Origin: Lentzea guizhouensis
Lineage (GTDB): Bacteria; Actinomycetota; Actinomycetes; Mycobacteriales; Pseudonocardiaceae
Assembly (NCBI RefSeq): GCF_001701025.1
Contig: NZ_CP016793.1
Span: 3,038,001 to 3,102,000 of the forward strand
Direction: 5' to 3'
DNA: 64,000 nucleotides
The notes under the pieces were generated by a model that searched no databases, was not told where the DNA came from, and worked only from the letters and a program-made list of their open reading frames with translations. This document shows, piece after piece, positions 1 through 64,000 of this stretch (positions within the stretch are counted from its first letter, which is position 1; every line of letters begins with the position of its first letter). Both the position numbers and the translations under genes were made by a program.

Positions 1-703
1 TCTTGACGCCGATGCCGTACTTGTCCCCGGTCGAGAACTCCGTCGTCACCTCGGTCTCGGGGAACTCCTTGGCGTAGTCGTACAGCGGGCCGTTGTCGTT
101 GATCGCGGCGTCGATCGAGCCCGTGCGGACCGCGGTCTCCTGCAGCGTCAGGTCCTCGAACTGGACGACCTCGTACCCGAACTGGTCCTTGTTCTTGTTC
201 GCGTACTCCTCACCGGTGGTGGACTGCTGCACGCCGAGCCTCTTGCCCTTCAGCGCGGCCAGGTCCTTGTACCCGGTGCCCTTCTTCACGAGCAGCGCCT
301 GCTCGGCGTCGAAGTACGGGTCGGAGAAGTCGATCGCCTGCTTGCGGACGTCGGTGATCGTCATGGCCGCGGCAGCCACGTCGCAGTCACCCACGTTGAG
401 GCTCTGACCGTTCTGGATGCCCTCGAACGCGGTGTCCAGGATCTCCTGCTGCACGTTCAGCTTCTTCGCGACCAGGTCCACCAGGTCGACGTCGAAGCCG
501 ACCGTCTTGTCGCCCTCGCTGTACTGGAAGGGCTTGTAGGACAGGTGCGTGCAGGTGACGAGCTTGCCGGCCTTGACGAGCGTCACCCCGCTGTCGCTGG
601 TGCCACTGCCGCTGTTGGTGCTCGTCGCGCAACCGGCCAGCGCGGTCAGCGCTAGGGCCGCTGCGGGCAGTAGGGCGAGCACGTGCCTGGTTGGACGAGC
701 CAC
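1..703 (-). CDS. Amino-acid ABC transporter substrate-binding lipoprotein (3' end outside window)
   Basis: Extracytoplasmic solute receptor for a polar amino acid ABC importer, family 3 (glutamate/GluB-like). The GTG start at 703 has GAGGAG seven bases upstream. A basic N-terminus is followed by a hydrophobic stretch and a lipobox L-A-G-C ending at Cys25, so it should be a membrane-anchored lipoprotein. The family signature is visible as a GFDVDLVD segment and, further on, AMTITDVRKQAIDFSDPYF. About 234 residues are present; the C-terminus and any permease and ATPase genes lie beyond position 1. Substrate preference is inferred from family resemblance only. Confidence 0.9.
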   Translation of the reverse strand, partial: MARPTRHVLALLPAAALALTALAGCATSTNSGSGTSDSGVTLVKAGKLVTCTHLSYKPFQYSEGDKTVGFDVDLVDLVAKKLNVQQEILDTAFEGIQNGQSLNVGDCDVAAAAMTITDVRKQAIDFSDPYFDAEQALLVKKGTGYKDLAALKGKRLGVQQSTTGEEYANKNKDQFGYEVVQFEDLTLQETAVRTGSIDAAINDNGPLYDYAKEFPETEVTTEFSTGDKYGIGVK

Positions 704-901
704 TGCGTCACTCCTCGTAACTGTTGCGGACGAGTGAACGGGATACTGCCACCCGGGTGACGTGGTGGACAGCACGTGCGTGTTACAGGACACGCCGCTG
801 CAACAATTTTGCGTTTCATCGACGGTTTGGCCGCAGGATGTTGCGCGGATTGGCTCAGATCACACAACCTCTGCACGTATTGCACACGAATGGTGACCAT
901 G

Positions 902-915
902 TGCAAGCGCTTTCT
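902..915. promoter_or_regulatory. LacI/CRE-like palindrome
   Basis: The intergenic stretch 704-944 holds a cre-like 14-mer (TG-C-AAGCGCTT-T-CT) with perfect core AAGCGCTT at 905-912, the type of core bound by LacI-family regulators. It lies about 200 bp upstream of the lipoprotein start and just past the stop of the glycosidase gene. Two direct TTGATCA copies follow at 914-931. No LacI gene is in the window. The assignment is by resemblance only. Confidence 0.3.
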
Positions 916-944
916 TGATCAGGATTTGATCACGGGACACACAC

Positions 945-3617
945 TCAGTGCGAGCGTTCGGTCAGCAACCCGGCCACCAATGCAGTCCACCCCGTTTGGT
1001 GCGTCGCGCCGAGCCCCTCGCCGGTGTCGCCGTCGAAGTACTCGCTGAACGTCACGTGCCGCCGCCACAACGGTGACTCCGAGGCCTCGATCCGCTTGCC
1101 GTCCGAGGGCCGCCTGCCGTCGTGGTCGGGCAGGAACAGCCCGATCAGCCGGTCCGACAGCTCGTCGGCCACCTGGCCCGCCGTCAGCGCCCGCCCGGAG
1201 TTCGTCGGCATCTCCACCTGGAACTCGCCGCGGTGGAACGCCTCGACCGTGCGCAGCGCCTCGACGAGCAGGGCGTTCGTGGGCAGCCAGATCGGCCCGC
1301 GCCAGTTGGAGTTGCCGCCGAACATCGGCGTGTGCGACTCACCGGGTTCGTAGCCCATCCGGTGGTCCTGCCCGGCGACCTTGACCTCCAGGCCCTCGCG
1401 GTGGGCCGCGGACAACGAGCGGATCCCGTGCGGCGACAGGAACTCCTGCTCGTCGAGCATCCGGTGCAGCACCCGCCGCAGCTTGTGCTCGTCCAGCAAC
1501 GACACGAACGCGCCGCGCTCGTAGTGGAAGGTGATGAACTGCCGCAGCTCCGGCCGCCGCTTGAGCAGGTGCTCCAGCCGGGACGTGAACCCGTGCAGCT
1601 CGCTGAGCACCCACGGCTCCAGCACCGCGGACGCCAGCAGCGGGATCAGCCCGACCATCGACCGCACCCGCACCGGTTCCGACTCGACCGAACCGTCGTG
1701 GTGCCGGCGGGAGACCCGGTCGTAGCAGAAGCCGTCCTCGTTGTGCCAGATCCCGCTGCCCGACGAGCCGAAGTGCGTGAACGCCTCCGCGATCGACAGG
1801 AAGTGCTCGACGAACTTGGTCGCCACGTCCTCGTACGACTCGTCGTCGCGCGCCAGCTCCAGCGCGATCTGCATGAGGTGCAGGCTGTAGGCGGCCATCC
1901 ACGACGTGGCGTCGGACTGCTCCAGCCGCCACTCGCCGAGCATCGGCTCCGACCGGTTGACCGGCCCGATGTTGTCCATGCCGAGGAAGCCGCCCTCGAA
2001 CAGGTAGCTGCCGTCGGCGTCCTTGCGGTTGACCCACCAGGAGAAGTTCAGCAGCAGCTTGTGGAAGATCTTGGCCAGGAACTGCCGGTCCTGGCCGCCG
2101 TCCGCGCGGTAGACCTGCAGCGCCGCCCACGCGTGCACGGGCGGGTTGACGTCGCCGAACTCCCACTCGTAGGCGGGGATCTGGCCGTTGGGGTGCATCA
2201 TCCACTCACGGCAGAACAGCAGCAGCTGCTCCTTCGCGAACGCCGGGTCGACCAGCGTGAACGGGATGGTGTGGAACGCGAGGTCCCACGCCGCGAACCA
2301 GGGGTACTCCCACTCGTCCGGCATCGAGATGACGTCGGCCACGTCGAGGTGGCGCCAGTGCACGTTGCGCGCCTCGGGGGTCCTGCGGCTGGAGGGCGCT
2401 TCCGGCTTCGTCGGGTCGCCGTCGAGCCAGTCGCGCGTCCGGAACCGGTAGTGCTGCTTCGTCCACATCAACCCGGCGAGCGCGCGCCTCAGCACGTGCT
2501 TCTGCTCGGGTGCCGCCTCGGGCGCGATCGAGGCGTGGAACTCGTCGGCTTCGAGTTTTCGCTGTTGCATGGTCTCGTCGAAGCTCTGCCCGAACGGGTC
2601 CATGTGCCCGTCACCGCCGACCAGCCGCAGCCGGATCGTCACGGTCTCACCGGGCTCAACTGGGTCGAACGAGTACCAGGCGGCGAACTTCGTGCCGGCC
2701 GCACCGGGGTCATCGGGCCCCACGACCTGACAGGTGCTCGTCGACCCGTGCACCACGTAGTTGCAGATGCCGTCCTTGGCCCACGGCGACGGGTTGCGCT
2801 CGGCCCCGAAGAGCGACATCTCGTTGCTCTCGTTGTCCGTCATCAGCAACGACGGCGAGTCGTCCAGGTGCAGCGTGTAGCGGCCGAGGTTGCCGTGGTC
2901 AGCCGTGACCTTGCGCCCGGTGGTCGTGCTCGCGACCAGCTGACACGGCCGCCCGTCCCGCCCCCACGCCCACGTGTTGCGGAACCACAGCTGCGGCAGC
3001 AGGTGCAACGGCGCGTCCTCAGGCCCCTGGTTCGTCGCGCTGATCTCGACGCAGATGTCGTCGGTCTCGGCCTTGGCATAGGTGACCTGCACGTCGAAGA
3101 ACCGGTTCTCGTCGAGCACCCCGGTGTCGGCGAGCTCGGGCTCCCGGTTCTCCCGGCCCGCGTTGCGCGCCATCTCCCTGAGCAGCCCGTACGGGTACTC
3201 GGCCTGCGGGTACCGGTAGAGCACCTGCATCCAGGAGTGGGTGGGCGTCCCGTCGGTCACCCACCAGTGCTCCTTGACGTCCTCGCCGTGGTTGCCCTCC
3301 TCGTTGGCGAGCCCGAAGTACCGCTCCTTGAGGATCGGGTCCCTGCCGTTCCACAGCGCAAGGGCGAAGTTGAGGAACCCGTGCACGTCGCAGATGCCCG
3401 CGATGCCGTCCTCACCCCACCGGTAGGCACGGGCACGGGCGTGGTCGAACGGGAACGACGCCCAGGCGTCACCACCCGGCGAGTAGTCCTCCCGGACCGT
3501 GCCCCACTGGCGACCGGAGAGGTACGGCCCCCATAGCCGCCACGGCGAGGTCGGCGTACCCGACTCCGCGAGACGCGCCCGTTCCGCTTGTTCGCCCATC
3601 GCCCCAGTGTGCGACAC
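945..3617 (-). CDS. MGH1-like (GH63-clan) glycoside hydrolase, probable glucosidase
   Basis: An 890-residue cytoplasmic protein with no signal peptide, matching the large actinobacterial glucosidases that carry an (alpha/alpha)6 barrel related to GH63 and mannosylglycerate hydrolase. Features I recognise are the N-terminal beta-rich part, the EWEYPWFAAWDLAFHTIPF segment with its acidic residue in the barrel, and the C-terminal GGNSNWRGPIWLPTNALL motif typical of the clan. The GTG start at 3617 gives the longest frame; ATG at 3599 (MGEQAER) is an equally plausible start, since neither has a strong ribosome site. Substrate is unknown; alpha-glucosyl or mannosyl-glycerate type compounds are the obvious candidates. 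Confidence 0.8.
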   Translation of the reverse strand: MSHTGAMGEQAERARLAESGTPTSPWRLWGPYLSGRQWGTVREDYSPGGDAWASFPFDHARARAYRWGEDGIAGICDVHGFLNFALALWNGRDPILKERYFGLANEEGNHGEDVKEHWWVTDGTPTHSWMQVLYRYPQAEYPYGLLREMARNAGRENREPELADTGVLDENRFFDVQVTYAKAETDDICVEISATNQGPEDAPLHLLPQLWFRNTWAWGRDGRPCQLVASTTTGRKVTADHGNLGRYTLHLDDSPSLLMTDNESNEMSLFGAERNPSPWAKDGICNYVVHGSTSTCQVVGPDDPGAAGTKFAAWYSFDPVEPGETVTIRLRLVGGDGHMDPFGQSFDETMQQRKLEADEFHASIAPEAAPEQKHVLRRALAGLMWTKQHYRFRTRDWLDGDPTKPEAPSSRRTPEARNVHWRHLDVADVISMPDEWEYPWFAAWDLAFHTIPFTLVDPAFAKEQLLLFCREWMMHPNGQIPAYEWEFGDVNPPVHAWAALQVYRADGGQDRQFLAKIFHKLLLNFSWWVNRKDADGSYLFEGGFLGMDNIGPVNRSEPMLGEWRLEQSDATSWMAAYSLHLMQIALELARDDESYEDVATKFVEHFLSIAEAFTHFGSSGSGIWHNEDGFCYDRVSRRHHDGSVESEPVRVRSMVGLIPLLASAVLEPWVLSELHGFTSRLEHLLKRRPELRQFITFHYERGAFVSLLDEHKLRRVLHRMLDEQEFLSPHGIRSLSAAHREGLEVKVAGQDHRMGYEPGESHTPMFGGNSNWRGPIWLPTNALLVEALRTVEAFHRGEFQVEMPTNSGRALTAGQVADELSDRLIGLFLPDHDGRRPSDGKRIEASESPLWRRHVTFSEYFDGDTGEGLGATHQTGWTALVAGLLTERSH

Positions 3618-3676
3618 GGAATCGCATGCTCAGTGGGGCCCACGTGTTGTCTGAGTCAATCCTCACTAAAGAAGGG

Positions 3677-5095
3677 TCAGCCCTGCTTCGCGTGCGAGTC
3701 GAGCACCAGCGCCACCGCCTCGGTCACCCGAGCCGCGTGCGCCAGGTGCAGCCACTCGTCCGGGACGTGGCAGTTCGAGTCCGGCCCGATCACGCCCGTG
3801 ACCACGAACTGCGCCTCCGGGTACGCCTCGTGCAGCAGCCCCATGAACGGGATCGAGCCACCCAGCGACACCGTCCGCCAAGGCGCCCCGAACACCTCCT
3901 TGCCCGCCTCGTCCAACGTGGCCGACAACCAAGGGGCCAGCTCAGGCGCGTTCCACCCGTCAGCGGCCTCGACGCGCGACAGCTCCACGGTCGCGTTGTA
4001 CGGCACGTCGGTCGTGAGCAGCGTGCGCACCGCCTCCAGAGCAGCGGAAGACGACGCCGTCGGCGGCAGGCGGAACGAAAGCACGAGCGAGGTGTACGGA
4101 CGCAGCACGTTGCCGGCGTCATCGGGCAATGGCAGCCCCTCGGCGCCGGTGACCGAGAGGGTCGGCCGCCAGCCGGAGTTCAGCGCCATCTCCACCTCGT
4201 CCGCCGAGACGGGCTGGAGCGAGCCGACCCGCGGGACCGGGTCCCACAGCGCACCGGGAGCGGCCTCGACGGCCTGCCGGACCTCGGCGAGCCGGTGAGC
4301 CGGGATCTCGACGTTCATCTCCGGCACCAGGATCTCGCCCGTCGACGAGTCCTCCAGCCGGTCGAGCAGCTGGCGCGCGATGCGGAACGACGACGGCACG
4401 ATGCCCGACGCCATGCCCGAGTGAAGGCCGCCCTCCAGCACGCGCACGGTCATCGTGACCTGCACCAACCCGCGCAGCGACGTGGTCAGCCACATGCGGT
4501 CGTAGTCCGAGCCGCCGGAGTCCAGGCAGACCACCAGCGACACGCGGCCCAAACGGTCCGACAAGTGCTCCAAGTACGCCGGCAGATCCGGCGAACCCGA
4601 CTCCTCGCCGGTTTCCAGCAGGACGACGCACCGCGCGTGTGAGCCGCCCGCCGCGCGCACGGCCTCGATCGCGGCGATTGCGGCATATCCGGAGTAACCG
4701 TCATCCGCCGCGCCACGGCCGTAGAGACGTCCGTCACGCAGCACGGGGGTCCACGGGCCCAGTCCCTCGCCCCAACCGCCCACCGGCGGCTGCTTGTCGA
4801 GGTGTCCGTAGAGCAACACCGTGTCGTCGCCCGAGTTACCGGACGCCGGCACGTCGACCACCAGAAGTGGCGTGCGTCCCGCCAGTTGGACGACTTCCAG
4901 CGTCACCCCCGGCAGGTCGCGCGAGGCGATCCAGGCGCGGACGTGGTCGATGGCGGCGGCCAGTTCGCCGTGTTCTTCCCACGCGGGGTCGAAGGCGGGC
5001 GACACGGCGGGCACGGCCACGAGCTGAGACAGGCTCGGGACGATGTCGGAGTCCCAGAGCGTCCGGACGGTGCTGGTCACAACGGAGCGGTCCAC
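3677..5095 (-). CDS. M20-family metallopeptidase (dipeptidase-like)
   Basis: Zinc-dependent exopeptidase of the M20 family, probably hydrolysing dipeptides or acyl amino acids in the cytoplasm. Metal and catalytic motifs are intact: H98-x-D100 in GHLDKQPP, D131 in RGAADDGYS, and the glutamate pair E164-E165 in ETGEESGS; a dimerisation lid domain lies between. The C-terminal SLGGSIPFM segment is typical of the carnosinase/CndP-like branch. Length 472 residues fits the family. The start is GTG at 5095; a second GTG seven codons in is possible. It stands alone, 59 bp upstream (in its own direction) of the glycosidase. Confidence 0.88.
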   Translation of the reverse strand: MDRSVVTSTVRTLWDSDIVPSLSQLVAVPAVSPAFDPAWEEHGELAAAIDHVRAWIASRDLPGVTLEVVQLAGRTPLLVVDVPASGNSGDDTVLLYGHLDKQPPVGGWGEGLGPWTPVLRDGRLYGRGAADDGYSGYAAIAAIEAVRAAGGSHARCVVLLETGEESGSPDLPAYLEHLSDRLGRVSLVVCLDSGGSDYDRMWLTTSLRGLVQVTMTVRVLEGGLHSGMASGIVPSSFRIARQLLDRLEDSSTGEILVPEMNVEIPAHRLAEVRQAVEAAPGALWDPVPRVGSLQPVSADEVEMALNSGWRPTLSVTGAEGLPLPDDAGNVLRPYTSLVLSFRLPPTASSSAALEAVRTLLTTDVPYNATVELSRVEAADGWNAPELAPWLSATLDEAGKEVFGAPWRTVSLGGSIPFMGLLHEAYPEAQFVVTGVIGPDSNCHVPDEWLHLAHAARVTEAVALVLDSHAKQG

Positions 5096-5178
5096 CTCTC
5101 GATCCTGTCACGACTCCGGCTCTGCTCGCGTCCTCAGACTCTTAACCAGGAGGCGTCCACCGAAGTTAACGATCGGTA

Positions 5179-5199
5179 ACCGGGACAGCACTGTCCGGT
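5179..5199. promoter_or_regulatory. Inverted repeat in 5096-5451 intergenic region
   Basis: Nine-base arms ACCGG(G)ACAG and CTGTCCGGT flank a CA centre, with one bulged base; the core GGACAG-CA-CTGTCC is perfect. It is about 255 bp upstream of the dehydrogenase operon and 85 bp from the M20 start, so it could serve either promoter. I recognise no named regulator for it. Confidence 0.4.
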
Positions 5200-5213
5200 A
5201 ATCGGACGGCCTA

Positions 5214-5242
5214 GTCGGAGGACAAAAGGTCGAACCTCCGAC
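5214..5242. promoter_or_regulatory. Inverted repeat GTCGGAGG-N13-CCTCCGAC
   Basis: A perfect 8-bp inverted repeat with a 13-base loop, second of two dyads in the gene-free stretch 5096-5451. It could be a protein-binding site or a hairpin in the leader of the dehydrogenase operon. Downstream, up to the ribosome site at about 5440, I see nothing further. Confidence 0.4.
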
Positions 5243-5451
5243 TGTTGTCGCTGATCAGAACGTTGACTCGTGTGTTACGAAGTGGGACGGGTCTCACCAA
5301 CTCGGGTGAGGCCGTGTCAGGATGTGGTCGTAAGCCACCGTCACCGTCGACGGCTGCCTCCGGCCCCACAGGGTTGGCGGCGACCGCCGACGTCGCCGCA
5401 CGAGGTCGTCACGAGCGATCAGGCGGTCGGAGAAGACAGAGGAGAAGGCGC

Positions 5452-6648
5452 ATGTCGTCCCCTGAGCAATGGACGCACCCTGAGCCGGACGCAGCGCCGG
5501 CCGCCACTGCCGCAAAACCGACAGCGGAACAGGTGATCGCAGGCTTGCGAGCAACAGACGAGGGCGGCGCCGACCTGGTGCAGCTGCTCACCCCGGAGGG
5601 CGAGCGGGTCACGCACCCCGACTTCGACATCGACATCACGGCGGAGGAGCTCCGCGGCCTGTACCGCGACATGGTCCTGATCCGCCGCGTCGACCGCGAG
5701 GCCAACGCGTTGCAGCGCAAGGGCCAGCTCGGCATCTGGGTGCCGCTGCTCGGTCAGGAGGCCGCGCAGATCGGCGCCGGCCGCGCGATGCGCCAGACGG
5801 ACATGGCCTTCCCGAGCTACCGCGAGCACGGCATCGCGTGGACCCGCGGGATCAACCCGACGGACCTGCTCGGCATCTTCCGCGGCACCGACATGGGCAG
5901 CTGGGACCCGGTCGAGAAGCGCTTCCACCCGTACACGATCGTCATCGGCAACCAGGTCCTCAACGCGGCCGGGTACGCGATGGGCCAGAAGTTCGACGGC
6001 AAGGTCGGCGACGACGAGGGAGAAGCCACCATGTGCTTCTTCGGCGACGGCGCGACCAGCCAGGGTGACGTGCACGAGGGCTTCGTGTGGGCCGCGGTCT
6101 ACGACGCGCCGCTCGTCTTCTTCTGCCAGAACAACCAGTGGGCCATCTCCGAGCCCACCGAGCGCCAGTCGCGCCTGCCGCTGTACCAGCGCGCCCGCGG
6201 CTACGGCTTCCCCGGCATCCGCGTCGACGGCAACGACGTCCTCGCGACGCTCGCCGTGACGAAGTGGGCGCTGGACGAGTGCCGCCACGGCAACGGCCCC
6301 ATCCTGATCGAGGCGTTCACCTACCGGATGGACGCGCACACCACCTCCGACGACCCGAGCCGCTACCGGCTGTCCGACGAGCTGGAGATGTGGAAGCTCA
6401 AGGACCCGATCGAGCGCGTGAAGGTCTACCTGGTGCGCCAGCAGTGGGCCGACAGCGAGTTCTTCGACAGCATCGAGGCCGAGGCCGACGCGCTGGGCGA
6501 GGAGCTGCGGGAGTTCTGCACGAACATGCCCGACCCGCCCGCTGAACGGATCTTCAGCAACGTCTACGCCGAGGGCAACCCCAACCTCGAAGCGCAGCGC
6601 GATGAGTTCCTCGACTACGTCTCGGGTTTTGCTGGAGGTGAGCACTGA
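5452..6648 (+). CDS. 2-oxoacid dehydrogenase E1 component, alpha subunit
   Basis: Thiamine-diphosphate-dependent decarboxylase subunit of a pyruvate or branched-chain 2-oxoacid dehydrogenase complex; forms an alpha2beta2 E1. The ThDP motif is intact: GDG at 198-200 and the closing NN at 227-228. The frame is open further upstream, but ATG 5452 follows a GGAGAAGG ribosome site and gives 398 residues, the usual length. The E1 beta gene overlaps its stop codon. Mycobacterial homologues first called PdhA were later shown to act on branched-chain oxoacids (BkdA), so the substrate cannot be decided from sequence; I leave the symbol blank. Confidence 0.9.
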   Translation: MSSPEQWTHPEPDAAPAATAAKPTAEQVIAGLRATDEGGADLVQLLTPEGERVTHPDFDIDITAEELRGLYRDMVLIRRVDREANALQRKGQLGIWVPLLGQEAAQIGAGRAMRQTDMAFPSYREHGIAWTRGINPTDLLGIFRGTDMGSWDPVEKRFHPYTIVIGNQVLNAAGYAMGQKFDGKVGDDEGEATMCFFGDGATSQGDVHEGFVWAAVYDAPLVFFCQNNQWAISEPTERQSRLPLYQRARGYGFPGIRVDGNDVLATLAVTKWALDECRHGNGPILIEAFTYRMDAHTTSDDPSRYRLSDELEMWKLKDPIERVKVYLVRQQWADSEFFDSIEAEADALGEELREFCTNMPDPPAERIFSNVYAEGNPNLEAQRDEFLDYVSGFAGGEH

Positions 6649-7673
6649 TGGCTGCTCCGACGATGGACCGCTCCACCGCTGCCGCCCCGGCGACCCCGGT
6701 GCAGACGCTCACGATCTCGAAGGCCCTGAACCTGGGCCTGCGCGCCGCCATGGAGGCCAACCCCAAGGTCATCATGATGGGCGAGGACATCGGCAAGCTC
6801 GGCGGTGTCTTCCGCATCACCGACGGTCTGCAGAAGGACTTCGGTGAGCAGCGCGTGCTCGACACGCCGCTCGCCGAGTCCGGCATCATCGGCACCGCCG
6901 TCGGCCTCGCGATCCGCGGCTACCGCCCGGTGTGCGAGATCCAGTTCGACGGCTTCATCTTCCCCGGCTTCGACCAGATCGTGTCGCAGGTCGCGAAGCT
7001 GCACTACCGCACGCAGGGCCGGATCAAGATGCCCATCGTGATCCGCGTGCCGTTCGGCGGTGGCATCGGCGCCGTCGAGCACCACTCGGAGTCGCCGGAG
7101 TCGTACTTCGCGCACACCGCCGGCCTCAAGGTCGTCTCGTGCTCGAACCCGTCCGACGCGTACTGGATGATCCAGCAGGCGATCGACTGCGACGACCCGG
7201 TGCTGTTCTTCGAGCCCAAGCGCCGCTACTACGAGAAGGGCGAGGTCGACACCACGGCCAAGCCCGGCCCGCTATTCGAGTCGCGCGTGCTGCGCTCGGG
7301 CACGGACGCCACGCTGGTCGCCTACGGCCCGATGGTCCGCACCTCTCTCGACGCCGCCAACGCGGCCGCTGAGGACGGCACCTCGCTCGAGGTCATCGAC
7401 CTGCGCTCGCTGTCGCCGCTGGACCTGGAGCCCGTGTTCGAGTCGGTGCGCCGCACCGGCCGGCTGGTCGTCGTGTCCGAGGCGCCGTCCGAGTCCTCGA
7501 TCGCCAGCGAGATTGCAGCGAAGGTCCAGCAGGAGTGCTTCTACTCCCTGCAGGCACCGGTGCTGCGGGTGACCGGTTTCGACACCCCGTACCCGCCGTC
7601 GAAGCTCGAGGAGGAGTTCCTCCCCGACCTCGACCGGGTGCTGCACGCCGTCGACCGCTCTCTCGCCTGGTAA
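6648..7673 (+). CDS. 2-oxoacid dehydrogenase E1 component, beta subunit
   Basis: Partner of the preceding alpha subunit, providing the pyrimidine-binding half of the ThDP site and the dimer interface. The ATG shares its A with the upstream TGA, which indicates translational coupling. The 341 residues include the transketolase_pyr-like N-terminal half (GEDIGKLGGVFRITDGL, then FGEQRVLDTPLAESGIIG) and the C-terminal domain with VIDLRSLSPLDLEPV, all as expected of E1 beta. About 20 extra residues precede the conserved start. A GGGGACC sequence in the 14-bp gap leads to the E2 gene. Confidence 0.92.
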   Translation: MAAPTMDRSTAAAPATPVQTLTISKALNLGLRAAMEANPKVIMMGEDIGKLGGVFRITDGLQKDFGEQRVLDTPLAESGIIGTAVGLAIRGYRPVCEIQFDGFIFPGFDQIVSQVAKLHYRTQGRIKMPIVIRVPFGGGIGAVEHHSESPESYFAHTAGLKVVSCSNPSDAYWMIQQAIDCDDPVLFFEPKRRYYEKGEVDTTAKPGPLFESRVLRSGTDATLVAYGPMVRTSLDAANAAAEDGTSLEVIDLRSLSPLDLEPVFESVRRTGRLVVVSEAPSESSIASEIAAKVQQECFYSLQAPVLRVTGFDTPYPPSKLEEEFLPDLDRVLHAVDRSLAW

Positions 7674-7687
7674 GGGGACCAACGGAA

Positions 7688-9114
7688 ATGCCGCAGTACA
7701 AGCAATTCCCCCTGCCTGACACGGCAGAGGGGCTGACCGAGGCCGAGATCCTCACCTGGCACGTCAAGCCGGGCGACACGGTCACGGTCAACCAGATCAT
7801 CGTCGAGATCGAGACGGCCAAGGCCGCTGTCGAGCTGCCGTGCCCGTGGTCCGGCGTCGTGACCGAGCTGCTCGCCGAGCCCGGCCAGACCGTCGAGGTC
7901 GGCGTCCCGATCATCACGATCGACACCGACCCCGGTGGCGCGGCCGCACCCGCTCCCGCCGCTGCTCCCGTTGCGGCTTCGGCCGAGGCGAACGGCTCCT
8001 CGTCCGGCAAGATCGGCGAGGAGATGCCAGGCGGGCGCATCGCGACGCTCGTCGGCTACGGCCCGAAGTCCGGCACGGCCAAGCGCCGCGCACGCAAGGA
8101 CGCCCCGGCCGTGGCCAACGCGGCCGCCGTGATCACGCCGGCCGCCGTCGCGGCACCTCCGGCCCGGTCGCGGCCCCGGCTCCGGTCGTGGCACCCCCGG
8201 TTCCGGTCGCGCCGCAACCCGTTGTGGCCGCCCCCGGCGGTTACGTGCCGCTGGCCAAGCCGCCGGTCCGCAAGCTGGCCAAGGACCTCGGCGTCGACCT
8301 GTACGCGCTCACGGGCTCCGGTCCCAACGGCGTGATCACCCGGTCCGACGTGGAGAACGCGGTCTCCGCACCACCCGCCGCCGCTCCCGCCGCGGCGTCC
8401 TCCGTGGACAACGGCTCGCGCGAACGCCGGGTGCCGATCAAGGGCGTCCGCAAGGCGACCGCGCAGGCGATGGTGGACAGCGCGTTCACCGCACCGCACG
8501 TCACCGAGTTCCTGACGGTCGACGTCACGCCGATGATGGAACTGCGGGCCCGGCTGAAGAACCACCCCGAGTTCCGCGGCGTGAAGCTGACCCCGCTGGC
8601 GTTCTGCGCCAAGGCGGTCATCCTCGCGGCCCGCCGCACGCCGGACGTCAACGCCACCTGGGACGCCGCGGCCAACGAGATCGTCTACAAGGACTACGTC
8701 CACCTCGGCATCGCGGCCGCCACGCCGCGCGGCCTGGTGGTCCCGAAGGTCCGCGACGCCGACCGCATGTCGCTCAAGGAACTCGCGGTCGCACTCGACG
8801 AGCTCGCCACAGTCGCCCGCGACGGCAAGACCTCCCCGGCCGACATGATGAACGGCACCATCACGATCACCAACGTCGGCGTCTTCGGCGTCGACACCGG
8901 CACGCCGATCCTCAACCCCGGCGAGTCCGCGATCCTCGCCTTGGGCGCGATCCGCGACATGCCGTGGGTGGTCGACGGCGAGATCAAGGTCCGCAAGATC
9001 TGCCAGCTCGCCCTGTCGTTCGACCACCGCGTGGTCGACGGCCAGCAGGGCTCGCAGTTCCTGGCCGACGTCGGCGCGCTGCTGGCCGAGCCGGGCATCG
9101 CGATGACCTACTGA
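7688..9114 (+). CDS. Dihydrolipoamide acyltransferase (E2), interrupted by one frameshift
   Basis: Core acyltransferase of the complex. The N-terminal lipoyl domain carries Lys45 in EIETAKAAVE; then a Pro/Ala linker, a peripheral-subunit-binding domain (residues PVRKLAKDLGVDLYALTGSG) and a catalytic domain ending with the SFDHRVVDGQQ active-site histidine motif. The frame changes in the linker between about 8148 and 8165: adding one base at CCTCC-GGCC restores a continuous protein of about 475 residues. Both sides are fully conserved and codon use is normal, so a missing base in the sequence is more likely than a real mutation. A strong terminator follows the stop. No E3 gene is present. Confidence 0.9.
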
Positions 9115-9119
9115 ACCAG

Positions 9120-9167
9120 CCCGTGACAAGGCCCCTGCGCTTCGGCGCGGGGGTCTTTTCGCTGCTC
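9120..9167 (+). terminator. Rho-independent terminator, copy 1
   Basis: A GC-rich hairpin (GCCCCTGCGC, TTCG loop, GCGCGGGGGT) followed by CTTTTC closes the dehydrogenase operon. The whole 46-base block, including flanking CCCGTGACAAG and CGCTGCTC, recurs at 9607-9654, so the terminator was duplicated together with its flanks. Confidence 0.85.
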
Positions 9168-9259
9168 GGCATAGGTGGGTGTCGAGGACGTCGAGACTCT
9201 GGAACCCTCGTCCTTGTGAACGAGACGATCTCGGTTCGCCCTCCGGCGGAACCGCGTGA

Positions 9260-9310
9260 CCAGGCCCTTGGGGTCGGGAAATTCCCGATCTGCAGCCGAG
9301 AGGGCCCTGG
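9260..9310. promoter_or_regulatory. Nested palindromes before the small winged-helix gene
   Basis: An inner 7-bp palindrome TCGGGAA-A-TTCCCGA (9274-9288) is enclosed by imperfect outer arms CCAGGCCCT (9260-9268) and AGGGCCCTGG (9301-9310). The set ends six bases before the ATG at 9316, where a repressor or an RNA hairpin would block initiation. Autoregulation by the encoded protein is an inference from position. Confidence 0.5.
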
Positions 9311-9315
9311 TTTCG

Positions 9316-9606
9316 ATGAGTACTGGTATTCACTGGGCACGTCAGATCATCCTGGACGACCCGACCGACAAGCGTCTGCTGGAGCACCTCGCTGAAATCG
9401 CGGTCAATGGCGTGGTCACGGTGTCAAACGCACAACTCGCGTATGCACTGGGACTGCACAAGCGCACGGTTACGCGTGCAGCCGCCAACCTTGAAGAGGC
9501 GAACCTCCTGCGGCGTGAAAGGAACTGGCGGCCGGACGGCCGTCAGGCGCCCAACACGTTCGTGCTGGTCCTCAACTTCAGCAGGATCGGCGACCTGGTG
9601 AGGTAA
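9316..9606 (+). CDS. Small winged helix-turn-helix protein
   Basis: A 96-residue protein, almost entirely one winged helix-turn-helix: after IILDDPTDKRLLEHLAEIAV, the segment VSNAQLAYALGLHKRTVTRAAANLEEANLLRRE has the form helix, recognition helix and wing expected of replication-initiator-like or MarR/GntR-like DNA-binding domains. The start at ATG 9316 is chosen because GAGAGGG precedes it and homology-like features begin there; the frame is open back to 9256. It is a single-gene unit bracketed by two copies of the same terminator. I do not recognise a named family. Confidence 0.65.
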   Translation: MSTGIHWARQIILDDPTDKRLLEHLAEIAVNGVVTVSNAQLAYALGLHKRTVTRAAANLEEANLLRRERNWRPDGRQAPNTFVLVLNFSRIGDLVR

Positions 9607-9654
9607 CCCGTGACAAGGCCCCTGCGCTTCGGCGCGGGGGCTTTGTCGCTGCTC
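9607..9654 (+). terminator. Rho-independent terminator, copy 2
   Basis: Near-identical repeat of the 9120-9167 block, differing mainly in the tail (GCTTTGTC instead of GTCTTTTC). It starts one base after the stop codon of the small winged-helix gene, so that gene lies between two copies of one terminator. Confidence 0.85.
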
Positions 9655-9677
9655 AACCACCCTTTCGGTTATTCAGG

Positions 9678-9708
9678 TTGACCCTCCAGCTACTGGAGAC
9701 TGCACAGT
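9678..9708 (+). promoter_or_regulatory. MerR-type promoter/operator
   Basis: TTGACC (9678-9683) and CACAGT (9703-9708) are separated by 19 bp, and a perfect dyad CTCCAG-CTA-CTGGAG (9684-9698) fills the spacer. An over-long spacer with a central dyad is the hallmark of MerR-family autoregulated promoters. The -10 ends seven bases before the GTG at 9716, so the transcript would be leaderless. Confidence 0.7.
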
Positions 9709-9715
9709 TGTCCCC

Positions 9716-10639
9716 GTGACGCGCTACCAGATCGGCGAGCTGGCCAGGATGACCGGCCTCACCGTCAGGACCATCCGGTTCTACTCGGACTCGGGCCTCA
9801 TCCCGCCCACCGACCGGACCGCCGGCGGTTACCGCACCTACGACGCCGAGGCGGTCGCCCGGCTGAAGCTGGTCCGCACGCTGCGAGACCTGGGCGTGGA
9901 CCTGCCGACGGCCGGGCGGGTGCTGGCGCGGGAGGTGGCGGTGACCGATGTGGCGCGGGCACATGCGGATGCGATCGACGCGCAGATGAAGACGTTGCGG
10001 CTGCGCCGTGCCGTGTTGCGCGCCGTCGCCAAAGGAGGGGAGATGGAACTGATGAACGAGTTGGCCCGGATGTCGGACGAGGAGCGGCAGCGCATCCTCG
10101 ACGACTTCTTCGAGGACGTGTTCGGGCCGTACGATTTGGACCCGCAGTTCGAGCAGCACATGCGGTCCGTGCGGATCGAGCTGCCGGACGACCCGACGCC
10201 GGAGCAGCTGGAGGCGTGGGTCGAGCTCGCGAAGCTCGTGCAGGACCCGGACTTCCGCGCGGTGATCAAGCGGATGTCGCAGCAGCACGAGGAGTACCGG
10301 CGCAACGACGTGAGCATGACGCCGCCGTCGGGTGGCAACCAGATGGAGACGTTCAACTACTCCATCGACCAGGCGCGGCAGGCGATCGAGGCCGGGATCG
10401 CGCCGGAGTCAGCGGAGGCGAAGGAGGTCGTCGCCCGCGTCAACGCCAAGTGGGCGGAGGCGCTCGACGTGCCGAACGACGAGACGGTCGTGCAGCGGTT
10501 GCGTGAGTTCGCGGACTTCGCCGACCCGCGTGCCGAGCACTACTGGGTGCTGATCGGCCGGGTCAACGGGTGGCCGGCCATGCCGGACAACTCCCGCGAG
10601 CGCGAGTGGCTGCGTGCTGCGGGGACGCCGTTGGGCTGA
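9716..10639 (+). CDS. MerR-family transcriptional regulator
   Basis: A 307-residue regulator with a MerR winged-helix domain (YQIGELARMTGLTVRTIRFY at residues 4-23, then the wing GLIPPTDRTAGGYRTYD), a coiled-coil dimerisation helix, and a C-terminal all-helical effector-binding region of about 200 residues. Cysteines of metal sensors are absent, so a small-molecule ligand is more likely; a TipA-like antibiotic-binding role is possible but I see no clear TipAS signature. The GTG start at 9716 fits a leaderless transcript from the MerR-type promoter immediately upstream, implying autoregulation. A hairpin follows at 10654. Confidence 0.85.
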   Translation: MTRYQIGELARMTGLTVRTIRFYSDSGLIPPTDRTAGGYRTYDAEAVARLKLVRTLRDLGVDLPTAGRVLAREVAVTDVARAHADAIDAQMKTLRLRRAVLRAVAKGGEMELMNELARMSDEERQRILDDFFEDVFGPYDLDPQFEQHMRSVRIELPDDPTPEQLEAWVELAKLVQDPDFRAVIKRMSQQHEEYRRNDVSMTPPSGGNQMETFNYSIDQARQAIEAGIAPESAEAKEVVARVNAKWAEALDVPNDETVVQRLREFADFADPRAEHYWVLIGRVNGWPAMPDNSREREWLRAAGTPLG

Positions 10640-10653
10640 GCCTCTCGGGAACG

Positions 10654-10681
10654 GGAACCAGCTGGGCGCCCAGCTCGTTCC
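10654..10681 (+). terminator. Hairpin after MerR gene
   Basis: GGAAC-c-AGCTGGGC pairs with GCCCAGCT-c-GTTCC; the central 16 bases are a perfect palindrome. There is no U-tract, so it may be a weak terminator or processing hairpin in the 67-bp gap before the next gene. Confidence 0.5.
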
Positions 10682-10706
10682 TGTGACAACGAAGGGGGTC
10701 GTTCAC

Positions 10707-11051
10707 ATGTCTGCTCTGTTCGAACTGCTCGGCGGTGTGCTCGGCGAGATCATGTCGCCCGGCGGGGACGACCACCTGCGCGGCCGTGGTGCCGTCTACC
10801 TCGACGGCCGGTGGGAGGAGGGTGAGCTCTTCTTCGGGCCGACGAAGGTCATCTGGAACGAGCAGATCATCTTCAGCCCGCAGGAGGGCCGGGTCGAGAA
10901 GGTCACCGATGACGACGAGGCGTGGCAGGTCGAGCCGAACCTCGTGGTGCTGCACTTCCGCCGCGCCCACGACACGGTCCTGCTGGCGTTGCACCCCAAG
11001 GACCTCGAACAGCACGTGAGCAAGGTGCTGGAGCTGCCCGAAATCGGGTGA
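10707..11051 (+). CDS. Hypothetical protein, 114 aa
   Basis: I do not recognise the family. The protein is soluble and acidic, with beta-type spacing (AVYLDGRWEEGELFFGPTKVIW) and a C-terminal amphipathic helix. ATG 10707 follows AAGGGGG at nine bases; upstream codons in the same frame lack conserved character. It lies downstream of the MerR gene, separated by a hairpin, and could be its target, but nothing in the sequence proves that. Confidence 0.6.
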   Translation: MSALFELLGGVLGEIMSPGGDDHLRGRGAVYLDGRWEEGELFFGPTKVIWNEQIIFSPQEGRVEKVTDDDEAWQVEPNLVVLHFRRAHDTVLLALHPKDLEQHVSKVLELPEIG

Positions 11052-11159
11052 ACAGGTGAGGTTCACCTCTCGTTGGAAAGCCTTACCTGAATTGTCGGGT
11101 TTAGTTCAAGTTGAATAGTTCGCTGTTAGCGCTGGCCTTGTCAACCGTGCGACCCTGAA

Positions 11160-11182
11160 CCTCGAAAGCAATTCGAGGAGGT
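11160..11182 (+). promoter_or_regulatory. Hairpin overlapping the ribosome site of the 66-aa membrane protein
   Basis: CCTCGAA (11160-11166) pairs with TTCGAGG (11172-11178) across AGCAA, burying the first half of the GAGGAGGT ribosome site (11175-11182). Upstream, 11105-11115 holds a TTCAA-G-TTGAA dyad and 11054-11068 AGGTGA-GGT-TCACCT. This suggests control of the downstream three-gene unit at RNA or promoter level. Confidence 0.4.
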
Positions 11183-11189
11183 GTTCGCG

Positions 11190-11390
11190 ATGGCCAGCCC
11201 GACAAAGCAGCGCGGCGGGTGGAAGGAAGCTTATGCTGTCCTGATCGTGTTGTTGGTCTTCGGCTTGGCGGCATTGCTGGTCTACATCGGCTACGACCCG
11301 GCGATCGCCACCGCCGCCGTCACCACGGTCTCGGTGGCCGCGGCCGAGCTCGTCCGCCGGCTGCGCCGCGGCTCCGGTGGTGGTCGGTGA
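11190..11390 (+). CDS. Small membrane protein, 66 aa
   Basis: A basic N-terminus (KQRGGWKEAY), one strong transmembrane helix (about residues 12-32, AVLIVLLVFGLAALLVYIG), a second weakly hydrophobic Ala/Val-rich segment and an arginine-rich tail. ATG 11190 is seven bases behind a perfect AGGAGGT; the in-frame GTG at 11181 overlaps that site and is rejected. Its stop overlaps the next start (TGATG), so it is the first gene of a coupled unit. Function unknown. Confidence 0.7.
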   Translation: MASPTKQRGGWKEAYAVLIVLLVFGLAALLVYIGYDPAIATAAVTTVSVAAAELVRRLRRGSGGGR

Positions 11391-11810
11391 TGGGGTTCGC
11401 CGTCGCCGTGATCGGCAGCTTCCGCCAGCACTACGCCGAGGTCGTGGCGGTCGTCGAGCAGCTGACCGAGGCCGGCTTCGAGGTCAGGTCGCCCGTGGTC
11501 TCGCGCATCGTCAACCCCGGTGCCGCCTACGTCCGCTTCGAGTCCGACCTGCCGGAGCTGACCAACCTCGACATCCAACCTCGACATCCAGGCGGCCACC
11601 CTGGCGAAGATCCTCGAATCGGATGTCGTCTACGTGGTCGCGCCCGGTGGGTACATCGGGCGCACCACCTGTTACGAACTCGGCTGCGTCCAGGAGAGGG
11701 GAATTCCGGTCTATTTCTCCGAAGAGCCGGAAGACCTGCCGATCGAGGTTTCCCTTTGTTCGGTCGACGAGCTCATGAAAACGGTGCAAACACGCGAGGC
11801 CGGTGTCTGA
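11390..11810 (+). pseudogene. Nucleoside 2-deoxyribosyltransferase-like protein, disrupted by a 13-bp duplication
   Basis: Without the duplicated 13 bases at 11564-11589 the gene encodes about 135 residues with the deoxyribosyltransferase-like Rossmann fold: VAVIGSF near the N-terminus, LESDVVYVVAPGGYIG, then ELGCVQERGIPVYF. The duplication shifts the frame by one, so the present sequence is broken; whether the mutation is real or an assembly error is open. Start and stop overlap the neighbouring genes by a shared base, so a working copy would be coupled to the membrane peptide upstream and the Nudix gene downstream. N-glycosidic bond cleavage or transfer on nucleosides is the family's chemistry; substrate unknown. 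Confidence 0.65.
11564..11589. repeat. 13-bp perfect tandem duplication
   Basis: AACCTCGACATCC occurs twice head to tail (11564-11576 and 11577-11589) inside a coding sequence. Thirteen is not a multiple of three, so the frame is lost; removing one copy restores the protein. Confidence 0.9.
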
Positions 11811-12528
11811 TGTCGACGTCGTCCCGCGATTCCCTCCGCGCCTCGGTGCAGCACACCGTGGACCTGGTCGTGCTGACCGTGCGGGACGACCAGCTCAAGG
11901 TCCTGCTCGTCGTGCGCGGCACCGAACCGTTCCGCCGCAAGCTCGCCCTGCCCGGCGGCTTTCTGCGCGCGGGTGAAGCCCTCGAGACCACCGCCCGCAT
12001 CGAACTGCAGCAGGAAACCGGCCTCGACGCGACCACGCTTCCGTTGCGCCAGCTCAGGACCTACTCCGATCCCGACCGCGATCCGCGTGGCCGGGTCATC
12101 ACCACCGCGTTCCTCGCCGTGGCCCCGAACCTCCCGGCCCCGGTCGGCGGCGGCGACGCCCACCGCGCCGACTGGATCGAGGTCGAGGACACCCTCTTCG
12201 ACCGCCTCGCCTTCGACCACGCCACCATCCTGCGCGACGCGATCGAGGCGGTCCGCCGCGAACTGGAGTGCACCAACCTCGCCACGGCCTTCCTCTCCGA
12301 GTCGTTCACGCTCCCGGAGCTGCGCCGCGTTTTCGAGATCGTGTGGGGCGTCCCGCTGAACGCCACGAACTTCCGCCGCAAAATCACCGAAAACTACAAA
12401 TCGGTCATCGTCCCCGTCGGCGAGACCCGCAGAAAGCACAAAGGCGGCAGGCCGGCCGAGCTCTACCGCTGGGAGGGCGCGGACATGTTGTTCCCGCCTA
12501 TGCCGCGCCGCCCGCACGGGTCACCTGA
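11810..12528 (+). CDS. NrtR-type Nudix/winged-helix protein with degenerate Nudix box, frameshifted at its end
   Basis: N-terminal Nudix fold followed by a winged-helix domain (SFTLPELRRVFEIVWGVPLN then FRRKITENYKS), the architecture of NrtR regulators, which sense ADP-ribose and control NAD metabolism genes. The Nudix box is altered: the core REUxEE reads IELQQE, losing the Arg and the first Glu of the catalytic pair, which argues for ligand sensing without hydrolysis. The open frame does not stop at the expected place; one added base in TTCCC-GCC near 12494 gives an ending PARVT and a stop at 12526-12528, overlapping the convergent acyl-CoA dehydrogenase by 8 bp. About 239 residues. Confidence 0.75.
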
Positions 12529-13735
12529 TCTGCATCCCCGAGATCATCCGCGACACCACCAGCCGCTGGATCTCCGAAGTCCCCTCGAAGATCGTGAAGA
12601 TCTTCGCGTCCCGGTGCATCCGCTCCACCGGGTGCTCGCGCGTGTACCCGGCCCCACCCAGGATGTGGATCGCCCGCTCGGTCGCCCACACCGACACCTC
12701 GGACGCCTTGAGCTTCGACATCGAGCCCTCGCCCGCGGTGAACGGCACGTTGTTGCGCCCCATCCACGCCGCCCGCCAGACCAGCAGCCGCGACGCGTCG
12801 ATCTCCATTCGCATGTTGGCGAGGTCGAAGGCGATCGACTGGTTCTCGATGATCTTGCGGCCGAACGCCTCGCGGTCCTTCGCGTACTCCAGCGCGTAGT
12901 CGTAGGCGGCGCGCGCCACACCCACGGCCATCGCGCCGACCGTCGGACGCGTGGTCTCGAACGTCGCCATCGCCGCCTGGCCGCCGGCCTTCAGGCCCTC
13001 ACGAGCGCGCGCCAGCCGCTTCTCCAACCGCTCCTTGCCGCCCAGCACACAACGTCCGGGCACCCGCACGTCGTCCAGGAACACGTCCGCCGTGTGCGAC
13101 GCACGCATGCCGTGCTTCTTGATCTTCCCGGGAGAGGACAACCCCGGAGTGCCAGGCGGCACGATGAAGCCGGCCTGGCCGCGAGATCCCAGAGCAGGAT
13201 CAACGACGGCCGTCACCACGTGCACGTTCGCGATGCCGCCGTTGGTCGCCCAGGCCTTCTGGCCGTTCAGCACCCACTCGTCGGTGGCCTCGTCGTAGCG
13301 CGCCCGCGTGCGGTAGCCGGCCACGTCGGAGCCCGCCTGGGGTTCGGAGGCGCAGAACGCCGCCAGCTTCGGGTCCGACTCGTCGCCGAAGCACTCCGGC
13401 ACCCACTCGGCCAGCTGTTCCGGCTCGCCGCCCGCGAAGATGCCCGCGACGGCCAGGCCGGTGCCCATCAGCGAGAGCGCGATGCCGGCGTCACCCCAGA
13501 AGAGCTCCTCGGTGGCGATGGGCAGGGAGAGGCCGATCGGGTCGGCGAACCAGGTCGCGAGGGCCTCGAAGCCGTAAAGACCGATCTTCGCGGCCTCCTG
13601 GATCACGGGCCACGGCGTCTCCTCGCGCTCGTCCCACTCGGAGGCGGCCGGCCTGATCACGTCCCGGGCGAAGCCGTGCACCCAGTCGCGCAGGTCGGTC
13701 TGGTCTTCGTTCAGTTCGAGCGAGAAGCCACCCAC
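12521..13735 (-). CDS. Acyl-CoA dehydrogenase
   Basis: FAD-dependent acyl-CoA dehydrogenase, first step of beta-oxidation, 404 residues. Family signatures are clear: the FCASEPQAGSDVAGYRTRA region (CASE-like motif and FAD loop), KAWATNGGIANVHVV, and the C-terminal ILGGAGYTREHPVERMHRD with RDAKIFTIFEGTSEIQRLV, where the catalytic glutamate lies in the EGT segment. The GTG start at 13735 is preceded by GGAGAGG. It follows the SCP2 gene by 15 bp in one operon behind the TetR operator pair at 14400. Electrons would pass to ETF and then the EtfD-like protein at 53.9-56.2 kb. Chain-length preference is not readable. Confidence 0.92.
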   Translation of the reverse strand: MGGFSLELNEDQTDLRDWVHGFARDVIRPAASEWDEREETPWPVIQEAAKIGLYGFEALATWFADPIGLSLPIATEELFWGDAGIALSLMGTGLAVAGIFAGGEPEQLAEWVPECFGDESDPKLAAFCASEPQAGSDVAGYRTRARYDEATDEWVLNGQKAWATNGGIANVHVVTAVVDPALGSRGQAGFIVPPGTPGLSSPGKIKKHGMRASHTADVFLDDVRVPGRCVLGGKERLEKRLARAREGLKAGGQAAMATFETTRPTVGAMAVGVARAAYDYALEYAKDREAFGRKIIENQSIAFDLANMRMEIDASRLLVWRAAWMGRNNVPFTAGEGSMSKLKASEVSVWATERAIHILGGAGYTREHPVERMHRDAKIFTIFEGTSEIQRLVVSRMISGMQIR

Positions 13736-13750
13736 TGCAAAACCTCTCCG

Positions 13751-14380
13751 TCAGGCCTTCGGGATGTTGAACAGGCTCATGAACCCGGCCGCGAACCCCA
13801 GGTCGCCCTTCACCTTCAGCTTGCCCGTCATGAACAGCACGGGGGCGGAGGCGTTGCCGGTCGCGAGCTTGAGGAAGTCGGCGGGCGTCAGGGTGACGAT
13901 CGCACGGGCCTCGCGCGTCACGCCCTTGTTGATGGTGCACTCGGCGTTCTCGATGATGGCCTCGTAGACGTCCTCGAGCACGTGGAAGTGCACGACGGCA
14001 CGGGTCGCACCGGCCCGGTCCGCGCGGAAGTGGACCTCCATGCGGCGGAACACCTCGTCCAGCACCCGCACGCGCAACGAGGGATCCGCCACGACGGCCT
14101 CGATCTGGTCCTTCGACGCGCGCGAGATGATGCGGGCGAAGTTCGACGGGTCCATCTTGGAGAGGTCGAGGTCGGCGCCGCCGTCGGCGAGGGCGGCCAG
14201 GGCGTTCAGCAGTGCGGCGAAGTCGTCCTTGCCCAGCTTTTTCGGGTCGATGCCGCGCGCGATGACGTCGATGTCGACGTTCTTCAGCGCCGGGTCGTCC
14301 GGTGAGATCTGCTGCAACGTGCCGATCAGCTCGGCGGGGCTGAGCTTCGCGACCGCCTCGGTGGTGAGGTCGAGCGTCAT
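13751..14380 (-). CDS. SCP2 sterol-binding domain protein
   Basis: A 209-residue protein whose second half is an SCP2 lipid-binding domain (HFHVLEDVYEAIIENAECTI, then TPADFLKLATGNASAPVLFM and GKLKVKGDLGFAAGF), a hydrophobic pocket that carries fatty acyl-CoAs or sterols. The first 90 residues are helical and resemble the extra domain found on some actinobacterial SCP2 proteins. It heads the operon with the acyl-CoA dehydrogenase, divergent from the TetR gene, so it is likely a lipid carrier presenting substrate. Start ATG 14380 is preceded by AGGAGGT. Confidence 0.85.
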   Translation of the reverse strand: MTLDLTTEAVAKLSPAELIGTLQQISPDDPALKNVDIDVIARGIDPKKLGKDDFAALLNALAALADGGADLDLSKMDPSNFARIISRASKDQIEAVVADPSLRVRVLDEVFRRMEVHFRADRAGATRAVVHFHVLEDVYEAIIENAECTINKGVTREARAIVTLTPADFLKLATGNASAPVLFMTGKLKVKGDLGFAAGFMSLFNIPKA

Positions 14381-14399
14381 CGGGACACCTCCTGGTACC

Positions 14400-14427
14400 T
14401 ACTCGCGAGTAAGACTACTGATGAGTA
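14400..14427. promoter_or_regulatory. Paired TetR operator, site A (TACTnnnnAGTA x2)
   Basis: TACTCGCGAGTA (14400-14411, a perfect palindrome) and TACTGATGAGTA (14416-14427) are separated by 4 bp, centre spacing 16 bp. They lie between the divergent SCP2 and TetR starts. The same arrangement occurs at 17126-17153. I infer that the TetR protein encoded at 14482 binds both and represses its own gene and the lipid genes. Confidence 0.75.
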
Positions 14428-14481
14428 GATAGAGCGGCAAGCCGATCGGATAATCTTGTGCCTTCAGAACGAGGGGTAGTG

Positions 14482-15117
14482 ATGCGCACAGAAGGTCGAG
14501 CCAAGCGCTTGCCACGCGCGGTGCGTGAGCGGCAGATCATGGACGCTGCCGTCGACGTGTTCTCGCGGCTCGGCTTCCACGCGGCGTCGATGGACGAGAT
14601 CTCCGACGTCGCGGGCATCTCCAAGCCCATGCTCTACGCCTACCTGGGGTCGAAGGAAGAGCTGTTCGCGACCTGCATCCGGCGCGAGGCCACCAGGATG
14701 ATGGAGGCCATCGCGACCGGCGTCGAGCCCGACCAGGAACCGGACGTGCAGCTGTGGAGCGGGCTGCGCGCGTTCTTCGGGTTCGTCGGGGAGAACCGGG
14801 CGAGCTGGCAGGTGCTGCACCGGCAGGCGTCCTCGCAGGGCGGGCCGTTCGCGGCCGAGCTGACGGACATGCGCGGGCGGGCCGTGTCGCTGGTCGCCGC
14901 GCTGCTCACCCAGTCGACGAAGGCGCCGGCGACCAAGCTGGAGGCGGAGTCGCTGGCCGCCGCGCTGGTCGGTGCCGGTGAGTCGCTCGCGGACTGGTGG
15001 CTCGACCACCCCGAGGAACCGGCCGGCGTGGTCGCGGCCAGGCTCATGAACCTCGTGTGGATGGGCTTCGGCGACCTCGTCGACGGCAACGTGTGGCACC
15101 CGCCGTCACGGCGTTGA
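14482..15117 (+). CDS. TetR-family regulator, candidate controller of the fatty-acid regulon
   Basis: An N-terminal TetR helix-turn-helix (RQIMDAAVDVFSRLGFHAAS, MDEISDVAGISKPMLYAYLG) and an all-helical ligand domain, 211 residues. ATG 14482 has GAGGGG at five bases; a GATAAT -10 box sits at 14449-14454, so the mRNA has a short leader. The gene is divergent from SCP2/acyl-CoA dehydrogenase and convergent with htdX, overlapping its end by 12 bp. Position next to operator pair A makes it the best candidate for the regulator of all TACTnnnnAGTA sites; the natural ligand would be a long-chain acyl-CoA by analogy with other TetR lipid regulators (inference). Confidence 0.88.
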   Translation: MRTEGRAKRLPRAVRERQIMDAAVDVFSRLGFHAASMDEISDVAGISKPMLYAYLGSKEELFATCIRREATRMMEAIATGVEPDQEPDVQLWSGLRAFFGFVGENRASWQVLHRQASSQGGPFAAELTDMRGRAVSLVAALLTQSTKAPATKLEAESLAAALVGAGESLADWWLDHPEEPAGVVAARLMNLVWMGFGDLVDGNVWHPPSRR

Positions 15118-15879
15118 GCTCCGGGCAGAGCCCACCAGGTGGGGGCCCTTGCCCCAGACGGCGAACCCCCAGCCGTTCGCGTCCTCGCGCGCCGAAAATT
15201 CGACGCGTCCCGGGATCAGCAACGGCTTCTTGAACCTCACGTCCACCGACACCGCCTCGGGCAGCCGGCCCTCCAGCGCCGCGAGGCAGCGCGCCTTGGT
15301 CCACATCCCGTGCGCGATCGCCCGCGGGAACCCGAACAGCTTGGCGCTCAACGGGTGCAGGTGGATCGGGTTGCGGTCGCCGGACACCGCGCCGTAGCGC
15401 CGGCCGATGTCCGCGGGCACCCGCCACACCGCCGACCCGGCCGGGCGCTGCAGCTCCTCGCCCGACGACGAGCCGGACCCGGTGCGCCGCAGGTAGGTCG
15501 ACACCCCTTCCCAGACCCCGGACACCGACGTCACGACGTCGACCTGGGTGCCCTGCGGGTGCGGTCGCAGGTCGCGCGCCGACACCGTGACCTCCAGCGG
15601 CTCGTCCAGCGTCAACGGCCGCGACTGCGTGATCCGGTTCGCGACGTGCACCAGGCCGGGCAGGGGGAACGGGAACCCGGCGCCGGTCATCAGCTCCATC
15701 TGCAACGGAAAGCCCAGCACGTGCGGGTAGGTCAGCGGCAACGCGTCGCGCAGCCCGAACCCGCACACCTCGTCGTACGCCGCCAGGTGCTTCAGCGAGA
15801 CGTCGTACGTGGCCGAAACCGGTTCTGCGGCAAGGGAGTCGCTGCGCCGGAACGACGTGAGCGCCGCCTTCAGCAACAT
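15106..15879 (-). CDS. htdX: MaoC-like (R)-3-hydroxyacyl dehydratase, HtdX type
   Basis: A 257-residue double hot-dog protein. The C-terminal half carries the hydratase 2 motif around YGAVSGDRNPIHLHPLSAKL with the Asp/His catalytic pair, and IAHGMWTKARCLA follows, as in MaoC proteins. Its neighbours FabG4 and FadA2 have the same order and orientation as the M. tuberculosis Rv0241c-Rv0242c-Rv0243 group, which supports the HtdX name. The ATG shares its A with the fabG4 TGA, so the two are translationally coupled. It hydrates trans-2-enoyl thioesters or the reverse; direction in vivo is not readable. Confidence 0.85.
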   Translation of the reverse strand: MLLKAALTSFRRSDSLAAEPVSATYDVSLKHLAAYDEVCGFGLRDALPLTYPHVLGFPLQMELMTGAGFPFPLPGLVHVANRITQSRPLTLDEPLEVTVSARDLRPHPQGTQVDVVTSVSGVWEGVSTYLRRTGSGSSSGEELQRPAGSAVWRVPADIGRRYGAVSGDRNPIHLHPLSAKLFGFPRAIAHGMWTKARCLAALEGRLPEAVSVDVRFKKPLLIPGRVEFSAREDANGWGFAVWGKGPHLVGSARSSTP

Positions 15880-17114
15880 CACGCCCCCAGCAGCATCTGG
15901 CCGCAGACCCGCACGACGTTCCCGTTCACGCCACCGGATCCCGGCGAGGCGAACCACGCGACGGTCTCCGCCACGTCCGCCGGCAGCCCGCCCTGCGCCA
16001 GGCTGTTCATCCGCCGCCCGGCCTCACGGGTCAGCAACGGCACGGCCGCGGTCATCTTCGTCTCGATGAAACCGGGTGCGACGGCGTTGATCGTGGCCCC
16101 GCGCCCGGCCAGCACCGGAGCCAGCGCGTTGACCATCCCGATCACGCCGGCCTTCGAGGTGGCGTAGTTGGTCTGGCCGACGTTGCCCGCGATCCCGGCG
16201 ATCGACGACACGCCGACGATCCGCCCGCCGGCGCGCAGCACGTCGCCCTCCAGCAGGGCCGCGTTGATCCGCTCCTGGCAGGCGAGGTTGACCTCCAGCA
16301 CCGCGTCCCACTTGTCCGCGTCCATGCGCGCCAGCGTCTTGTCGCGGGTGATGCCCGCGTTGTGCACGACGACGTCGACGCCGCCGTGCCGTTCCAGCAG
16401 GTACGAGGTCAGCTTCGCGGGATCGCCGGTGATGTCGAGCTGCACCGCCGACCCGCCGACCGCGTTCGCGACCTTCGACAGGTCCTCGCCGGCCGCGGGC
16501 ACGTCCAGGCACACCACGTGCGCGCCGTCGCGGGCCAGTGTCGTCGCGATCGCCTCACCGATGCCCCGCGAGGCACCCGTGACGAGCGCGACCTTGCCCT
16601 CCAGCGTGCCGGTCGACGCCGCCTCGGACACGCGGACGACCTGCCCCGACACGTACGCGGACCGTCCGGACAGCAGGAACCGCAGCGTCGACTCGACCCC
16701 GTCTTCGGCCCCGTCGGCTACATAGACCAGGTTCGCCGTGCCACCCCGTCGCAGCTCCTTGCCGACGGAACGCACGAAGCCTTCGAGAGCCCGTTGCGCC
16801 ACCGAGTCCGGCGACCGCCCGATCACGACCACCCGCCCGCACGGCCCGAGCTGCGTGATCACCGGGTGGAAGAAGTCGTGCAGCTGCCGCAGGTCGGCCA
16901 CGGTGTCGATGTCGGAGGCGTCGAACACCAGCGCGCCGTAGGGTGCGGACCCGGTTTCGAGCTGCTTGAGGAAGGGCAGCCGGGAGGCGCCACCGACCAG
17001 AACCGGCGTGGCCAGGGCGGCGTCACGGCGCAGTGGGTGCGGGTTCGGCAGGCCGAGCCTGCGCACGAGCTGGCGGCCGAGCCCCGACGAGGCGAACTTC
17101 TGGTACCTGTCCAC
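15879..17114 (-). CDS. fabG4: High-molecular-weight 3-oxoacyl-thioester reductase, FabG4 type
   Basis: Two Rossmann-like domains: a degenerate N-terminal flavodoxin-like half (about residues 1-165) and a C-terminal SDR half with cofactor motif TGASRGIGEA, NNAG-equivalent HNAG, catalytic Ser in GVSSIAGIAG and YATSK. This long form is characteristic of FabG4 (Rv0242c), which reduces long 3-oxoacyl-CoA with NADH. I start at GTG 17114 because family members begin there; TTG at 17123 is possible. It is transcribed away from fadA2, with operator pair B between, and is coupled to htdX. Confidence 0.87.
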   Translation of the reverse strand: MDRYQKFASSGLGRQLVRRLGLPNPHPLRRDAALATPVLVGGASRLPFLKQLETGSAPYGALVFDASDIDTVADLRQLHDFFHPVITQLGPCGRVVVIGRSPDSVAQRALEGFVRSVGKELRRGGTANLVYVADGAEDGVESTLRFLLSGRSAYVSGQVVRVSEAASTGTLEGKVALVTGASRGIGEAIATTLARDGAHVVCLDVPAAGEDLSKVANAVGGSAVQLDITGDPAKLTSYLLERHGGVDVVVHNAGITRDKTLARMDADKWDAVLEVNLACQERINAALLEGDVLRAGGRIVGVSSIAGIAGNVGQTNYATSKAGVIGMVNALAPVLAGRGATINAVAPGFIETKMTAAVPLLTREAGRRMNSLAQGGLPADVAETVAWFASPGSGGVNGNVVRVCGQMLLGA

Positions 17115-17125
17115 GTCACACAACC

Positions 17126-17161
17126 TACTCGCTAGTAAGTCTACCCGCTAGTAGGTAGTAT
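17126..17161. promoter_or_regulatory. Paired TetR operator, site B, with fadA2 -10 box
   Basis: TACTCGCTAGTA (17126-17137) and TACCCGCTAGTA (17142-17153) again lie 4 bp apart with 16-bp centre spacing, matching site A including the AGTC/AGAC spacer type. A TAGTAT -10 box (17156-17161) ends six bases before the fadA2 ATG, so operator occupancy would block the -35 region of fadA2 and the start of fabG4. Confidence 0.75.
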
Positions 17162-17167
17162 GACGGC

Positions 17168-18373
17168 ATGCGCGTAGCGATCATCGGCGGCAACCGCATC
17201 CCGTTCGCCCGCTCGAACGGCCCGTACGCCACCGCCTCGAACCAGGACATGCTCACCGCGGTGCTGGACGGCCTGGTCAGCCGGTTCGGCCTGCAGGGCG
17301 AACGCCTCGGCGAGGTGGTCGCGGGCGCCGTGCTCAAGCACTCGCGCGACTTCAACCTCGTGCGCGAGTCGGTGCTCGGCAGCGGGCTCAGCCCGCAGAC
17401 GCCCGCCTACGACCTCCAGCAGGCGTGCGGCACCGGTCTGCAGGCGATCGTCGCGGTGGCCAACAAGATCGCGCTCGGCCAGATCGAGGCCGGCATCGCG
17501 GGCGGCGTCGACACCACCAGCGACGCGCCGATCGGGGTGAACGAGAACTTCCGCAAGCTGCTGCTGGAGTTCAACCGCACCCGCAAGGTCAGCCTGCTCG
17601 CCAAGCTGCGCCCCAGCCACGTCGTCCCGCACCTGCCGCGCAACGGCGAACCGCGCACCGGCATGTCCATGGGCGAGCACGCCGCCGTCACCGCCGCGAA
17701 GTACGGCATCACCCGCGAGGACCAGGACGAGCTGACCGCGCGCAGCCACCGCAACCTCGCCCGCGCCTACGACGAGGGCTTCTTCGACGACCTCGTCACG
17801 CCCTACCTCGGCCTCACCCGCGACCAGAACCTCCGCCCGGACAGCAGCGTCGAGAAGCTCGCCAAGCTCAAGCCGGTCTTCGGCGACACCATGACCGCCG
17901 GCAACTCCACGCCGCTGTCGGACGGCGCCTCCGCGGTCCTGCTCGCCACCGAGGAGTGGGCCGCCGCCCGCAACCTCCCGGTGCTCGCCCACCTGACCTT
18001 CGCCGAGACCGCCGCCGTCGACTACGTGCACGGCGAGGAGGGCCTGCTCATGGCGCCCGTGCACGCCGCGCCGCGGATGCTCGAGAAGGCGGGCCTCAAG
18101 CTGCAGGAGTTCGACTTCTACGAGGTGCACGAGGCGTTCGCGTCCCAGGTCCTCGCCACGTTGAAGGCCTGGGAGACCGGCCTCGGCGAGATCGACCGCG
18201 CCAAGCTCAACGTCAACGGCTCGTCGCTCGCCGCCGGGCACCCGTTCGCGGCGACCGGTGCGCGGATCGTGGCCACGCTCGCGAAGCTGTTGCACCAGAA
18301 GGGCAGCGGACGCGGGTTCGTGTCGATCTGCGCCGCGGGCGGTCAGGGGATCACGGCGGTCCTGGAGCGATGA
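17168..18373 (+). CDS. fadA2: Acetyl-CoA C-acyltransferase (thiolase), FadA2 type
   Basis: Thiolase of 401 residues performing the last, chain-cleaving step of beta-oxidation. The acylated nucleophile Cys87 lies in QQACGTG, the second-site histidine about 358 in GHPFAATG, and the acid/base Cys about 388 in ICAAGGQG; all are intact. The lysine-rich loop and YEVHEAFASQ segment fit bacterial FadA/FadI. The ATG at 17168 immediately follows a -10 box, so translation is probably leaderless. Divergent from fabG4 through operator pair B, as in the mycobacterial fabG4-fadA2 locus. Confidence 0.92.
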   Translation: MRVAIIGGNRIPFARSNGPYATASNQDMLTAVLDGLVSRFGLQGERLGEVVAGAVLKHSRDFNLVRESVLGSGLSPQTPAYDLQQACGTGLQAIVAVANKIALGQIEAGIAGGVDTTSDAPIGVNENFRKLLLEFNRTRKVSLLAKLRPSHVVPHLPRNGEPRTGMSMGEHAAVTAAKYGITREDQDELTARSHRNLARAYDEGFFDDLVTPYLGLTRDQNLRPDSSVEKLAKLKPVFGDTMTAGNSTPLSDGASAVLLATEEWAAARNLPVLAHLTFAETAAVDYVHGEEGLLMAPVHAAPRMLEKAGLKLQEFDFYEVHEAFASQVLATLKAWETGLGEIDRAKLNVNGSSLAAGHPFAATGARIVATLAKLLHQKGSGRGFVSICAAGGQGITAVLER

Positions 18374-18422
18374 GTTCCGCGCGGTCCTGAGGTCAAAGCA
18401 TCCGAACCCGCTGAGGATGAGG

Positions 18423-19403
18423 ATGGCGACCATGACCCTGCAGGACGTGCTGGAGACCCACCGCGCGACCACCCCGAACGCCGTGGCGCTCGTCGCCCGC
18501 GGTGACGACGTCGAGTTCGCGGCGGTCGGCGGCGAGACCCGCGCTTCGGTGTTCGCGATCGCCTCGGTCACCAAGCCGATCGTCGCGTACGCCGCGCAGT
18601 CGCTGGTGCAGGACGGCGGCATCGCGCTGGACGACCCGATCGCGAAGTGGCTGCCCGAACTGGCCGAACCGAAGGTCGTCCGCACACCGCAGAGCCCGGT
18701 GGACGACGTGGTCGCGGCGACCACGCCGATCACCGTGCGGCACCTGCAGACGTCCCGGTCCGGCTGGGGCTTCGCAGCGGACTTCTCGTTGCCCGCCACC
18801 GAGAAGCTGTTCGAGAAGGCGCACCTGCACGACCGTCCCGACCTGCCGGCGCCGGACGAATGGCTGCCGCGGCTCGCTGAGGTGCCGCTGCTGCACCAGC
18901 CGGGTGAGGGCTGGCTCTACAACACCTCCTACGACGTGCTCGGCGTGCTGCTCGACCGCGTGACCGGGTCCCTGCCGGACTTCCTGGCCGAGCGCGTCTT
19001 CGCGCCGTTCGGCATGACCGCCACCAGCTTCCTCAGCCCGGTCTTCCCGTCCGGTGCCGGAGGTCTGAGCTCCACCGCGAACGACCTGCTGGCGTTCTGC
19101 CGCGGTCTGCTCGCGAGCGATCTGCTGCCGGTGCTGGCGAACGACACGATGACGGCGGACGAGCGCGAGACCGCGGAGATCTTCCTGGAGGGACAGGGCT
19201 GGGGCCACGGCGGCAGCGTCGACGTCGTGGACCGCGACCCGTGGAACGTCCCCGGCCGCTACGGCTGGGTCGGCGGGGCCGGTACGGCGGCGCACGTCGT
19301 TGCGTCGCAGGGGAAAGCGACCGTGCTGCTCACCCGGACGGCCATGACGAGCCCCGCGTCGCCGCCGGTGATGCGCGACTTCTGGGAACTCGCTGCCGGA
19401 TAG
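18423..19403 (+). CDS. Serine hydrolase of the beta-lactamase / family VIII esterase class
   Basis: A 326-residue cytoplasmic protein with the class C beta-lactamase fold. The nucleophile motif S-x-x-K is seen in ASVTKP (about residue 44), the second motif is YNTSYD in place of YxN, and HGG stands at the KTG-box position. There is no signal peptide, so an intracellular esterase or peptidase is more likely than a drug-inactivating enzyme. Three in-frame ATGs (18417, 18423, 18432) compete; 18423 has GAGGA at five bases. It trails fadA2 by 49 bp and may be co-transcribed. Confidence 0.8.
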   Translation: MATMTLQDVLETHRATTPNAVALVARGDDVEFAAVGGETRASVFAIASVTKPIVAYAAQSLVQDGGIALDDPIAKWLPELAEPKVVRTPQSPVDDVVAATTPITVRHLQTSRSGWGFAADFSLPATEKLFEKAHLHDRPDLPAPDEWLPRLAEVPLLHQPGEGWLYNTSYDVLGVLLDRVTGSLPDFLAERVFAPFGMTATSFLSPVFPSGAGGLSSTANDLLAFCRGLLASDLLPVLANDTMTADERETAEIFLEGQGWGHGGSVDVVDRDPWNVPGRYGWVGGAGTAAHVVASQGKATVLLTRTAMTSPASPPVMRDFWELAAG

Positions 19404-19460
19404 CACCGTCCATCGTGCACACTTTCCCCGAACCGCGAGGTGCGGTCCTGGGGGTAAGTG

Positions 19461-20921
19461 ATGCGTGCTGTGATCGCGGTCGCGCTGCTGGTGGGGTTGT
19501 ACGTCCTCACACTGGCGGCGCTGGCCGGAATCGTCCTGGTCAACGTGCTGTTCTTCGTCAACGACCGGCCGATCGCCCTCGCCTGGTCCGCCGTGGTCGG
19601 CGCAATGCTGGCGTTCGCCCTGCTCAGCGGTCTGTTCACGATCGCGGGCGGCTCGGACGACGAGGTGCGCGGTGTCCCGGTGGACGAGCAGGACGAGCCC
19701 GAGCTGTGGGCACTGGTCCGCCGGCTCGCCGCCGAGGTCGGCACGCGTCCGCCGGACAGCATCTTCGTCGTGCCGGAGGCGAACGCCGCGGTGTCGCAGC
19801 GCACCAGGCTGCTCGGCCTCGTCGCGACCACCCGCCGGATGTACGTGGGTGCGCCGCTGCTCGCGTGCCTGACCGAGCGGCAGCTGAGCTTCGTCCTGGC
19901 GCACGAGCTCGGCCACTACAGCAACCGCGACACGAGGTTGCTCGGTGTGGTGGTGGCCGGGCGTGTGGCGTTGATCCGCATGCTGACCAAGCTGAACAAC
20001 CGCTCCTGGTACCACGCCGTCGTCGGCGTGATGTACGCGTACTACGCGAAGCTCTACTTCGCGGTCACGGCGTCCTTGTCGCGCCGGCAGGAGCTCGCCG
20101 CCGACGCGACGGCCACCCGCATCGCCGGGACCGAGGCCGCGGTCAGCTCGCTGCGGGAGCTGCCGGTGGTCGCAGACGCCTGGACCCTGTTCCACGACAG
20201 GCACTTCCGCCCGGCCTGGGAGGCGGGGTTCCTGCCGACGACGATCTTCGAGGCGTTCGCGGGGCTGCGCGGTTCACCGGAACTGCGGAGCTACCTCGAC
20301 GAGATTCGGCAGAACCCGCCGGAGCGGGTGCTCAGCCCGTACGACTCCCACCCGCCGTTGCCGGAGCGGATCGCCGCCGTCGCCGCGCTGGCCGTGCCGA
20401 ACAGGGGGCCCGACCGGCCGGCCGGTGCGCTGCTCGCGGACAACGGCGCGGTGATGGACAGGACCCTGGTCAGCGAGCTGGTCGAGGAGCTCGGCGTGAA
20501 GCAACGCGTCGACTGGGCCACGCTGTCGCATGCGGCCGCCCAGGCGACACAGGTGGACCGGTCACGGCGCCTGGTGCGCGTCGGTGGCGGGTCCCTGGGT
20601 GCCGTCCTCGACACGCTCGACGACGGCGGGCTGGCCTCGTTGCTGCGCACCGACCTCCGGCCCGGCAGCGGCACGTCGGGGCCGAGGGTGCGGCGCGAGT
20701 ACGCCCGCGGACTGCTGATCGGGGAGCTGACCGCGCTCGTCGAGCTCACCCTCGCTGACCAGCACCGGGCGCGCTGGGAGTCCGACTGGCTCGGCACCAC
20801 GACGTTCCACGGTCCCGATCTCACCGCGGAGATCGAGGAGGCCACCGACGACAGGGGCTCCACGGCAGGCCTGCGCGCGGCGCTCGCTGGCCTCCGTGTC
20901 GACCAGGTCCCGACCCGCTAG
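19461..20921 (+). CDS. M48-family membrane metallopeptidase
   Basis: Two N-terminal transmembrane helices (about residues 3-30 and 40-60) precede a zinc protease domain with HELGHY (HExxH) and the third ligand in RRQELAAD, as in HtpX/Ste24-like peptidases. A long C-terminal part of about 240 residues is unlike HtpX. Total 486 residues. ATG 19461 lies seven bases behind GGGGG; GTG 19458 is directly before it. The next gene starts 10 bases after the stop, so the two form an operon. Its substrate is unknown; membrane-protein quality control is typical for the family. Confidence 0.85.
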   Translation: MRAVIAVALLVGLYVLTLAALAGIVLVNVLFFVNDRPIALAWSAVVGAMLAFALLSGLFTIAGGSDDEVRGVPVDEQDEPELWALVRRLAAEVGTRPPDSIFVVPEANAAVSQRTRLLGLVATTRRMYVGAPLLACLTERQLSFVLAHELGHYSNRDTRLLGVVVAGRVALIRMLTKLNNRSWYHAVVGVMYAYYAKLYFAVTASLSRRQELAADATATRIAGTEAAVSSLRELPVVADAWTLFHDRHFRPAWEAGFLPTTIFEAFAGLRGSPELRSYLDEIRQNPPERVLSPYDSHPPLPERIAAVAALAVPNRGPDRPAGALLADNGAVMDRTLVSELVEELGVKQRVDWATLSHAAAQATQVDRSRRLVRVGGGSLGAVLDTLDDGGLASLLRTDLRPGSGTSGPRVRREYARGLLIGELTALVELTLADQHRARWESDWLGTTTFHGPDLTAEIEEATDDRGSTAGLRAALAGLRVDQVPTR

Positions 20922-20930
20922 GAGAACGCA

Positions 20931-21839
20931 GTGGTGCTCGACCCGACCAGACACGCCGATCCGGAGCGCTGGGGCCTGGTGCCGGACGCGCTCGTCCGGG
21001 ACTTCTTCCCCGAGGAGGACCCGGTGCTGGCCCGCGCGATCACGGCCGCCTCCCGCGGCCGGTGGGAGCAGGCCTCGAAAGCGATGCAGGCCACCTGGGG
21101 CGACTGGGACGAACGCGCCCGCGTCACCCTGTCGCTCGCGCGGGAAGGCGCGCGCACGGACGACTGGTTGACCAACTGGCGCGACGAGCAGCCGGACCGG
21201 GACCTGGCCGTGCTCGACGCGGCCGCGTGGGTCCGGGTGGCGAAGGAGATCCTCGGCGAGAGCGACGAGCAGGACCACGTGGACGGCTTCCACCGCGTGC
21301 TGCGCCGGGCCGAACGCGCGGCGCGGCACGCGGCCGAGCTCGCCCCGCAGGACCCGACGCCGTGGTGGACGCTCGTCCAGGTCGCCGGCGGGCTCTCGGT
21401 CGACCAGGCGCGCTTCGCCGAGATCTGGCACGGGCTCGTCAGCCGCGCCCCAGGGCATCGCGCCGCCCACGAGGACGCCCTGGAGTACTGGGCGGGGCAG
21501 TCGTCGGACGTGCTGCTCGACTTCGCGGCGAACGCCGGCCCCGCTCTGGTCCTGCGGGCGGCGTTCCTGCTGGAGGACGACGACCCGCTCATCTGGCGCA
21601 CCGACCTCGTGGCCGGCGCGGTGGAGCAGCTCCTGGCCGAGGACGAGCTGTCGAACGACGACCGTGGCCACCTGGTCCTCGCGTTGTACGACCACAACCG
21701 CTTCGCCGAGGTGATCGAGCAGTTCCGAGCGCTCGGCAGCCGGGCGGACGGTGCGCCGTGGCGCCGCTTCGAGGATCCGAAGGGCACGTTCCTGGAGTAC
21801 CGCGCGAACTCCTGCCGGAAGGCCGCGCTGAAGATCTAG
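20931..21839 (+). CDS. Hypothetical helical protein linked to M48 peptidase
   Basis: 302 residues, rich in Trp, Ala, Arg and Asp. Repeated helical pairs (ITAASRGRWEQASKAMQATW; AARHAAELAPQDPTPWWTLV) look TPR- or Sel1-like but are too divergent to assign. The family resembles actinobacterial proteins of unknown function that read as repeat scaffolds. GTG 20931 has AGGAGA at six bases. Tight linkage to the M48 gene suggests a shared process. Confidence 0.7.
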   Translation: MVLDPTRHADPERWGLVPDALVRDFFPEEDPVLARAITAASRGRWEQASKAMQATWGDWDERARVTLSLAREGARTDDWLTNWRDEQPDRDLAVLDAAAWVRVAKEILGESDEQDHVDGFHRVLRRAERAARHAAELAPQDPTPWWTLVQVAGGLSVDQARFAEIWHGLVSRAPGHRAAHEDALEYWAGQSSDVLLDFAANAGPALVLRAAFLLEDDDPLIWRTDLVAGAVEQLLAEDELSNDDRGHLVLALYDHNRFAEVIEQFRALGSRADGAPWRRFEDPKGTFLEYRANSCRKAALKI

Positions 21840-21852
21840 CAGCGACGCGCCA

Positions 21853-22461
21853 CTAGTCGAGCAACGCCCAGGCAGCCGTGCAGCTCGCGCTCACCGTGAT
21901 CTGCTGCGCCTTCAGGTTCAGCTGGTCCACCATCCCGGCCGGTCCCGCCATCTCGAACGACGCACTGCGCATCATCTTCGGCGAGTACCCGCCGCCGTCC
22001 GTGTCACCGATGCGCAGCAACGGCCCGAGCCGCCGCCCCAGCGCGGTCGCGTAACCCTCGGCGCGACGCAACGCATCGGCCACGGCCTCCTTCTGCGCCT
22101 CGCGGATCGCCTCGGTGTCGTCGACCAGCGTCCACGACGGCCCGTTCACCCACGACGGCTCGGCCTGCACCAGCTCGGCGAGCAGGCCGTCGAGCTTGTC
22201 GAGGTCGGCCACCCAGATCACGTACTGCTGGGTCGCGCGGCTGCCGGTGCGCTGGTTGTTGTCCCAGTTGTCGTGCACGGACAGCTGGCGCGAACGCACC
22301 TCGAAGTCCTCCAGCAGCGGTTCCACGGCGGAGATGCGCTGGTTGAGGATGCTCACCGCCTCGGAGCGCTCGGCGCCGAGCGCCTCGAACGTCACGTCCA
22401 CCTGGGCGCGGTCGGCGATGCGCTCGACCTCGCCGGTCCCCTTCGTCACGACTTCAGCCAC
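21853..22461 (-). CDS. SIMPL-domain protein
   Basis: About 202 residues of SIMPL (DUF541) fold: an N-terminal KGTGEVERIADRAQVDVTFE strand that defines the family, an ISAVEPLL helix, and a C-terminal VSASCTAAWAL strand. Members occur in bacterial envelopes and cytoplasm without a known enzymatic role. Neither signal peptide nor lipobox is seen here. GTG 22461 is preferred because similarity begins there; ATG 22491 and TTG 22497 are in frame. The gene is divergent from the ATPase gene with a large dyad between. Confidence 0.75.
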   Translation of the reverse strand: MAEVVTKGTGEVERIADRAQVDVTFEALGAERSEAVSILNQRISAVEPLLEDFEVRSRQLSVHDNWDNNQRTGSRATQQYVIWVADLDKLDGLLAELVQAEPSWVNGPSWTLVDDTEAIREAQKEAVADALRRAEGYATALGRRLGPLLRIGDTDGGGYSPKMMRSASFEMAGPAGMVDQLNLKAQQITVSASCTAAWALLD

Positions 22462-22498
22462 ACCGCCCACCCAACCGCCAGCCCACTCCATCCGCAAC

Positions 22499-22536
22499 TA
22501 TTCGGTTGTCTAGCTATATCGCTAGACAGTCGAATA
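22499..22536. promoter_or_regulatory. Large dyad between SIMPL and ATPase genes
   Basis: Arms of 16 bases, TATTCGGTTGTCTAGC and GCTAGACAGTCGAATA, flank TATATC; they pair with two mismatches, and the inner GTCTAGC/GCTAGAC is perfect. AT-rich and symmetrical, it sits in the only gap between the divergent starts and so is a good regulator site; no regulator gene adjoins it. Confidence 0.6.
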
Positions 22537-22604
22537 CGGCCCGAGTCGAAGTTCGTCTGCGCGTCTCTACTTCGGGCCCTAGAAACGCCGATACGGTGCG
22601 AGGC

Positions 22605-23798
22605 ATGGACCCGGTGCGCAACCCGTTCGCTCCCGGTGCAGGCCAGCGGCCTCCTGAGCTTGCCGGCCGGGACAAGGAGGTCTCGGCGTTCGAGGTCGTC
22701 CTCGAACGCGTCGCCCGCGGCCGTCCCGAGCGCAGCCTCGTGCTCACCGGGCTGCGCGGGGTCGGCAAGACGGTGTTGCTGGGTGAGCTGCGGTCGATGG
22801 CGGTGAAACGCGGCTGGGGTGCGGGCAAGGTCGAGGCGCGGCCGGACGCCGACCTGCGCAGGCCGTTGTCCGCGGCGCTGCACCGGGCGATCCGCGACCT
22901 GGCCGTGCGGCACCGCGCGCCGGACCGGGTCGAGGCGATCCTCGGGGTGCTGAAAGCGTTTGCGCTGCGAGCCGCTCCGGACGGCGCCAAGCTGCGCGAC
23001 CGCTGGCAGCCGGGCATCGACGTGCCGGCGGCCAGCGGCAGGGCGGACTCCGGTGACATCGAGATCGACCTGGTCGAGCTGTTCACCGACGTCGCCGAGC
23101 TCGCGCAGGACGTCGGTACCGGCGTCGCGTTGCTCATCGACGAGATGCAGGACCTCAAACCGGACGACATCAGTGCGTTGTGCGCCGCCTGCCACGAGTT
23201 GTCCCAGCTCGGCGCGCCGCTCGTGGTGGTAGGTGCCGGCCTGCCGCACCTGCCGGCCGTGCTGAGCGCGAGCAAGTCCTACTCGGAGCGGCTCTTCCGG
23301 TACGTCCGGATCGACCGGCTCAGCCGCGAGGACGCCGACCGCGCGGTGCTCGCCCCGGTCGAACGCGAGGACGCCGGCATCACCGACGAGGCGCTGGACG
23401 CGTTGTTCGACGCGAGCGGCGGCTACCCGTACTTCATCCAGGCCTACGGCAAGGCCGCCTGGGACGCCGCCCCGGCCGACCCGATCAGCGCGCTGGACGT
23501 CTCGGTGGCCGCTCCGGAGGCCGACGCCGAGCTCGCCGTGGGGTTCTTCGGCTCCCGATACGAGCGTGCAACACCCGCAGAACGCGAGTATCTCCGGGCG
23601 ATGGCCGAGTTGACCGACGGAAAGGATGCCGGGGTCAACACCGCCCAGGTGGCCGACCAGCTGGGCCGCAAACCGTCCTCGCTGTCGCCCGCACGGGACT
23701 CGCTCATCAAGAAAGGCCTGGTCTACAGCGCGGAACGGGGTCAGATCGCCTTCACCGTGCCGCACTTCGGCCGGTTCCTGCTCGGCCGGGAGGACTGA
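22605..23798 (+). CDS. AAA ATPase with C-terminal winged helix (ORC/archaeal-ATPase-like)
   Basis: 397 residues. P-loop GLRGVGKT at 49-56, Walker B LLIDEMQD about 180, sensor-like VVVGAGLPHLPAVL, then a winged helix (VNTAQVADQLGRKPSSLSPA) near the C-terminus. This arrangement is common in actinobacterial ORC/Cdc6-like or archaeal_ATPase proteins of unknown role. ATG 22605 lies close behind a GATACGG -10-like element, so the mRNA may be leaderless. It may act as a switch protein; the sequence gives no partner. Confidence 0.82.
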   Translation: MDPVRNPFAPGAGQRPPELAGRDKEVSAFEVVLERVARGRPERSLVLTGLRGVGKTVLLGELRSMAVKRGWGAGKVEARPDADLRRPLSAALHRAIRDLAVRHRAPDRVEAILGVLKAFALRAAPDGAKLRDRWQPGIDVPAASGRADSGDIEIDLVELFTDVAELAQDVGTGVALLIDEMQDLKPDDISALCAACHELSQLGAPLVVVGAGLPHLPAVLSASKSYSERLFRYVRIDRLSREDADRAVLAPVEREDAGITDEALDALFDASGGYPYFIQAYGKAAWDAAPADPISALDVSVAAPEADAELAVGFFGSRYERATPAEREYLRAMAELTDGKDAGVNTAQVADQLGRKPSSLSPARDSLIKKGLVYSAERGQIAFTVPHFGRFLLGRED

Positions 23799-23946
23799 CT
23801 GCCGTTGTCCGGCCGTTCACGTTGTCGACCGATGATTCATCGGCCTGTGCTCCACTTCACCGGATAATCACGTGCTTTCGCCGGTCTCAGGGTGCATACT
23901 TGAGTCACCAGCCCACCAGACCTCCGAGAGGGAAGTGCAGACCGAG

Positions 23947-24093
23947 ATGAACTTCGCAGCGAAGCTCCGCGCCCGTCGTGCCGAGGCGCGCAACCGGAAG
24001 GCCGTGGCTCGCGCGATCGACATGGCCACCACCCCGGCCATGCGTCACGAGCTGATGGCCATCGCCCAGGCTCAGGTCACGACCCTGCGCTGA
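23947..24093 (+). CDS. Small basic protein, 48 aa
   Basis: MNFAAKLRARRAEARNRKAV followed by an ATTPAMRHELMAIAQAQ helix. Basic first half, amphipathic second half, no membrane segment. A CATACT -10 box lies at 23894-23899 and two strong hairpins follow, so this is an independently transcribed unit. GTG 23935 is in frame but lies against its ribosome site; ATG 23947 is my choice. I recall similar short proteins in related actinomycetes, without known function. Confidence 0.6.
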   Translation: MNFAAKLRARRAEARNRKAVARAIDMATTPAMRHELMAIAQAQVTTLR

Positions 24094-24147
24094 CACTCAC
24101 GAACCCGGCACTCGCACGGCGCCCCGGCGCGAGTGCCTCCCCAACGG

Positions 24148-24184
24148 GAAACCCCTGGAGCACCTCCCGCGCTCCAGGGGTTTC
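24148..24184 (+). terminator. Rho-independent terminator after the 48-aa gene
   Basis: Perfect 14-bp arms GAAACCCCTGGAGC and GCTCCAGGGGTTTC with a 9-base loop. A weaker hairpin (GGCACTCGC/GCGAGTGCC) precedes it at about 24109-24139. Confidence 0.85.
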
Positions 24185-24209
24185 ACTCTGTTAAACGTGA
24201 TCCGGCTCA

Positions 24210-24312
24210 CAGTATGCTGCCCGTGTAACAGAGAGCATCGGCAAGCCGATGTCACGGTTGACCTCGCGGTGCTGTCGGACCCCCGACCTGGCAGCACCGC
24301 GAGGTTTCTTGT
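24210..24312 (+). ncRNA. Candidate small RNA or attenuated leader
   Basis: Between two terminators lies a promoter-like CAGTAT (24210-24215), then hairpin CATCGGC-AA-GCCGATG (24236-24251), then a 13-bp stem CCTCGCGGTGCTG / CAGCACCGCGAGG (24262-24304) followed by TTTCTTGTTT. That is the layout of a terminated RNA of about 90 bases. It ends 12 bases before the dehydrogenase ATG at 24324. An in-frame ATG at 24249 would place tandem Cys codons on the 5' side of the terminator stem, so a leader attenuator is the alternative reading. Confidence 0.5.
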
Positions 24313-24323
24313 TTGCTGGGGAC

Positions 24324-25178
24324 ATGAAGATCGCCGTGCTCGGCACCGGCCTCATGGGTGCCCCCATCGCAGCCAACCTCGCCGCAGCCGGACACGACGT
24401 CCGGGTCTGGAACCGCACGCGCGCGAAGGCCGAACCGCTGGCCGGGAAGGGCGCCACCGTCGCGGACACGCCCGCTGCCGCCGTCGAGGGCGTCGAGGTC
24501 GTGCTGACGATGCTCAACGACGGCCCCGCGGTCACCGCCACCATGCAGGACGCCGCCCCCTCGCTCCCGCACGACGCCGTGTGGGTCCAGGCCTCCACGG
24601 TCGGTGTCGAAGCGACCGACGACCACGTCGCGCTCGCCCGTTCGCTCGGGCTGGAGTTCGTGGACGCCCCGGTGCTCGGCAGCACCGGGCCCGCGGCCGA
24701 GGGCAAGCTCGTCGTGCTCGCCGGCGGTGCCGAGGAGCTGCGCGACCGGGTGCAGCCGGTGTTCGACGTGATCGGCGCCCGCACGATGTGGGTCGGCGAG
24801 GCGGGCGCGGCGACCCGGCTGAAGCTCGTCGCGAACAGCTGGGTCCTCGCCCTGACCGCCGCGGCCGGCGAGGCCGTGTCGCTCGCGGAGGCCTCCGGGC
24901 TCGACCCGAAGCTGTTCCTGGAAGCGGTGAGCGGCGGCGCGTTGGACTGCGCGTACCTGCAGACGAAGGGCAACGCGATCATCGAACGTTCCTTCCCGCC
25001 GGCGTTCACCGTGCAGAACGCCCTGAAGGACGCGCTGCTGGTGAACGAGGCCGCGGTGCGGGCCGGGGTGCAGCTGGACGTGGCACAGGCCTCGGGCGCC
25101 CGCCTGAACCGCGCGGTCACCCGAGGCCACGGCGACGAGGACATGGCAGCGTCCTACTACGCCAGCTTCAACGATTAG
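24324..25178 (+). CDS. NAD(P)-dependent beta-hydroxyacid dehydrogenase family protein
   Basis: A 284-residue member of the 3-hydroxyisobutyrate dehydrogenase / 6-phosphogluconate dehydrogenase-like family. The N-terminal Rossmann motif GTGLMGAPIAANL binds the cofactor, FVDAPVLGSTGPAAEGKL is the substrate-binding signature, and the catalytic lysine falls in RLKLVANSW. The second half is all-helical. Substrate unknown; imine reductases are close relatives. ATG 24324 follows GGGG; a strong terminator-like stem lies only 20 bases upstream, so expression may depend on readthrough. It overlaps the convergent hydrolase gene by 4 bp. Confidence 0.87.
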   Translation: MKIAVLGTGLMGAPIAANLAAAGHDVRVWNRTRAKAEPLAGKGATVADTPAAAVEGVEVVLTMLNDGPAVTATMQDAAPSLPHDAVWVQASTVGVEATDDHVALARSLGLEFVDAPVLGSTGPAAEGKLVVLAGGAEELRDRVQPVFDVIGARTMWVGEAGAATRLKLVANSWVLALTAAAGEAVSLAEASGLDPKLFLEAVSGGALDCAYLQTKGNAIIERSFPPAFTVQNALKDALLVNEAAVRAGVQLDVAQASGARLNRAVTRGHGDEDMAASYYASFND

Positions 25179-26317
25179 TTCTGCACCGACCAGGCACCCT
25201 TGGCGGGCGTCCAGTAGAAGGTCGAGCTCTCGAAGACCTGCATCCGGCCGCCTGCCTCGCCGGTCCAGTCCTTCTCGGCCTCCCGCGGATAACCGTGGGT
25301 GTGCTCGTCACCGGTGCTCATGAACTTGTGCAGGATGTCGCCGTAGACGGGGTACGCGCTGGTGCGCGCGCTCCAGTACCAGATGCCGTTCTGGAACTTC
25401 TGGTAGCGGCCGCCGTTAGCGCCGGATGCCTCTTCCATGAGCGGGTAGCCCCAGCGGTGTTCGTCGCCCGCGTTCATGAAGTTGGTGAGGATCTCGCCGT
25501 AGACGGGGAACGCGTTGGTTGCCGAGGTCCAGTAGAAGTGCGCGACCTGGAACTTCTGCCAGCGCCCACCATGCGCACCTGCGGACTCGTCATTGACCGG
25601 ATAGCCCCAGCGGTGCTCGTCACCGGTGTTCATGAACCGGGTGAGGATGTCGCCGTACACGGGGTGGGCGTTCAGTGCTGGCGTCCAGTAGATGTTGCCG
25701 CGCTGGAAGCCCTGCCAACGGCCACCCGGCGCACCGGGCTGCTCGTTGTTGATCGGCGCGCCGATGACGCTGTTCTCCGCACCCATCGCCCGCCACTTGG
25801 TGCCGATGTCGCCGTGGACGGTGATCCGGACCTCGTCGAGCATCTGCCGCGCCTTGGCCTCCGCCTGGTCGTAGCGCGCAGGGCAGCAGGAGCGCTGCAC
25901 CTTGTCCGCCAGCAGACCCGCCGACAGGGTCGGGTACTTCGGTTCCACGCGCTGGGCCTCGGCGAAGAACCGGTCGGCGGCGTACTCGACGTTCATGATC
26001 TGCTCCGGCGTGCCCCAGCCCTGCGAAGGCCGTTGCTGGAACACGCCGAGCGAGTCGCGGTCGCCGCAGCTGAGGTTGTTCATGTGCGACTCGACCCAGC
26101 CCGCCTCGAACCCGGCGAGCATGACCTTCGCCGACACCCCGCGGCGGAGACCGACGTTGTGGACGGTCCGGGTGACGTTGATGTCCCGGTTGCCGGGCAC
26201 CGCGCACGCCGCCTGCATCTCGGCGTTGGAGATGTGCGCGGGCTCGGCGCCGGCGACGCCGGCCAGCGGGAGCAGGGACAGGGTGGCGATCGCGAGAACT
26301 GCCTTCTTCATCGCCAT
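25175..26317 (-). CDS. Secreted wall hydrolase: transglycosylase-like domain plus four LGFP repeats
   Basis: Signal peptide (KKAVLAIATLSLLPLAGVAGA) then a lysozyme-like domain of about 130 residues with the glutamate in FEAGWVESHMNNL and SLGVFQQRPSQGWGTPEQI, typical of actinobacterial peptidoglycan-cleaving domains. The C-terminal 214 residues are four LGFP repeats (about 53 residues each; G-Y-P motifs and aromatic FYW segments), which bind the cell envelope. The ATG shares a base with the stop of the upstream gene, giving translational coupling. The LGFP part is almost identical to that gene's, as a 642-bp repeat. It probably cuts glycan strands while its partner cuts peptides. Confidence 0.85.
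   Translation of the reverse strand: MAMKKAVLAIATLSLLPLAGVAGAEPAHISNAEMQAACAVPGNRDINVTRTVHNVGLRRGVSAKVMLAGFEAGWVESHMNNLSCGDRDSLGVFQQRPSQGWGTPEQIMNVEYAADRFFAEAQRVEPKYPTLSAGLLADKVQRSCCPARYDQAEAKARQMLDEVRITVHGDIGTKWRAMGAENSVIGAPINNEQPGAPGGRWQGFQRGNIYWTPALNAHPVYGDILTRFMNTGDEHRWGYPVNDESAGAHGGRWQKFQVAHFYWTSATNAFPVYGEILTNFMNAGDEHRWGYPLMEEASGANGGRYQKFQNGIWYWSARTSAYPVYGDILHKFMSTGDEHTHGYPREAEKDWTGEAGGRMQVFESSTFYWTPAKGAWSVQN
25178..25819 (-). repeat. 642-bp LGFP-coding repeat, copy 1
   Basis: Encodes the four LGFP repeats of the transglycosylase-like protein. Copy 2 is at 26323-26964, offset 1145 bp in the same orientation. By eye about 200 of 214 residues are the same, and most third codon positions as well. 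Confidence 0.9.
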
Positions 26318-27492
26318 CACCCGTTCTGGACGGACCAGGCGCCCTTGGCGGCGGTCCAGTAGAAGGTGGAGTTCTCGAACGTCTGCATCCGGCCGCCTGC
26401 CTCGCCGGCCCAGTCCTTCTCGGCTTCCTTCGGGTAGCCGTGCGTGTGCTCGTCACCGGTGCCCATGAACTTGGTGAGGATGTCGCCGTGCACCGGGTAG
26501 GCACTGGTCCGTGCCGACCAGTACCAGATGCCGTTCTGGAACTTCTGGTAGCGGCCGCCGTTCGCGCCGGCCGCCTCCTCCATGAGCGGATAGCCCCAGC
26601 GGTGCTCGTCACCGTTGTTCATGAAGTTGGTGAGGATTTCGCCGTAGACGGGGAACGCGTTGGTTGCCGAGGTCCAGTAGAAGTGCGCGACCTGGAACTT
26701 CTGCCAGCGGCCGCCATGTGCGCCCGCGGACTCGTCGTTGACCGGGTAACCCCAGCGGTGCTCATCGCCGGTGTTCATGAACTTCGTGAGGATGTCGCCG
26801 TACACGGGGTGGGCGTTGAGCGCGGGCGTCCAGTAGATGTTGCCGCGCTGGAAGCCCTGCCAACGGCCACCCGGCGCACCGGCCTGCTCGTTGTTGATCG
26901 GCGCACCGACGATGCTGTTCTCCGCGCCCATCGCCCGCCACTTGGTGCCGATGTCGCCGTGGACGTTGTACGAGACGATGTTGTTGTAGCGGATAGGCGT
27001 GTACTTGGCGGCCGTGGCGGCCGACCAGTTGCGCTCCACCGTCGGCGAGCCGTTCGGGCCTGCCTGCTCACGCACCCGCGGGATCGTCCGAGCGGCGTCC
27101 GCCCAGCCGATGAACAACGCGGTGTGCTGGCCCGGCCAGTTCAACGCGTCACCCGGCTGCAGGTCGGCGCGGTTGATCGTGTGCGAGACCTGGTGCAGCG
27201 TCGAGGTCGTGTAGGAGTGGCCGAGGCCCCAGATCATCGACAGGTAGCCGCTGCAGTCGGTGCGGTACGAGCCGAACTGGTTGCCGTGGCAGGCGCTCTG
27301 GCTGTACGGCACCCGTGCCTGCAGCCAGGTCGTGGATCTGGCGAGCGCCTCGTCCCTGGCCGTCTGCTTGCCGACGGGGTAGTTGCCGCAGTTGAACTGC
27401 GCGCCGAAGTCGTTCGCCGTTGCCACGTTCGCCGTTCCCATGACGAGCGCGACGGCGACGGCGCTTGTTCCGATGAGTTCTCGAACCTTCAT
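26317..27492 (-). CDS. Secreted NlpC/P60-like endopeptidase plus four LGFP repeats
   Basis: 391 residues with a signal peptide ending near ANVATA. The N-terminal domain has the cysteine motif TDCSGYLSMIWGL and a histidine in WPGQHTALFIGW, the Cys-His pair expected of NlpC/P60 or amidase-type wall peptidases. Four LGFP repeats form the C-terminal 215 residues. It is the first gene of a two-gene operon with the transglycosylase-like protein, and divergent from the S37 peptidase gene. Sharing of the same binding module would place both enzymes at the same envelope site. Confidence 0.85.
   Translation of the reverse strand: MKVRELIGTSAVAVALVMGTANVATANDFGAQFNCGNYPVGKQTARDEALARSTTWLQARVPYSQSACHGNQFGSYRTDCSGYLSMIWGLGHSYTTSTLHQVSHTINRADLQPGDALNWPGQHTALFIGWADAARTIPRVREQAGPNGSPTVERNWSAATAAKYTPIRYNNIVSYNVHGDIGTKWRAMGAENSIVGAPINNEQAGAPGGRWQGFQRGNIYWTPALNAHPVYGDILTKFMNTGDEHRWGYPVNDESAGAHGGRWQKFQVAHFYWTSATNAFPVYGEILTNFMNNGDEHRWGYPLMEEAAGANGGRYQKFQNGIWYWSARTSAYPVHGDILTKFMGTGDEHTHGYPKEAEKDWAGEAGGRMQTFENSTFYWTAAKGAWSVQNG
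26323..26964 (-). repeat. 642-bp LGFP-coding repeat, copy 2
   Basis: Second copy of the module described at 25178-25819. The unrelated N-terminal domains end abruptly where the repeat begins, which points to a duplicated module joined to two catalytic domains and kept alike by gene conversion. Confidence 0.9.
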
Positions 27493-27628
27493 TTCCAGTC
27501 CCCCTCTTCAGGCTTGGTCGAAGGTTCGAGCCCGCGTCTGCAAGGCGTCTCCAAGTCCGCTGCAAGAGACCTGCAGTCCCGCCGATCGGCCGGTCCGCTC
27601 CCCGGCCTGCGCTGGCTAGCGTCGGTGT

Positions 27629-28996
27629 GTGAACAGACTCGTACGCTCCCTGCTGGCGTTCGGCCTGGTAACGGCGCAGGTCACCGCCACGGCCTCGATC
27701 GCGTCCGCCGTCCCCGACATCAAGGACCGCATCGCCGCCATCCCCGGTGTGCGGATCATCAGCGAAGGGACGTCCGGCACCGCCAGGACGTTCGTGCTCG
27801 GCATCCAGCAGCCCGCCGACCACCGCAAGCCGCGCGGGACCCGGTTCGAGCAGCGGTTCTCGTTGCTGCACAAGGACGTCTCCCGGCCGATGGTGCTGCA
27901 CACCTCCGGCTACAACCTGTCCGGCACGATCGGTGCGTCCGAACCCGCGCGGCTGGTCGACGGCAACCAGCTCAGCGTCGAGCAGCGGTTCTTCGCGCCT
28001 TCACGCCCGTCGCCGGCCGACTGGGACGACCTGAACATCTGGCAGGCGGCCAACGACCACCACCGGATCGTCAAGGCGTTCAAGGAGGTCTACGGCGCGA
28101 AGTGGCTGTCGACCGGTGCCAGCAAGGGCGGCATGACGTCGATCTACCACCGGCGGTTCTTCCCGCGTGACGTCGACGCCACGATCGCTTACGTCGCACC
28201 GAACGACGTGGTGAACGACCGGGACGTCTACGGCGAGTTCATCCGCAACGTCGGCAACGACCCGTCGTGCAACCGCCGGCTCGAGGGCGTGCAACGGCAG
28301 ATCCTGCAGCAGCGTGACGTCTTCGTGCAGCGGCTGGAGGCGGCGGGGTACACGTTCCGGCAGTTCGGCGGCGCGCACCGGGCGTTGGAGGTGCTGGTGC
28401 TGGACACGCCGTTCACGTTCTGGCAGTACGGGACCCAGGAGCAGTGCGCGCTGGTGCCGGGGGCCGGTGCGTCGGCGGACGACCTGTGGACGTTCATCGA
28501 GAAGACCGTCGGCTGGGACTTCTACAACGACGCCGGTGTCGCGCCTTACGCGGCGTACTACTACCAGGCCGGCACGCAGCTCGGCTGGCCGGAGGCGGAC
28601 GAGTCGGCGGTGGACGATCTCCTGCGGTATCCCGGGGTTTCGGTGCCGCGCACGATGGTGCCGGCCGACATCAGGTTCCCGCGGTTCGACCGGCACGCGA
28701 TGAAGGACGTCGACCGGTGGGTGCGCTTGCAGGGCAGCCGGTTGTTGTTCGTGAACGGCCAGAACGACCCGTGGAGCGCGGAACCGTTCCGGCTCGGGCC
28801 GGGCACCCGTGACTCGCTCTCGTTCGTGGTGCCCGGTGGCAACCACGGCGCGAACATCGCCAAGCTGCCGGACGCTCAGCGCGCGGCGGCCACGGCGGCG
28901 GTGCAGCGGTGGGCCGGGGTGTCCGCACCGGTTGCCGCGCTGGACGCCGGCGCCGACCCGGACTCGCTGGACGCGCTGCGAGCTCGCCGGGGCTGA
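27629..28996 (+). CDS. Secreted S37-family serine peptidase (PS-10 type)
   Basis: A signal peptide (residues 1-27, ASIASA) precedes an alpha/beta-hydrolase-type peptidase matching the Streptomyces PS-10 tripeptidyl aminopeptidase family S37. Nucleophile Ser165 lies in TGASKGGMT; the aspartate is probably in NGQNDPW and the histidine in PGGNHGAN. Length 455 residues. The GTG at 27629 follows a TAGCGT -10 element by 8 bases, suggesting a leaderless message. It would release short peptides from proteins outside the cell. Confidence 0.87.
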   Translation: MNRLVRSLLAFGLVTAQVTATASIASAVPDIKDRIAAIPGVRIISEGTSGTARTFVLGIQQPADHRKPRGTRFEQRFSLLHKDVSRPMVLHTSGYNLSGTIGASEPARLVDGNQLSVEQRFFAPSRPSPADWDDLNIWQAANDHHRIVKAFKEVYGAKWLSTGASKGGMTSIYHRRFFPRDVDATIAYVAPNDVVNDRDVYGEFIRNVGNDPSCNRRLEGVQRQILQQRDVFVQRLEAAGYTFRQFGGAHRALEVLVLDTPFTFWQYGTQEQCALVPGAGASADDLWTFIEKTVGWDFYNDAGVAPYAAYYYQAGTQLGWPEADESAVDDLLRYPGVSVPRTMVPADIRFPRFDRHAMKDVDRWVRLQGSRLLFVNGQNDPWSAEPFRLGPGTRDSLSFVVPGGNHGANIAKLPDAQRAAATAAVQRWAGVSAPVAALDAGADPDSLDALRARRG

Positions 28997-29011
28997 GGCA
29001 GGCTGGCGGGC

Positions 29012-29356
29012 GTGAAGCCGTTGCTCGTGGTCGATGCAGCCAACGTCGTGGGATCGGTGCCCGACGGGTGGTGGCGTGACCGGGCGGGAGCGGCCGAACG
29101 CCTGCGCGACGCCCTGCGCGGCCGGGACGAAGAGGTCGTCCTGGTCGTGGAGGGCAAGGCGCGCACCGTGTCCAGCGTTCCCGACGTGCGCGTCGTCGCC
29201 GCCGAGCACTCCGGCGACGACGCGATCGTCGAGGTGGTCCGGGTCGAAGGCGCCGACCGCCCGGTGACGGTGGTGACCGCCGACCGCGAGCTGCGGCGGC
29301 GGGTGACGGCGCTCGGTGCCGAGGTGGCCGGACCCACCTCGGTGCCGCGTCGGTGA
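29012..29356 (+). CDS. Small NYN/PIN-like nuclease-fold protein
   Basis: A 114-residue minimal PIN-like domain with the acidic residues expected of a metal-dependent ribonuclease: D in VVDAANVVG, the DD pair in HSGDDAIVEVV and D in VTADRELRRR. It resembles the YacP-like NYN group. GTG 29012 is 16 bases after the upstream stop. RNA substrate unknown; the extremely short length leaves room only for the catalytic core. Confidence 0.75.
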   Translation: MKPLLVVDAANVVGSVPDGWWRDRAGAAERLRDALRGRDEEVVLVVEGKARTVSSVPDVRVVAAEHSGDDAIVEVVRVEGADRPVTVVTADRELRRRVTALGAEVAGPTSVPRR

Positions 29357-29366
29357 AATCCGGCGG

Positions 29367-30140
29367 CTAGAGCCGGAAGAGCTGTTCGAGGACCTGGGCG
29401 ACGCCGTCCTCGGTGTTCGGCGGCGCATGGTTCGCGCAGGCCTGCTTCACGAGCGGGTGCGCGTTGCCCATCGCGTACGCCGTGCCCGCCCACCCGAGCA
29501 CCGACAGGTCGTTGGGCATGTCTCCGAACGCCACGACCTCGTGCCTGCCGATCCCCCTGGCGCCGCACAACGCTTTGAGCGTCGCCGCCTTCGACACCCC
29601 CGGCGGGCTGATCTCCAGCAACCCGAGCCCGCCGGAGTGCGTGACCGAGACGTGCTGCCCGACCGCCTCCCTGGCGATCTCCATCATGTGGTCCGACTCG
29701 CTGTCCGGCGCCCACGCGAGCATCTGCACCACCTGGTGCGCCTCGTCGAAGACGTGGTCGAGCAGCTCCAGCGTCCGGTGCGGGTTGTTGGCGCTGAACC
29801 CCCTGAACGCGGGCTCGCACAACACCTCCAGCCCGGTCTCCACCGCGATGCCGACGTTCGGGATGACCTCCGCGAGCGCCTCCGACACCTTGCGGACCAC
29901 GTCCAGCGGCACCGTCTGCGCGTGCGTGACCTCCTGGTTGGTCAGGTCGTAGACCATCGCGCCGTTCGAGCAGACCGCCGTGCCCTGGAACCCCAGGTTC
30001 TCGACGAACCGCGGCGGCCGCGCGGTCACCACGACGACGTCCGCGTCGACCGCGTCGAGGGTGGCGCGGGTGCGCTCGCTGAGCACACCGCCCGGCTGCA
30101 GCAGGGTGCCGTCGAGGTCGGTGGCGATCAGCTTGATCAT
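29367..30140 (-). CDS. Cof-type HAD phosphatase
   Basis: 257 residues. The nucleophile motif DLDGTLL places D8 and D10; motif II is VVTARPP, the lysine is in GVSKAATLKAL, and motif IV is VAFGDMPNDLSVL. A class IIB cap of about 95 residues lies between motifs II and III, as in Cof/YidA sugar-phosphate phosphatases. Cytosolic; substrate not predictable. Convergent with the NYN gene by 10 bp. Confidence 0.9.
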   Translation of the reverse strand: MIKLIATDLDGTLLQPGGVLSERTRATLDAVDADVVVVTARPPRFVENLGFQGTAVCSNGAMVYDLTNQEVTHAQTVPLDVVRKVSEALAEVIPNVGIAVETGLEVLCEPAFRGFSANNPHRTLELLDHVFDEAHQVVQMLAWAPDSESDHMMEIAREAVGQHVSVTHSGGLGLLEISPPGVSKAATLKALCGARGIGRHEVVAFGDMPNDLSVLGWAGTAYAMGNAHPLVKQACANHAPPNTEDGVAQVLEQLFRL

Positions 30141-30237
30141 CAGCCGATTATCGGTGACCCGCCTCGTGGGCGGCAGGCGATTTTCCGTCGCACGGGCAGG
30201 CGGGAGCGCACAGTTGACCTTCCGGCAGGATCACCCC

Positions 30238-30909
30238 ATGACTCACCGAGTTAACGACATCCCGCTCCCGGTCTGGCTGCCCGAGAGCGGAACCGGTCCC
30301 GGCATCGTGCTGATCCAGGAGATCTTCGGGCTGGACTCCTACCTGCAGGGGGTCGCCGCCGACCTCGCCGCGCGCGGGTACGTCGTCGCGATTCCCGAGC
30401 TGTTCCACCGCTTCCAGCCGGGCTGGGTCGGCGAGCACGACGAGGCGGGGGTGGCGCGGTCCATGGAGGTCGTGCAGGGGCTGGACTTCCCGCAGGCCGT
30501 GCAGGACGTGGTGGCGTCGGTGCAGCACCTGCGCTCGTTGCCGGAGGTCACCGGCGGGGTCGGCGTGTTCGGCTTCTGCCTGGGTGGCACGCTCGCGTTC
30601 AACGCCGCCGCGGTCTCGGACCCGGACACCGCCGTGTCGTTCTACGGCTCCGGTGTGCCGGACCAGATCGGGATGCTGGAGCAGGTCTCCTGCCCGATCA
30701 TCTTCCACTTCGGCACCGAGGACGAGTTCATCCCCGGCTACCAGAAGGTCGTCGACGCGTCCGACTCGCACGAGGGCGCGGAGGTGCACCTGCAGCCGGC
30801 CGGGCACGCGTTCCACAACCACCTCGGCCACTTCCACGACAAGGCCGCCGCGGACCGCGCGTGGGATCTGACGACGGTGTTCCTGGACCGCACGCTGCCC
30901 GTTCGGTAG
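30238..30909 (+). CDS. Dienelactone hydrolase family protein
   Basis: An alpha/beta hydrolase of 223 residues. Nucleophile Cys114 in GFCLGG, aspartate in GTEDEFIP and histidine in AGHAFHN form the Cys-Asp-His triad of dienelactone hydrolases. No aromatic-degradation genes adjoin, so the true substrate is open. The frame is open far upstream, but ATG 30238 is the first with family similarity; CAGGAT (30226-30231) six bases before it could be a -10 box of a leaderless message. Confidence 0.87.
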   Translation: MTHRVNDIPLPVWLPESGTGPGIVLIQEIFGLDSYLQGVAADLAARGYVVAIPELFHRFQPGWVGEHDEAGVARSMEVVQGLDFPQAVQDVVASVQHLRSLPEVTGGVGVFGFCLGGTLAFNAAAVSDPDTAVSFYGSGVPDQIGMLEQVSCPIIFHFGTEDEFIPGYQKVVDASDSHEGAEVHLQPAGHAFHNHLGHFHDKAAADRAWDLTTVFLDRTLPVR

Positions 30910-30994
30910 TGCGGTTGTCCCAGCGGCGGCTTCGTCCGGTTGGCTGACGACGTCCTTTCACCTGCCCCGTACGCTCCGGGCAGTGGGAGGGTGA

Positions 30995-32137
30995 ATGAGC
31001 CAACCGGACGATCCACGCAGTTCGGTGCCCCGCGAACTCGCGCCGCTTCTGCGCCGGGAGATACCGCCTCTGGCCGTGGGCATCTTCGAGGCGATCGAGA
31101 AATCGATTCCGGAGTACCAGCATTTCCGGGAAAACGTCATCGAGGGCATTCAGCAGGCGCTGGACAAGTTCGTCGACCACATCTCGGCGCCCGATGCCGT
31201 GGTCCACCCGCACGACATCCACCGCAAGCTGGGCGCGTGGGAGTTCAAGTCCGGCCGCAGCCTGGACAGCCTGCAGGCGGCCTACCGGATCGGCGCGCGG
31301 GTGGCCTGGCGGCACGTGTGCGCGTTCGCGGAGCGGCGGAGGCTGTCGCTGCGGTCGATGAGCGTGCTCGGCGAGGCGATGATCGCGCACGTCGACGAGC
31401 TGGTGAGCCTGTCGGTCGACGGGTACGCCGCGGCTCAGGCGAGTGCGGCTGGGACGTTGGAACGCAAGCGCCGACGGCTGACGGAACTGCTGGCCGGTGA
31501 CCCGCCGGTGCCGTGGCAGGCCGTGGTCGACGCGGCGGACGTGGCGGCGTGGCCGATGCCGGCGACGCTCTGCGCGGTGGCGCTGGAGCCGTCGTCCGGG
31601 CACGTCGACGAGCTGCTGCTGCCGCCGGACGTGCTGGTCAACCTGGAGGACGCGACGCCGTACCTGCTGGTCCCGAACCCGGTCGAGGTGCCGCGGATGA
31701 TCCGCGCGGCCGGGTGGCGGGCGGGGGTGGGGCTGACCGTGCTGCCGCAGGAGGCGCGCAAGTCGCTGGCCTGCGCCCGGCGGGTGCTGGCGGTGACGAG
31801 CGCCGACGAACCGGTGGTCGACTGCGCGGACCACCTCGTGGAGCTGACGTTGCTGGCCGACGAGTTCCTGGCTCGTCAGCTGGCCGCGCGCGCGTTGGCA
31901 CCCCTCGCGCCGTTGACCGCCCGGCAACGCACGAAGCTCGCGGAGACGTTGTCCGCCTGGCTTTCGGCCCGCGGTGGCGCCCCGGAGATCGCGGCACGCC
32001 TGGACGTTCACCCGCAGACCGTGAGGTATCGGGTGAACCAGTTGGAGGAACTGTTCGGCAACCGTTTGCACGACGCCGACGAGCGCTTCACGCTAGAACT
32101 CGCGCTGCGGGCCCGCGCGTTTTTAGACCTCGACTGA
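30995..32137 (+). CDS. PucR/CdaR-type transcriptional regulator
   Basis: 380 residues: a helical sensor region (about 1-165), a middle GGDEF-like remnant, and a C-terminal PucR helix-turn-helix (FSAR replaced by LSARGGAPEIAARLDVHPQTVRYRVNQLEELF). The YRVNQLEELFG segment is diagnostic. ATG 30995 follows GGGAGG at 5-6 bases. The target is unknown; the neighbouring DUF6801 gene downstream has its own operator-like site, and its distance of 135 bp argues for separate transcription. Confidence 0.85.
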   Translation: MSQPDDPRSSVPRELAPLLRREIPPLAVGIFEAIEKSIPEYQHFRENVIEGIQQALDKFVDHISAPDAVVHPHDIHRKLGAWEFKSGRSLDSLQAAYRIGARVAWRHVCAFAERRRLSLRSMSVLGEAMIAHVDELVSLSVDGYAAAQASAAGTLERKRRRLTELLAGDPPVPWQAVVDAADVAAWPMPATLCAVALEPSSGHVDELLLPPDVLVNLEDATPYLLVPNPVEVPRMIRAAGWRAGVGLTVLPQEARKSLACARRVLAVTSADEPVVDCADHLVELTLLADEFLARQLAARALAPLAPLTARQRTKLAETLSAWLSARGGAPEIAARLDVHPQTVRYRVNQLEELFGNRLHDADERFTLELALRARAFLDLD

Positions 32138-32215
32138 CAAATCGGTTCGCGGCGTTTATTACGCGGATGACAAAAACTTCCTGACGCTTGCCTTGGTTTG
32201 TCCTCGTCGCTACTT

Positions 32216-32227
32216 TACTGGTGAGTA
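32216..32227. promoter_or_regulatory. TACTnnnnAGTA site E
   Basis: TACTGGTGAGTA, inside a wider GCTACT...AGTAGC dyad (32209-32228), 46 bp before the DUF6801 ATG. It matches the operator dodecamer of the fatty-acid sites but stands alone, so membership in that regulon is tentative. Confidence 0.45.
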
Positions 32228-32272
32228 GCTCCATTCCCTGCAGTTCGATGCCGCACTCAGGAGAACCCTGCC

Positions 32273-32866
32273 ATGAAACTCGGAATCATCGCACGTGCCG
32301 CCGCGGTCGTTTTGTTCGCCGGAACCATGAGCATTGCGGCAGCGGGCACCAGCCAGGCCGCCGACGTGACCCTGGACATCACGTACTCCTGCACGTTCAC
32401 CCTGATCGGCGCCCAGGACCAGCCGTCCACGGTCACCGCCACGAACATGCCGGACTCCGCCACCGCCGGCGTGCCCACCGCGGAAGGCCAGACCCAGGTC
32501 GTCTCGACCGTGTCCGAATCGGCCACGAGCGTGCTGAACTGGCTCGGCGCCGCGACCGTCGAAGGCACCCTGAGCACCACGAACACCATCAACAACGCCG
32601 GCACCGTCTCCTCGGCCACGGCGACGCTGACCATCCCCAAGACCAACGTCGCCCCGTCCGGCACGTTCAACGTGACCGGCACCGGCGTCTTCCCGTCGTT
32701 GACGCTGGCCAACCCCGGCACCACGACGATCAACCTCGGCAACGCCTCGCTCACCCTGACCCCGCGCCACGCCGACGGCTCCACGACGTTCCTCGGCACG
32801 TTCACCTCGCCCTGCACCGTGAAGGCGGGCCAGAACACCAAGCTGCACGAGTTCCAGGTGGCGTAA
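32273..32866 (+). CDS. Secreted DUF6801-type protein
   Basis: 197 residues with a signal peptide (RAAAVVLFAGTMSIAAAGTS, cleavage after TSQA). The mature part is Thr/Ser/Val-rich beta structure with two cysteines, one in ITYSCTFTL and one in FTSPCTVKAGQN, positioned to form a disulfide; this pattern is that of DUF6801. Such proteins occur in multiple copies in actinomycete secretomes with no known role. AGGAG stands ahead of ATG 32273. Confidence 0.8.
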   Translation: MKLGIIARAAAVVLFAGTMSIAAAGTSQAADVTLDITYSCTFTLIGAQDQPSTVTATNMPDSATAGVPTAEGQTQVVSTVSESATSVLNWLGAATVEGTLSTTNTINNAGTVSSATATLTIPKTNVAPSGTFNVTGTGVFPSLTLANPGTTTINLGNASLTLTPRHADGSTTFLGTFTSPCTVKAGQNTKLHEFQVA

Positions 32867-32871
32867 GGCTT

Positions 32872-33915
32872 TCAGGCGATGCACGGCACCGCGAGCTGCC
32901 TGGAGAAGAACCTCTCCAGCGGCTTGCGGTGCAGCCTGTTCTCCACCGCGATCAGCTCGTTGTACCGGTAGTGCTCGACCTGAGTGCTCGTGACCACGAA
33001 CCCGTTGTTCGCCCGCGCGGGCATCTCGTCGTAGAGGATCGCGTACTGCCCTTGCGGCACAACGACGTCCGCCAGCCCCTCCGGGATCTCCGCCGCCCTG
33101 GCCGCGATGGCCGCCGCCAGCGCGTCCGGCCGGTTGCGCAACCTCCGGTGCGGCCACGGCACCCCGTGGTGCTCGGCCTCCAGCATCCGGTGCAACGCCC
33201 GCGTCGAGTGCCGGATCGCCCTGATCGAGTCACCGGCCGCCAGGTGCACGTTCGGCGCGTCGAGCGAGGTGTCCCGCCGGAACCCGGTGCACGCGATGAC
33301 CCGGTCGTAGTACAGCTCCCCGGTGTCGAGCGTGGCCTTGAACCCGTTGCCGTGCCTGGCGATCCGCCGCAACGTCCGCCCCACGGTGTGCGTGACCGCC
33401 GCCGTCGCCGACACGAGGTCCGCCGTCTCGAACGCACTGCGCCCCCGCCCGACGACCAACACCCGCTGCCCCGCGTACACCGTCGGATCAGTGCTCGCCG
33501 ACGCGTACGTCTCCGCGTGCTCGATCCCCTCGATCCGCGGCAGGTGCGGCACCGCCCGCCCAGTCGCGAGGATGATCCGCTGGGCCTCGATGATCCCGTG
33601 CTCGTGCCGCACCTCGTGCTTGTGGATGCTCACGACCCGCGTCCGGTACCGCACGTTGAGCGGCCGCGCGAAGTCCTCCAGGTACCGCACCAGCTCGTCC
33701 GCCGGCGGGAACGCCCGCTTGCTGTACCGCCCGAACGGCCTGCCGAACAACGAGTTGTCGTCCGTCGCCAGCACCCGGTGCCGCGGGAACTCGCGGAAGA
33801 ACGTGCCGGCCGACGCCCCCGCCTCCAAGATCACGTAGTCGCGCCCGGCCAGGTGCAGGAAGTGCCCCATCTGCAACCCCGCCGGACCAGCCCCGACCAC
33901 CAGGTACTCCACCAT
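32872..33915 (-). CDS. FAD-dependent monooxygenase-like flavoprotein
   Basis: 347 residues. The N-terminal VVGAGPAGLQMGHFLHLAG binds FAD and the second Rossmann motif VLVVGRGRSAFETADLV binds NADPH; FFREFPRHRVL is like the fingerprint region of class B flavin monooxygenases, and IACTGFRRD follows. The C-terminus is shorter than in complete Baeyer-Villiger enzymes. ATG 33915 follows GGGAGGT at six bases. A hydroxylase role on a small lipophilic molecule is plausible; substrate unknown. Confidence 0.82.
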   Translation of the reverse strand: MVEYLVVGAGPAGLQMGHFLHLAGRDYVILEAGASAGTFFREFPRHRVLATDDNSLFGRPFGRYSKRAFPPADELVRYLEDFARPLNVRYRTRVVSIHKHEVRHEHGIIEAQRIILATGRAVPHLPRIEGIEHAETYASASTDPTVYAGQRVLVVGRGRSAFETADLVSATAAVTHTVGRTLRRIARHGNGFKATLDTGELYYDRVIACTGFRRDTSLDAPNVHLAAGDSIRAIRHSTRALHRMLEAEHHGVPWPHRRLRNRPDALAAAIAARAAEIPEGLADVVVPQGQYAILYDEMPARANNGFVVTSTQVEHYRYNELIAVENRLHRKPLERFFSRQLAVPCIA

Positions 33916-33959
33916 CGCGCACCTCCCGGCGTCCTCTACGCCAACGGTGCATGAACGGT

Positions 33960-34415
33960 TCAGAACCTGTCGAGGCCGACAGGTTCGCGCCACCTCACCA
34001 GGTAGTCGGCCCCGTCCGGCGCCCACCTCTCGTCGAGGTCGTCCGCGAAACTCCACTCGGCCACCAGCCGCCGAGCCCCGTCCGGCACCGCTCGCTCCGG
34101 TTCGAGCAACGCCTGCAGCTCGTCGTAGCGCGCGTCGACCCCGCCCTGCCCGGGATGAGGCTTCTGCCCGCCCCTGTCCTTCCAGGCGACGAAGATCCGC
34201 CACTGCTCCCGCTCCAACGCCACCGCCGCCGCGTCCGCCGGCCACACGAAGTAGTGGTCGTCGGTGCTGAGGTCGTGGTCGCGGCTGAAGTAGTGCGGCA
34301 CACCCTCGACGTCGGCCAGTCCCGCCACGGGCCCGTCGTACCGTTCGAGCTCTACGTACACGTGCTCGAAGCCCCTGTCCCGCAACTCCGCCACAGACCC
34401 GTACACGCAGTTCAC
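33960..34415 (-). CDS. Hypothetical protein, 151 aa
   Basis: Soluble protein rich in Asp, Tyr and Trp (YFSRDHDLSTDDHYFVWPAD; WRIFVAWKDRGGQKPHPGQG). No family recognised. Its GTG start overlaps the stop of the preceding minus-strand gene (GTGA), so the two are coupled. Very long open frames run on upstream in this frame but they are antisense to the NHL-thioredoxin gene. Confidence 0.6.
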   Translation of the reverse strand: MNCVYGSVAELRDRGFEHVYVELERYDGPVAGLADVEGVPHYFSRDHDLSTDDHYFVWPADAAAVALEREQWRIFVAWKDRGGQKPHPGQGGVDARYDELQALLEPERAVPDGARRLVAEWSFADDLDERWAPDGADYLVRWREPVGLDRF

Positions 34416-34747
34416 CCCTCCAGCGGAACGTTGCCCTCCGGTTGCTCCACGACCTCGAACACGAGCCGGTTCCCGCGTGCGGTGACCATGAACGTGACCC
34501 GGTCGTGCTCCACGCCCGTGCCTTCGAGGTAGCAGCCGATCCACAGCGTCCGCTGGTCCATCATCTCCGCGTGGAACAGGGACACGTCCCGCACGGACAC
34601 GTCGTCCAGCAGGGAGCCGTTGCCCCGGCGCAGCGCCATCCGCGGCTCCGGGCCGTCGTCGGTGGTCATGCCGTGGGACGGTAAACCGCTGACCCACGAC
34701 CGGCACGCGAGTTTCACGTCGTTGCCCGCGGTCCACATCGTGGACAC
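34412..34747 (-). CDS. Hypothetical protein, 111 aa
   Basis: Beta-rich small protein (DQRTLWIGCYLEGTGVEHDR, VTFMVTARGNRLVFEVVEQP), family not recognised. GTG 34747 has GGTGGAG at eight bases; ATG 34738 is an alternative. It is divergent from the NHL-thioredoxin gene with only 37 bp between starts, so the promoters must overlap. It overlaps the next hypothetical gene by 4 bp. Confidence 0.55.
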   Translation of the reverse strand: MSTMWTAGNDVKLACRSWVSGLPSHGMTTDDGPEPRMALRRGNGSLLDDVSVRDVSLFHAEMMDQRTLWIGCYLEGTGVEHDRVTFMVTARGNRLVFEVVEQPEGNVPLEG

Positions 34748-34784
34748 CGGAACAGCTCCACCGTCCACAGTGTTGGATACGGTC

Positions 34785-36605
34785 GTGACGACTGCGAAGC
34801 GCCGTGCCCGTGTCCGCGCCCCTGAGCTGCACGGACGCGGCTGGCTCAACACCGGCGGTCAGCAGATCAGCCTCAAGGACCTGCGCGGCAAGATCGTGCT
34901 GCTCGACTTCTGGACCTTCTGCTGCATCAACTGCCTGCACGTCCTCGACGAGCTGCGGCCGCTGGAGACCAAGTACCAGGACGTCCTGGTCACCATCGGC
35001 GTGCACTCGCCGAAGTTCGTGCACGAGGCGGACGCGGAGGCGCTCAAGGCCGCCGTCGAGCGCTACGAGGTGCACCACCCGGTGCTGGACGACCCCGAGC
35101 TGGCCATGTGGCAGCAGTACGCGGTCAAGGCATGGCCGACGCTCACCCTCATCGACCCCGAGGGCTACGTCGTGCACGTCGCCGCTGGTGAGGGGCACGT
35201 CGAGGCGCTCGACACGATCATCGGCGAGCTGGTCGAGGAACACGACGCCAAGGGCACGCTGCACCGCGGCGACGGGCCGTACGTGGCGCCCGAGCCGCCG
35301 AGCACCACGCTCAGGTTCCCCGCCAAGGCGATCGTCACGCCGCAGGGCACGATCCTGGTCAGCGACAGCGCCCACCACAGCATCGTCGAGCTCGAAGCGG
35401 ACGGCGAAACGGTCAGAAGGCGCATCGGCACCGGTGAACGCGGCAGGCAGGACGGCACCAACCCGACCTTCTCCGAGCCCGCCGGCCTCACGCTGGTCCC
35501 CAACACTCACGGCTACGACGTCGTCATCGCGGACACCGTCAACCACCTGCTGCGCGGCCTCGACCTCGAGACCGGCGAGGTCACGACGATCGCCGGCACC
35601 GGTGAGCAGTGGCGTGACGGCGAGACCGACGGGCCGGCGGACAAGATCCACCTCACCAGCCCGTGGGACGTGGCCTGGTGGAACGGCGGCGTCGCCATCG
35701 CGATGGCCGGCAACCACACGCTCGGCTTCTTCGACCCCGAGAGCAACACCACCAGCCGCCTCGCGGGCACCACCGTCGAAGGCATCAACGACGGACCGGC
35801 CGAAGGTGCCTTCTTCGCCCAGACCAGCGGTCTCGCCGCGGACGGCGACCGGCTGTGGATGGTCGACTCCGAGACCTCGGCGCTGCGCTACCTGGAGAAC
35901 GGCGAGGTGCGCACCGAGGTCGGCAAGGGGTTGTTCGCGTTCGGGCACAAGGACGGCGACGCCGACCAGGCGTTGCTGCAGCACCCCCTCGGCGTCACCG
36001 TGCTGCCCGACCACTCGGTGGCGATCTCGGACACCTACAACGGCGCCATCCGCCGCTACGACCCCGAGACCAGGCAGGTCAGCACCATCGCGACCGACAT
36101 CGCCGAGCCCAGCGACGCGATCGTCGTCGACGGCGAGCTCGTCGTGGTGGCGAGTGCGGCGCACCGGCTCGAGAGGTTCACCGCCGCCGCCACGAAGATC
36201 GACGGCGAGGCGCACGAGGTGAAGCGGCCGAGCACCGACATCGCGGCCGGCGCGTTCGAGCTCGCGGTCGTCTTCACCCCGCCGACCGGGACGAAGCTGG
36301 ACGAGAGGTACGGACCGTCCACCCGTTTGGAGATCACCAGCTCGCCCCCTGAGCTGATCTTGGAGGGCGCGGGCGTCAGCACCGAACTGGTACGGGCGTT
36401 GCGGATCAACGATTCTGTCACGAACGGCGTTCTGCACGTCGTAGCGCAGGCGGCCAGTTGCAGTGACGATCCTGCCGACGAACACCCGGTCTGCCGTCTG
36501 ACCAGGCAGGACTGGGGGGTCCCCGTTCGAGTGGTTGCCGATGCACCGACCCGGCTGCCGCTGCTCATGGGCGGCATGGACGAGGCACCTCCGCAGGCCA
36601 CGTAG
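34785..36605 (+). CDS. Thioredoxin-domain protein with NHL beta-propeller (NHLRC2-like)
   Basis: 606 residues. An N-terminal thioredoxin/TlpA fold with FWTFCCINCLHV (redox pair C47/C50) is followed by an NHL six-bladed propeller: blades begin with TPQGTILVSDSAHH, TLVPNTHGYDVVIADTVN, WNGGVAIAMAGNH and HPLGVTVLPDHSVAISDTYN. A C-terminal beta domain of about 110 residues ends with two more cysteines. The architecture is that of eukaryotic NHLRC2 and its bacterial relatives. No signal peptide, so cytosolic. GTG 34785 sits behind a GGATAC -10 element; leaderless. Confidence 0.88.
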   Translation: MTTAKRRARVRAPELHGRGWLNTGGQQISLKDLRGKIVLLDFWTFCCINCLHVLDELRPLETKYQDVLVTIGVHSPKFVHEADAEALKAAVERYEVHHPVLDDPELAMWQQYAVKAWPTLTLIDPEGYVVHVAAGEGHVEALDTIIGELVEEHDAKGTLHRGDGPYVAPEPPSTTLRFPAKAIVTPQGTILVSDSAHHSIVELEADGETVRRRIGTGERGRQDGTNPTFSEPAGLTLVPNTHGYDVVIADTVNHLLRGLDLETGEVTTIAGTGEQWRDGETDGPADKIHLTSPWDVAWWNGGVAIAMAGNHTLGFFDPESNTTSRLAGTTVEGINDGPAEGAFFAQTSGLAADGDRLWMVDSETSALRYLENGEVRTEVGKGLFAFGHKDGDADQALLQHPLGVTVLPDHSVAISDTYNGAIRRYDPETRQVSTIATDIAEPSDAIVVDGELVVVASAAHRLERFTAAATKIDGEAHEVKRPSTDIAAGAFELAVVFTPPTGTKLDERYGPSTRLEITSSPPELILEGAGVSTELVRALRINDSVTNGVLHVVAQAASCSDDPADEHPVCRLTRQDWGVPVRVVADAPTRLPLLMGGMDEAPPQAT

Positions 36606-36614
36606 ACTCTGGCG

Positions 36615-36935
36615 GTGCCTGATGTCAAGCTCGAGATCCAGATGCTGTACGACCGCGTCATGGTGCGCATCTCGCCGGAAGACGGCGAGCGGCGGTCCAG
36701 TGGTGGCATCGTGATCCCCGCTACGGCCCAGATGGCCAAGCGGTTGGCGTGGGGCAGCGTGTTCGGAGTCGGTACCAGCGTGCGACACGTGAAGGTGGGC
36801 GACCGGGTGTTGTTCAACCCGGAAGATCAGCTTGAGGTCGAAGTGCAGGGAAGCACGTATCTCGTGATGAGGGAACGTGATCTGCACGCTGTTGCGAGTG
36901 AGCTCACCGAGCACGGGACTGGTCTGTACCTGTGA
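36615..36935 (+). CDS. Stand-alone GroES-like chaperonin-10 fold protein
   Basis: 106 residues with the GroES pattern: LYDRVMVRISPEDGERRSSGGIVIP, then WGSVFGVGTSVRHVKVGDRVLF and LVMRERDLHAV. The mobile-loop region (ERRSSGGIVIPATAQMAK) is kept, but no GroEL gene is nearby and the C-terminus is 10 residues longer than usual. A TAGACT -10 box (36603-36608) overlaps the stop of the upstream gene and ends six bases before the GTG, so it has its own leaderless promoter. It may serve a specialised chaperonin or have left that role. Confidence 0.8.
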   Translation: MPDVKLEIQMLYDRVMVRISPEDGERRSSGGIVIPATAQMAKRLAWGSVFGVGTSVRHVKVGDRVLFNPEDQLEVEVQGSTYLVMRERDLHAVASELTEHGTGLYL

Positions 36936-37015
36936 GCCGCCGGTTCGTGATCCTGAACTGATAGCTGAACACGTATACGCCGCCTCAGTGGAGAGACAGG
37001 GCAACGGGGAGAGCT

Positions 37016-39007
37016 GTGCCGTACGACGCTGACAAGACGAGAGCGATGCCACCGGTCAACCCGAGAGGCACCGCCTCCGAGGAGACGACCAAGATCGCGC
37101 CCGTGAACGCGTCCACCGAGGCCTGGCCGTCGGTGGAACCGGACTCCGAGCAGCCGACCGTCACGGCCGCCGTGCCCGGCGTCGGCTTCCCCGCGGGCGA
37201 GGACGCCACCGAGTACCTGCAACCGGTGACCCCGCCGCAGCCGAAGCCGGAGGACTCCGGCGTCTACGGACCCGTGATGATCGAGCCGGGCGAGGACGAG
37301 GCGGCACCCAGGAACAACCGGAAGAAGGCGTTGATCGTGGCCGCGGCCGTGGTCGGCGCCTTCGGTTTGCTCTACGGCCTCGACATGCTCCTCTCCAGCG
37401 GCAACGTGCCGCGCGGCGTCACCGTCGCGGGCGTGGACGTCGGTGGCCTGAGCCACTCCGAGGCCGAGAAGAAGCTGCGCGACGCGATCGAGCCGCGGCT
37501 GAGCAAGCCCGTCGCCCTCAAGGCCGGTGACATCACCTCCGAGCTCGACCCCAAGGCGGCGGGTCTGGAGCTCGACTGGAACGCCACGATCGACCGTGCG
37601 GGCAGTCAGCCGCTCAGCCCGATCACCCGCGTGACGTCGTTCTTCACGAGCCGCGAGGTGGGCGTGGCGACGAAGGCGGACGACGCGAAGGTCGCCGGCG
37701 CGCTCGAGGCGATGCGCGGCAAGCTCGACCACGACCCGATCGAGGGCACCATCAAGTTCGAGGGCGCCACCCCGGTCGCCGTCGAGCCGCACGCCGGCCA
37801 GAAGATGCGCGCGGAGGAGGCGGCGGGCGCCGTCGTCGCCAACTGGGCCTCCGGCAGCCCTGTCGACGTCCCGATGGACTTCACCCCGGTCAAGACCACC
37901 AAGGAGGGCGTCGAGAAGGCGCTCAACGACGTGGTCAAGACCGCCGTCTCCGCCCCTGTCAAGATCAAGGGCGAGGGCAAGGACGCGACCCTCACGCCCG
38001 AGCAGATCGCCACCACCCTGGCCTTCGCGCCCGGTGACGGCGGCGCGCTCAGCGTCGCGGTGAACAAGGACAAGCTGGTCGAGGTCGTCGCCCCGCCGTT
38101 GAAGGACACGGTCAAGGAGGGCAAGGACGCCCAGATCGTCTTCGAGGGCGGCCGGCCGACCGTCAAGCCGTCCGTCGACGGCCTGGACGTCGACTGGGAC
38201 AAGAACATCCAGCCGTACTACGACACGCTGCTGAAGACCGACGCCCGTGAGCTGAAGTTCGAGTACAAGCACACGCCCGCGAAGGTCACCACCGAGCAGG
38301 CGAACAAGATGGGCATCAAGGAGGTCATCGGCGAGTTCCAGACCGGTGGCTTCGCTCCCGCGTCGGGCGTCAACATCCGCGTCGTGGCCCAGAAGGTCAA
38401 CGGCGCGATCGTGAAGCCCAAGGAGACGTTCAGCCTCAACAAGTACACCGGCCCGCGCGGCACCGCGCAGGGCTACGTCGAGGCCGGCATCATCGAGAAC
38501 GGCATCCCCGGCATGGCGGTCGGCGGTGGCATCTCGCAGTTCGCGACCACGCTGTACAACGCGTACTACTACGCGGGCATGAAGGACGCGGGCCACAAGG
38601 AGCACAGCTACTGGATCACGCGGTACCCGAAGGGCCGCGAGGCCACCGTGTTCATGGACGGCGCGGGCAACAGCCTGATCGACATCGCGTTCACGAACCC
38701 GGACGACACGGGCGTCGCGATCCAGACGATCTGGACCCCGTCCTCGATCAAGATCGTGCTGTGGGGCACCAAGAACTACGACGTCACCGGCTCGACCAGC
38801 GGTGAGTTCGCCCCGACCCAGCCGCAGGAGAAGAAGGTCAACAAGGCGGGGTGCACGCCCAGCAACGGCGCTCCCGGCTTCTCCGTGACGGACACCCGCA
38901 CTATAAAGGACCGCCGCAGCGGCCAGTCGCGCAGCGAGTCGCGCACGGTCCGGTACGACCCGCAGTTCAAGATCATCTGCGAGCCGCCGCCGCCCGCCGG
39001 GGGCTGA
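37016..39007 (+). CDS. VanW-family membrane-anchored protein
   Basis: 663 residues: a 100-residue acidic cytoplasmic N-terminus, one transmembrane helix (about 104-123, KKALIVAAAVVGAFGLLYGL), two repeated PG-binding_4-type domains outside, then a VanW domain (VVAQKVNGAIVKPKETFSLN, GGGISQFATTLYNAYYYAG). This is the standard actinobacterial VanW layout; it is thought to act at the cell wall but does not by itself mean glycopeptide resistance. GGGGAGAG precedes the GTG start at 37016. Confidence 0.88.
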   Translation: MPYDADKTRAMPPVNPRGTASEETTKIAPVNASTEAWPSVEPDSEQPTVTAAVPGVGFPAGEDATEYLQPVTPPQPKPEDSGVYGPVMIEPGEDEAAPRNNRKKALIVAAAVVGAFGLLYGLDMLLSSGNVPRGVTVAGVDVGGLSHSEAEKKLRDAIEPRLSKPVALKAGDITSELDPKAAGLELDWNATIDRAGSQPLSPITRVTSFFTSREVGVATKADDAKVAGALEAMRGKLDHDPIEGTIKFEGATPVAVEPHAGQKMRAEEAAGAVVANWASGSPVDVPMDFTPVKTTKEGVEKALNDVVKTAVSAPVKIKGEGKDATLTPEQIATTLAFAPGDGGALSVAVNKDKLVEVVAPPLKDTVKEGKDAQIVFEGGRPTVKPSVDGLDVDWDKNIQPYYDTLLKTDARELKFEYKHTPAKVTTEQANKMGIKEVIGEFQTGGFAPASGVNIRVVAQKVNGAIVKPKETFSLNKYTGPRGTAQGYVEAGIIENGIPGMAVGGGISQFATTLYNAYYYAGMKDAGHKEHSYWITRYPKGREATVFMDGAGNSLIDIAFTNPDDTGVAIQTIWTPSSIKIVLWGTKNYDVTGSTSGEFAPTQPQEKKVNKAGCTPSNGAPGFSVTDTRTIKDRRSGQSRSESRTVRYDPQFKIICEPPPPAGG

Positions 39008-39055
39008 CAGCGGGTTCGGGATTCACGGTGGCCACGCGCGGGTATTCACCCGTTC

Positions 39056-39847
39056 GTGGCCACTGTTGCGCATGAGGCGCGAAGACACCCCGTCGTCCAG
39101 ACGCTGGGGCGGGTGGGGATGGTTGTGTACGGAGCGGTGCACGTGCTCATCGCGTGGCTCGCGCTCCAGGTCGCGTTCGGCACGGACGCCGAACAGACGG
39201 ACTCCAAGGGCGCTCTGAGCGAGCTCGCGAAGAACGGCGCCTGGTTGCTGTGGGCGGTCGGCATCGGCCTGGTCTTCTTCGCCGTCTGGCAGCTGATCCT
39301 GGCCTTCGTCGGCTACACCTACGTGAGCAAGAAGCGGAAGCGGATCTCCAAGCGCGTCGGCTCCGCGGCCCGTGCCATCACCGCGGGCGGTATCGCGTTC
39401 GGTGCGTTCAAGTACGCCACCAGCGGCGCGGCCGGTGACTCCACGCAACAGCAGCAGGAGCTCACCGCGCAGGTGCTCGCGTGGCCGGGCGGTCAGCTGA
39501 TCGTCGGCGCGATCGCGATCGGCATCCTGGTCACGGCGGGCGTGATCGCCTACAAGGGCTTCAAGAAATCCTTCGAGAAGGACCTCGAGATGAGCCGCGC
39601 GCCGTCGTGGATCGAACCCGTCGGCCGGATCGGCTGGATCGGCAAGGGCTTCGCGTACGGCGTGATCGGTGTCCTCGTCGGACTGGCCGCGATCAACGCG
39701 GACCCCCAGCAGTCCGGTGGCATGGACAAGGCGCTGCACACGCTGGCAGCGCAGCCCTTCGGCATGTTCCTGCTGTCGGCGGTCGCGATCGGCATCGCGG
39801 CGTTCGGCGTCTACTGCTTCGTGGCGGCGCGGGCCCTGAAGGAGTGA
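39056..39847 (+). CDS. DUF1206 membrane protein
   Basis: 263 residues, six predicted transmembrane helices in three pairs, each pair a DUF1206 repeat starting with a G-R-x-G motif (LGRVGMVVYGAVHVLIAWLA; VGSAARAITAGGIAF; VGRIGWIGKGFAYGVIGVLV). Function unknown. GTG 39056 is a weak start without good ribosome site. The stop lies in a 15-bp tandem repeat that supplies two further in-frame stops. Confidence 0.85.
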   Translation: MATVAHEARRHPVVQTLGRVGMVVYGAVHVLIAWLALQVAFGTDAEQTDSKGALSELAKNGAWLLWAVGIGLVFFAVWQLILAFVGYTYVSKKRKRISKRVGSAARAITAGGIAFGAFKYATSGAAGDSTQQQQELTAQVLAWPGGQLIVGAIAIGILVTAGVIAYKGFKKSFEKDLEMSRAPSWIEPVGRIGWIGKGFAYGVIGVLVGLAAINADPQQSGGMDKALHTLAAQPFGMFLLSAVAIGIAAFGVYCFVAARALKE

Positions 39848-39884
39848 GGGCTGCCGGAGTGAGGGCTGCCGGAGTGAGGCTGCA
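39842..39884. repeat. 15-bp tandem repeat over the DUF1206 stop codon
   Basis: GAGTGAGGGCTGCCG occurs twice (39842-39856, 39857-39871), then a partial third copy. As 15 is five codons, TGA recurs in frame three times. Confidence 0.8.
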
Positions 39885-39923
39885 GAAGTGAAAACGGAGG
39901 TGCGCGGCGTGCGGCGATTCCGC

Positions 39924-39936
39924 TAGCGTGCTGCTC
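39924..39936 (+). promoter_or_regulatory. Leaderless promoter for the MFS leader peptide
   Basis: TAGCGT (39924-39929) ends seven bases before the leader-peptide ATG, so transcription should begin at or next to that ATG. No clear -35 is seen, which is usual for such promoters. Confidence 0.5.
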
Positions 39937-39978
39937 ATGTCGACTCCGGAAGCAGACAGGGCCGGGGCTGCGGTCTGA
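39937..39978 (+). CDS. 13-residue leader peptide of the MFS exporter gene
   Basis: ATG to TGA encodes MSTPEADRAGAAV. Codons 2-6 form the 5' arm of the hairpin that buries the exporter's ribosome site, so a ribosome stalled near there by drug would open it. Short leaders of this kind precede cat and cmlA genes and direct chloramphenicol-inducible translation; the N-terminal MST resembles the CmlA leader. Function is inferred from layout. Confidence 0.7.
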   Translation: MSTPEADRAGAAV

Positions 39979-40012
39979 CCGTCAGCCCCGACAAGCCCTC
40001 GCTTCCGGAGTC
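39942..40012 (+). promoter_or_regulatory. Translational attenuator hairpin
   Basis: Perfect 11-bp arms GACTCCGGAAG (39942-39952) and CTTCCGGAGTC (40002-40012); the 3' arm contains the GGAG ribosome site of the exporter, six bases from its ATG. An inner stem GGGGCTG-CGGTC / GACCG-T-CAGCCCC (39964-39989) stacks inside it. When the leader peptide is translated freely the outer stem hides the site; stalling frees it. Confidence 0.75.
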
Positions 40013-40017
40013 CTTCC

Positions 40018-41058
40018 ATGCCCTTTTCGCTGTACCTGCTCGCCCTGGCCGTGTTCGCCATGGGCACCTCCGAGTTCATGCTCGCGGGCCTGCTGCCCGC
40101 CATCGCGTCCGATCTCGACGTGCCCGTCGGCACGGCGGGCCTGCTCACCTCGGCGTTCGCCGCCGGCATGGTCGTCGGCGCGCCGCTGATGGCCGCGCTC
40201 GCCCGCCGGTGGCCGCCGCGGCTCAGCCTCTTCGCGTTCGTCGTGGTCTTCCTGCTGGCTCACGTGATCGGCGCGGTCACCGGGGACTTCGCACTCCTGG
40301 TGGTGACCAGGGTGGTCGCCGCGCTGGCCAACGCGGGGTTCCTCGCCGTGGCACTGACCACCGCGACTTCGTCGGTACCGCTGGACGAACGCGGCCGTGC
40401 GCTCGGCGTGTTGTTGTCCGGCACGACGGTCGCCACGATCGCGGGCGTACCGGGTGGTGCGCTGCTCGGTACCGCATTCGGTTGGCGCGCAACGTTCCTC
40501 GCCGTCGCCGTGCTGTGCGTGCCGGCCGCGGCCGGTGTCCTGAAAGGATTTCCGGCGAGGCAGGACCAGCCTGCCGTCGCACTCCGGCCTGAGCTGGCCG
40601 AGCTGCGCAAACCCCGGCTGGTGCTGCTGATCGTGCTCGCGGTGGTGGTGAACGCTGTGACGTTCGGCCACTTCACGTTCCTCGCGCCGGTCGTCACCGA
40701 CGTCGCCGGACTGGGCGAGTGGTGGGTGCCGGTCGCGCTGGTGCTGTTCGGTACCGGTGCGTTCGCCGGTGTCACGGCCGGCGGCCGGCTGTCGGATGTC
40801 GCGCCACGGCCCGTGGTCGTGGTCGGCGGCCCACTCGTGCTGCTCGGCTGGTGGAGCCTCGACACGCTCGGTCGCGAGCCGAACGTGTTGCTGCCACTGG
40901 TGTTCGTGCTCGGTGCGCTGTCGTTCGCGGTCGGCAGCACGGTGATCGCGCGGATCATCCACCACGCGCCGGGCGCGCCGACGATGGCCGGTTCCTACGC
41001 CACCGCGGCGTTCAACATCGGCGCCACCGCCGGTCCGCTCCTGTTGCTGGCCAACTGA
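40018..41058 (+). CDS. MFS drug exporter of the Cmx/CmrA chloramphenicol family, short at the C-terminus
   Basis: 346 residues of DHA1-type major facilitator. The opening PFSLYLLALAVFAMGTSEFM and ATRRW-like loop PPRLSLF, plus GVPGGALLGTAFGWRATF (motif C region), are those of Cmx/CmrA exporters, which expel chloramphenicol with proton exchange. Family members have about 390 residues; here the chain ends NIGATAGPLLLLAN, roughly 40-50 residues early, removing the last helix or so. A terminator starts three bases after the stop, so no coding remnant remains. The leader attenuator upstream argues that the gene is, or recently was, functional. Confidence 0.85.
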   Translation: MPFSLYLLALAVFAMGTSEFMLAGLLPAIASDLDVPVGTAGLLTSAFAAGMVVGAPLMAALARRWPPRLSLFAFVVVFLLAHVIGAVTGDFALLVVTRVVAALANAGFLAVALTTATSSVPLDERGRALGVLLSGTTVATIAGVPGGALLGTAFGWRATFLAVAVLCVPAAAGVLKGFPARQDQPAVALRPELAELRKPRLVLLIVLAVVVNAVTFGHFTFLAPVVTDVAGLGEWWVPVALVLFGTGAFAGVTAGGRLSDVAPRPVVVVGGPLVLLGWWSLDTLGREPNVLLPLVFVLGALSFAVGSTVIARIIHHAPGAPTMAGSYATAAFNIGATAGPLLLLAN

Positions 41059-41060
41059 AA

Positions 41061-41100
41061 ACGGGTCCGCGCACCTCGGGCAGGAGGTGCGCGGACCCGT
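41061..41100 (-). terminator. Terminator between MFS and fadE5 genes
   Basis: A perfect 17-bp stem ACGGGTCCGCGCACCTC / GAGGTGCGCGGACCCGT with a 6-base loop. A-run at 41058-41061 gives TTTT on the minus strand, so it terminates fadE5 best, and possibly both convergent genes. Confidence 0.85.
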
Positions 41101-41115
41101 CGTCCGTAGAGCTTC

Positions 41116-42951
41116 CTAGAAGACGTTCTCGTCGATGTCCATCAGCGAGTTGTCGGTCTGCTCGGTGATCTTGCGGCGCGCGGTCAGCTCCGGCAGCACG
41201 TTCTTCGCGAAGAACGACGCCACCGCGACCTTGCCCTCGTAGAAGGCCTTGTCCTTGGCCGACGGGGTGCCGCCGAGCTTCTCCAGCGCGACCTCGGCCT
41301 GGCGCAGCAGCAGCCAGCCGACGAGCACGTCACCCGCGGTCATCAGCAGGCGCACGGAGTTCTGGCCGACCTTGTAGAGGTTGCGCACGTCCTCCTGCGA
41401 CGAGGTCAGGAAGCCGACCAGGGCGCCGAGCATGCCCTGCAGGTCTTCCAGACCCTGCTTGAGGAGAGCGCGCTCCTCCTTCAGGCGACCGTTGCCGCCC
41501 TCGTTGTCGAGGAAGGACTGGATCTCACCGTTGATGAACGCGAGCGCCTGGCCCTTGTCGCGGATGATCTTCCGGAAGAAGAAGTCCAGCGACTGGATGG
41601 CCGTGGTGCCCTCGTACAGCGAGTCGATCTTCGAGTCCCGGATGTACTGCTCGATCGGGTACTCCTGCAGGAAGCCGGAGCCGCCCAGGGTCTGCAGCGA
41701 CTGCGCGAGCTGCTCGTAGGCGCGCTCGGAGCCGACACCCTTGACGATCGGCAGCAGCAGGTCGTTGACCTTGACGGCCAGCTCCGCGTCCTCGCCGCCG
41801 AGCATCACCTTGTCCTGGAACGTCGCGGTGTACAGGTACACCGCGCGCAGGCCCTCGGCGTAGGCCTTCTGCAGCATCAGGCTGCGGCGCACGTCCGGGT
41901 GGTTGGTGATGGTGACGCGCGGGGCGGTCTTGTCCGTCATCCGCGTGAGGTCGGCGGACTGGACGCGCTCCTTGGCGTAGGACAACGCGTTCAGGTAGCC
42001 GGTCGACAGCGTCGCGATGGCCTTGGTGCCGACCATCATGCGGGCGTACTCGATGACGTCGAACATCTGCGCGATGCCGTCGTGCACCTCGCCGAGCAGC
42101 CAGCCCTTGGCCGGGACGCCGTGCTGGCCGAACGTCAGCTCGCACGTGGTGGACGCCTTGATGCCCATCTTGTGCTCGACGTTGGTCACGAAGGCGCCGT
42201 TGCGCTCGCCCAGCTCACCGGACTCCGGGTCGAAGTGGAACTTCGGCACCAGGAACAGCGACAGGCCCTTGGTGCCGGGCTTCGCCTCGATGCCCTCACC
42301 CTCGGGGCGCGCGAGCACCATGTGCATGATGTTCTCGGTCAGGTCCTGGTCGGCCGACGTGATGAACCGCTTCACGCCCTCGATGTGCCAGGAGCCGTCC
42401 TCCTGCTTGATCGCCTTGGTGCGGCCGGCACCGACGTCGGAACCGGCGTCCGGCTCGGTCAGCACCATCGTGGCGCCCCAGCCGCGGTCGATCATCAGCT
42501 GCGCCCAGTGCTGGTCGCGCTCGGTGCCGTTGTTGTAGACGACCGTCGCGAAGCTCGGGCCCGCGAGGTACATGTAGATCGGCGGGTTGGCGCCCAGGAT
42601 CAGCTCGGACGCGGCCCACGCGACGGAAGGCGGGGTGCCGAAGCCGCCCAGCGCCTCCGGCAGGAACATGCGGTACCACTCGCCGTCCCAAATCGCCTTG
42701 TACGACTTCTTCAACGACTCCGGCAGGGTCGCCGAGAACGTCGCCGGGTCGTACTTCGGCGGGTTGCGGTCGGCGTCGGCGAACGAGTCCGCGAGGGGCC
42801 CCTCCGCCAGCGTCTTCATCTCGGCCAGAACGCCGCGCGCGGTGTCCTCGTCGGACTGCTCGAACGGCCCCTTGCCGAGGTGGTCCTGCACGTTGAAGAC
42901 CTCGAACAGGTTGAATTCGAGATCCCGGACGTTGCTCTTGTAGTGGCCCAT
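41116..42951 (-). CDS. fadE5: Long-chain acyl-CoA dehydrogenase, FadE5 type
   Basis: 611 residues, the same length as M. tuberculosis FadE5 (Rv0244c), with the same opening [19 protein letters not shown]. Acyl-CoA dehydrogenase core motifs are present ([59 protein letters not shown] with [11 protein letters not shown]), followed by the C-terminal extension domain special to this class. FadE5 oxidises a broad range of acyl-CoAs in mycobacteria. There fadE5 adjoins fabG4-fadA2; here it is 24 kb away but keeps the same type of operator upstream. It is transcribed alone. Confidence 0.93.
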
Positions 42952-42989
42952 CTCGTCAGCTCACTCCTCAGGGTCGCGGCGGGGTCGCC

Positions 42990-43025
42990 TACTGACCGGT
43001 AACAACAGAGTATTACTCGACAGTA
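42990..43025. promoter_or_regulatory. TACTnnnnAGTA site C before fadE5
   Basis: TACTGACCGGTA (42990-43001) and TACTCGACAGTA (43014-43025, within TTACTCGACAGTAA) lie 24 bp apart centre to centre, 39-74 bp ahead of the fadE5 start. The second copy keeps both half-sites; the first has GGTA in place of AGTA. Confidence 0.65.
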
Positions 43026-43134
43026 ACCCCGGCAAGGGCGACCACCCACTGGTGGCGAAGCAGACAGTCCACTGAGTGGCCTGAATCGGGCATGAGGGCC
43101 GGTCAGACGCGTACCGGGCGTGACGGGCCCATGA

Positions 43135-43773
43135 CTACTCCAGAACGGCCGGTGGACTCAGCAGCAACCCCGACCGGTAGGCGAGCGACACCGCGTGCGT
43201 GCGGTCGCGCGCGCTCAGCTTGCGAAGGATGCCCTTCACGTGCGTCCGCACGGTCTCCACGGACACGGTGAGCTGTTCGGCGACCTCCTGGTTCTCCAGG
43301 CCGTCCGAGATGAGCGTGAGGACCTCGTACTCGCGCCGGGTGAGCGTCGGTCGTTCCGTGCAGCGCAGGTCGGGGTGCACATACCCGCGGGTCCGGAGGG
43401 ACTCGGCGATCACCCGCACGACCTGTTCCGGCTCCGCCGAGCGCGGAACCACGCCACGAACGCCCGCCTCCAGTGCGGTCGTGACGTAGTTCGCATGCGT
43501 GTGCGCATCCCTGACCAGCCCGATCACCACCAGGCCCCGGTCTCGTTCGACGAGCGCCCTGGTCAGCCGGCCGACCGGGTCGAGCATCGAGTCGATCAGC
43601 AGCACGTCCGGCCGCAGGTGCTCCAGCAGGCGCACCGCGGCGTGCCGGTGTCCCGTCGCCCCGAGCCAGCGCAGCCCGGTGGTCCGCCGGACCAGCGAGG
43701 ACAGGCCCTCGCGGTAGAGCGGTACGGGGTCGATCAGCGCGACCCCGGGAGCAGGCCGGCCGGGCGGGAGCAT
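43135..43773 (-). CDS. Orphan NarL/LuxR-type response regulator
   Basis: 212 residues: an N-terminal receiver-like domain with ALIDPVPLYREGL and DVLLIDSML (phosphoacceptor Asp), and a C-terminal GerE helix-turn-helix (TLTRREYEVLTLISDGLENQ, EVAEQLTVSVETVRTHVKGI). The acidic pocket at the start is reduced to one Asp and no kinase gene adjoins, so phosphorylation is uncertain. ATG 43773 follows GGAGG at seven bases; GTG 43779 is too close to it. Target unknown; the divergent symporter gene is the nearest candidate. Confidence 0.85.
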   Translation of the reverse strand: MLPPGRPAPGVALIDPVPLYREGLSSLVRRTTGLRWLGATGHRHAAVRLLEHLRPDVLLIDSMLDPVGRLTRALVERDRGLVVIGLVRDAHTHANYVTTALEAGVRGVVPRSAEPEQVVRVIAESLRTRGYVHPDLRCTERPTLTRREYEVLTLISDGLENQEVAEQLTVSVETVRTHVKGILRKLSARDRTHAVSLAYRSGLLLSPPAVLE

Positions 43774-44016
43774 CAGCACCTCCGTTCGTGCTTCCAGTCC
43801 AGTGACGTCGTTCGGTTGGAGGCGTGACGCGGAAAGAGTCGTTCATGTGGATGAACAAGGGTCACGAATGTGATTCAAGACTGGCCAAGGTCTTCCACCC
43901 AGGGGCAACAGTCTCGTAAGACCTACGTCACATATCCCGTGCGGATGTGCCAGGTTCCCGCCGCCATGAGGCCTGGTGCTCTCGCGGGCACACGTGTGTG
44001 CACGCAAGGAGGTCAC

Positions 44017-45525
44017 ATGGGCACCCTCGATTGGATCGTGGTTGTCGGCTATTTCTTCGTGATGGTCGGCATCGGGCTCTGGTCGCGTGGGCGAGTCCAC
44101 AACATCGCCGACTTCTTCACCGCGGGCGGCAAGATGCCGTGGTGGTTGTCCGGCATCTCGCACCACATGTCGGGCTACAGCGCGGTCATGTTCGTCGCGT
44201 TCGCGTCCGAGGCGTACCGGCTCGGGCTCACGGTCTACGTGTGGTGGTCGCTGACGATCGGCATCGGCGTCGGCATCGGCGCGTTCCTGTTCGCGCCGCG
44301 GTGGAACCGGCTGCGCTCGAAGCACGACGTCAAGTCGCCGCTCGAGTACCTGGCCAAGCGCTACAACGTGCCCACCCAGCAGGTCATGGCCTACGCGGGC
44401 GCACTGCTCAAGGTCGTGGACATCGCCGCGAAGTGGGCGGCCGTCGCGATCCTGCTCCGCGGCTTCGCGGGCGTCCCCATCACCTGGGGCATCGTCATCA
44501 TCGGCCTGGTCACGATGGTCTACTCCGTGCTCGGCGGCCTGTGGGCCGACGCGCTCACCGACTTCGGCCAGTTCATCATCCAGGCGGCCGCGGGCTTCGC
44601 GATGTTCTTCGCCGTGGCCGGCACGCTTGGCTGGGGCTTCCCCGTGACGATCTGGGACAAGCTCCCGGACAGCCACAGCGACCCGCTCGCCGGCCCGTAC
44701 ACGTCGACGTTCCTCATGGCGCTCTTCCTGATCAAGACGCTGGAGTACAACGGCGGCATGTGGAACCTGGCCCAGCGCTACATGGCCGCGCCGTCCGGTT
44801 TCGCCGCCAAGCGCTCCGCCCTGCTCTCGTCCGCGCTGTGGCTCGTCTGGCCGCTCGTGCTGTTCTTCCCGATGTGGGCCGCGCCGCTGATCGTCCCGGG
44901 CCTCGAAGGTGCCCAGGCGGAGAACGCCTACATCGAGATGGGCAAGCAGATGCTGCCCGCCGGCATGATCGGCCTCGTCCTGGCCGGCTTCTTCTCGCAC
45001 ACGATGGCCATGGTTTCGTCGGACGCGAACGTCATCGCCGCCGTGATCAACCGCGACATGCTGCCGCACATCTGGAAGAAGGTGAAGACGTTCTCGGCCG
45101 ACAACCAGCTGGTGCTGGCCAGGGTCACGACGTTCCTCTTCATCGGCGTCAGCATGATCATCGCCATCGCCTCAGGCGGCCAGGGCTTCGTGCTCAAGGT
45201 GGTGGTCGACCTGGTCGCCGCCACGATGGGCCCGATCGCGATCCCGCTGATGCTCGGCCTGCTCCCGTGGTTCCGCAAGATCGGCTCAACGGCGGCCATC
45301 GCCTCGGTCGTCGGCGGCCTCGGCATGTGGGCGTTCCTCTACATCGAGCAGATGAACAAGGCCGCGTGGGTCACCAAGGGCGTGCTCGTCTCGTGGCCCC
45401 TGCTGCTCTCGCTGGTGCTCTACCTGTCGATCGGCTTCCTGAAGAAGGAGCCCTCCACCGAGCGTGACGTCCTGCTCGACTCGCTCAACTCCGACGAGCG
45501 CGAGGGCGAGCCCGTCAAGGCCTGA
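44017..45525 (+). CDS. Sodium:solute symporter (SSS family)
   Basis: 502 residues, about 13 transmembrane helices, with the SSS-family opening (WSRGRVHNIADFFTAGGKMPWW) and the Na+-binding helix region SGYSAVMFVAFASEAYRLG. It resembles SGLT-like sugar or carboxylate carriers of actinomycetes; the substrate cannot be named. ATG 44017 is preceded by AAGGAGG. The 243-bp upstream gap (43774-44016), shared with the LuxR gene, shows no clear dyad to me. Confidence 0.87.
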   Translation: MGTLDWIVVVGYFFVMVGIGLWSRGRVHNIADFFTAGGKMPWWLSGISHHMSGYSAVMFVAFASEAYRLGLTVYVWWSLTIGIGVGIGAFLFAPRWNRLRSKHDVKSPLEYLAKRYNVPTQQVMAYAGALLKVVDIAAKWAAVAILLRGFAGVPITWGIVIIGLVTMVYSVLGGLWADALTDFGQFIIQAAAGFAMFFAVAGTLGWGFPVTIWDKLPDSHSDPLAGPYTSTFLMALFLIKTLEYNGGMWNLAQRYMAAPSGFAAKRSALLSSALWLVWPLVLFFPMWAAPLIVPGLEGAQAENAYIEMGKQMLPAGMIGLVLAGFFSHTMAMVSSDANVIAAVINRDMLPHIWKKVKTFSADNQLVLARVTTFLFIGVSMIIAIASGGQGFVLKVVVDLVAATMGPIAIPLMLGLLPWFRKIGSTAAIASVVGGLGMWAFLYIEQMNKAAWVTKGVLVSWPLLLSLVLYLSIGFLKKEPSTERDVLLDSLNSDEREGEPVKA

Positions 45526-45718
45526 CCCGCTGCTTCACCCACCTCGCGGCGGCGCACCCGACCAGGGTCGCCGCCGCGAGCGCGGCGAAGCGCCAGTCCG
45601 GCTCCGCCCACAACGCACTACCCCACGACAACGTCACCGTGGCCCCCACAACCACCCCGACGGCGTGCACCACCGGCGTCCTGCCACACCCGCGCCATGC
45701 AGGCAGAGACGCACACAT
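45515..45718 (-). CDS. Possible small membrane protein, 67 aa
   Basis: Two hydrophobic helices (VVHAVGVVVGATVTLSWGSAL and FAALAAATLVGCAAARWV) and a basic tail VKQRVRP, overlapping the convergent symporter gene by 11 bp. The start is uncertain: ATG 45718 is used, the frame is open to 45775. No ribosome site stands out. Retained because the two-helix pattern is protein-like and it fills an otherwise empty 264-bp gap. Confidence 0.4.
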   Translation of the reverse strand: MCASLPAWRGCGRTPVVHAVGVVVGATVTLSWGSALWAEPDWRFAALAAATLVGCAAARWVKQRVRP

Positions 45719-45789
45719 CACCCGTTGGTTGCCGTGGCGTGCGTCATCGTCACGAGACTCCCGCTTTGTCCGCATGCACAGTGGATGTC

Positions 45790-46206
45790 ATGGGTGCATG
45801 GCGTCCGGCAGACGACGCGGAACTGGCCACCGGTTGGCGACTCTGGCTGGAACTCGTCGACCGCGTGTACCCCGACCCGTCCTGGGACGGCACACCCGCC
45901 GACGCCATCCGCCAGGTGCGCGCCCTGCTGTCCGCCTGCGACTCGATCCGCGCCGACTACCTGGCCGAGTCCTCCGCGCCTTCCGTGGCCCTGCTCCAGC
46001 TGCTCGAGTCCATGAGGTTCGTGGCGTCGTTCCCGGTCGACCTGTGGCACGACGACTTCCACCCGCTGGACGTGGAGCGCGCCGAGCTGCTGCACGGGGA
46101 CCTGGCTTCGTTCGCGGACCACGTCGCCGGGGTGCGGGCGGCGCTGGCCCGCGGTGGCGGGTGGGTGGAGCTGGACCGCCGGCCGTGGGGCCTACCGGTC
46201 GACTGA
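45790..46206 (+). CDS. Hypothetical protein, 138 aa
   Basis: A soluble helical protein (RLWLELVDRVYPDPSWDGTP, ADAIRQVRALLSACDSIRAD, VALLQLLESMRFVASFPVDL). I recognise no family. Codon use is host-like. It precedes the foreign-looking NLR gene by 171 bp in the same direction, but the change of composition lies between them, so I do not treat it as an NLR partner. Confidence 0.6.
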   Translation: MGAWRPADDAELATGWRLWLELVDRVYPDPSWDGTPADAIRQVRALLSACDSIRADYLAESSAPSVALLQLLESMRFVASFPVDLWHDDFHPLDVERAELLHGDLASFADHVAGVRAALARGGGWVELDRRPWGLPVD

Positions 46207-46377
46207 CCGGCACGGATTCCTAACCGGGCACACGTAGTCGCAAAATGGTCGAATTCGGCGTGTCGAAAATTATCAGGCATGTGGAATTCTCTTCCGTGTT
46301 GTTGTAGTGCGGCAGTACCCTGCGGTGACGGACTGCCTGGCAGAAAACTGAATCTGCATCAGATGTGGAGGCTGCAC

Positions 46378-48861
46378 GTGGGAGATGGCACGCGCAACAA
46401 CTTCCGTGGTGATGCAAAGATCGTGGTCCAAGCTGAGGCAATTTACAGTGGGGCAATTTTAGATCTACCGCGCAGCAATCCGTCGGCTGTTCTGTCGCTG
46501 CCGCGAGCGACGGCTGCGTTCACGGGGCGAAGTGAAGAGCTTGCCGTTCTGCTGGCAACAGCAGGCGAGCTTTACGAAAGATGCGTCGTTGCTGTTCACG
46601 CCATCGACGGCATGGCCGGAATCGGAAAGACTGCCTTCGCCATTCATGCGGCTCATCGGCTTGCAGATCAGTTTCCGGATGCGCAGCTGTTTCTCAGGTT
46701 GCACGCGCACACCCCAGGTCGTCGCGCTGTTGAGCCGGTGGACGCACTCGGCTCATTGCTCACCGCGATCGGAGTTGCTGCGCAGAACGTGCCCGCAGGT
46801 GTGGACGCGCGGGCTGCGATGTGGCGCAGTCAAATGGCGGGTAAGCGAGCATTGATCGTGCTGGACGACGCAAGTGGACATCAGCAGGTCGAGCCACTGC
46901 TGCCATCGACCTCGGGCTGTCTGGTGCTTGTCACCAGCAGACGTCGTCTAGCCGCCTTGGAAACGTCGCTGTCAATGGCACTGGACACACTTCCTGTCGA
47001 TGAGGCGACCCGTCTCTTTTTTCGTCTTTCGGGTTGTGCTGTTGATGATGTGAGTGTTGAGGCTGTCGCTCGTATCGTCGGGATGTGCGGGTATCTGCCA
47101 CTCGCCATCGCACTTCTGGCGGGGAGGCTCCGTCATCGTCCGTCGTGGAGCGTTGGGGACCTTGCGGACAGTCTGAGCGCCACCCGAAATCGGCTGAGTG
47201 AGCTCCGGGCTGAAGACCTTGCTGTGGCATCTGCGTTCGAACTGTCCTACCGGGACTTGAGTCCGGCGCGCCAGAGGTTCTTCATCTCGCTTGGTCTGCA
47301 TCCTGGATCGGAGATGGATGCGTGGACTGCGGCAGCCCTTGCAGGCATCTCTGCCGTCGACGCCCGCGAACACCTCGAAGGGCTCTACGACGACCATCTC
47401 CTCGATGAGCCGTCACGCGGCCGGTATCGAATGCACGACCTGGTGCGGGAGTACTCGAGAAGCCTGGAGGAGTCGGACGGCTCGGTCGATCGCGATGCTG
47501 CTCTGGGACGACTTGTCGATTACTACGACGTGGCCGCTGCGAAAGCGGACGGTTTCATCACCGCAGAAATAACCAGGGAGGCGCCGAAGGCGGCAGCGGA
47601 TGCGCTTGACCCCCAAGTGGAGTTCGCCCACCTGACCACCCGGGTTGAGGCTTGGGACTGGATGCGGAACGAGTACGCCAACATCCTGGCGTGCGTCGAA
47701 CGGATCGCGGTCAGTCCATCGTCAGAGCTCGGTGTCGTGATGAGGTTGGCAGCCAGCCTGGCGACGTTCTTCGTTGCTGTCGGCCCTTGGGATCGGGCGA
47801 TCGAGCTCCACGAATCCGCCGCTCTTGTTGCTGAGAAGTGTGGAGATCGTCTTGCTGTTGCCCAAGCGCTGCACCGCATCGGGCGGCTGCAATGGCTCAC
47901 CGGTCACTATCCGGAATCCATAAGCAACCTGAAGACGGCTGCTGCGATCTACGGCGAGCTTCATCACCGGCTGGGGCAGGTACGGGCCCTCGTTCAGCTT
48001 GGTGGCGCGTTGCGGCAGGCCGATGAGTACGCCAAAGCGGCGAACTCCTATCTTGATGCCTTGAAGATTTGTCGGTCTGCAGGAAACAGACTGGATGAAG
48101 CTGCGGCGTTGAACGGGCTCGGTATCATCAGGTTCGTTCAAGGTCGCCTCGTCCTGGCCGTCGAGTCACATCAACAAGCGCTGGAGATATTCCGCTCACT
48201 CGGCGATCGCCTTGGTCAGGCCGACGCGCGCAACGAGCTCGGTGTGGTGAAACGCGTGATGGGTGAGAATGTCGAATCCATTGAGCATCACGAGATGGCG
48301 CTGGCGGTATATCGAGACCTGAATGACGGGTATCACGACGCTTTCACTCTGAACAATCTCGGAACGGCTTGGCGCATGGCCGGGCTCTATGAGAAATCAA
48401 TGAGACTGCACAACGAGGCCATTGGAGTATCCCGACGTCTGGGTGATCGGGTGGGTCTTGCGGTTGGCTTCGGAGAGCTGGCCGCATCTCTTCGGATGAC
48501 CGGTCATCTTGAGACAGCTGTCGACATGAACGCGCGGGCGCTCGAACTCTTCCGTTCGATCGGTCACAGGCTCGGGGTTGCCCAAACTTTGAACGAGAAG
48601 GGATCGATTCTGCTTGCCCTGGACCAGGCTGGTGAAGCCGTCCAGCTGCATGAGCAGGCGCTGGAAATCTCACGAACAGTGGGAGCGCCGCTCGAAGAGG
48701 CGCGTGCCCTGGAAGGAGCAGGTCGTTGCGCCGCCAGTCTTGGACAGGTTGATCTTGCCTCTGTGCAGCTCCGGCGCGCTATGGACCTCTACGAGCGGAT
48801 CGGAGCCGCTGAAACCGCGACTCTCGCGTACGAGAGCCTCGGACCTGGAGATCTTGCATGA
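46378..48861 (+). CDS. NLR-like STAND ATPase (NB-ARC plus TPR) with amyloid-motif-like N-terminus
   Basis: 827 residues. GTG 46378 is six bases behind GGAGG and places a short motif at the extreme N-terminus, NNFRGDAKIVVQAEAIYSG, like the VVQAG-type segments seen before NB-ARC domains in actinobacterial NLRs. The NB-ARC is complete: P-loop GMAGIGKT (78-85), Walker B ALIVLDD, sensor LVTSRRR, GxP-type GYLPLAIALL and MHD in YRMHDLVREYS. At least eight TPRs (each about 40 residues) follow as the ligand-sensing arm. No DNA-binding or enzymatic effector is attached. Base composition and codons are clearly less GC-rich than all neighbours, a sign of transfer. Role in defence or regulated cell death is inference. 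Confidence 0.85.
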   Translation: MGDGTRNNFRGDAKIVVQAEAIYSGAILDLPRSNPSAVLSLPRATAAFTGRSEELAVLLATAGELYERCVVAVHAIDGMAGIGKTAFAIHAAHRLADQFPDAQLFLRLHAHTPGRRAVEPVDALGSLLTAIGVAAQNVPAGVDARAAMWRSQMAGKRALIVLDDASGHQQVEPLLPSTSGCLVLVTSRRRLAALETSLSMALDTLPVDEATRLFFRLSGCAVDDVSVEAVARIVGMCGYLPLAIALLAGRLRHRPSWSVGDLADSLSATRNRLSELRAEDLAVASAFELSYRDLSPARQRFFISLGLHPGSEMDAWTAAALAGISAVDAREHLEGLYDDHLLDEPSRGRYRMHDLVREYSRSLEESDGSVDRDAALGRLVDYYDVAAAKADGFITAEITREAPKAAADALDPQVEFAHLTTRVEAWDWMRNEYANILACVERIAVSPSSELGVVMRLAASLATFFVAVGPWDRAIELHESAALVAEKCGDRLAVAQALHRIGRLQWLTGHYPESISNLKTAAAIYGELHHRLGQVRALVQLGGALRQADEYAKAANSYLDALKICRSAGNRLDEAAALNGLGIIRFVQGRLVLAVESHQQALEIFRSLGDRLGQADARNELGVVKRVMGENVESIEHHEMALAVYRDLNDGYHDAFTLNNLGTAWRMAGLYEKSMRLHNEAIGVSRRLGDRVGLAVGFGELAASLRMTGHLETAVDMNARALELFRSIGHRLGVAQTLNEKGSILLALDQAGEAVQLHEQALEISRTVGAPLEEARALEGAGRCAASLGQVDLASVQLRRAMDLYERIGAAETATLAYESLGPGDLA

Positions 48862-48955
48862 GGCGTTCCGGGCAAACGGCACGCGCGCGAACGTTGTACC
48901 GCGCAGGGGCGGAGCTCCCGCTGATCAGATGACGGTCCGCCTTCGAGCCCTACGA

Positions 48956-48990
48956 CGAAGGCCCCAGGGCGAGGTGACCTGGGGCCTTCG
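48956..48990 (-). terminator. Terminator of tRNA-Gly
   Basis: Perfect 13-bp arms CGAAGGCCCCAGG and CCTGGGGCCTTCG, 9-base loop, directly behind the tRNA 3' end on the minus strand. It also separates the tRNA from the NLR gene, which converges on it. Confidence 0.8.
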
Positions 48991-48992
48991 GG

Positions 48993-49066
48993 TGGAGCGG
49001 GTGACGGGAATCGAACCCGCCTCTACAGCTTGGGAAGCTGTCGTTCTACCAATGAACTACACCCGC
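48993..49066 (-). tRNA. tRNA-Gly (anticodon CCC)
   Basis: Acceptor stem GCGGGTG/CACCCGC, D-arm GTTCATTGGTAGAAC, anticodon stem ACAGC/GCTGT with loop TTCCCAA giving anticodon CCC, T-arm GGGTTCGATTCCC. The 3' CCA is encoded. 74 bases, all paired regions intact. Confidence 0.95.
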
Positions 49067-49149
49067 ATGAGCAAGCTCGCAGCCGATCATACACAGCCGG
49101 GCAACGCCCTGTGCCACGGTCCTCACCACCCAGGCGTTACCCTGCCCAG

Positions 49150-49731
49150 GTGCTGCTGAGTGACCAGGATCTGCGCAAAGAGGTCGAGTCGGGCCGGCTC
49201 GCGCTCGACCCGTTCGACGTCGAGATGCTCCAACCGAGCAGCATCGACGTGCGGCTCGACCGGTTCTTCCGGGTCTTCAACAACACGAAGTACACCCACA
49301 TCGACCCGGCGAAGCAGCAGGACGACCTGACGAGCCTGGTCGAGACGCCGGCAGGCGAGCAGTTCGTGCTGCACCCTGGCGAGTTCGTGCTCGGCAGCAC
49401 CTACGAGATGGTGACGCTGCCGGACGACCTGGCCGGGCGGTTGGAGGGCAAGTCGAGCCTCGGCAGGCTCGGGTTGCTCACGCACTCCACCGCCGGGTTC
49501 ATCGACCCCGGCTTCAGCGGGCACATCACGCTGGAGCTCTCCAACGTCGCGAACCTGCCGATCACGCTGCACCCAGGCATGAAGATCGGGCAGCTCTGCC
49601 TGTTCAAGCTGTCGAGCCCGGCGGAGCACCCGTACGGCTCGACGCAGGCCGGTAGCCGGTACCAGGGGCAGCGGGGGCCGACGCCGAGCCGCGCCTACCT
49701 GAACTTCCACCAGACCGACACCCGTCGCTAG
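49150..49731 (+). CDS. dcd: dCTP deaminase, bifunctional dUMP-forming type
   Basis: 193 residues, nearly collinear with the M. tuberculosis bifunctional enzyme that converts dCTP to dUMP, ammonia and pyrophosphate for thymidylate synthesis. Motifs [40 protein letters not shown] (active-site serine and Glu region), and [16 protein letters not shown] [16 protein letters not shown] are intact. GTG 49150 follows a TACCCT -10 box by six bases, so the message is leaderless. The frame is open further upstream only through the tRNA. Confidence 0.95.
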
Positions 49732-50702
49732 ATCCCGTACCGCTCCAGCACCCGCCGGCGCAGGTCCGGGTCGGTGCGCGGGACCGGCTCCAGGAAGATC
49801 TCGTCCAGGTCCGGGAACGACGTGTGCAACTCCGACGAGATGCGCACGCAGGCGAGCTCCAGTTCGTGGGCGCTCAGGGTGTCGTCGAAGTCGAGGCGGG
49901 CGCACAGCAGCACGCGGTCGGTGCCGATCAGCATCGTCAGGACGTCCACCACGGCGTCGACCTCCGGCAGGTCGCCCAGCCACTTCCAGATCGCGCGCAC
50001 CATCACCGGGTCTGCCTGGCGGCCGATCAGGAGGCCGCGGTTGGTGCGGGCGAGGATGTAGGCGACCAGGGCGAGCAGGACGCCGATGGCGAGCGAGGCG
50101 ATGCCGTCCCACACCGACGAGCCGGTCAGCTGGTGCAGGCCCAGGCCGGAGAACGCGAGGACCAGGCCGATCAGGGCTGCGGAGTCCTCCAGGAACACGG
50201 TCTTCACCGTCGGGTCGTCGGACTCGCGCAGGAACGCCCAGAAACCCTTGCCGTGCTTGGCGGACTCGGCGCGGACCTGGCGGAACGCCTGCGTCCACGA
50301 CACCGACTCCAGTGCGAAGGCCAGGCCCAGCACGACGTAGCCGACCAGTGGGCGGGTCTGTTCCTCCGGTTCGCCGAAGACCGTGCGGAAGCCTTCGTAG
50401 AACGCGAACACCGCGCCCGAGGCGAAGATCGAGACCGCGGCCAGCAGGGACCAGAAGTAGCGTTCCTTGCCGTAGCCGAACGGGTGGCGGCGGTCGGCCG
50501 GGCGGTCGGAGCGGCGCAGGGCCGTGAGCAGCAGGGCCTCGGTGAACGTGTCGGCCACCGAGTGCGCGGCCTCGGAGAGAATTGCCGCGGAACCGGTCAA
50601 AACACCCGCGATGGCTTTCATGATGGCGATCGCCAGGTTCACCAGCAGGGCGAGTACGACGGTCAGCGTGCTTTCACCTGAGCCCTGCGGCTTGTCGCTC
50701 AT
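49728..50702 (-). CDS. Cation diffusion facilitator transporter
   Basis: 324 residues, six transmembrane helices and a short C-terminal cytoplasmic domain, exporting Zn2+, Fe2+ or similar ions in exchange for protons. The CDF signature is the [20 protein letters not shown] segment with His/Asp metal ligands, and [13 protein letters not shown] follows. ATG 50702 lies seven bases after a TAGGCT -10 box on the minus strand, so it is leaderless. It overlaps the end of dcd by 4 bp, convergently. Confidence 0.9.
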
Positions 50703-50870
50703 GGCGATCAGCCTAGGGTGAGCGGGGTGGGTCCACCGGTTGTGACCGGCCGGAATCACGGTTTGATCTCGCCCGGCAACCGGACATCCGCCCCACGCGA
50801 GTCCACAACGACCGATCCGAACAAATGCGCCGCCTGATTTGTGCTGCGCAAAAATCCTGGGGGCAGAAGA

Positions 50871-51959
50871 ATGAGGTTGCAGTACCGGGCGGTGGCCGTT
50901 GCCGTCGCATTGCCGCTCATGTTCACGACGGGCACCGCGCTCGCCCAAGCCGGGGGAACCGTCGGCGGTGTCGTCTTCAAGGACCTCAACGGTGACGGCG
51001 TCCAGCAGGACGCCGAGCCGGGCATCGGCGGTGTGCACGTCGTCGTCCGAACCGCGGACGGCACGCCCTCAGCGCACCCGACCGACGCCGCCGGCAAGTG
51101 GAGCGCGAGGCTCCCGCTGGGGACGTACGCCGCCGGCTACGTCGACCCGAAGCTCGGCAACACCACGCACTCCAACGTCGAGTTCACCCTCGGCGACACC
51201 GCCAAGGTCGACTTCGGCCTGCGCGGCGGCCAGATCTGCGGCCTCGCGTGGCACGACCGGGACGAGGACGGCCGCAACAACGGCGAGGCCGGGCTGGCCG
51301 GTCGGATCATCGCGCTCAACGGGACCCCCGAGCACGCCGTGACCGGTGCGGACGGCGGCTACTGCCTCGAGGACCTGCCCGCGGGGGTCCACCAGCTCAA
51401 GTTCAGCCGGAAGTCCGACGACCCGTTCGTGCCCACCAAGCCGGGCGGCGACTCGAAGTTCCACTGGCTCACCTCGGCCACGGGAGCGATCCACCTCGCC
51501 AAGGGCCAGGTCGTGAAGAACGTCGACCTGGGGCTGATGGCGCAGCGGACCGACCTCAGGGCCACCGGCCTGACCTTCGACCGCGATCCCGCGAACGCGT
51601 GGCGGGTCGGCGACACCCTCACCGTCTACGGCGGGGTCATGGCCGGCGGCAACGCGCCGCAGACCCTCGGCGGCACGCTGACCCTGCCGGAGGGACTGCG
51701 CATCACGGGCACGGCCGGCGGCCTCGGCGACGTCGCGCTCGTGCAGGGGCAGCAGGTGGTCGTGCCGTTCGGGCCGCTGCGGGAGCCGGGCGTCAACGAG
51801 GCGCTCGGTGTTCGGGTCGTGGTGGAGAAGCCGTTCACCGCGGCCGAGGTGCGGTGGGAGGCCGGGAGCAGCACGCGCGACACGGACCTGACCGACAACG
51901 TGCTCACGCAGGCGGTCAGCGCCACGTCCGCCGAGCTGATCGTTAGTGCATTCGAGTGA
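50871..51959 (+). CDS. Secreted SdrD B-like domain protein
   Basis: 362 residues with a signal peptide (AVAVAVALPLMFTTGTALAQA). Two SdrD B/Cna B-like beta-sandwich domains each open with a calcium-loop type segment: VVFKDLNGDGVQQDAEPG and LAWHDRDEDGRNNGEAGLAG. The remainder is a CARDB-like beta domain ending DNVLTQAVSA. There is no LPXTG or membrane anchor, so it is released or loosely surface-bound. GGGGG precedes ATG 50871. A terminator lies at 52052. Confidence 0.8.
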   Translation: MRLQYRAVAVAVALPLMFTTGTALAQAGGTVGGVVFKDLNGDGVQQDAEPGIGGVHVVVRTADGTPSAHPTDAAGKWSARLPLGTYAAGYVDPKLGNTTHSNVEFTLGDTAKVDFGLRGGQICGLAWHDRDEDGRNNGEAGLAGRIIALNGTPEHAVTGADGGYCLEDLPAGVHQLKFSRKSDDPFVPTKPGGDSKFHWLTSATGAIHLAKGQVVKNVDLGLMAQRTDLRATGLTFDRDPANAWRVGDTLTVYGGVMAGGNAPQTLGGTLTLPEGLRITGTAGGLGDVALVQGQQVVVPFGPLREPGVNEALGVRVVVEKPFTAAEVRWEAGSSTRDTDLTDNVLTQAVSATSAELIVSAFE

Positions 51960-52051
51960 CATTTCGGGAACCGGGCAACATCCGTGGGGTCCGTGGGGTC
52001 TTACGGTCGGGATCTGCTCCGGGGGGACGCTGATCACCAGGGGGTAAGTCG

Positions 52052-52086
52052 AACCGCCCGCGTCCAGCGAGAGGACGCGGGCGGTT
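52052..52086 (+). terminator. Terminator after SdrD-like gene
   Basis: Perfect 14-bp arms AACCGCCCGCGTCC and GGACGCGGGCGGTT with loop AGCGAGA, followed by CTGTTT. The 90 bases before it hold only a double CCGTGGGGT repeat (51981-51998). Confidence 0.88.
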
Positions 52087-52115
52087 CTGTTTCGCGGCGC
52101 AACTACCATCGTGGG

Positions 52116-52667
52116 ATGGGCGAGCGTGGTGCGGACGACACCGACACCGAGGTCGAGTCGTGGAGGGCCGTGGTTCCGGCGATCGATCCGGTGGTCGAGG
52201 GAGTCGTCGACCGGGTGCACCAGATCAGCAAGTACCTCGACTTCCTCGCGACCGAGATCGCCGCGCCGCACGGGTTGAACCGCGCCGACTACGAGATCCT
52301 GGCCCGCTTGTTCTGGATCGGGCCACCGCACCGGCTCACGCCCAAGCAGCTCGCGAACGGCACGCTCAGCCCCGCCACCACGATCACCAGCCGCCTCGAC
52401 CGCCTGGAGAAGGCCGGTCTGGTCAGCCGTGAGCTCGACCCGAGCGACCGCCGCTCGTTGCCCGCCACGCTGACCGACGCGGGCCGCGAGATCTTCCTGC
52501 AGATCGTCGCCGGACAGGCCGCACGCGAGCGGGAGCTCTTCACCGCGTTGCCCAGCGCCGACCTGGAACACCTGCGCGAGCTGTTGAAGCAGGTCATGGA
52601 GGTCTTCGCGGGTGAGCTCGGGCCCGCCCGCCGGCGCACCACGCTGGCGCTCGACGGCAAGCAATGA
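52116..52667 (+). CDS. MarR-family transcriptional regulator
   Basis: 183 residues with a MarR winged helix: helical entry ILARLFWIGPPHRLTPKQLA, recognition helix LSPATTITSRLDRLEKAG, wing ELDPSDRRSLPATLTDAG. ATG 52116 lies shortly after a TACCAT element, so a leaderless message is possible. Phenolic or drug-like ligands are usual for the family. The dyad TACGA-GT-TCGTA just behind the gene may be its operator. Confidence 0.85.
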   Translation: MGERGADDTDTEVESWRAVVPAIDPVVEGVVDRVHQISKYLDFLATEIAAPHGLNRADYEILARLFWIGPPHRLTPKQLANGTLSPATTITSRLDRLEKAGLVSRELDPSDRRSLPATLTDAGREIFLQIVAGQAARERELFTALPSADLEHLRELLKQVMEVFAGELGPARRRTTLALDGKQ

Positions 52668-52672
52668 TTGCT

Positions 52673-52700
52673 ACGAGTTCGTACTATCCGATATCGTACT
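52673..52700. promoter_or_regulatory. Palindromic block downstream of marR gene
   Basis: TACGAGTTCGTA is followed at once by an AT-rich segment with GATATCGTAC; repeated CGTAC elements suggest a regulator site. Behind it, GAGGGAGGGG precedes an 8-codon ORF (52729-52755) with no conserved continuation. I see no gene in 52668-52830. Confidence 0.35.
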
Positions 52701-52830
52701 GATGCAGTGCGAGAGGGAGGGGTGCGACATGGGTGGATATCCGCTGTCCGAGTGACCGGCACGGGTGCGTTCCTCGTGGCGCGCCGCCGTCGTTCGTGAC
52801 CACTTAGGACCGCCACGGCTAGTGTGCGGC

Positions 52831-53211
52831 ATGGGCATCTTGGTGCATGTGCTGCTGACCGCCGTGGCGGTCTGGGTCTCGACGGCCCTCCCCGGCATCG
52901 ATCTGGGCGAAGGCAGCACCGGATCGCGAATCCTCACGCTGCTCGGCGTCGCGGTGATCTTCGGCCTGGTGAACGCGGTCGTGAAGCCGCTCGTGAAGTT
53001 CTTCGGCTGCCTGTTCTACCTGCTGACGCTCGGCCTGATCGGGCTGGTGGTGAACGCGCTGCTGTTCATGCTCACCGGCTGGCTGGCCGAACAGCTCGAC
53101 CTGCCGTTCCGCGTGGACGGGTTCTGGCCGGCGTTCTGGGGCGCGATCATCGTCGCGCTGGCCGGGTGGCTGCTGAACGTCGTCTACGACAAGGTCACCG
53201 ACAAGGACTGA
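52831..53211 (+). CDS. Four-helix membrane protein of the phage_holin_4_2 (DUF360) family
   Basis: 126 residues, four hydrophobic helices, with the family's STALPGIDLGEG loop and NAVVKPLVKFFGCLFYLLTL segment. Despite the name these proteins are ordinary bacterial membrane proteins. TAGTGT (52820-52825) ends five bases before ATG 52831, so translation is probably leaderless. A bidirectional terminator follows. Confidence 0.87.
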   Translation: MGILVHVLLTAVAVWVSTALPGIDLGEGSTGSRILTLLGVAVIFGLVNAVVKPLVKFFGCLFYLLTLGLIGLVVNALLFMLTGWLAEQLDLPFRVDGFWPAFWGAIIVALAGWLLNVVYDKVTDKD

Positions 53212-53225
53212 ACCACAGCAACGGA

Positions 53226-53260
53226 AAAGGCCCTCGGTCCACATCGGACAGAGGGCCTTT
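53226..53260. terminator. Bidirectional terminator
   Basis: AAAGGCCCTC-g-GTCC / GGAC-a-GAGGGCCTTT between the convergent holin-like and Uma2 genes, with A-run and T-run on either side so it can act both ways. Confidence 0.85.
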
Positions 53261-53262
53261 GA

Positions 53263-53867
53263 CTACGCGTACCAGGATTCGAGTAGCTGAGCCGGATCGA
53301 AGTTCATCGGGAACGGTACGTCGGTCTTGAACGTTTGCCCGGAGAGTGCGGTCGCAAGCGGCTTGTACGTCTCGCCGTCGAGCTCAAGAAGTTCGACCTT
53401 CACTGCGTGTGGCTTCGCGAACTCCACTCGCATGAAGTACGGGATCCCGGCTTGAGCACATTCGGCCGGCTTGTTGATGCGATCGCGCCGACGGCTGGAT
53501 GCCGATACGAACTCGACCGGCATCAGCACGAGGTCTGCGGGATCCAGGTCAGGTCCTCGATCGGCTGTTGCAACACGGTCAGGTCGGGCTGAATCCAACG
53601 CTGAGGACTGAACTCGACGTTGACTGTCGGGTAGACCCGCCTGCCGGCCTTCATCGCTTGGTCGTCGATGAGCATCGCCAGTCGAAGCATGCCGAAGCCG
53701 TTGGGGCTCCCCTCGTACGGGCTCTTTACCAGGTAACCGTCCAAGCATTCGTACTTCACCCGTGGGGCGCCCGGGATGGGGAGGTAGAGCTCGGCCAACT
53801 CTGTCGTCCAGATGCCGTGCAGGTCGACCAAAGGGTCGAACGGCAACGGCATTGCCTCTGCGCTCAT
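53263..53867 (-). CDS. Uma2-family (DUF820) nuclease-fold protein, one frameshift
   Basis: Restriction-endonuclease-like fold. The first half reads through VNVEFSPQRWIQPDLTVLQQ to DLTWIP, then stops; the second half in another frame continues DLVLMPVEFVSASSRRRDRI and KPAECAQAGIPYFMRVEF, with the PD...ExK-like acidic residues. One added base at CCC-GCA near 53538 joins them into about 201 residues, the usual size. Substrate and role are unknown; these genes are often mobile. ATG 53867 follows GGAGGTGGAG. I consider the gene intact and the base missing from the sequence. Confidence 0.75.
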
Positions 53868-53925
53868 CTGCTCCACCTCCACATCCAGGAGGGTACCGGC
53901 TACCAGGTCTGACGGTCGTTTGGGA

Positions 53926-56187
53926 TCAGACCTTCGACTTGTCCTCGTCCGGCAGCGGCGTGCCCGTCGGCACCTCGTCCGTCGGCGTGTCGGCCTTCTC
54001 CGTGCCCCGCCGCACCGACTCCAGCAGCATCTGTGCCACGTCCACGACCTCGACGTGCGCGCCCGCCTGGCCGTCGGACTGCCGCGCGGTCACGCCGTCG
54101 GTCAGCATCACGCGGCAGAACGGGCAGCCGGTCGCGATCTTCGACGGCGCGGTGCCCAGGGCCTCGTCGACGCGGTCGAGGTTGATGCGCTTGCCGATGC
54201 GCTCTTCCATCCACATGCGCGCGCCGCCGGCGCCGCAGCACATCGAGCGCTCTTCGTGGCGCGGCATCTCGCGCAGCTTCGCGCCGGATGCGCCGATGAG
54301 CTCGCGCGGGGCCTCGTAGACCTTGTTGTGGCGGCCCAGGTAGCACGGGTCGTGGTAGGTCACGTCCTCGGTGACCGGTGCGACCGGGACCAGGCGGCGT
54401 TCGCGGACCAGCTTGTTCAGCAGCTGCGTGTGGTGCACGACCTCGTAGGTGCCACCGACCTGCGGGTACTCGTTCGCGAGCGTGTTGAAGCAGTGCGCGC
54501 ACGTCACGACGATCTTGCGCTGGCCGGCCGGGCGGTCTTCGAAGACCGCGTTCAGGACCTCGACGTTCTGCTGCGCGAGCATCTGGAAGAGGAACTCGTT
54601 GCCGGCGCGGCGGGCCGGGTCGCCGGTGCAGGTCTCCTCCGGGCCGAGGACCGTGTACTTGACGCCCGCGGTGTGCAGCAGCTCGGCCACGGCGCGGGTG
54701 GTCTTCTTCGCGCGGTCCTCGAACGCGCCGGCGCAGCCGACCCAGAACAGGTACTCGGCGTCGCCGAGCTCGCCCTCGAAGACCGGCACCTCGAAGTCCA
54801 GGCCCTCGGTCCACGCGAGGCGGTCCTTGGCGTTCTGGCCCCAGGGGTTGCCCTTGTTCTCCAGGTTCTTGAACATGCCGCCGAGCTCGGTCGGGAAGTT
54901 CGACTCGATCAGCACCTGGTAGCGGCGCATGTCGACGATGTGGTCGACGTGCTCGATGTCGACCGGGCACTGCTCGACGCAGGCACCGCAGGTCGTGCAG
55001 GACCACAGCACCTCGGGGTCGATGACACCCAGCTCGTCGGGGCCGCCGACCAGCGGGCGCTCGGACTCGGCCATCGCCAGCACGTCGATCGACTCGAGGC
55101 GCTTCTTGTAGTCCTCGTACTTGTCCTCGGTCAGGCCGACCTCGTCGCCTGCCATGTCACGCGAGCCGCCGGCCAGCAGGTACGGGGCCTTGGCGAACGC
55201 GTGGTCGCGCAGCTGCGTGATGACCATCTTGGGGGACAACGGCTTGCCGGTGTTCCAGGCCGGGCACTGCGACTGGCAGCGGCCGCACTCGGTGCAGGTG
55301 GAGAAGTCGAGCCAGCCCTTCCAGCTGAAGTCCTCGACCTTGCCGACGCCGAACACGTCCTTGTCGGGATCGGCCTCCTCCAGGTCGAGCACCTTGCCGC
55401 CGGACATCATCGGCTTCAGGGCGCCCAGGGCGACGCCGCCGTCGTCCTCGCGCTTGAAGTAGATGTTGAAGAACGCAGAGAACCGGTGCCAGGCGATGCC
55501 CATGGTCAGGTTCCGGCCGACCACGACCAGCCAGATCATGCCGCTCAGCAGCTTGACCAGCGCCATGACCGACACCCAGATCGGTGCGGCCGGCAGCAGG
55601 GAAGCGAGCGGCTGGGTCACGAACGACGTCCACAGCGGCGCGGACTCGAGGCCGCTCGACTGCTTGAACGCCTTCACGAGCAGGATGCCGAGGCCTTCGA
55701 TGATGACGACGGCCTCGACGAAGTACGCCGACCTGAAGCTGGAACCGGCGAAGCGCGAGACGCGGTCGGCGCGGCGCGGGTGGTTGCGCTGGCGGATGAC
55801 GGCGAGGGCCACACCACCGACGACGGTGCCCAGGCCCAGCAGTTCGACGAGCAGCAGCCACAGCGACCACGTGCCGATGACCGGCCAGTGGAAGCGCGGG
55901 TCGAACACCTCGCCGTAGGCCTCGAACAGCACCGCGGAGCCGATGAGGAAGCCCCACATCACCATCCAGTGCCACGGGGCGACCGAGCGGAACTTGGCCA
56001 TCCTGGTGTGCGCGACGAACTCGACGACCAACGTCTTGAGCCGCGGCCAGAACGGGCCCGTGCGCGTCCCGTCCGGCTGGCCGAGCCGGATGATCTTGAT
56101 CATCTTCCAGACGCCGGCGACGAACACGCCCCAGGCGACGACGCTCACCACTACGGCGACGAGTCCGAGAACCAGCTGGAGGGTCAT
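53926..56187 (-). CDS. Membrane Fe-S oxidoreductase, EtfD/HdrD-like (ETF:menaquinone oxidoreductase candidate)
   Basis: 753 residues. The N-terminal 250 hold several transmembrane helices (VLGLVAVVVSVVAWGVFVAG onward). Two 4Fe-4S motifs follow, CTECGRCQSQCPAWNTGK and CTTCGACVEQCPVDIEH, then two CCG-type domains (CAHCFNTLANEYP; CCGAGGARMW), the heterodisulfide-reductase subunit D pattern. Mycobacterial EtfD (Rv0338c) has this design and passes electrons from acyl-CoA dehydrogenases through ETF to menaquinone. A perfect TACTnnnnAGTA operator stands 20 bp upstream, linking it to the fatty-acid genes. The acidic tail is of no known function. Confidence 0.88.
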   Translation of the reverse strand: MTLQLVLGLVAVVVSVVAWGVFVAGVWKMIKIIRLGQPDGTRTGPFWPRLKTLVVEFVAHTRMAKFRSVAPWHWMVMWGFLIGSAVLFEAYGEVFDPRFHWPVIGTWSLWLLLVELLGLGTVVGGVALAVIRQRNHPRRADRVSRFAGSSFRSAYFVEAVVIIEGLGILLVKAFKQSSGLESAPLWTSFVTQPLASLLPAAPIWVSVMALVKLLSGMIWLVVVGRNLTMGIAWHRFSAFFNIYFKREDDGGVALGALKPMMSGGKVLDLEEADPDKDVFGVGKVEDFSWKGWLDFSTCTECGRCQSQCPAWNTGKPLSPKMVITQLRDHAFAKAPYLLAGGSRDMAGDEVGLTEDKYEDYKKRLESIDVLAMAESERPLVGGPDELGVIDPEVLWSCTTCGACVEQCPVDIEHVDHIVDMRRYQVLIESNFPTELGGMFKNLENKGNPWGQNAKDRLAWTEGLDFEVPVFEGELGDAEYLFWVGCAGAFEDRAKKTTRAVAELLHTAGVKYTVLGPEETCTGDPARRAGNEFLFQMLAQQNVEVLNAVFEDRPAGQRKIVVTCAHCFNTLANEYPQVGGTYEVVHHTQLLNKLVRERRLVPVAPVTEDVTYHDPCYLGRHNKVYEAPRELIGASGAKLREMPRHEERSMCCGAGGARMWMEERIGKRINLDRVDEALGTAPSKIATGCPFCRVMLTDGVTARQSDGQAGAHVEVVDVAQMLLESVRRGTEKADTPTDEVPTGTPLPDEDKSKV

Positions 56188-56204
56188 GGCGGGAGTCTAG
56201 GCCA

Positions 56205-56222
56205 GGTTACTGCTGAGTAACC
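56205..56222. promoter_or_regulatory. TACTnnnnAGTA site D before the EtfD-like gene
   Basis: GGTTACTGCTGAGTAACC: perfect 7-bp arms about a 4-base centre, containing the dodecamer TACTGCTGAGTA (56208-56219), 20 bp before the start. The most symmetrical of the five operator candidates. Confidence 0.75.
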
Positions 56223-56330
56223 ACTTGGACGTGGCCGGTGTCTCCCAACGTACCGGTCAAGTACCCGGAAAGTGATCAAAAACTTGTGGAACAATCGTTC
56301 AGGTAGTTGTGCGGACATCCGGAGGTCGCC

Positions 56331-56654
56331 GTGCTGTACCTGTATCTCGCTGCGGCGATCGTCGCGGAGATCGCCGCCACCGTCTCCCTCAAGCTCTCCG
56401 AAGGCTTCACCAAACCGTGGCCTTCGGTTGTTGTCGTCGTCGGCTATGCGATCGCCTTTACAGCGCTCTCACGCGCGTTGAAGTCGGGTATGCCCGTAGG
56501 GGTCGCGTACGCCGTGTGGTCCGCCATCGGTGTCGCAGCCGTGGCGGTCATCGGCTGGAAGTTCCTCGGTGAGACGCTCAACCCCACGATGGTCGTCGGG
56601 TTGGCCCTGATCATCGGAGGCGTGGTGACCCTCGAGCTCGGGAGGACGCACTGA
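56331..56654 (+). CDS. Small multidrug resistance (SMR) efflux protein
   Basis: 107 residues with four helices. The essential membrane glutamate lies in helix 1 (AAAIVAEIAATVSLK), and the helix-4 family motif is present (MVVGLALIIGGVVTLEL). QacE/EmrE-like proteins work as dimers, exchanging cationic compounds for protons. GTG 56331 has GGAGG at five bases. The TetR gene follows by 5 bp and is the likely local regulator. Confidence 0.9.
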   Translation: MLYLYLAAAIVAEIAATVSLKLSEGFTKPWPSVVVVVGYAIAFTALSRALKSGMPVGVAYAVWSAIGVAAVAVIGWKFLGETLNPTMVVGLALIIGGVVTLELGRTH

Positions 56655-56659
56655 CGGCC

Positions 56660-57226
56660 GTGGTGGACGGACGCAAGGCGCGCGGCGAGAGGAAGCGGCG
56701 TGCCATCGTCGAGGCCACGTTGCGGGTCATCGAACGCGACGGCATCGCGGGCGTGACGCACCGCAGCGTGGCGCGTGAGGCCGGTGTGCCGACGACGGCG
56801 CCGACTTACTACTTCGCGACGCTCGACGACCTGTTGATCGCCACGCTGACGTGGGTGGCCGAAGAGCTGTGCGACGACATGCTGGGCATCGTCGCGAGCG
56901 GCGGTACCGCGCGGGAGATCGCGAAGAGCCTCGCCAGGGCGGTCGACGAGCACCGCGGCCGCACGCTCGCCGAGTACGAGCTGTACCTGCTGGCCGGTCG
57001 CCGCCCCGAGCTGAGGCCCGCCGCGCGCCGGTGGCTGGACGTCGCCGTGGAGGCCGCGAGACCGGCCGACCCGGTGGCGTTCCGGGCGTTCCTCGCCGCG
57101 GTCGACGGCCTGCTGATCCAGGGGCTGATCGCCGACGTTGCTCCGAACGAGGACGAGCTGGAGCCGATCGTGTCCTTCTTGATCCGCGGCCGCGACGGCT
57201 CCACGGCCGCGACGCGGGGAGAATGA
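56660..57226 (+). CDS. TetR-family regulator of the SMR gene
   Basis: 188 residues with a TetR helix-turn-helix (RRAIVEATLRVIERDGIAGV, SVAREAGVPTTAPTYYFATLDD). The start is GTG 56660, next GTG 56663 is equivalent; the best ribosome site is 14 bases away, inside the SMR stop region, so coupling from SMR is likely. It would repress the smr-tetR unit and release on a cationic drug (family inference). Confidence 0.83.
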   Translation: MVDGRKARGERKRRAIVEATLRVIERDGIAGVTHRSVAREAGVPTTAPTYYFATLDDLLIATLTWVAEELCDDMLGIVASGGTAREIAKSLARAVDEHRGRTLAEYELYLLAGRRPELRPAARRWLDVAVEAARPADPVAFRAFLAAVDGLLIQGLIADVAPNEDELEPIVSFLIRGRDGSTAATRGE

Positions 57227-57231
57227 CGGGT

Positions 57232-57784
57232 ATGAAGTTCGCGCGAGAGGTGTCCGGCATCAGCCACGGGGTGAGCCTCGGGCTGCTGACCGCGCTTTAC
57301 GTGCGCGACGGTCTGGCGTTGTCGGTGGACGTCGAACCGCACGTGCCGGGGCTGGAGCCGTCGCTGCCGGTGGGGGTGCCGGCCGGTGTGGACCGCGCGG
57401 CCGTGACCGCCGAGTGGCCCGGTTGGTGGGCGGACGCGCTGGACGCGTGCACGCGGCCTCGAGTCGGCCGTCCCCGAGGACGCGGAGGCGTTGCTGACCC
57501 GGCCGGCCTGCCGGGCCGCGGTGCTCGCGTTCAAGCCGGGCATCGAGGCGGTGCACCGGCTGCAGAGCCCGGCCGCGTTGCCGATCGGCGACGTGCTGCG
57601 CGGCGTCGAGTCGCGGATCGGCCGGTGGGCGCAGAGCGTGGAGCTGCACATCGCCGAGGTCCCGGTCGAGGGCCTGCTGTGGGAGCGGATCGCGCCCGCG
57701 CACGTGCTGGCGTCGTCGCGGTTCCTCAACGACCCGGCGCGCACGGCCCCGGCGTTGCGGGCGATCCTGGAAGATCTGGTCTGA
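57232..57784 (+). CDS. Hypothetical protein, about 183 aa, one frameshift
   Basis: Two frames join near 57458: first half SGISHGVSLGLLTALYVRDG and EWPGWWADALDACTR, second LESAVPEDAEALLTRPACRA and the conserved-looking ERIAPAHVLASSRFLNDPAR. Removing one C in CGGCCTCGAG gives a continuous protein. Family not recognised. It follows the TetR gene by 5 bp; ATG 57223 overlaps that stop and is an alternative start. Codon use is normal on both sides. Confidence 0.6.
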
Positions 57785-57866
57785 GGCTCAGGTAGGGCCA
57801 GCCCCACCCCGCCTCCGGGGGTCTGCTGCCGTGCTCGCGAGCCCCCACCACCTCTAGTTTTGTCCC

Positions 57867-58694
57867 ATGCTGAGGACGGCGTTGGTGGCGTTGCTGGTGG
57901 GGGCGGTGCTCTCCGCGTGTGGCATCCGCATTCAGGAGTACGAGTTCGAGGACGACCACGTGGTCGCCGAGGGCATCACGTCGGTGCGCGCGATCACCGG
58001 CTCGGGGAACGTGACGATCAGGCACCAGCCCGGCCTGACCGAGACGAAGATCCACCGCAAGGTCGAGCACGCCAAGGACAACAAGCCGACCCAGGTCTCG
58101 CACCGGGTCGAGGGCAGCTCGCTGGTGCTCGACGGTTGCGGCAACAACTGCGAGGTGAACTACACGATCGCGGTGCCGTCGGCGACGACCACGCTGGTCG
58201 GTGACATCGGGTCGGGTGACCTGGAGGTCGAGGGGCTGGCCTCGGTCGACTTCATCACCGGTTCCGGCAGGGTCGTCGTCCGTGACGTCGCCGGTGACGT
58301 GAAGGTCAAGACCGGCTCCGGCGACTTCCAGGCCACCAGGGTCGGTGGCACGGTGACCGCGAACCTGGGCTCCGGCAACATCGACCTGGACGCGATCAAG
58401 GGGAAGACGCTGGTCAACACCAGTTCCGGTCGCATCAACGGCACCTCGCTGGAGAGCGAGGTGGTCGCGGACGCCGACTCGGGGGACGTCGAGCTCACGC
58501 TCGCGGCGGCGAAGTCCGTGACGGTGGACACCGGGTCCGGCGAGGTCATCGTGCGGCTGCCGGGAGGTCCGTACAAGGTCAGCGGGGAGTCGGGCAGCGG
58601 GGAGCGCTCGATCGGTGTGCGGACCGATCCGGCGTCGCAGCTGGAGCTGAAGCTGACCACCGGGTCGGGAGACGTGCGCGTGCTGCAGGTCTGA
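57867..58694 (+). CDS. DUF4097-type lipoprotein, beta-helical repeats
   Basis: 275 residues. Lipobox LSAC ends at Cys18 after a hydrophobic signal, so it is membrane-anchored outside. The rest is a right-handed beta-helix of short repeats with the GSGDLEVEG / GSGRVVVRD pattern recurring about every 17-20 residues, typical of DUF4097 (bactofilin/adhesin-like) proteins. TAGTTT (57855-57860) precedes ATG 57867 by six bases, giving a leaderless message. Function unknown. Confidence 0.85.
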   Translation: MLRTALVALLVGAVLSACGIRIQEYEFEDDHVVAEGITSVRAITGSGNVTIRHQPGLTETKIHRKVEHAKDNKPTQVSHRVEGSSLVLDGCGNNCEVNYTIAVPSATTTLVGDIGSGDLEVEGLASVDFITGSGRVVVRDVAGDVKVKTGSGDFQATRVGGTVTANLGSGNIDLDAIKGKTLVNTSSGRINGTSLESEVVADADSGDVELTLAAAKSVTVDTGSGEVIVRLPGGPYKVSGESGSGERSIGVRTDPASQLELKLTTGSGDVRVLQV

Positions 58695-58718
58695 GCTCCG
58701 CCGAGGGGGACTGTGTCG

Positions 58719-58744
58719 AGGGCCACTCCACATGGAGTGGCCCT
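58719..58744 (+). terminator. Terminator before dnaK
   Basis: AGGGCCACTCCA-CA-TGGAGTGGCCCT, perfect 12-bp arms with a 2-base loop, then TGG. It isolates the dnaK operon from the lipoprotein gene. Confidence 0.75.
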
Positions 58745-58799
58745 TGGTGCGTTGTGAGGGAACAACCAGAACTTCCCCTCCGTTGAGCCAGTCAGAAAG

Positions 58800-58858
58800 C
58801 TTGAGTCGGGTAGGCTCAAGCTTGAGCGGGTGGCAAACTTGAGCCCGCAACGCTCAAC
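58800..58858 (+). promoter_or_regulatory. Tandem HAIR elements (HspR operators) of dnaK
   Basis: HAIR consensus CTTGAGT-N7-ACTCAAG is matched at 58800-58820 (CTTGAGT-N7-GCTCAAG) and at 58838-58858 (CTTGAGC-N7-GCTCAAC), with an extra CTTGAGC half-site at 58821-58827. HspR, encoded at the end of the same operon, binds these with DnaK as co-repressor in Streptomyces and mycobacteria. Heat titrates DnaK and releases the operon. Confidence 0.92.
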
Positions 58859-58881
58859 AAGTACTAGCGGAAGGAACTCCA

Positions 58882-60752
58882 ATGGCGCGTGCAGTCGGCA
58901 TCGACTTGGGGACGACCAACTCCGTCGTCGCCGTTCTCGAGGGCGGTGAGCCGACGGTCATCGCCAACTCGGAGGGCTCGAGGACGACCCCGTCCATCGT
59001 CGCGTTCGCCAAGAACGGCGAGGTCCTCGTGGGTCAGCCCGCGAAGAACCAGGCCGTCACCAACGTCGACCGCACCATCCGCTCGGTCAAGCGCCACATC
59101 GGCACCGACTGGAAGACCGACGAGGTCGACGGCAAGAAGTACACCTCGCAGGAGATCAGCGCGCGCGTGCTGATGAAGCTGAAGCGCGACGCCGAGGCCT
59201 ACCTGGGCGAAGAGATCACCGACGCGGTCATCACCGTCCCCGCCTACTTCGAGGACGCGCAGCGCCAGGCCACCAAGGAGGCCGGCCAGATCGCGGGCCT
59301 CAACGTGCTCCGCATCGTCAACGAGCCGACCTCCGCCGCTCTGGCGTACGGCCTCGACAAGGGCGAGAAGGAGCAGACCATCCTGGTCTTCGACCTCGGT
59401 GGCGGCACGTTCGACGTCTCGCTGCTCGAGCTCGGTGACGGCGTCGTGGAGGTCCGCGCGACCTCCGGTGACAACCACCTCGGTGGCGACGACTGGGACC
59501 AGCGCGTCGTCGACTGGCTGGTCGAGCGCTTCAAGCAGGCCAACGGCATCGACCTGACCAAGGACAAGATGGCCCTGCAGCGGATCCGCGAGGCCGCTGA
59601 GAAGGCCAAGATCGAGCTGTCCAGCTCGGCGCAGGCGTCCATCAACCTGCCCTACATCACGGTCGACGCGGACAAGAACCCGCTGTTCCTCGACGAGACG
59701 CTGTCGCGCGCCGAGTTCCAGCGCATCACGTCCGACCTGCTCGAGCGCACCCGCGCGCCGTTCAACAACGTGATCAAGGACGCCGGCGTCTCCGTCGGCG
59801 ACATCGACCACGTCGTGCTCGTCGGTGGCTCGACCCGCATGCCCGCCGTCGCGGAGCTCGTCAAGGAGCTGACCGGCGGCCGTGAGCCCAACAAGGGCGT
59901 GAACCCGGACGAGGTCGTCGCCGTCGGCGCCGCCCTGCAGGCCGGTGTCCTCAAGGGCGAGGTCAAGGACGTCCTGCTGCTCGACGTCACCCCGCTGTCC
60001 CTCGGCATCGAGACCAAGGGCGGCATCATGACCAAGCTGATCGAGCGCAACACCACGATCCCGACCAAGCGGTCCGAGACCTTCACGACGGCGGACGACA
60101 ACCAGCCGTCCGTGCAGATCCAGGTCTTCCAGGGTGAGCGCGAGATCGCCTCGCAGAACAAGAAGCTCGGCATGTTCGAGCTGACCGGCCTGCCGCCCGC
60201 CCCGCGCGGCGTGCCGCAGATCGAGGTCACCTTCGACATCGACGCGAACGGCATCGTCCACGTGTCGGCGAAGGACCTCGGCACCGGCAAGGAGCAGTCG
60301 ATGACGATCACCGGTGGCTCCGCGCTGCCGAAGGACGACATCGACCGCATGGTGAAGGACGCCGAGGCCCACGCGGAGGAGGACAAGCGCCGCCGCGAGG
60401 AGGTCGAGGTCCGCAACCAGGCCGAGACGCTCGTCTACCAGACGGAGAAGGTCGTCAAGGAGAACGACGACAAGCTCCCGCCGAGATCAAGGACAAGGTC
60501 AACGCCGCCGTCGCCGAGGCGAACGAGGCGCTCAAGGGCACCGACATCAACGCCATCAAGGCCGCGGTGGAGAAGCTCGCGACCGAGTCGCAGGCCATCG
60601 GCCAGGCGATCTACGCCAACGCGCCGGGTGCCGCCGGTGCCGAGGCGCCGGGTGCCGGTGCCGGCGCCGGTGCCGCGGGTGCCGGGCAGGCCAAGTCCGA
60701 CCAGGACGACGTCGTTGACGCCGAGATCGTGGACGAGGACGAGAAGAAGTGA
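58882..60752 (+). CDS. dnaK: Molecular chaperone DnaK (Hsp70), one frameshift
   Basis: ATP-dependent chaperone. The ATPase domain ([48 protein letters not shown]) and peptide-binding domain are intact. The frame breaks at 60478-60484: adding one G in CTCCC-GCCGAG yields LPAEIKDK and continues to the acidic lid tail [12 protein letters not shown], about 623 residues. The gene is essential or nearly so in actinomycetes, so the base is almost certainly missing from the sequence. Leads the operon dnaK-grpE-dnaJ-hspR behind two HAIR sites; its stop overlaps grpE (GTGA). Confidence 0.95.
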
Positions 60753-61375
60753 CCGAACCGAGGCACGCGGCTCCTGACGAGGAGCAGCCTCAGGTCGTCG
60801 TGAACGACCGGCGCCGGATCGACCCGGAAACGGGTGAGGTCCGCGCGCCGGCCGCTCCGGCGGAAGAGGGCGCTGCTCCGGCCGAGGACGAGAACGTGGT
60901 CACTGCCGAGTTCGTGGACGACGCCGCGGTCGAGCTGAAGGCCCAGCTCGACGAGCGCACCGCGGACTTGCAGCGGCTCACCGCCGAGTACGCGAACTAC
61001 CGCAAGCGGGTGGAACGCGACCGGGAAGCGGTGATCAACAACGCGAAGGCGTCCGTGGCCGCCGAGCTCCTCTCGGTGCTGGACGACGTCGAACGGGCCG
61101 CCGCTCACGGCGACCTGACCGGCGCGTTCAAGGCGGTGGCGGACAAGCTCGTGTCCACCTTGCAGAAGACCGGCCTGGAGCCGTTCGCGCACGAGGGCGA
61201 GGCGTTCGACCCGTCGGTGCACGAGGCCGTGCAGCACAGCACGTCCCCGGACGTCGAGGGCCCGACCGTCACCGCCGTGCTGCGGCGCGGCTACCGGTTC
61301 GGCGAGAAGCTCGTCCGCCCGGCGCTGGTCGCCGTGACGGACCACGAGCCGGCAGCACCCGCTGAAGACAGCTGA
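60749..61375 (+). CDS. grpE: Nucleotide exchange factor GrpE
   Basis: 208 residues: a long acidic, disordered N-terminus, a coiled-coil ([30 protein letters not shown]) and the C-terminal beta wing ([24 protein letters not shown]). It releases ADP from DnaK. GTG start overlaps the dnaK stop. Confidence 0.95.
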
Positions 61376-61392
61376 AGGGAGGGAGACGTCCG

Positions 61393-62550
61393 GTGAGTGC
61401 TAGGGACTGGATCGAGAAGGACTTCTACCGCGAACTGGGCGTCTCCTCCGACGCCTCGGCGGACGAGATCAAGAAGTCGTACCGCAAGCTCGCCCGTGAG
61501 CTGCACCCCGACGCCAACCCCGGCGACGCCAAGGCGGAGGCCCGCTTCAAGTCGGTCTCCGAGGCGTACGGCGTGCTGTCCGACCCGGCGAAGCGCAAGC
61601 AGTACGACGAGGCTCGCCGCCTGTTCGCGGGCGGAGGAGGCTTTCCCGGCGGCTTCGGCGGTGCCGGTGGCTTCGACGTCAACGACCTGTTCGGCCGCGC
61701 GGCCCAGGGCACCGGTGGCGGCGGACTGGGCGACCTGCTCGGCGGCCTGTTCAACCGGCGCTCGGGTGGTGCGGGCTCGGCCACGCGTCCCCGTCGCGGC
61801 GAGGACGTGGAGACCGACGTCCGGCTCGACTTCACCGAGGCGGTGCGAGGGGCGCAGGTGCCACTGCGGCTGTCCTCGCCCGCCGCGTGCTCGACGTGCA
61901 ACGGGTCCGGTGCCAAGCCGGGCACGACCCCGCACACCTGCGCCACCTGCTCGGGTTCCGGCCTGGTCACGCGGTCGCAGGGCGCGTTCGCGTTCAGCGA
62001 GCCGTGCCGCGACTGCCGCGGCACCGGCCGGATCATCGACGACCCGTGCCCCGAGTGCGGTGGCGACGGCGTCAGCACCAGGACCCGCACGCTGACCGTC
62101 CGGATCCCACCGGGAGTCGACGACGGCCAGCGGATCCGCCTCGCGGGCCAGGGCGAACCCGGTCGCAACGGCGGGCCGTCGGGCGACCTGTTCGTCCGGG
62201 TGCACGTCAACCCGCACAGCGTGTTCGGCCGCCAGGGCAACGACCTGACGCTGACCGCGCCGATGACGTTCTCCGAGCTGGCGCTGGGCACGACGTTGAC
62301 CGTGCCGACGCTGGACGGCAAGGTGACTTTGAAGGTTCCCGCCGGCACCGCCTCCGGGCGCGTGCTGCGGGCCCGCGGCAAGGGCATCACCCGCAAGGAC
62401 GGCAACCAGGGCGATCTGCTGATCACGCTGGAGGTCGCCGTGCCGAACAACCTGTCCTCCGAGGCTCGCCAGGCCCTGGAGGCCTACGCGGACGTGACCA
62501 AGGACCACGACCCGCGAGGTGATCTGAACGCGCTGCTGGAAGGGCGGTGA
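61393..62550 (+). CDS. dnaJ: Co-chaperone DnaJ (zinc-finger type, DnaJ1)
   Basis: 385 residues. J-domain with LHPDANPGD (HPD motif), a Gly/Phe-rich linker, a zinc centre of four CxxCxGxG motifs (CSTCNGSG, CATCSGSG, CRDCRGTG, CPECGGDG) and the C-terminal substrate-binding domains. GGGAGGGAG precedes GTG 61393. It delivers substrates to DnaK and stimulates its ATPase. This is the DnaJ1 form tied to HspR, with a longer J-domain entry (SARDWIEKDFYRELGVS) than DnaJ2. Confidence 0.95.
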   Translation: MSARDWIEKDFYRELGVSSDASADEIKKSYRKLARELHPDANPGDAKAEARFKSVSEAYGVLSDPAKRKQYDEARRLFAGGGGFPGGFGGAGGFDVNDLFGRAAQGTGGGGLGDLLGGLFNRRSGGAGSATRPRRGEDVETDVRLDFTEAVRGAQVPLRLSSPAACSTCNGSGAKPGTTPHTCATCSGSGLVTRSQGAFAFSEPCRDCRGTGRIIDDPCPECGGDGVSTRTRTLTVRIPPGVDDGQRIRLAGQGEPGRNGGPSGDLFVRVHVNPHSVFGRQGNDLTLTAPMTFSELALGTTLTVPTLDGKVTLKVPAGTASGRVLRARGKGITRKDGNQGDLLITLEVAVPNNLSSEARQALEAYADVTKDHDPRGDLNALLEGR

Positions 62551-62556
62551 GTTCCG

Positions 62557-62985
62557 GTGAGTTTTCCGTTCCCACCAGGCACTGACGAGGACACCCCGTT
62601 CTTCGTCATCTCGGTGGCGGCTCAACTCTCCGGCCTGCACGCGCAGACCCTGCGGTCCTACGACCGGATGGGCCTCGTGTCGCCGGGCCGCACCACCGGC
62701 GGCGGCCGCCGGTACTCGATGCGCGACATCGTGCTGCTGCGCGAGGTCCAGCGCCTCTCCCAGGAGGAGGGCGTCAACCTCGCCGGCATCAAGCGGATCA
62801 TCGACCTGGAACACCAGGTCGACGCCCTGCGCTCGCGCGTCACCGAGCTGACCCAGGAGCTGGCGCAGGCCTTGGCCGCCGCCGACTCCGCAGCAGCCGC
62901 GGTGCACGCCTCCTACCGCCGGGACCTGGTCCCGCTGCGGCACGAGACGGCGCTCGTGGTGTGGAAGCCCAAGCCGCGCAAGTGA
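62557..62985 (+). CDS. hspR: Heat-shock repressor HspR
   Basis: 142 residues, MerR-family. The winged-helix part VISVAAQLSGLHAQTLRSYD with GLVSPGRTTGGGRRYS and the hydrophobic C-terminal tail are those of HspR. It binds the HAIR elements at 58800-58858 and closes the feedback loop of its own operon. GTG 62557 follows dnaJ by 6 bp; its stop overlaps the next gene (GTGA). Confidence 0.95.
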   Translation: MSFPFPPGTDEDTPFFVISVAAQLSGLHAQTLRSYDRMGLVSPGRTTGGGRRYSMRDIVLLREVQRLSQEEGVNLAGIKRIIDLEHQVDALRSRVTELTQELAQALAAADSAAAAVHASYRRDLVPLRHETALVVWKPKPRK

Positions 62986-63488
62986 TCGAGCGTCTTTACG
63001 AGGTGTTCGCGCTGCCGCGTCCCGCAGTGGTCGACTTCTGCGACCACTGCGTGGACCCGGCGGACGTCGCACCGTTCACGTCGGTGCCGCTGCGCGAGCT
63101 GACCCCCGACCACGTCGAGAAGTTCTGGCTGCGTTCCGGCACGATCGGGGACGCGGCCTTCGTGCGCTACCTCCTGCCACGGGTGCTGGACCTGATCGCG
63201 GCCGGCGAGCTGGAGGCCGACTTCTTCTGGCTGCGCCTGGCCACCGAGGCACACGCGGGCGGTGACCAGCGGGAACGGGCTGCGGTCGAGGCTTACTTCC
63301 TCGCCACGCCACGCGCGTTGGCGGCGCTCGTCGACGAGGTCACGACCGCGAAGCGGGCCGACCACGACCTGGCGACGTGGCTGCGCGAACCAGACCCGCT
63401 CGCCGTGCTGGAGGACGCCGCGCTGACCGGCTCCGACCCCGACGGCGCCTGCTCCGCCGCCCACCAGGCGCTGGAGTCGTGGCGCTGA
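62982..63488 (+). CDS. Hypothetical protein, 168 aa, coupled to hspR
   Basis: Helical protein with a CDHC motif near the N-terminus (VVDFCDHCVDPADVA) and a Trp/Phe-rich middle (FWLRSGTIGDAAFVRYLLPR). The GTG overlaps the hspR stop, so it is translated with the heat-shock operon. Similar short proteins with a CxxC/CxxH-type start occur elsewhere in actinomycetes without a known role; I do not assign a function. Heat-shock control would follow from its position. Confidence 0.65.
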   Translation: MIERLYEVFALPRPAVVDFCDHCVDPADVAPFTSVPLRELTPDHVEKFWLRSGTIGDAAFVRYLLPRVLDLIAAGELEADFFWLRLATEAHAGGDQRERAAVEAYFLATPRALAALVDEVTTAKRADHDLATWLREPDPLAVLEDAALTGSDPDGACSAAHQALESWR

Positions 63489-63489
63489 C

Positions 63490-64000
63490 TCACCGCTCGA
63501 AGTAGAACCCGGCTTCCAGGTCCTCCAGGAGGCCGGGTTCGCGCGTCTCCCAGCCCAGCAGCGCCTTCGTGTGCTCCGCGGACGTGGGTGCGTCGCGCGA
63601 CACCATGAACGCCAACGGCCCGAAGTGCTCCTGCGCCCGTTCGGCCGGGATGCTCTCGACCGGCACGCCCAGCTTCCGCCCGATGACCTCCGCGATCGCC
63701 TTCAGCGGCACCGCCTCCTCGGCGACCGCGTGCAGCACCGCGCCCGCCGGGGCCTGCTCCACCGCGAGCCGGTAGAGCCGGGCCGCGTCCCGCGTGTGCG
63801 TCGCCGACCAGCGGTTCGTGCCGTCGCCGGGGTAGCCGGACACCCCGGTCGCCCGCGCGGTCCTGACCAGGATCGGGATGAACCCGCCCGTGTCGAGCTC
63901 GCTGTGCACGGTGGGCGGCAGCACCACCACCGAACCGCGCACGTCCGCGGCGTCGATGATGGCGTTGCGGGCGGCGCCGCGGTTGTCGGCGCCGGAGACC
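63490..64000 (-). CDS. NAD-dependent epimerase/SDR-type protein (5' end outside window)
   Basis: The last 170 residues of an extended SDR/NmrA-like protein. The preserved part includes VVVLPPTVHSELDTGGFIPI, WSATHTRDAARLYRLAVEQA and KAIAEVIGRKLGVPVESIPA, as in atypical SDRs of the SDR family; the N-terminal Rossmann motif lies beyond 64000. The frame stays open to the edge. It converges on the hspR-linked gene with one base between. Confidence 0.85.
   Translation of the reverse strand, partial: VSGADNRGAARNAIIDAADVRGSVVVLPPTVHSELDTGGFIPILVRTARATGVSGYPGDGTNRWSATHTRDAARLYRLAVEQAPAGAVLHAVAEEAVPLKAIAEVIGRKLGVPVESIPAERAQEHFGPLAFMVSRDAPTSAEHTKALLGWETREPGLLEDLEAGFYFER

What the first reader, a model, noticed from the sequence alone, without database searches (positions are those of the whole stretch)
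14400..56222. One 12-bp operator, TACTnnnnAGTA, marks scattered fatty-acid genes
Paired sites with identical 16-bp spacing lie in the SCP2/TetR (14400-14427) and fabG4/fadA2 (17126-17153) gaps; two copies precede fadE5 (42990-43025); one perfect dyad precedes the EtfD-like gene (56205-56222) and one the DUF6801 gene (32216-32227). All but the last control beta-oxidation or its electron exit. The TetR gene beside site A is the likely regulator, which would make an acyl-CoA-responsive regulon spanning this window.
Basis: partly seen in the sequence, partly recalled or inferred. Interest (0 to 1): 0.75.

Follow-up and report, generated by a model that had tools for sequence, protein, structure and literature searches.

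The report
Two sister fatty-acid operators, not one
Short DNA switches beside fat-burning genes in a soil actinobacterium are real and conserved in many relatives, but they come in two kinds that are probably read by two different fat-sensing regulators rather than by one.

Summary
The sites are real: 6 exact TACTnnnnAGTA in the window (0.04 expected) and 25 in the 10-Mb Lentzea-like genome against 6 for the reversed control; 24 of 25 lie outside called genes.

Sites in the TetR/SCP2 and fabG4/fadA2 gaps (class A, YYTACTnnnnAGTARR) are conserved across Pseudonocardiaceae; the fabG4/fadA2 one also in Micromonosporaceae and Mycobacterium-like genomes. Doubled copies are exactly 16 bp apart in 48 of 49 cases. 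The TetR is the syntenic counterpart of FdmR (Rv0238), a known long-chain acyl-CoA-responsive repressor.

The fadE5 and etfD sites differ (class B, RTTACYnnnnRGTAAY): other flanks, pairs 22-27 bp apart, and present at fadE5 in 18 of 18 examined genomes without a close match to this TetR. Class B also marks ETF, thiolase and acyl-CoA dehydrogenase genes elsewhere. I think another TetR paralogue reads class B; FasR is the best candidate, unproven. Against this, one paper calls FdmR a key regulator of fadE5. The DUF6801 site is conserved in 23 of 23 same-genus loci but fits neither class.

The parts
13751..14380 (-). SCP2-domain gene, divergent from tetR; its start lies 20 bp from the class A pair
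   Evidence: Pfam SCP2 3.5e-12
14400..14411 (.). class A operator copy 1 (TACTCGCGAGTA)
   Evidence: exact match; class score +6.9 bits
14416..14427 (.). class A operator copy 2 (TACTGATGAGTA), 16 bp from copy 1
   Evidence: exact match; class score +5.1 bits
14482..15117 (+). TetR-family regulator, FdmR-type (an upstream GTG at 14458 is possible)
   Evidence: TetR_N and TetR_C_46; synteny; fold match 3f1b and FasR
15879..17123 (-). FabG4-like 3-oxoacyl reductase (start may be 17114)
   Evidence: NCBIfam PRK08261 599.6 bits, cut-off 410
17126..17137 (.). class A operator copy 1 in the fabG4/fadA2 gap
   Evidence: exact match; +6.9 bits
17142..17153 (.). class A operator copy 2, one mismatch, 16 bp from copy 1
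   Evidence: +7.2 bits
17168..18373 (+). FadA2-like thiolase
   Evidence: Pfam Thiolase_N/C; NCBIfam PRK09268 709 bits, cut-off 539
32216..32227 (.). unclassified copy upstream of the DUF6801 gene
   Evidence: exact match; class score -0.4 bits; exact in 23 of 23 same-genus loci
32273..32866 (+). DUF6801 gene, function unknown
   Evidence: Pfam DUF6801 1.5e-24
41116..42951 (-). FadE5-like acyl-CoA dehydrogenase
   Evidence: Pfam acyl-CoA dehydrogenase domains; 68-69% identical to the gene beside fadA2 in Mycobacterium-like genomes
42990..43001 (.). class B operator, weaker copy
   Evidence: one mismatch; -1.6 bits
43014..43025 (.). class B operator, main copy (ATTACTCGACAGTAAC with flanks), 24 bp from the weaker copy
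   Evidence: exact match; -7.1 bits
53926..56187 (-). EtfD-like iron-sulfur oxidoreductase
   Evidence: Pfam CCG and Fer4 domains; relatives in 60 of 61 genomes of the order
56206..56221 (.). class B operator (GTTACTGCTGAGTAAC)
   Evidence: exact core at 56208; -9.2 bits

Best explanation
The window holds operators of two related acyl-CoA-sensing TetR regulators. Class A ([C/T][C/T]TACTnnnnAGTA[A/G][A/G], single or doubled at exactly 16 bp) is the operator of the TetR encoded at 14482-15117, an FdmR-type regulator: a dimer covers each dodecamer, two dimers 16 bp (about 1.5 turns) apart would sit on opposite faces of the helix, and together they block the divergent SCP2/tetR and fabG4/fadA2 promoters until long-chain acyl-CoA releases them. 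Class B (RTTACYnnnnRGTAAY, single or doubled at 22-27 bp) upstream of fadE5 and etfD belongs to a wider beta-oxidation and electron-transfer regulon read by a different TetR paralogue, FasR being the best candidate. In this genome the two look alike because its class B sites mostly carry T where class B allows C or T. Shown: the sites, their conservation, the class difference, class B without this TetR. Inferred: binding, acyl-CoA release, repression, opposite-face geometry, and who reads class B.
For: Class A: 114 exact sites in 56,240 bp of TetR and FadA2 upstream windows against 7 in 1,546,302 bp elsewhere in the same 80 loci; 16-bp spacing in 48 of 49 adjacent pairs; same site in the fabG4/fadA2 gap of 4 of 4 Mycobacterium-like loci. 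Class difference: pyrimidine at -2 in 319 of 356 half-sites at TetR/fadA2 against 23 of 146 at fadE5/etfD; sixth base T in 295 of 356 against 74 of 146; fadE5 pairs 22-27 bp apart in 23 of 23. Independence: class B at fadE5 in 12 of 12 loci with and 18 of 18 without a close TetR, at etfD in 10 of 14 and 10 of 16; Markov shuffles 0 of 1500 and 1 of 1500; 3 further TetR-less genomes show it. FasR: FasR-like proteins (246-292 bits) exist in TetR-less genomes; 5 of 24 such genes have a core site in their own promoter, and all 6 core sites in 543 kb around 47 TetR loci lie in TetR promoters; the oligonucleotide crystallised with FasR holds TACTnnnnAGTT and TACnnnnnGGTA (PMC7382501, passage).
Against: PMC9262360 (passages) calls FdmR a key regulator of fadE5; if direct, FdmR reads a class B site. 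Related genomes are not independent, so the P values overstate. etfD lacks class B in 10 of 30 loci, and two families without it there still have a FasR-like gene or TetR. FasR-like proteins score below the NCBIfam cut-off of 330, and 19 of 24 show no core site in their promoter. The copies in the FasR oligonucleotide are imperfect and 13 bp apart. The weaker fadE5 copy (42990) scores only -1.6 bits, and 7 of the 25 genomic sites are undecided.
Confidence: 0.6

Rival explanations
1. One reading: one TetR (FdmR-type) binds all the sites; flank and spacing differences are tolerated or shaped by overlapping promoter elements, and in genomes without it a paralogue reads the fadE5 and etfD sites.
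For: The core TACYnnnnRGTA is shared; [quoted passage not shown] in the window all sites match one dodecamer.
Against: Base -2 odds ratio 46 between promoters, 16-bp against 22-27-bp pairs; class B at fadE5 in 18 of 18 genomes without a close TetR.
Confidence: 0.3
2. Chance palindromes, or hairpins in RNA.
For: Some genomic copies do look unrelated, for example L055 between convergent genes inside a longer inverted repeat, and copies beside a sigma factor, a LuxR regulator and a peptidase gene.
Against: 6 against 0.04 expected; 25 against 6; a core site in 76 of 80 named loci placed at the same two gaps.
Confidence: 0.01
3. Class B is read by a regulator outside this TetR subfamily, not by FasR.
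For: Class B is absent at etfD in loci of two genomes that have a FasR-like gene (G133 and G154); no binding data link FasR to these genes in the 12 listed papers.
Against: Same core as the FasR oligonucleotide and as core sites in TetR-paralogue promoters.
Confidence: 0.3

Closest known systems
FdmR (Rv0238) regulon of mycobacteria
   Same: TetR gene syntenic with htdX-, fabG4-, fadA2- and fadE5-like genes; class A site in the fabG4/fadA2 gap of 4 of 4 Mycobacterium-like loci; fatty-acid degradation targets; acyl-CoA response is published for FdmR
   Different: 41-44% protein identity; own-gap sites doubled at 16 bp here, while the four Mycobacterium-like loci show no site beside tetR; the fadE5 site there is class B; the published FdmR operator could not be compared
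FasR (Rv3208), acyl-CoA-released activator of fas-acpS
   Same: Closest named fold after 3f1b; its crystallised DNA holds the same core words
   Different: The window's TetR scores 94.8 bits against a cut-off of 330 with the FasR model, so it is not FasR; FasR is known as an activator of synthesis
TetR-type FadR of Bacillus
   Same: Predicted fold matches, acyl-CoA-binding fatty-acid regulators
   Different: 14-18% identity in the structural match

Membership tests
FdmR orthologue (window TetR) | Gene order with htdX-, fabG4-, fadA2- and fadE5-like genes | tested here: met
   4 of 4 Mycobacterium-like loci; that the window order equals Rv0238-Rv0244c is recalled
FdmR orthologue (window TetR) | Best match in Mycobacterium-like genomes is the syntenic gene | tested here: met
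   E 1e-40 to 1e-45 in four genomes, next listed matches about 1e-21 to 1e-23; the reverse search was not run
FdmR orthologue (window TetR) | Same operator as published for FdmR | not testable with these tools
   Dong 2021 is not held
FdmR orthologue (window TetR) | Released from DNA by long-chain acyl-CoA; represses fatty-acid degradation genes | not testable with these tools
   needs binding and expression assays
Single-TetR regulon over all window sites | All sites share one consensus and architecture | tested here: not met
   flank and spacing classes
Single-TetR regulon over all window sites | fadE5 site found only with the TetR | tested here: not met
   18 of 18 examined TetR-less genomes have it
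FasR as reader of class B | FasR-like gene in genomes with class B but no close TetR | tested here: inconclusive
   present in the TetR-less genomes where I fetched it, 246-292 bits for the six scored, below the cut-off of 330
FasR as reader of class B | Operator of FasR equals class B | tested here: inconclusive
   core words shared, spacing and exactness differ

The most novel reading that the evidence does not exclude
FasR, known as the long-acyl-CoA-released activator of fatty-acid synthase, also represses a beta-oxidation and electron-transfer regulon (fadE5, etfD, ETF, thiolase, isocitrate lyase) through class B operators across the order. It would then be the actinobacterial counterpart of E. 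coli FadR (recalled): one sensor that turns synthesis off and oxidation on, with FdmR a second layer using its own class A operators spaced 16 bp.
Probability: 0.2. Interest if true: 0.8.

Novelty: new variant of a known kind. Interest (0 to 1): 0.55.

Why it matters
Beta-oxidation in actinobacteria supplies precursors for natural products and, in mycobacteria, supports growth on lipids. The split gives a sharp, cheap test: probes that differ only in flank and spacing should separate two regulators. It also warns that the shared core TACYnnnnRGTA cannot be given to one TetR by motif search alone.

Tried and rejected
A single matrix made from class A sites was tried first; it scored many fadE5 and etfD promoters poorly although near-perfect palindromes stood there, which revealed class B.

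A truncated scan was suspected because all 25 sites fall before 4.32 Mb; rejected, since the control pattern hits 7.27 and 7.88 Mb and 16 sampled stretches beyond 4.32 Mb hold real sequence without N.

Rv0158 as reader of class B: its published motif is unrelated (PMC10501769, passages). GlnR was considered from memory (GTTAC-n6-GTAAC) and set aside because none of the neighbours scanned (40 proteins, not all neighbours) is an ammonium or glutamine gene. Paralogue group U1 as reader: 0 of 17 loci have a core site, which lowers but does not exclude it.

Searches for the operator letters in papers: none held TACTCGCGAGTA; 15 of 87 listed for GTTACC plus GGTAAC plus mycobacter, none recognisable from the listing as an operator paper.

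Full report
Observation. Six exact TACTnnnnAGTA stand in the window where 0.04 are expected, with one-mismatch partners at 17142 and 42990. The window is 3,038,001-3,102,000 of a one-contig genome of 9,997,872 bp. The nearest named relatives of its TetR are Lentzea (93-98% identity in five loci). The genome has 25 exact sites against 6 for the reversed control. 24 of 25 lie outside called ORFs. Neighbours scanned include AMP-binding genes at three sites, methylmalonyl-CoA mutase, aldehyde dehydrogenase, a GDSL lipase, an alpha/beta hydrolase and a TetR paralogue divergent from a flavin monooxygenase. Others have no evident lipid role (sigma factor, LuxR regulator, DivIVA, S49 peptidase, HAD hydrolase). 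A thiolase and a second GDSL lipase stand beside near-matches only (L056, L059).

The TetR. It has TetR_N and TetR_C_46. Its AlphaFold2 model (mean pLDDT 83.5) matches 3f1b (49% identity), then the FasR chains 6o6n, 6o6o and 6o6p. In four Mycobacterium-like genomes the best match is 41-44% identical and lies with htdX-, fabG4-, fadA2- and fadE5-like genes. That these are Mycobacterium is inferred; one carries a PE-family protein. The names are from recall, except that FdmR = Rv0238 and its acyl-CoA response come from passages of PMC12403877, and that Rv0238 is conserved in all mycobacteria analysed comes from a passage of PMC4482099.

Class A. In 80 named loci (21 genus labels, one an unnamed MAG) the exact dodecamer occurs 114 times in 56,240 bp of TetR and FadA2 upstream windows and 7 times in the other 1,546,302 bp; it is upstream of TetR in 37 of 80 and of FadA2 in 54 of 68. 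76 of 80 loci, 19 of 21 labels, have at least one core site anywhere in the locus; the labels without are Verrucosispora and Dactylosporangium, one locus each. Neighbouring copies are 16 bp apart in 48 of 49 cases (29 of 29 at TetR in 115 loci, 19 of 20 at FadA2 in 79 loci); 12 labels show such a pair. In the Micromonosporaceae loci the exact sites found are at the fabG4/fadA2 gap only. The four Mycobacterium-like loci have CTTACTnnnnAGTAAG in the fabG4/fadA2 gap and none beside tetR. Among the more distant TetR relatives, loci L171-L175 show no site.

Class B. For fadE5 and for etfD the tool handed over DNA for 30 loci each, out of 61 genomes searched. RTTACYnnnnRGTAAY-type palindromes stand upstream of fadE5 in 30 of 30 and of etfD in 20 of 30 (which also accepted one relaxed half). 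Base -2 is a pyrimidine in 319 of 356 half-sites at TetR/fadA2 and 23 of 146 at fadE5/etfD; the sixth base is T in 295 of 356 and 74 of 146; pairs at fadE5 lie 22-27 bp apart in 23 of 23. 23 of 61 genomes have a close TetR (E 6.4e-40 or better) and 38 have none better than 5e-28. Class B at fadE5: 12 of 12 with, 18 of 18 without (17 of these 18 genomes are listed as 93% complete or more); at etfD: 10 of 14 with, 10 of 16 without. In 20 stretches of 20 kb around fadE5, 18 from TetR-less genomes, every stretch has a core site at fadE5 and 19 of 20 have none elsewhere. GTTACYNNNNRGTAAY in 18 whole genomes gives 1 to 16 matches each (both strands counted) and control matches in 2 of 18. Of 40 neighbour proteins scanned many are lipid genes (ETF, acyl-CoA dehydrogenase, thiolase, enoyl-CoA hydratase, isocitrate lyase, AMP-binding, desaturase, lipase) and many are not (PE protein, SHMT, AIR carboxylase, PucR-type and LuxR-type regulators and others). 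In the window the sites at 14400, 14416, 17126 and 17142 score +5.1 to +7.2 bits towards class A; 42990, 43014 and 56208 score -1.6, -7.1 and -9.2; 32216 scores -0.4. The scores were trained on homologous promoters, for class B including this genome's own, so they describe and do not test. Of the 25 genomic sites 10 fall to A, 8 to B and 7 are undecided (threshold 1 bit).

Who reads class B. Two TetR groups recur across the order. U2 scores 246-292 bits with the NCBIfam FasR model (six proteins, cut-off 330) and U1 107-113 (two proteins). In 543 kb around 47 TetR loci there are 6 core sites, all 6 within promoter windows of the TetR-type gene: 5 of 24 U2, 0 of 17 U1, 1 of 4 of a third group, 0 of 2 others. 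The oligonucleotide crystallised with FasR reads TACTnnnnAGTT then TACnnnnnGGTA (PMC7382501, passage), and neighbouring dimers share that DNA (its section 10). FasR is therefore the best candidate, no more.

Against this reading. PMC9262360 (passages) calls FdmR a key regulator of fadE5. FasR paper PMC7652896, searched by term, has nothing on oxidation or fadE. Of 175 papers I saw the 12 listed; none pairs FasR or Rv3208 with fadE5 or etfD.

Function. EtfD couples beta-oxidation to respiration in mycobacteria (PMC8593149, abstract and passages; PMC13083937, passages, with FadE5 and ETF in the assay), which fits joint control of fadE5, ETF and etfD.

Noticed in passing
whole-genome coordinates G000:C1 247882-4313521: All 25 exact sites lie in the first 43% of the chromosome, although the control pattern is found in both parts. 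Not explained.
   Followed up: partly
32216-32866: The site before the DUF6801 gene is exact in 23 of 23 same-genus loci, 57-65 bp before the start, mostly as TTTACTnnnnAGTAAA; its flank fits neither class.
   Followed up: partly
L005:851-1512: A second TetR with TetR_C_46, 34% identical to the window's, stands divergent from a flavin monooxygenase with a class A-like site between; possible cross-talk.
   Followed up: partly
L346, L372, L390, L403, L405: FasR-like genes with a core operator in their own promoter, suggesting self-control in some taxa.
   Followed up: partly
46279-48861: Large gene scoring with the HaaT and AfsR models, below their cut-offs.
   Followed up: no
56307-56654: Small multidrug resistance (SMR) family gene divergent from etfD; it could share the etfD site.
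   Followed up: no
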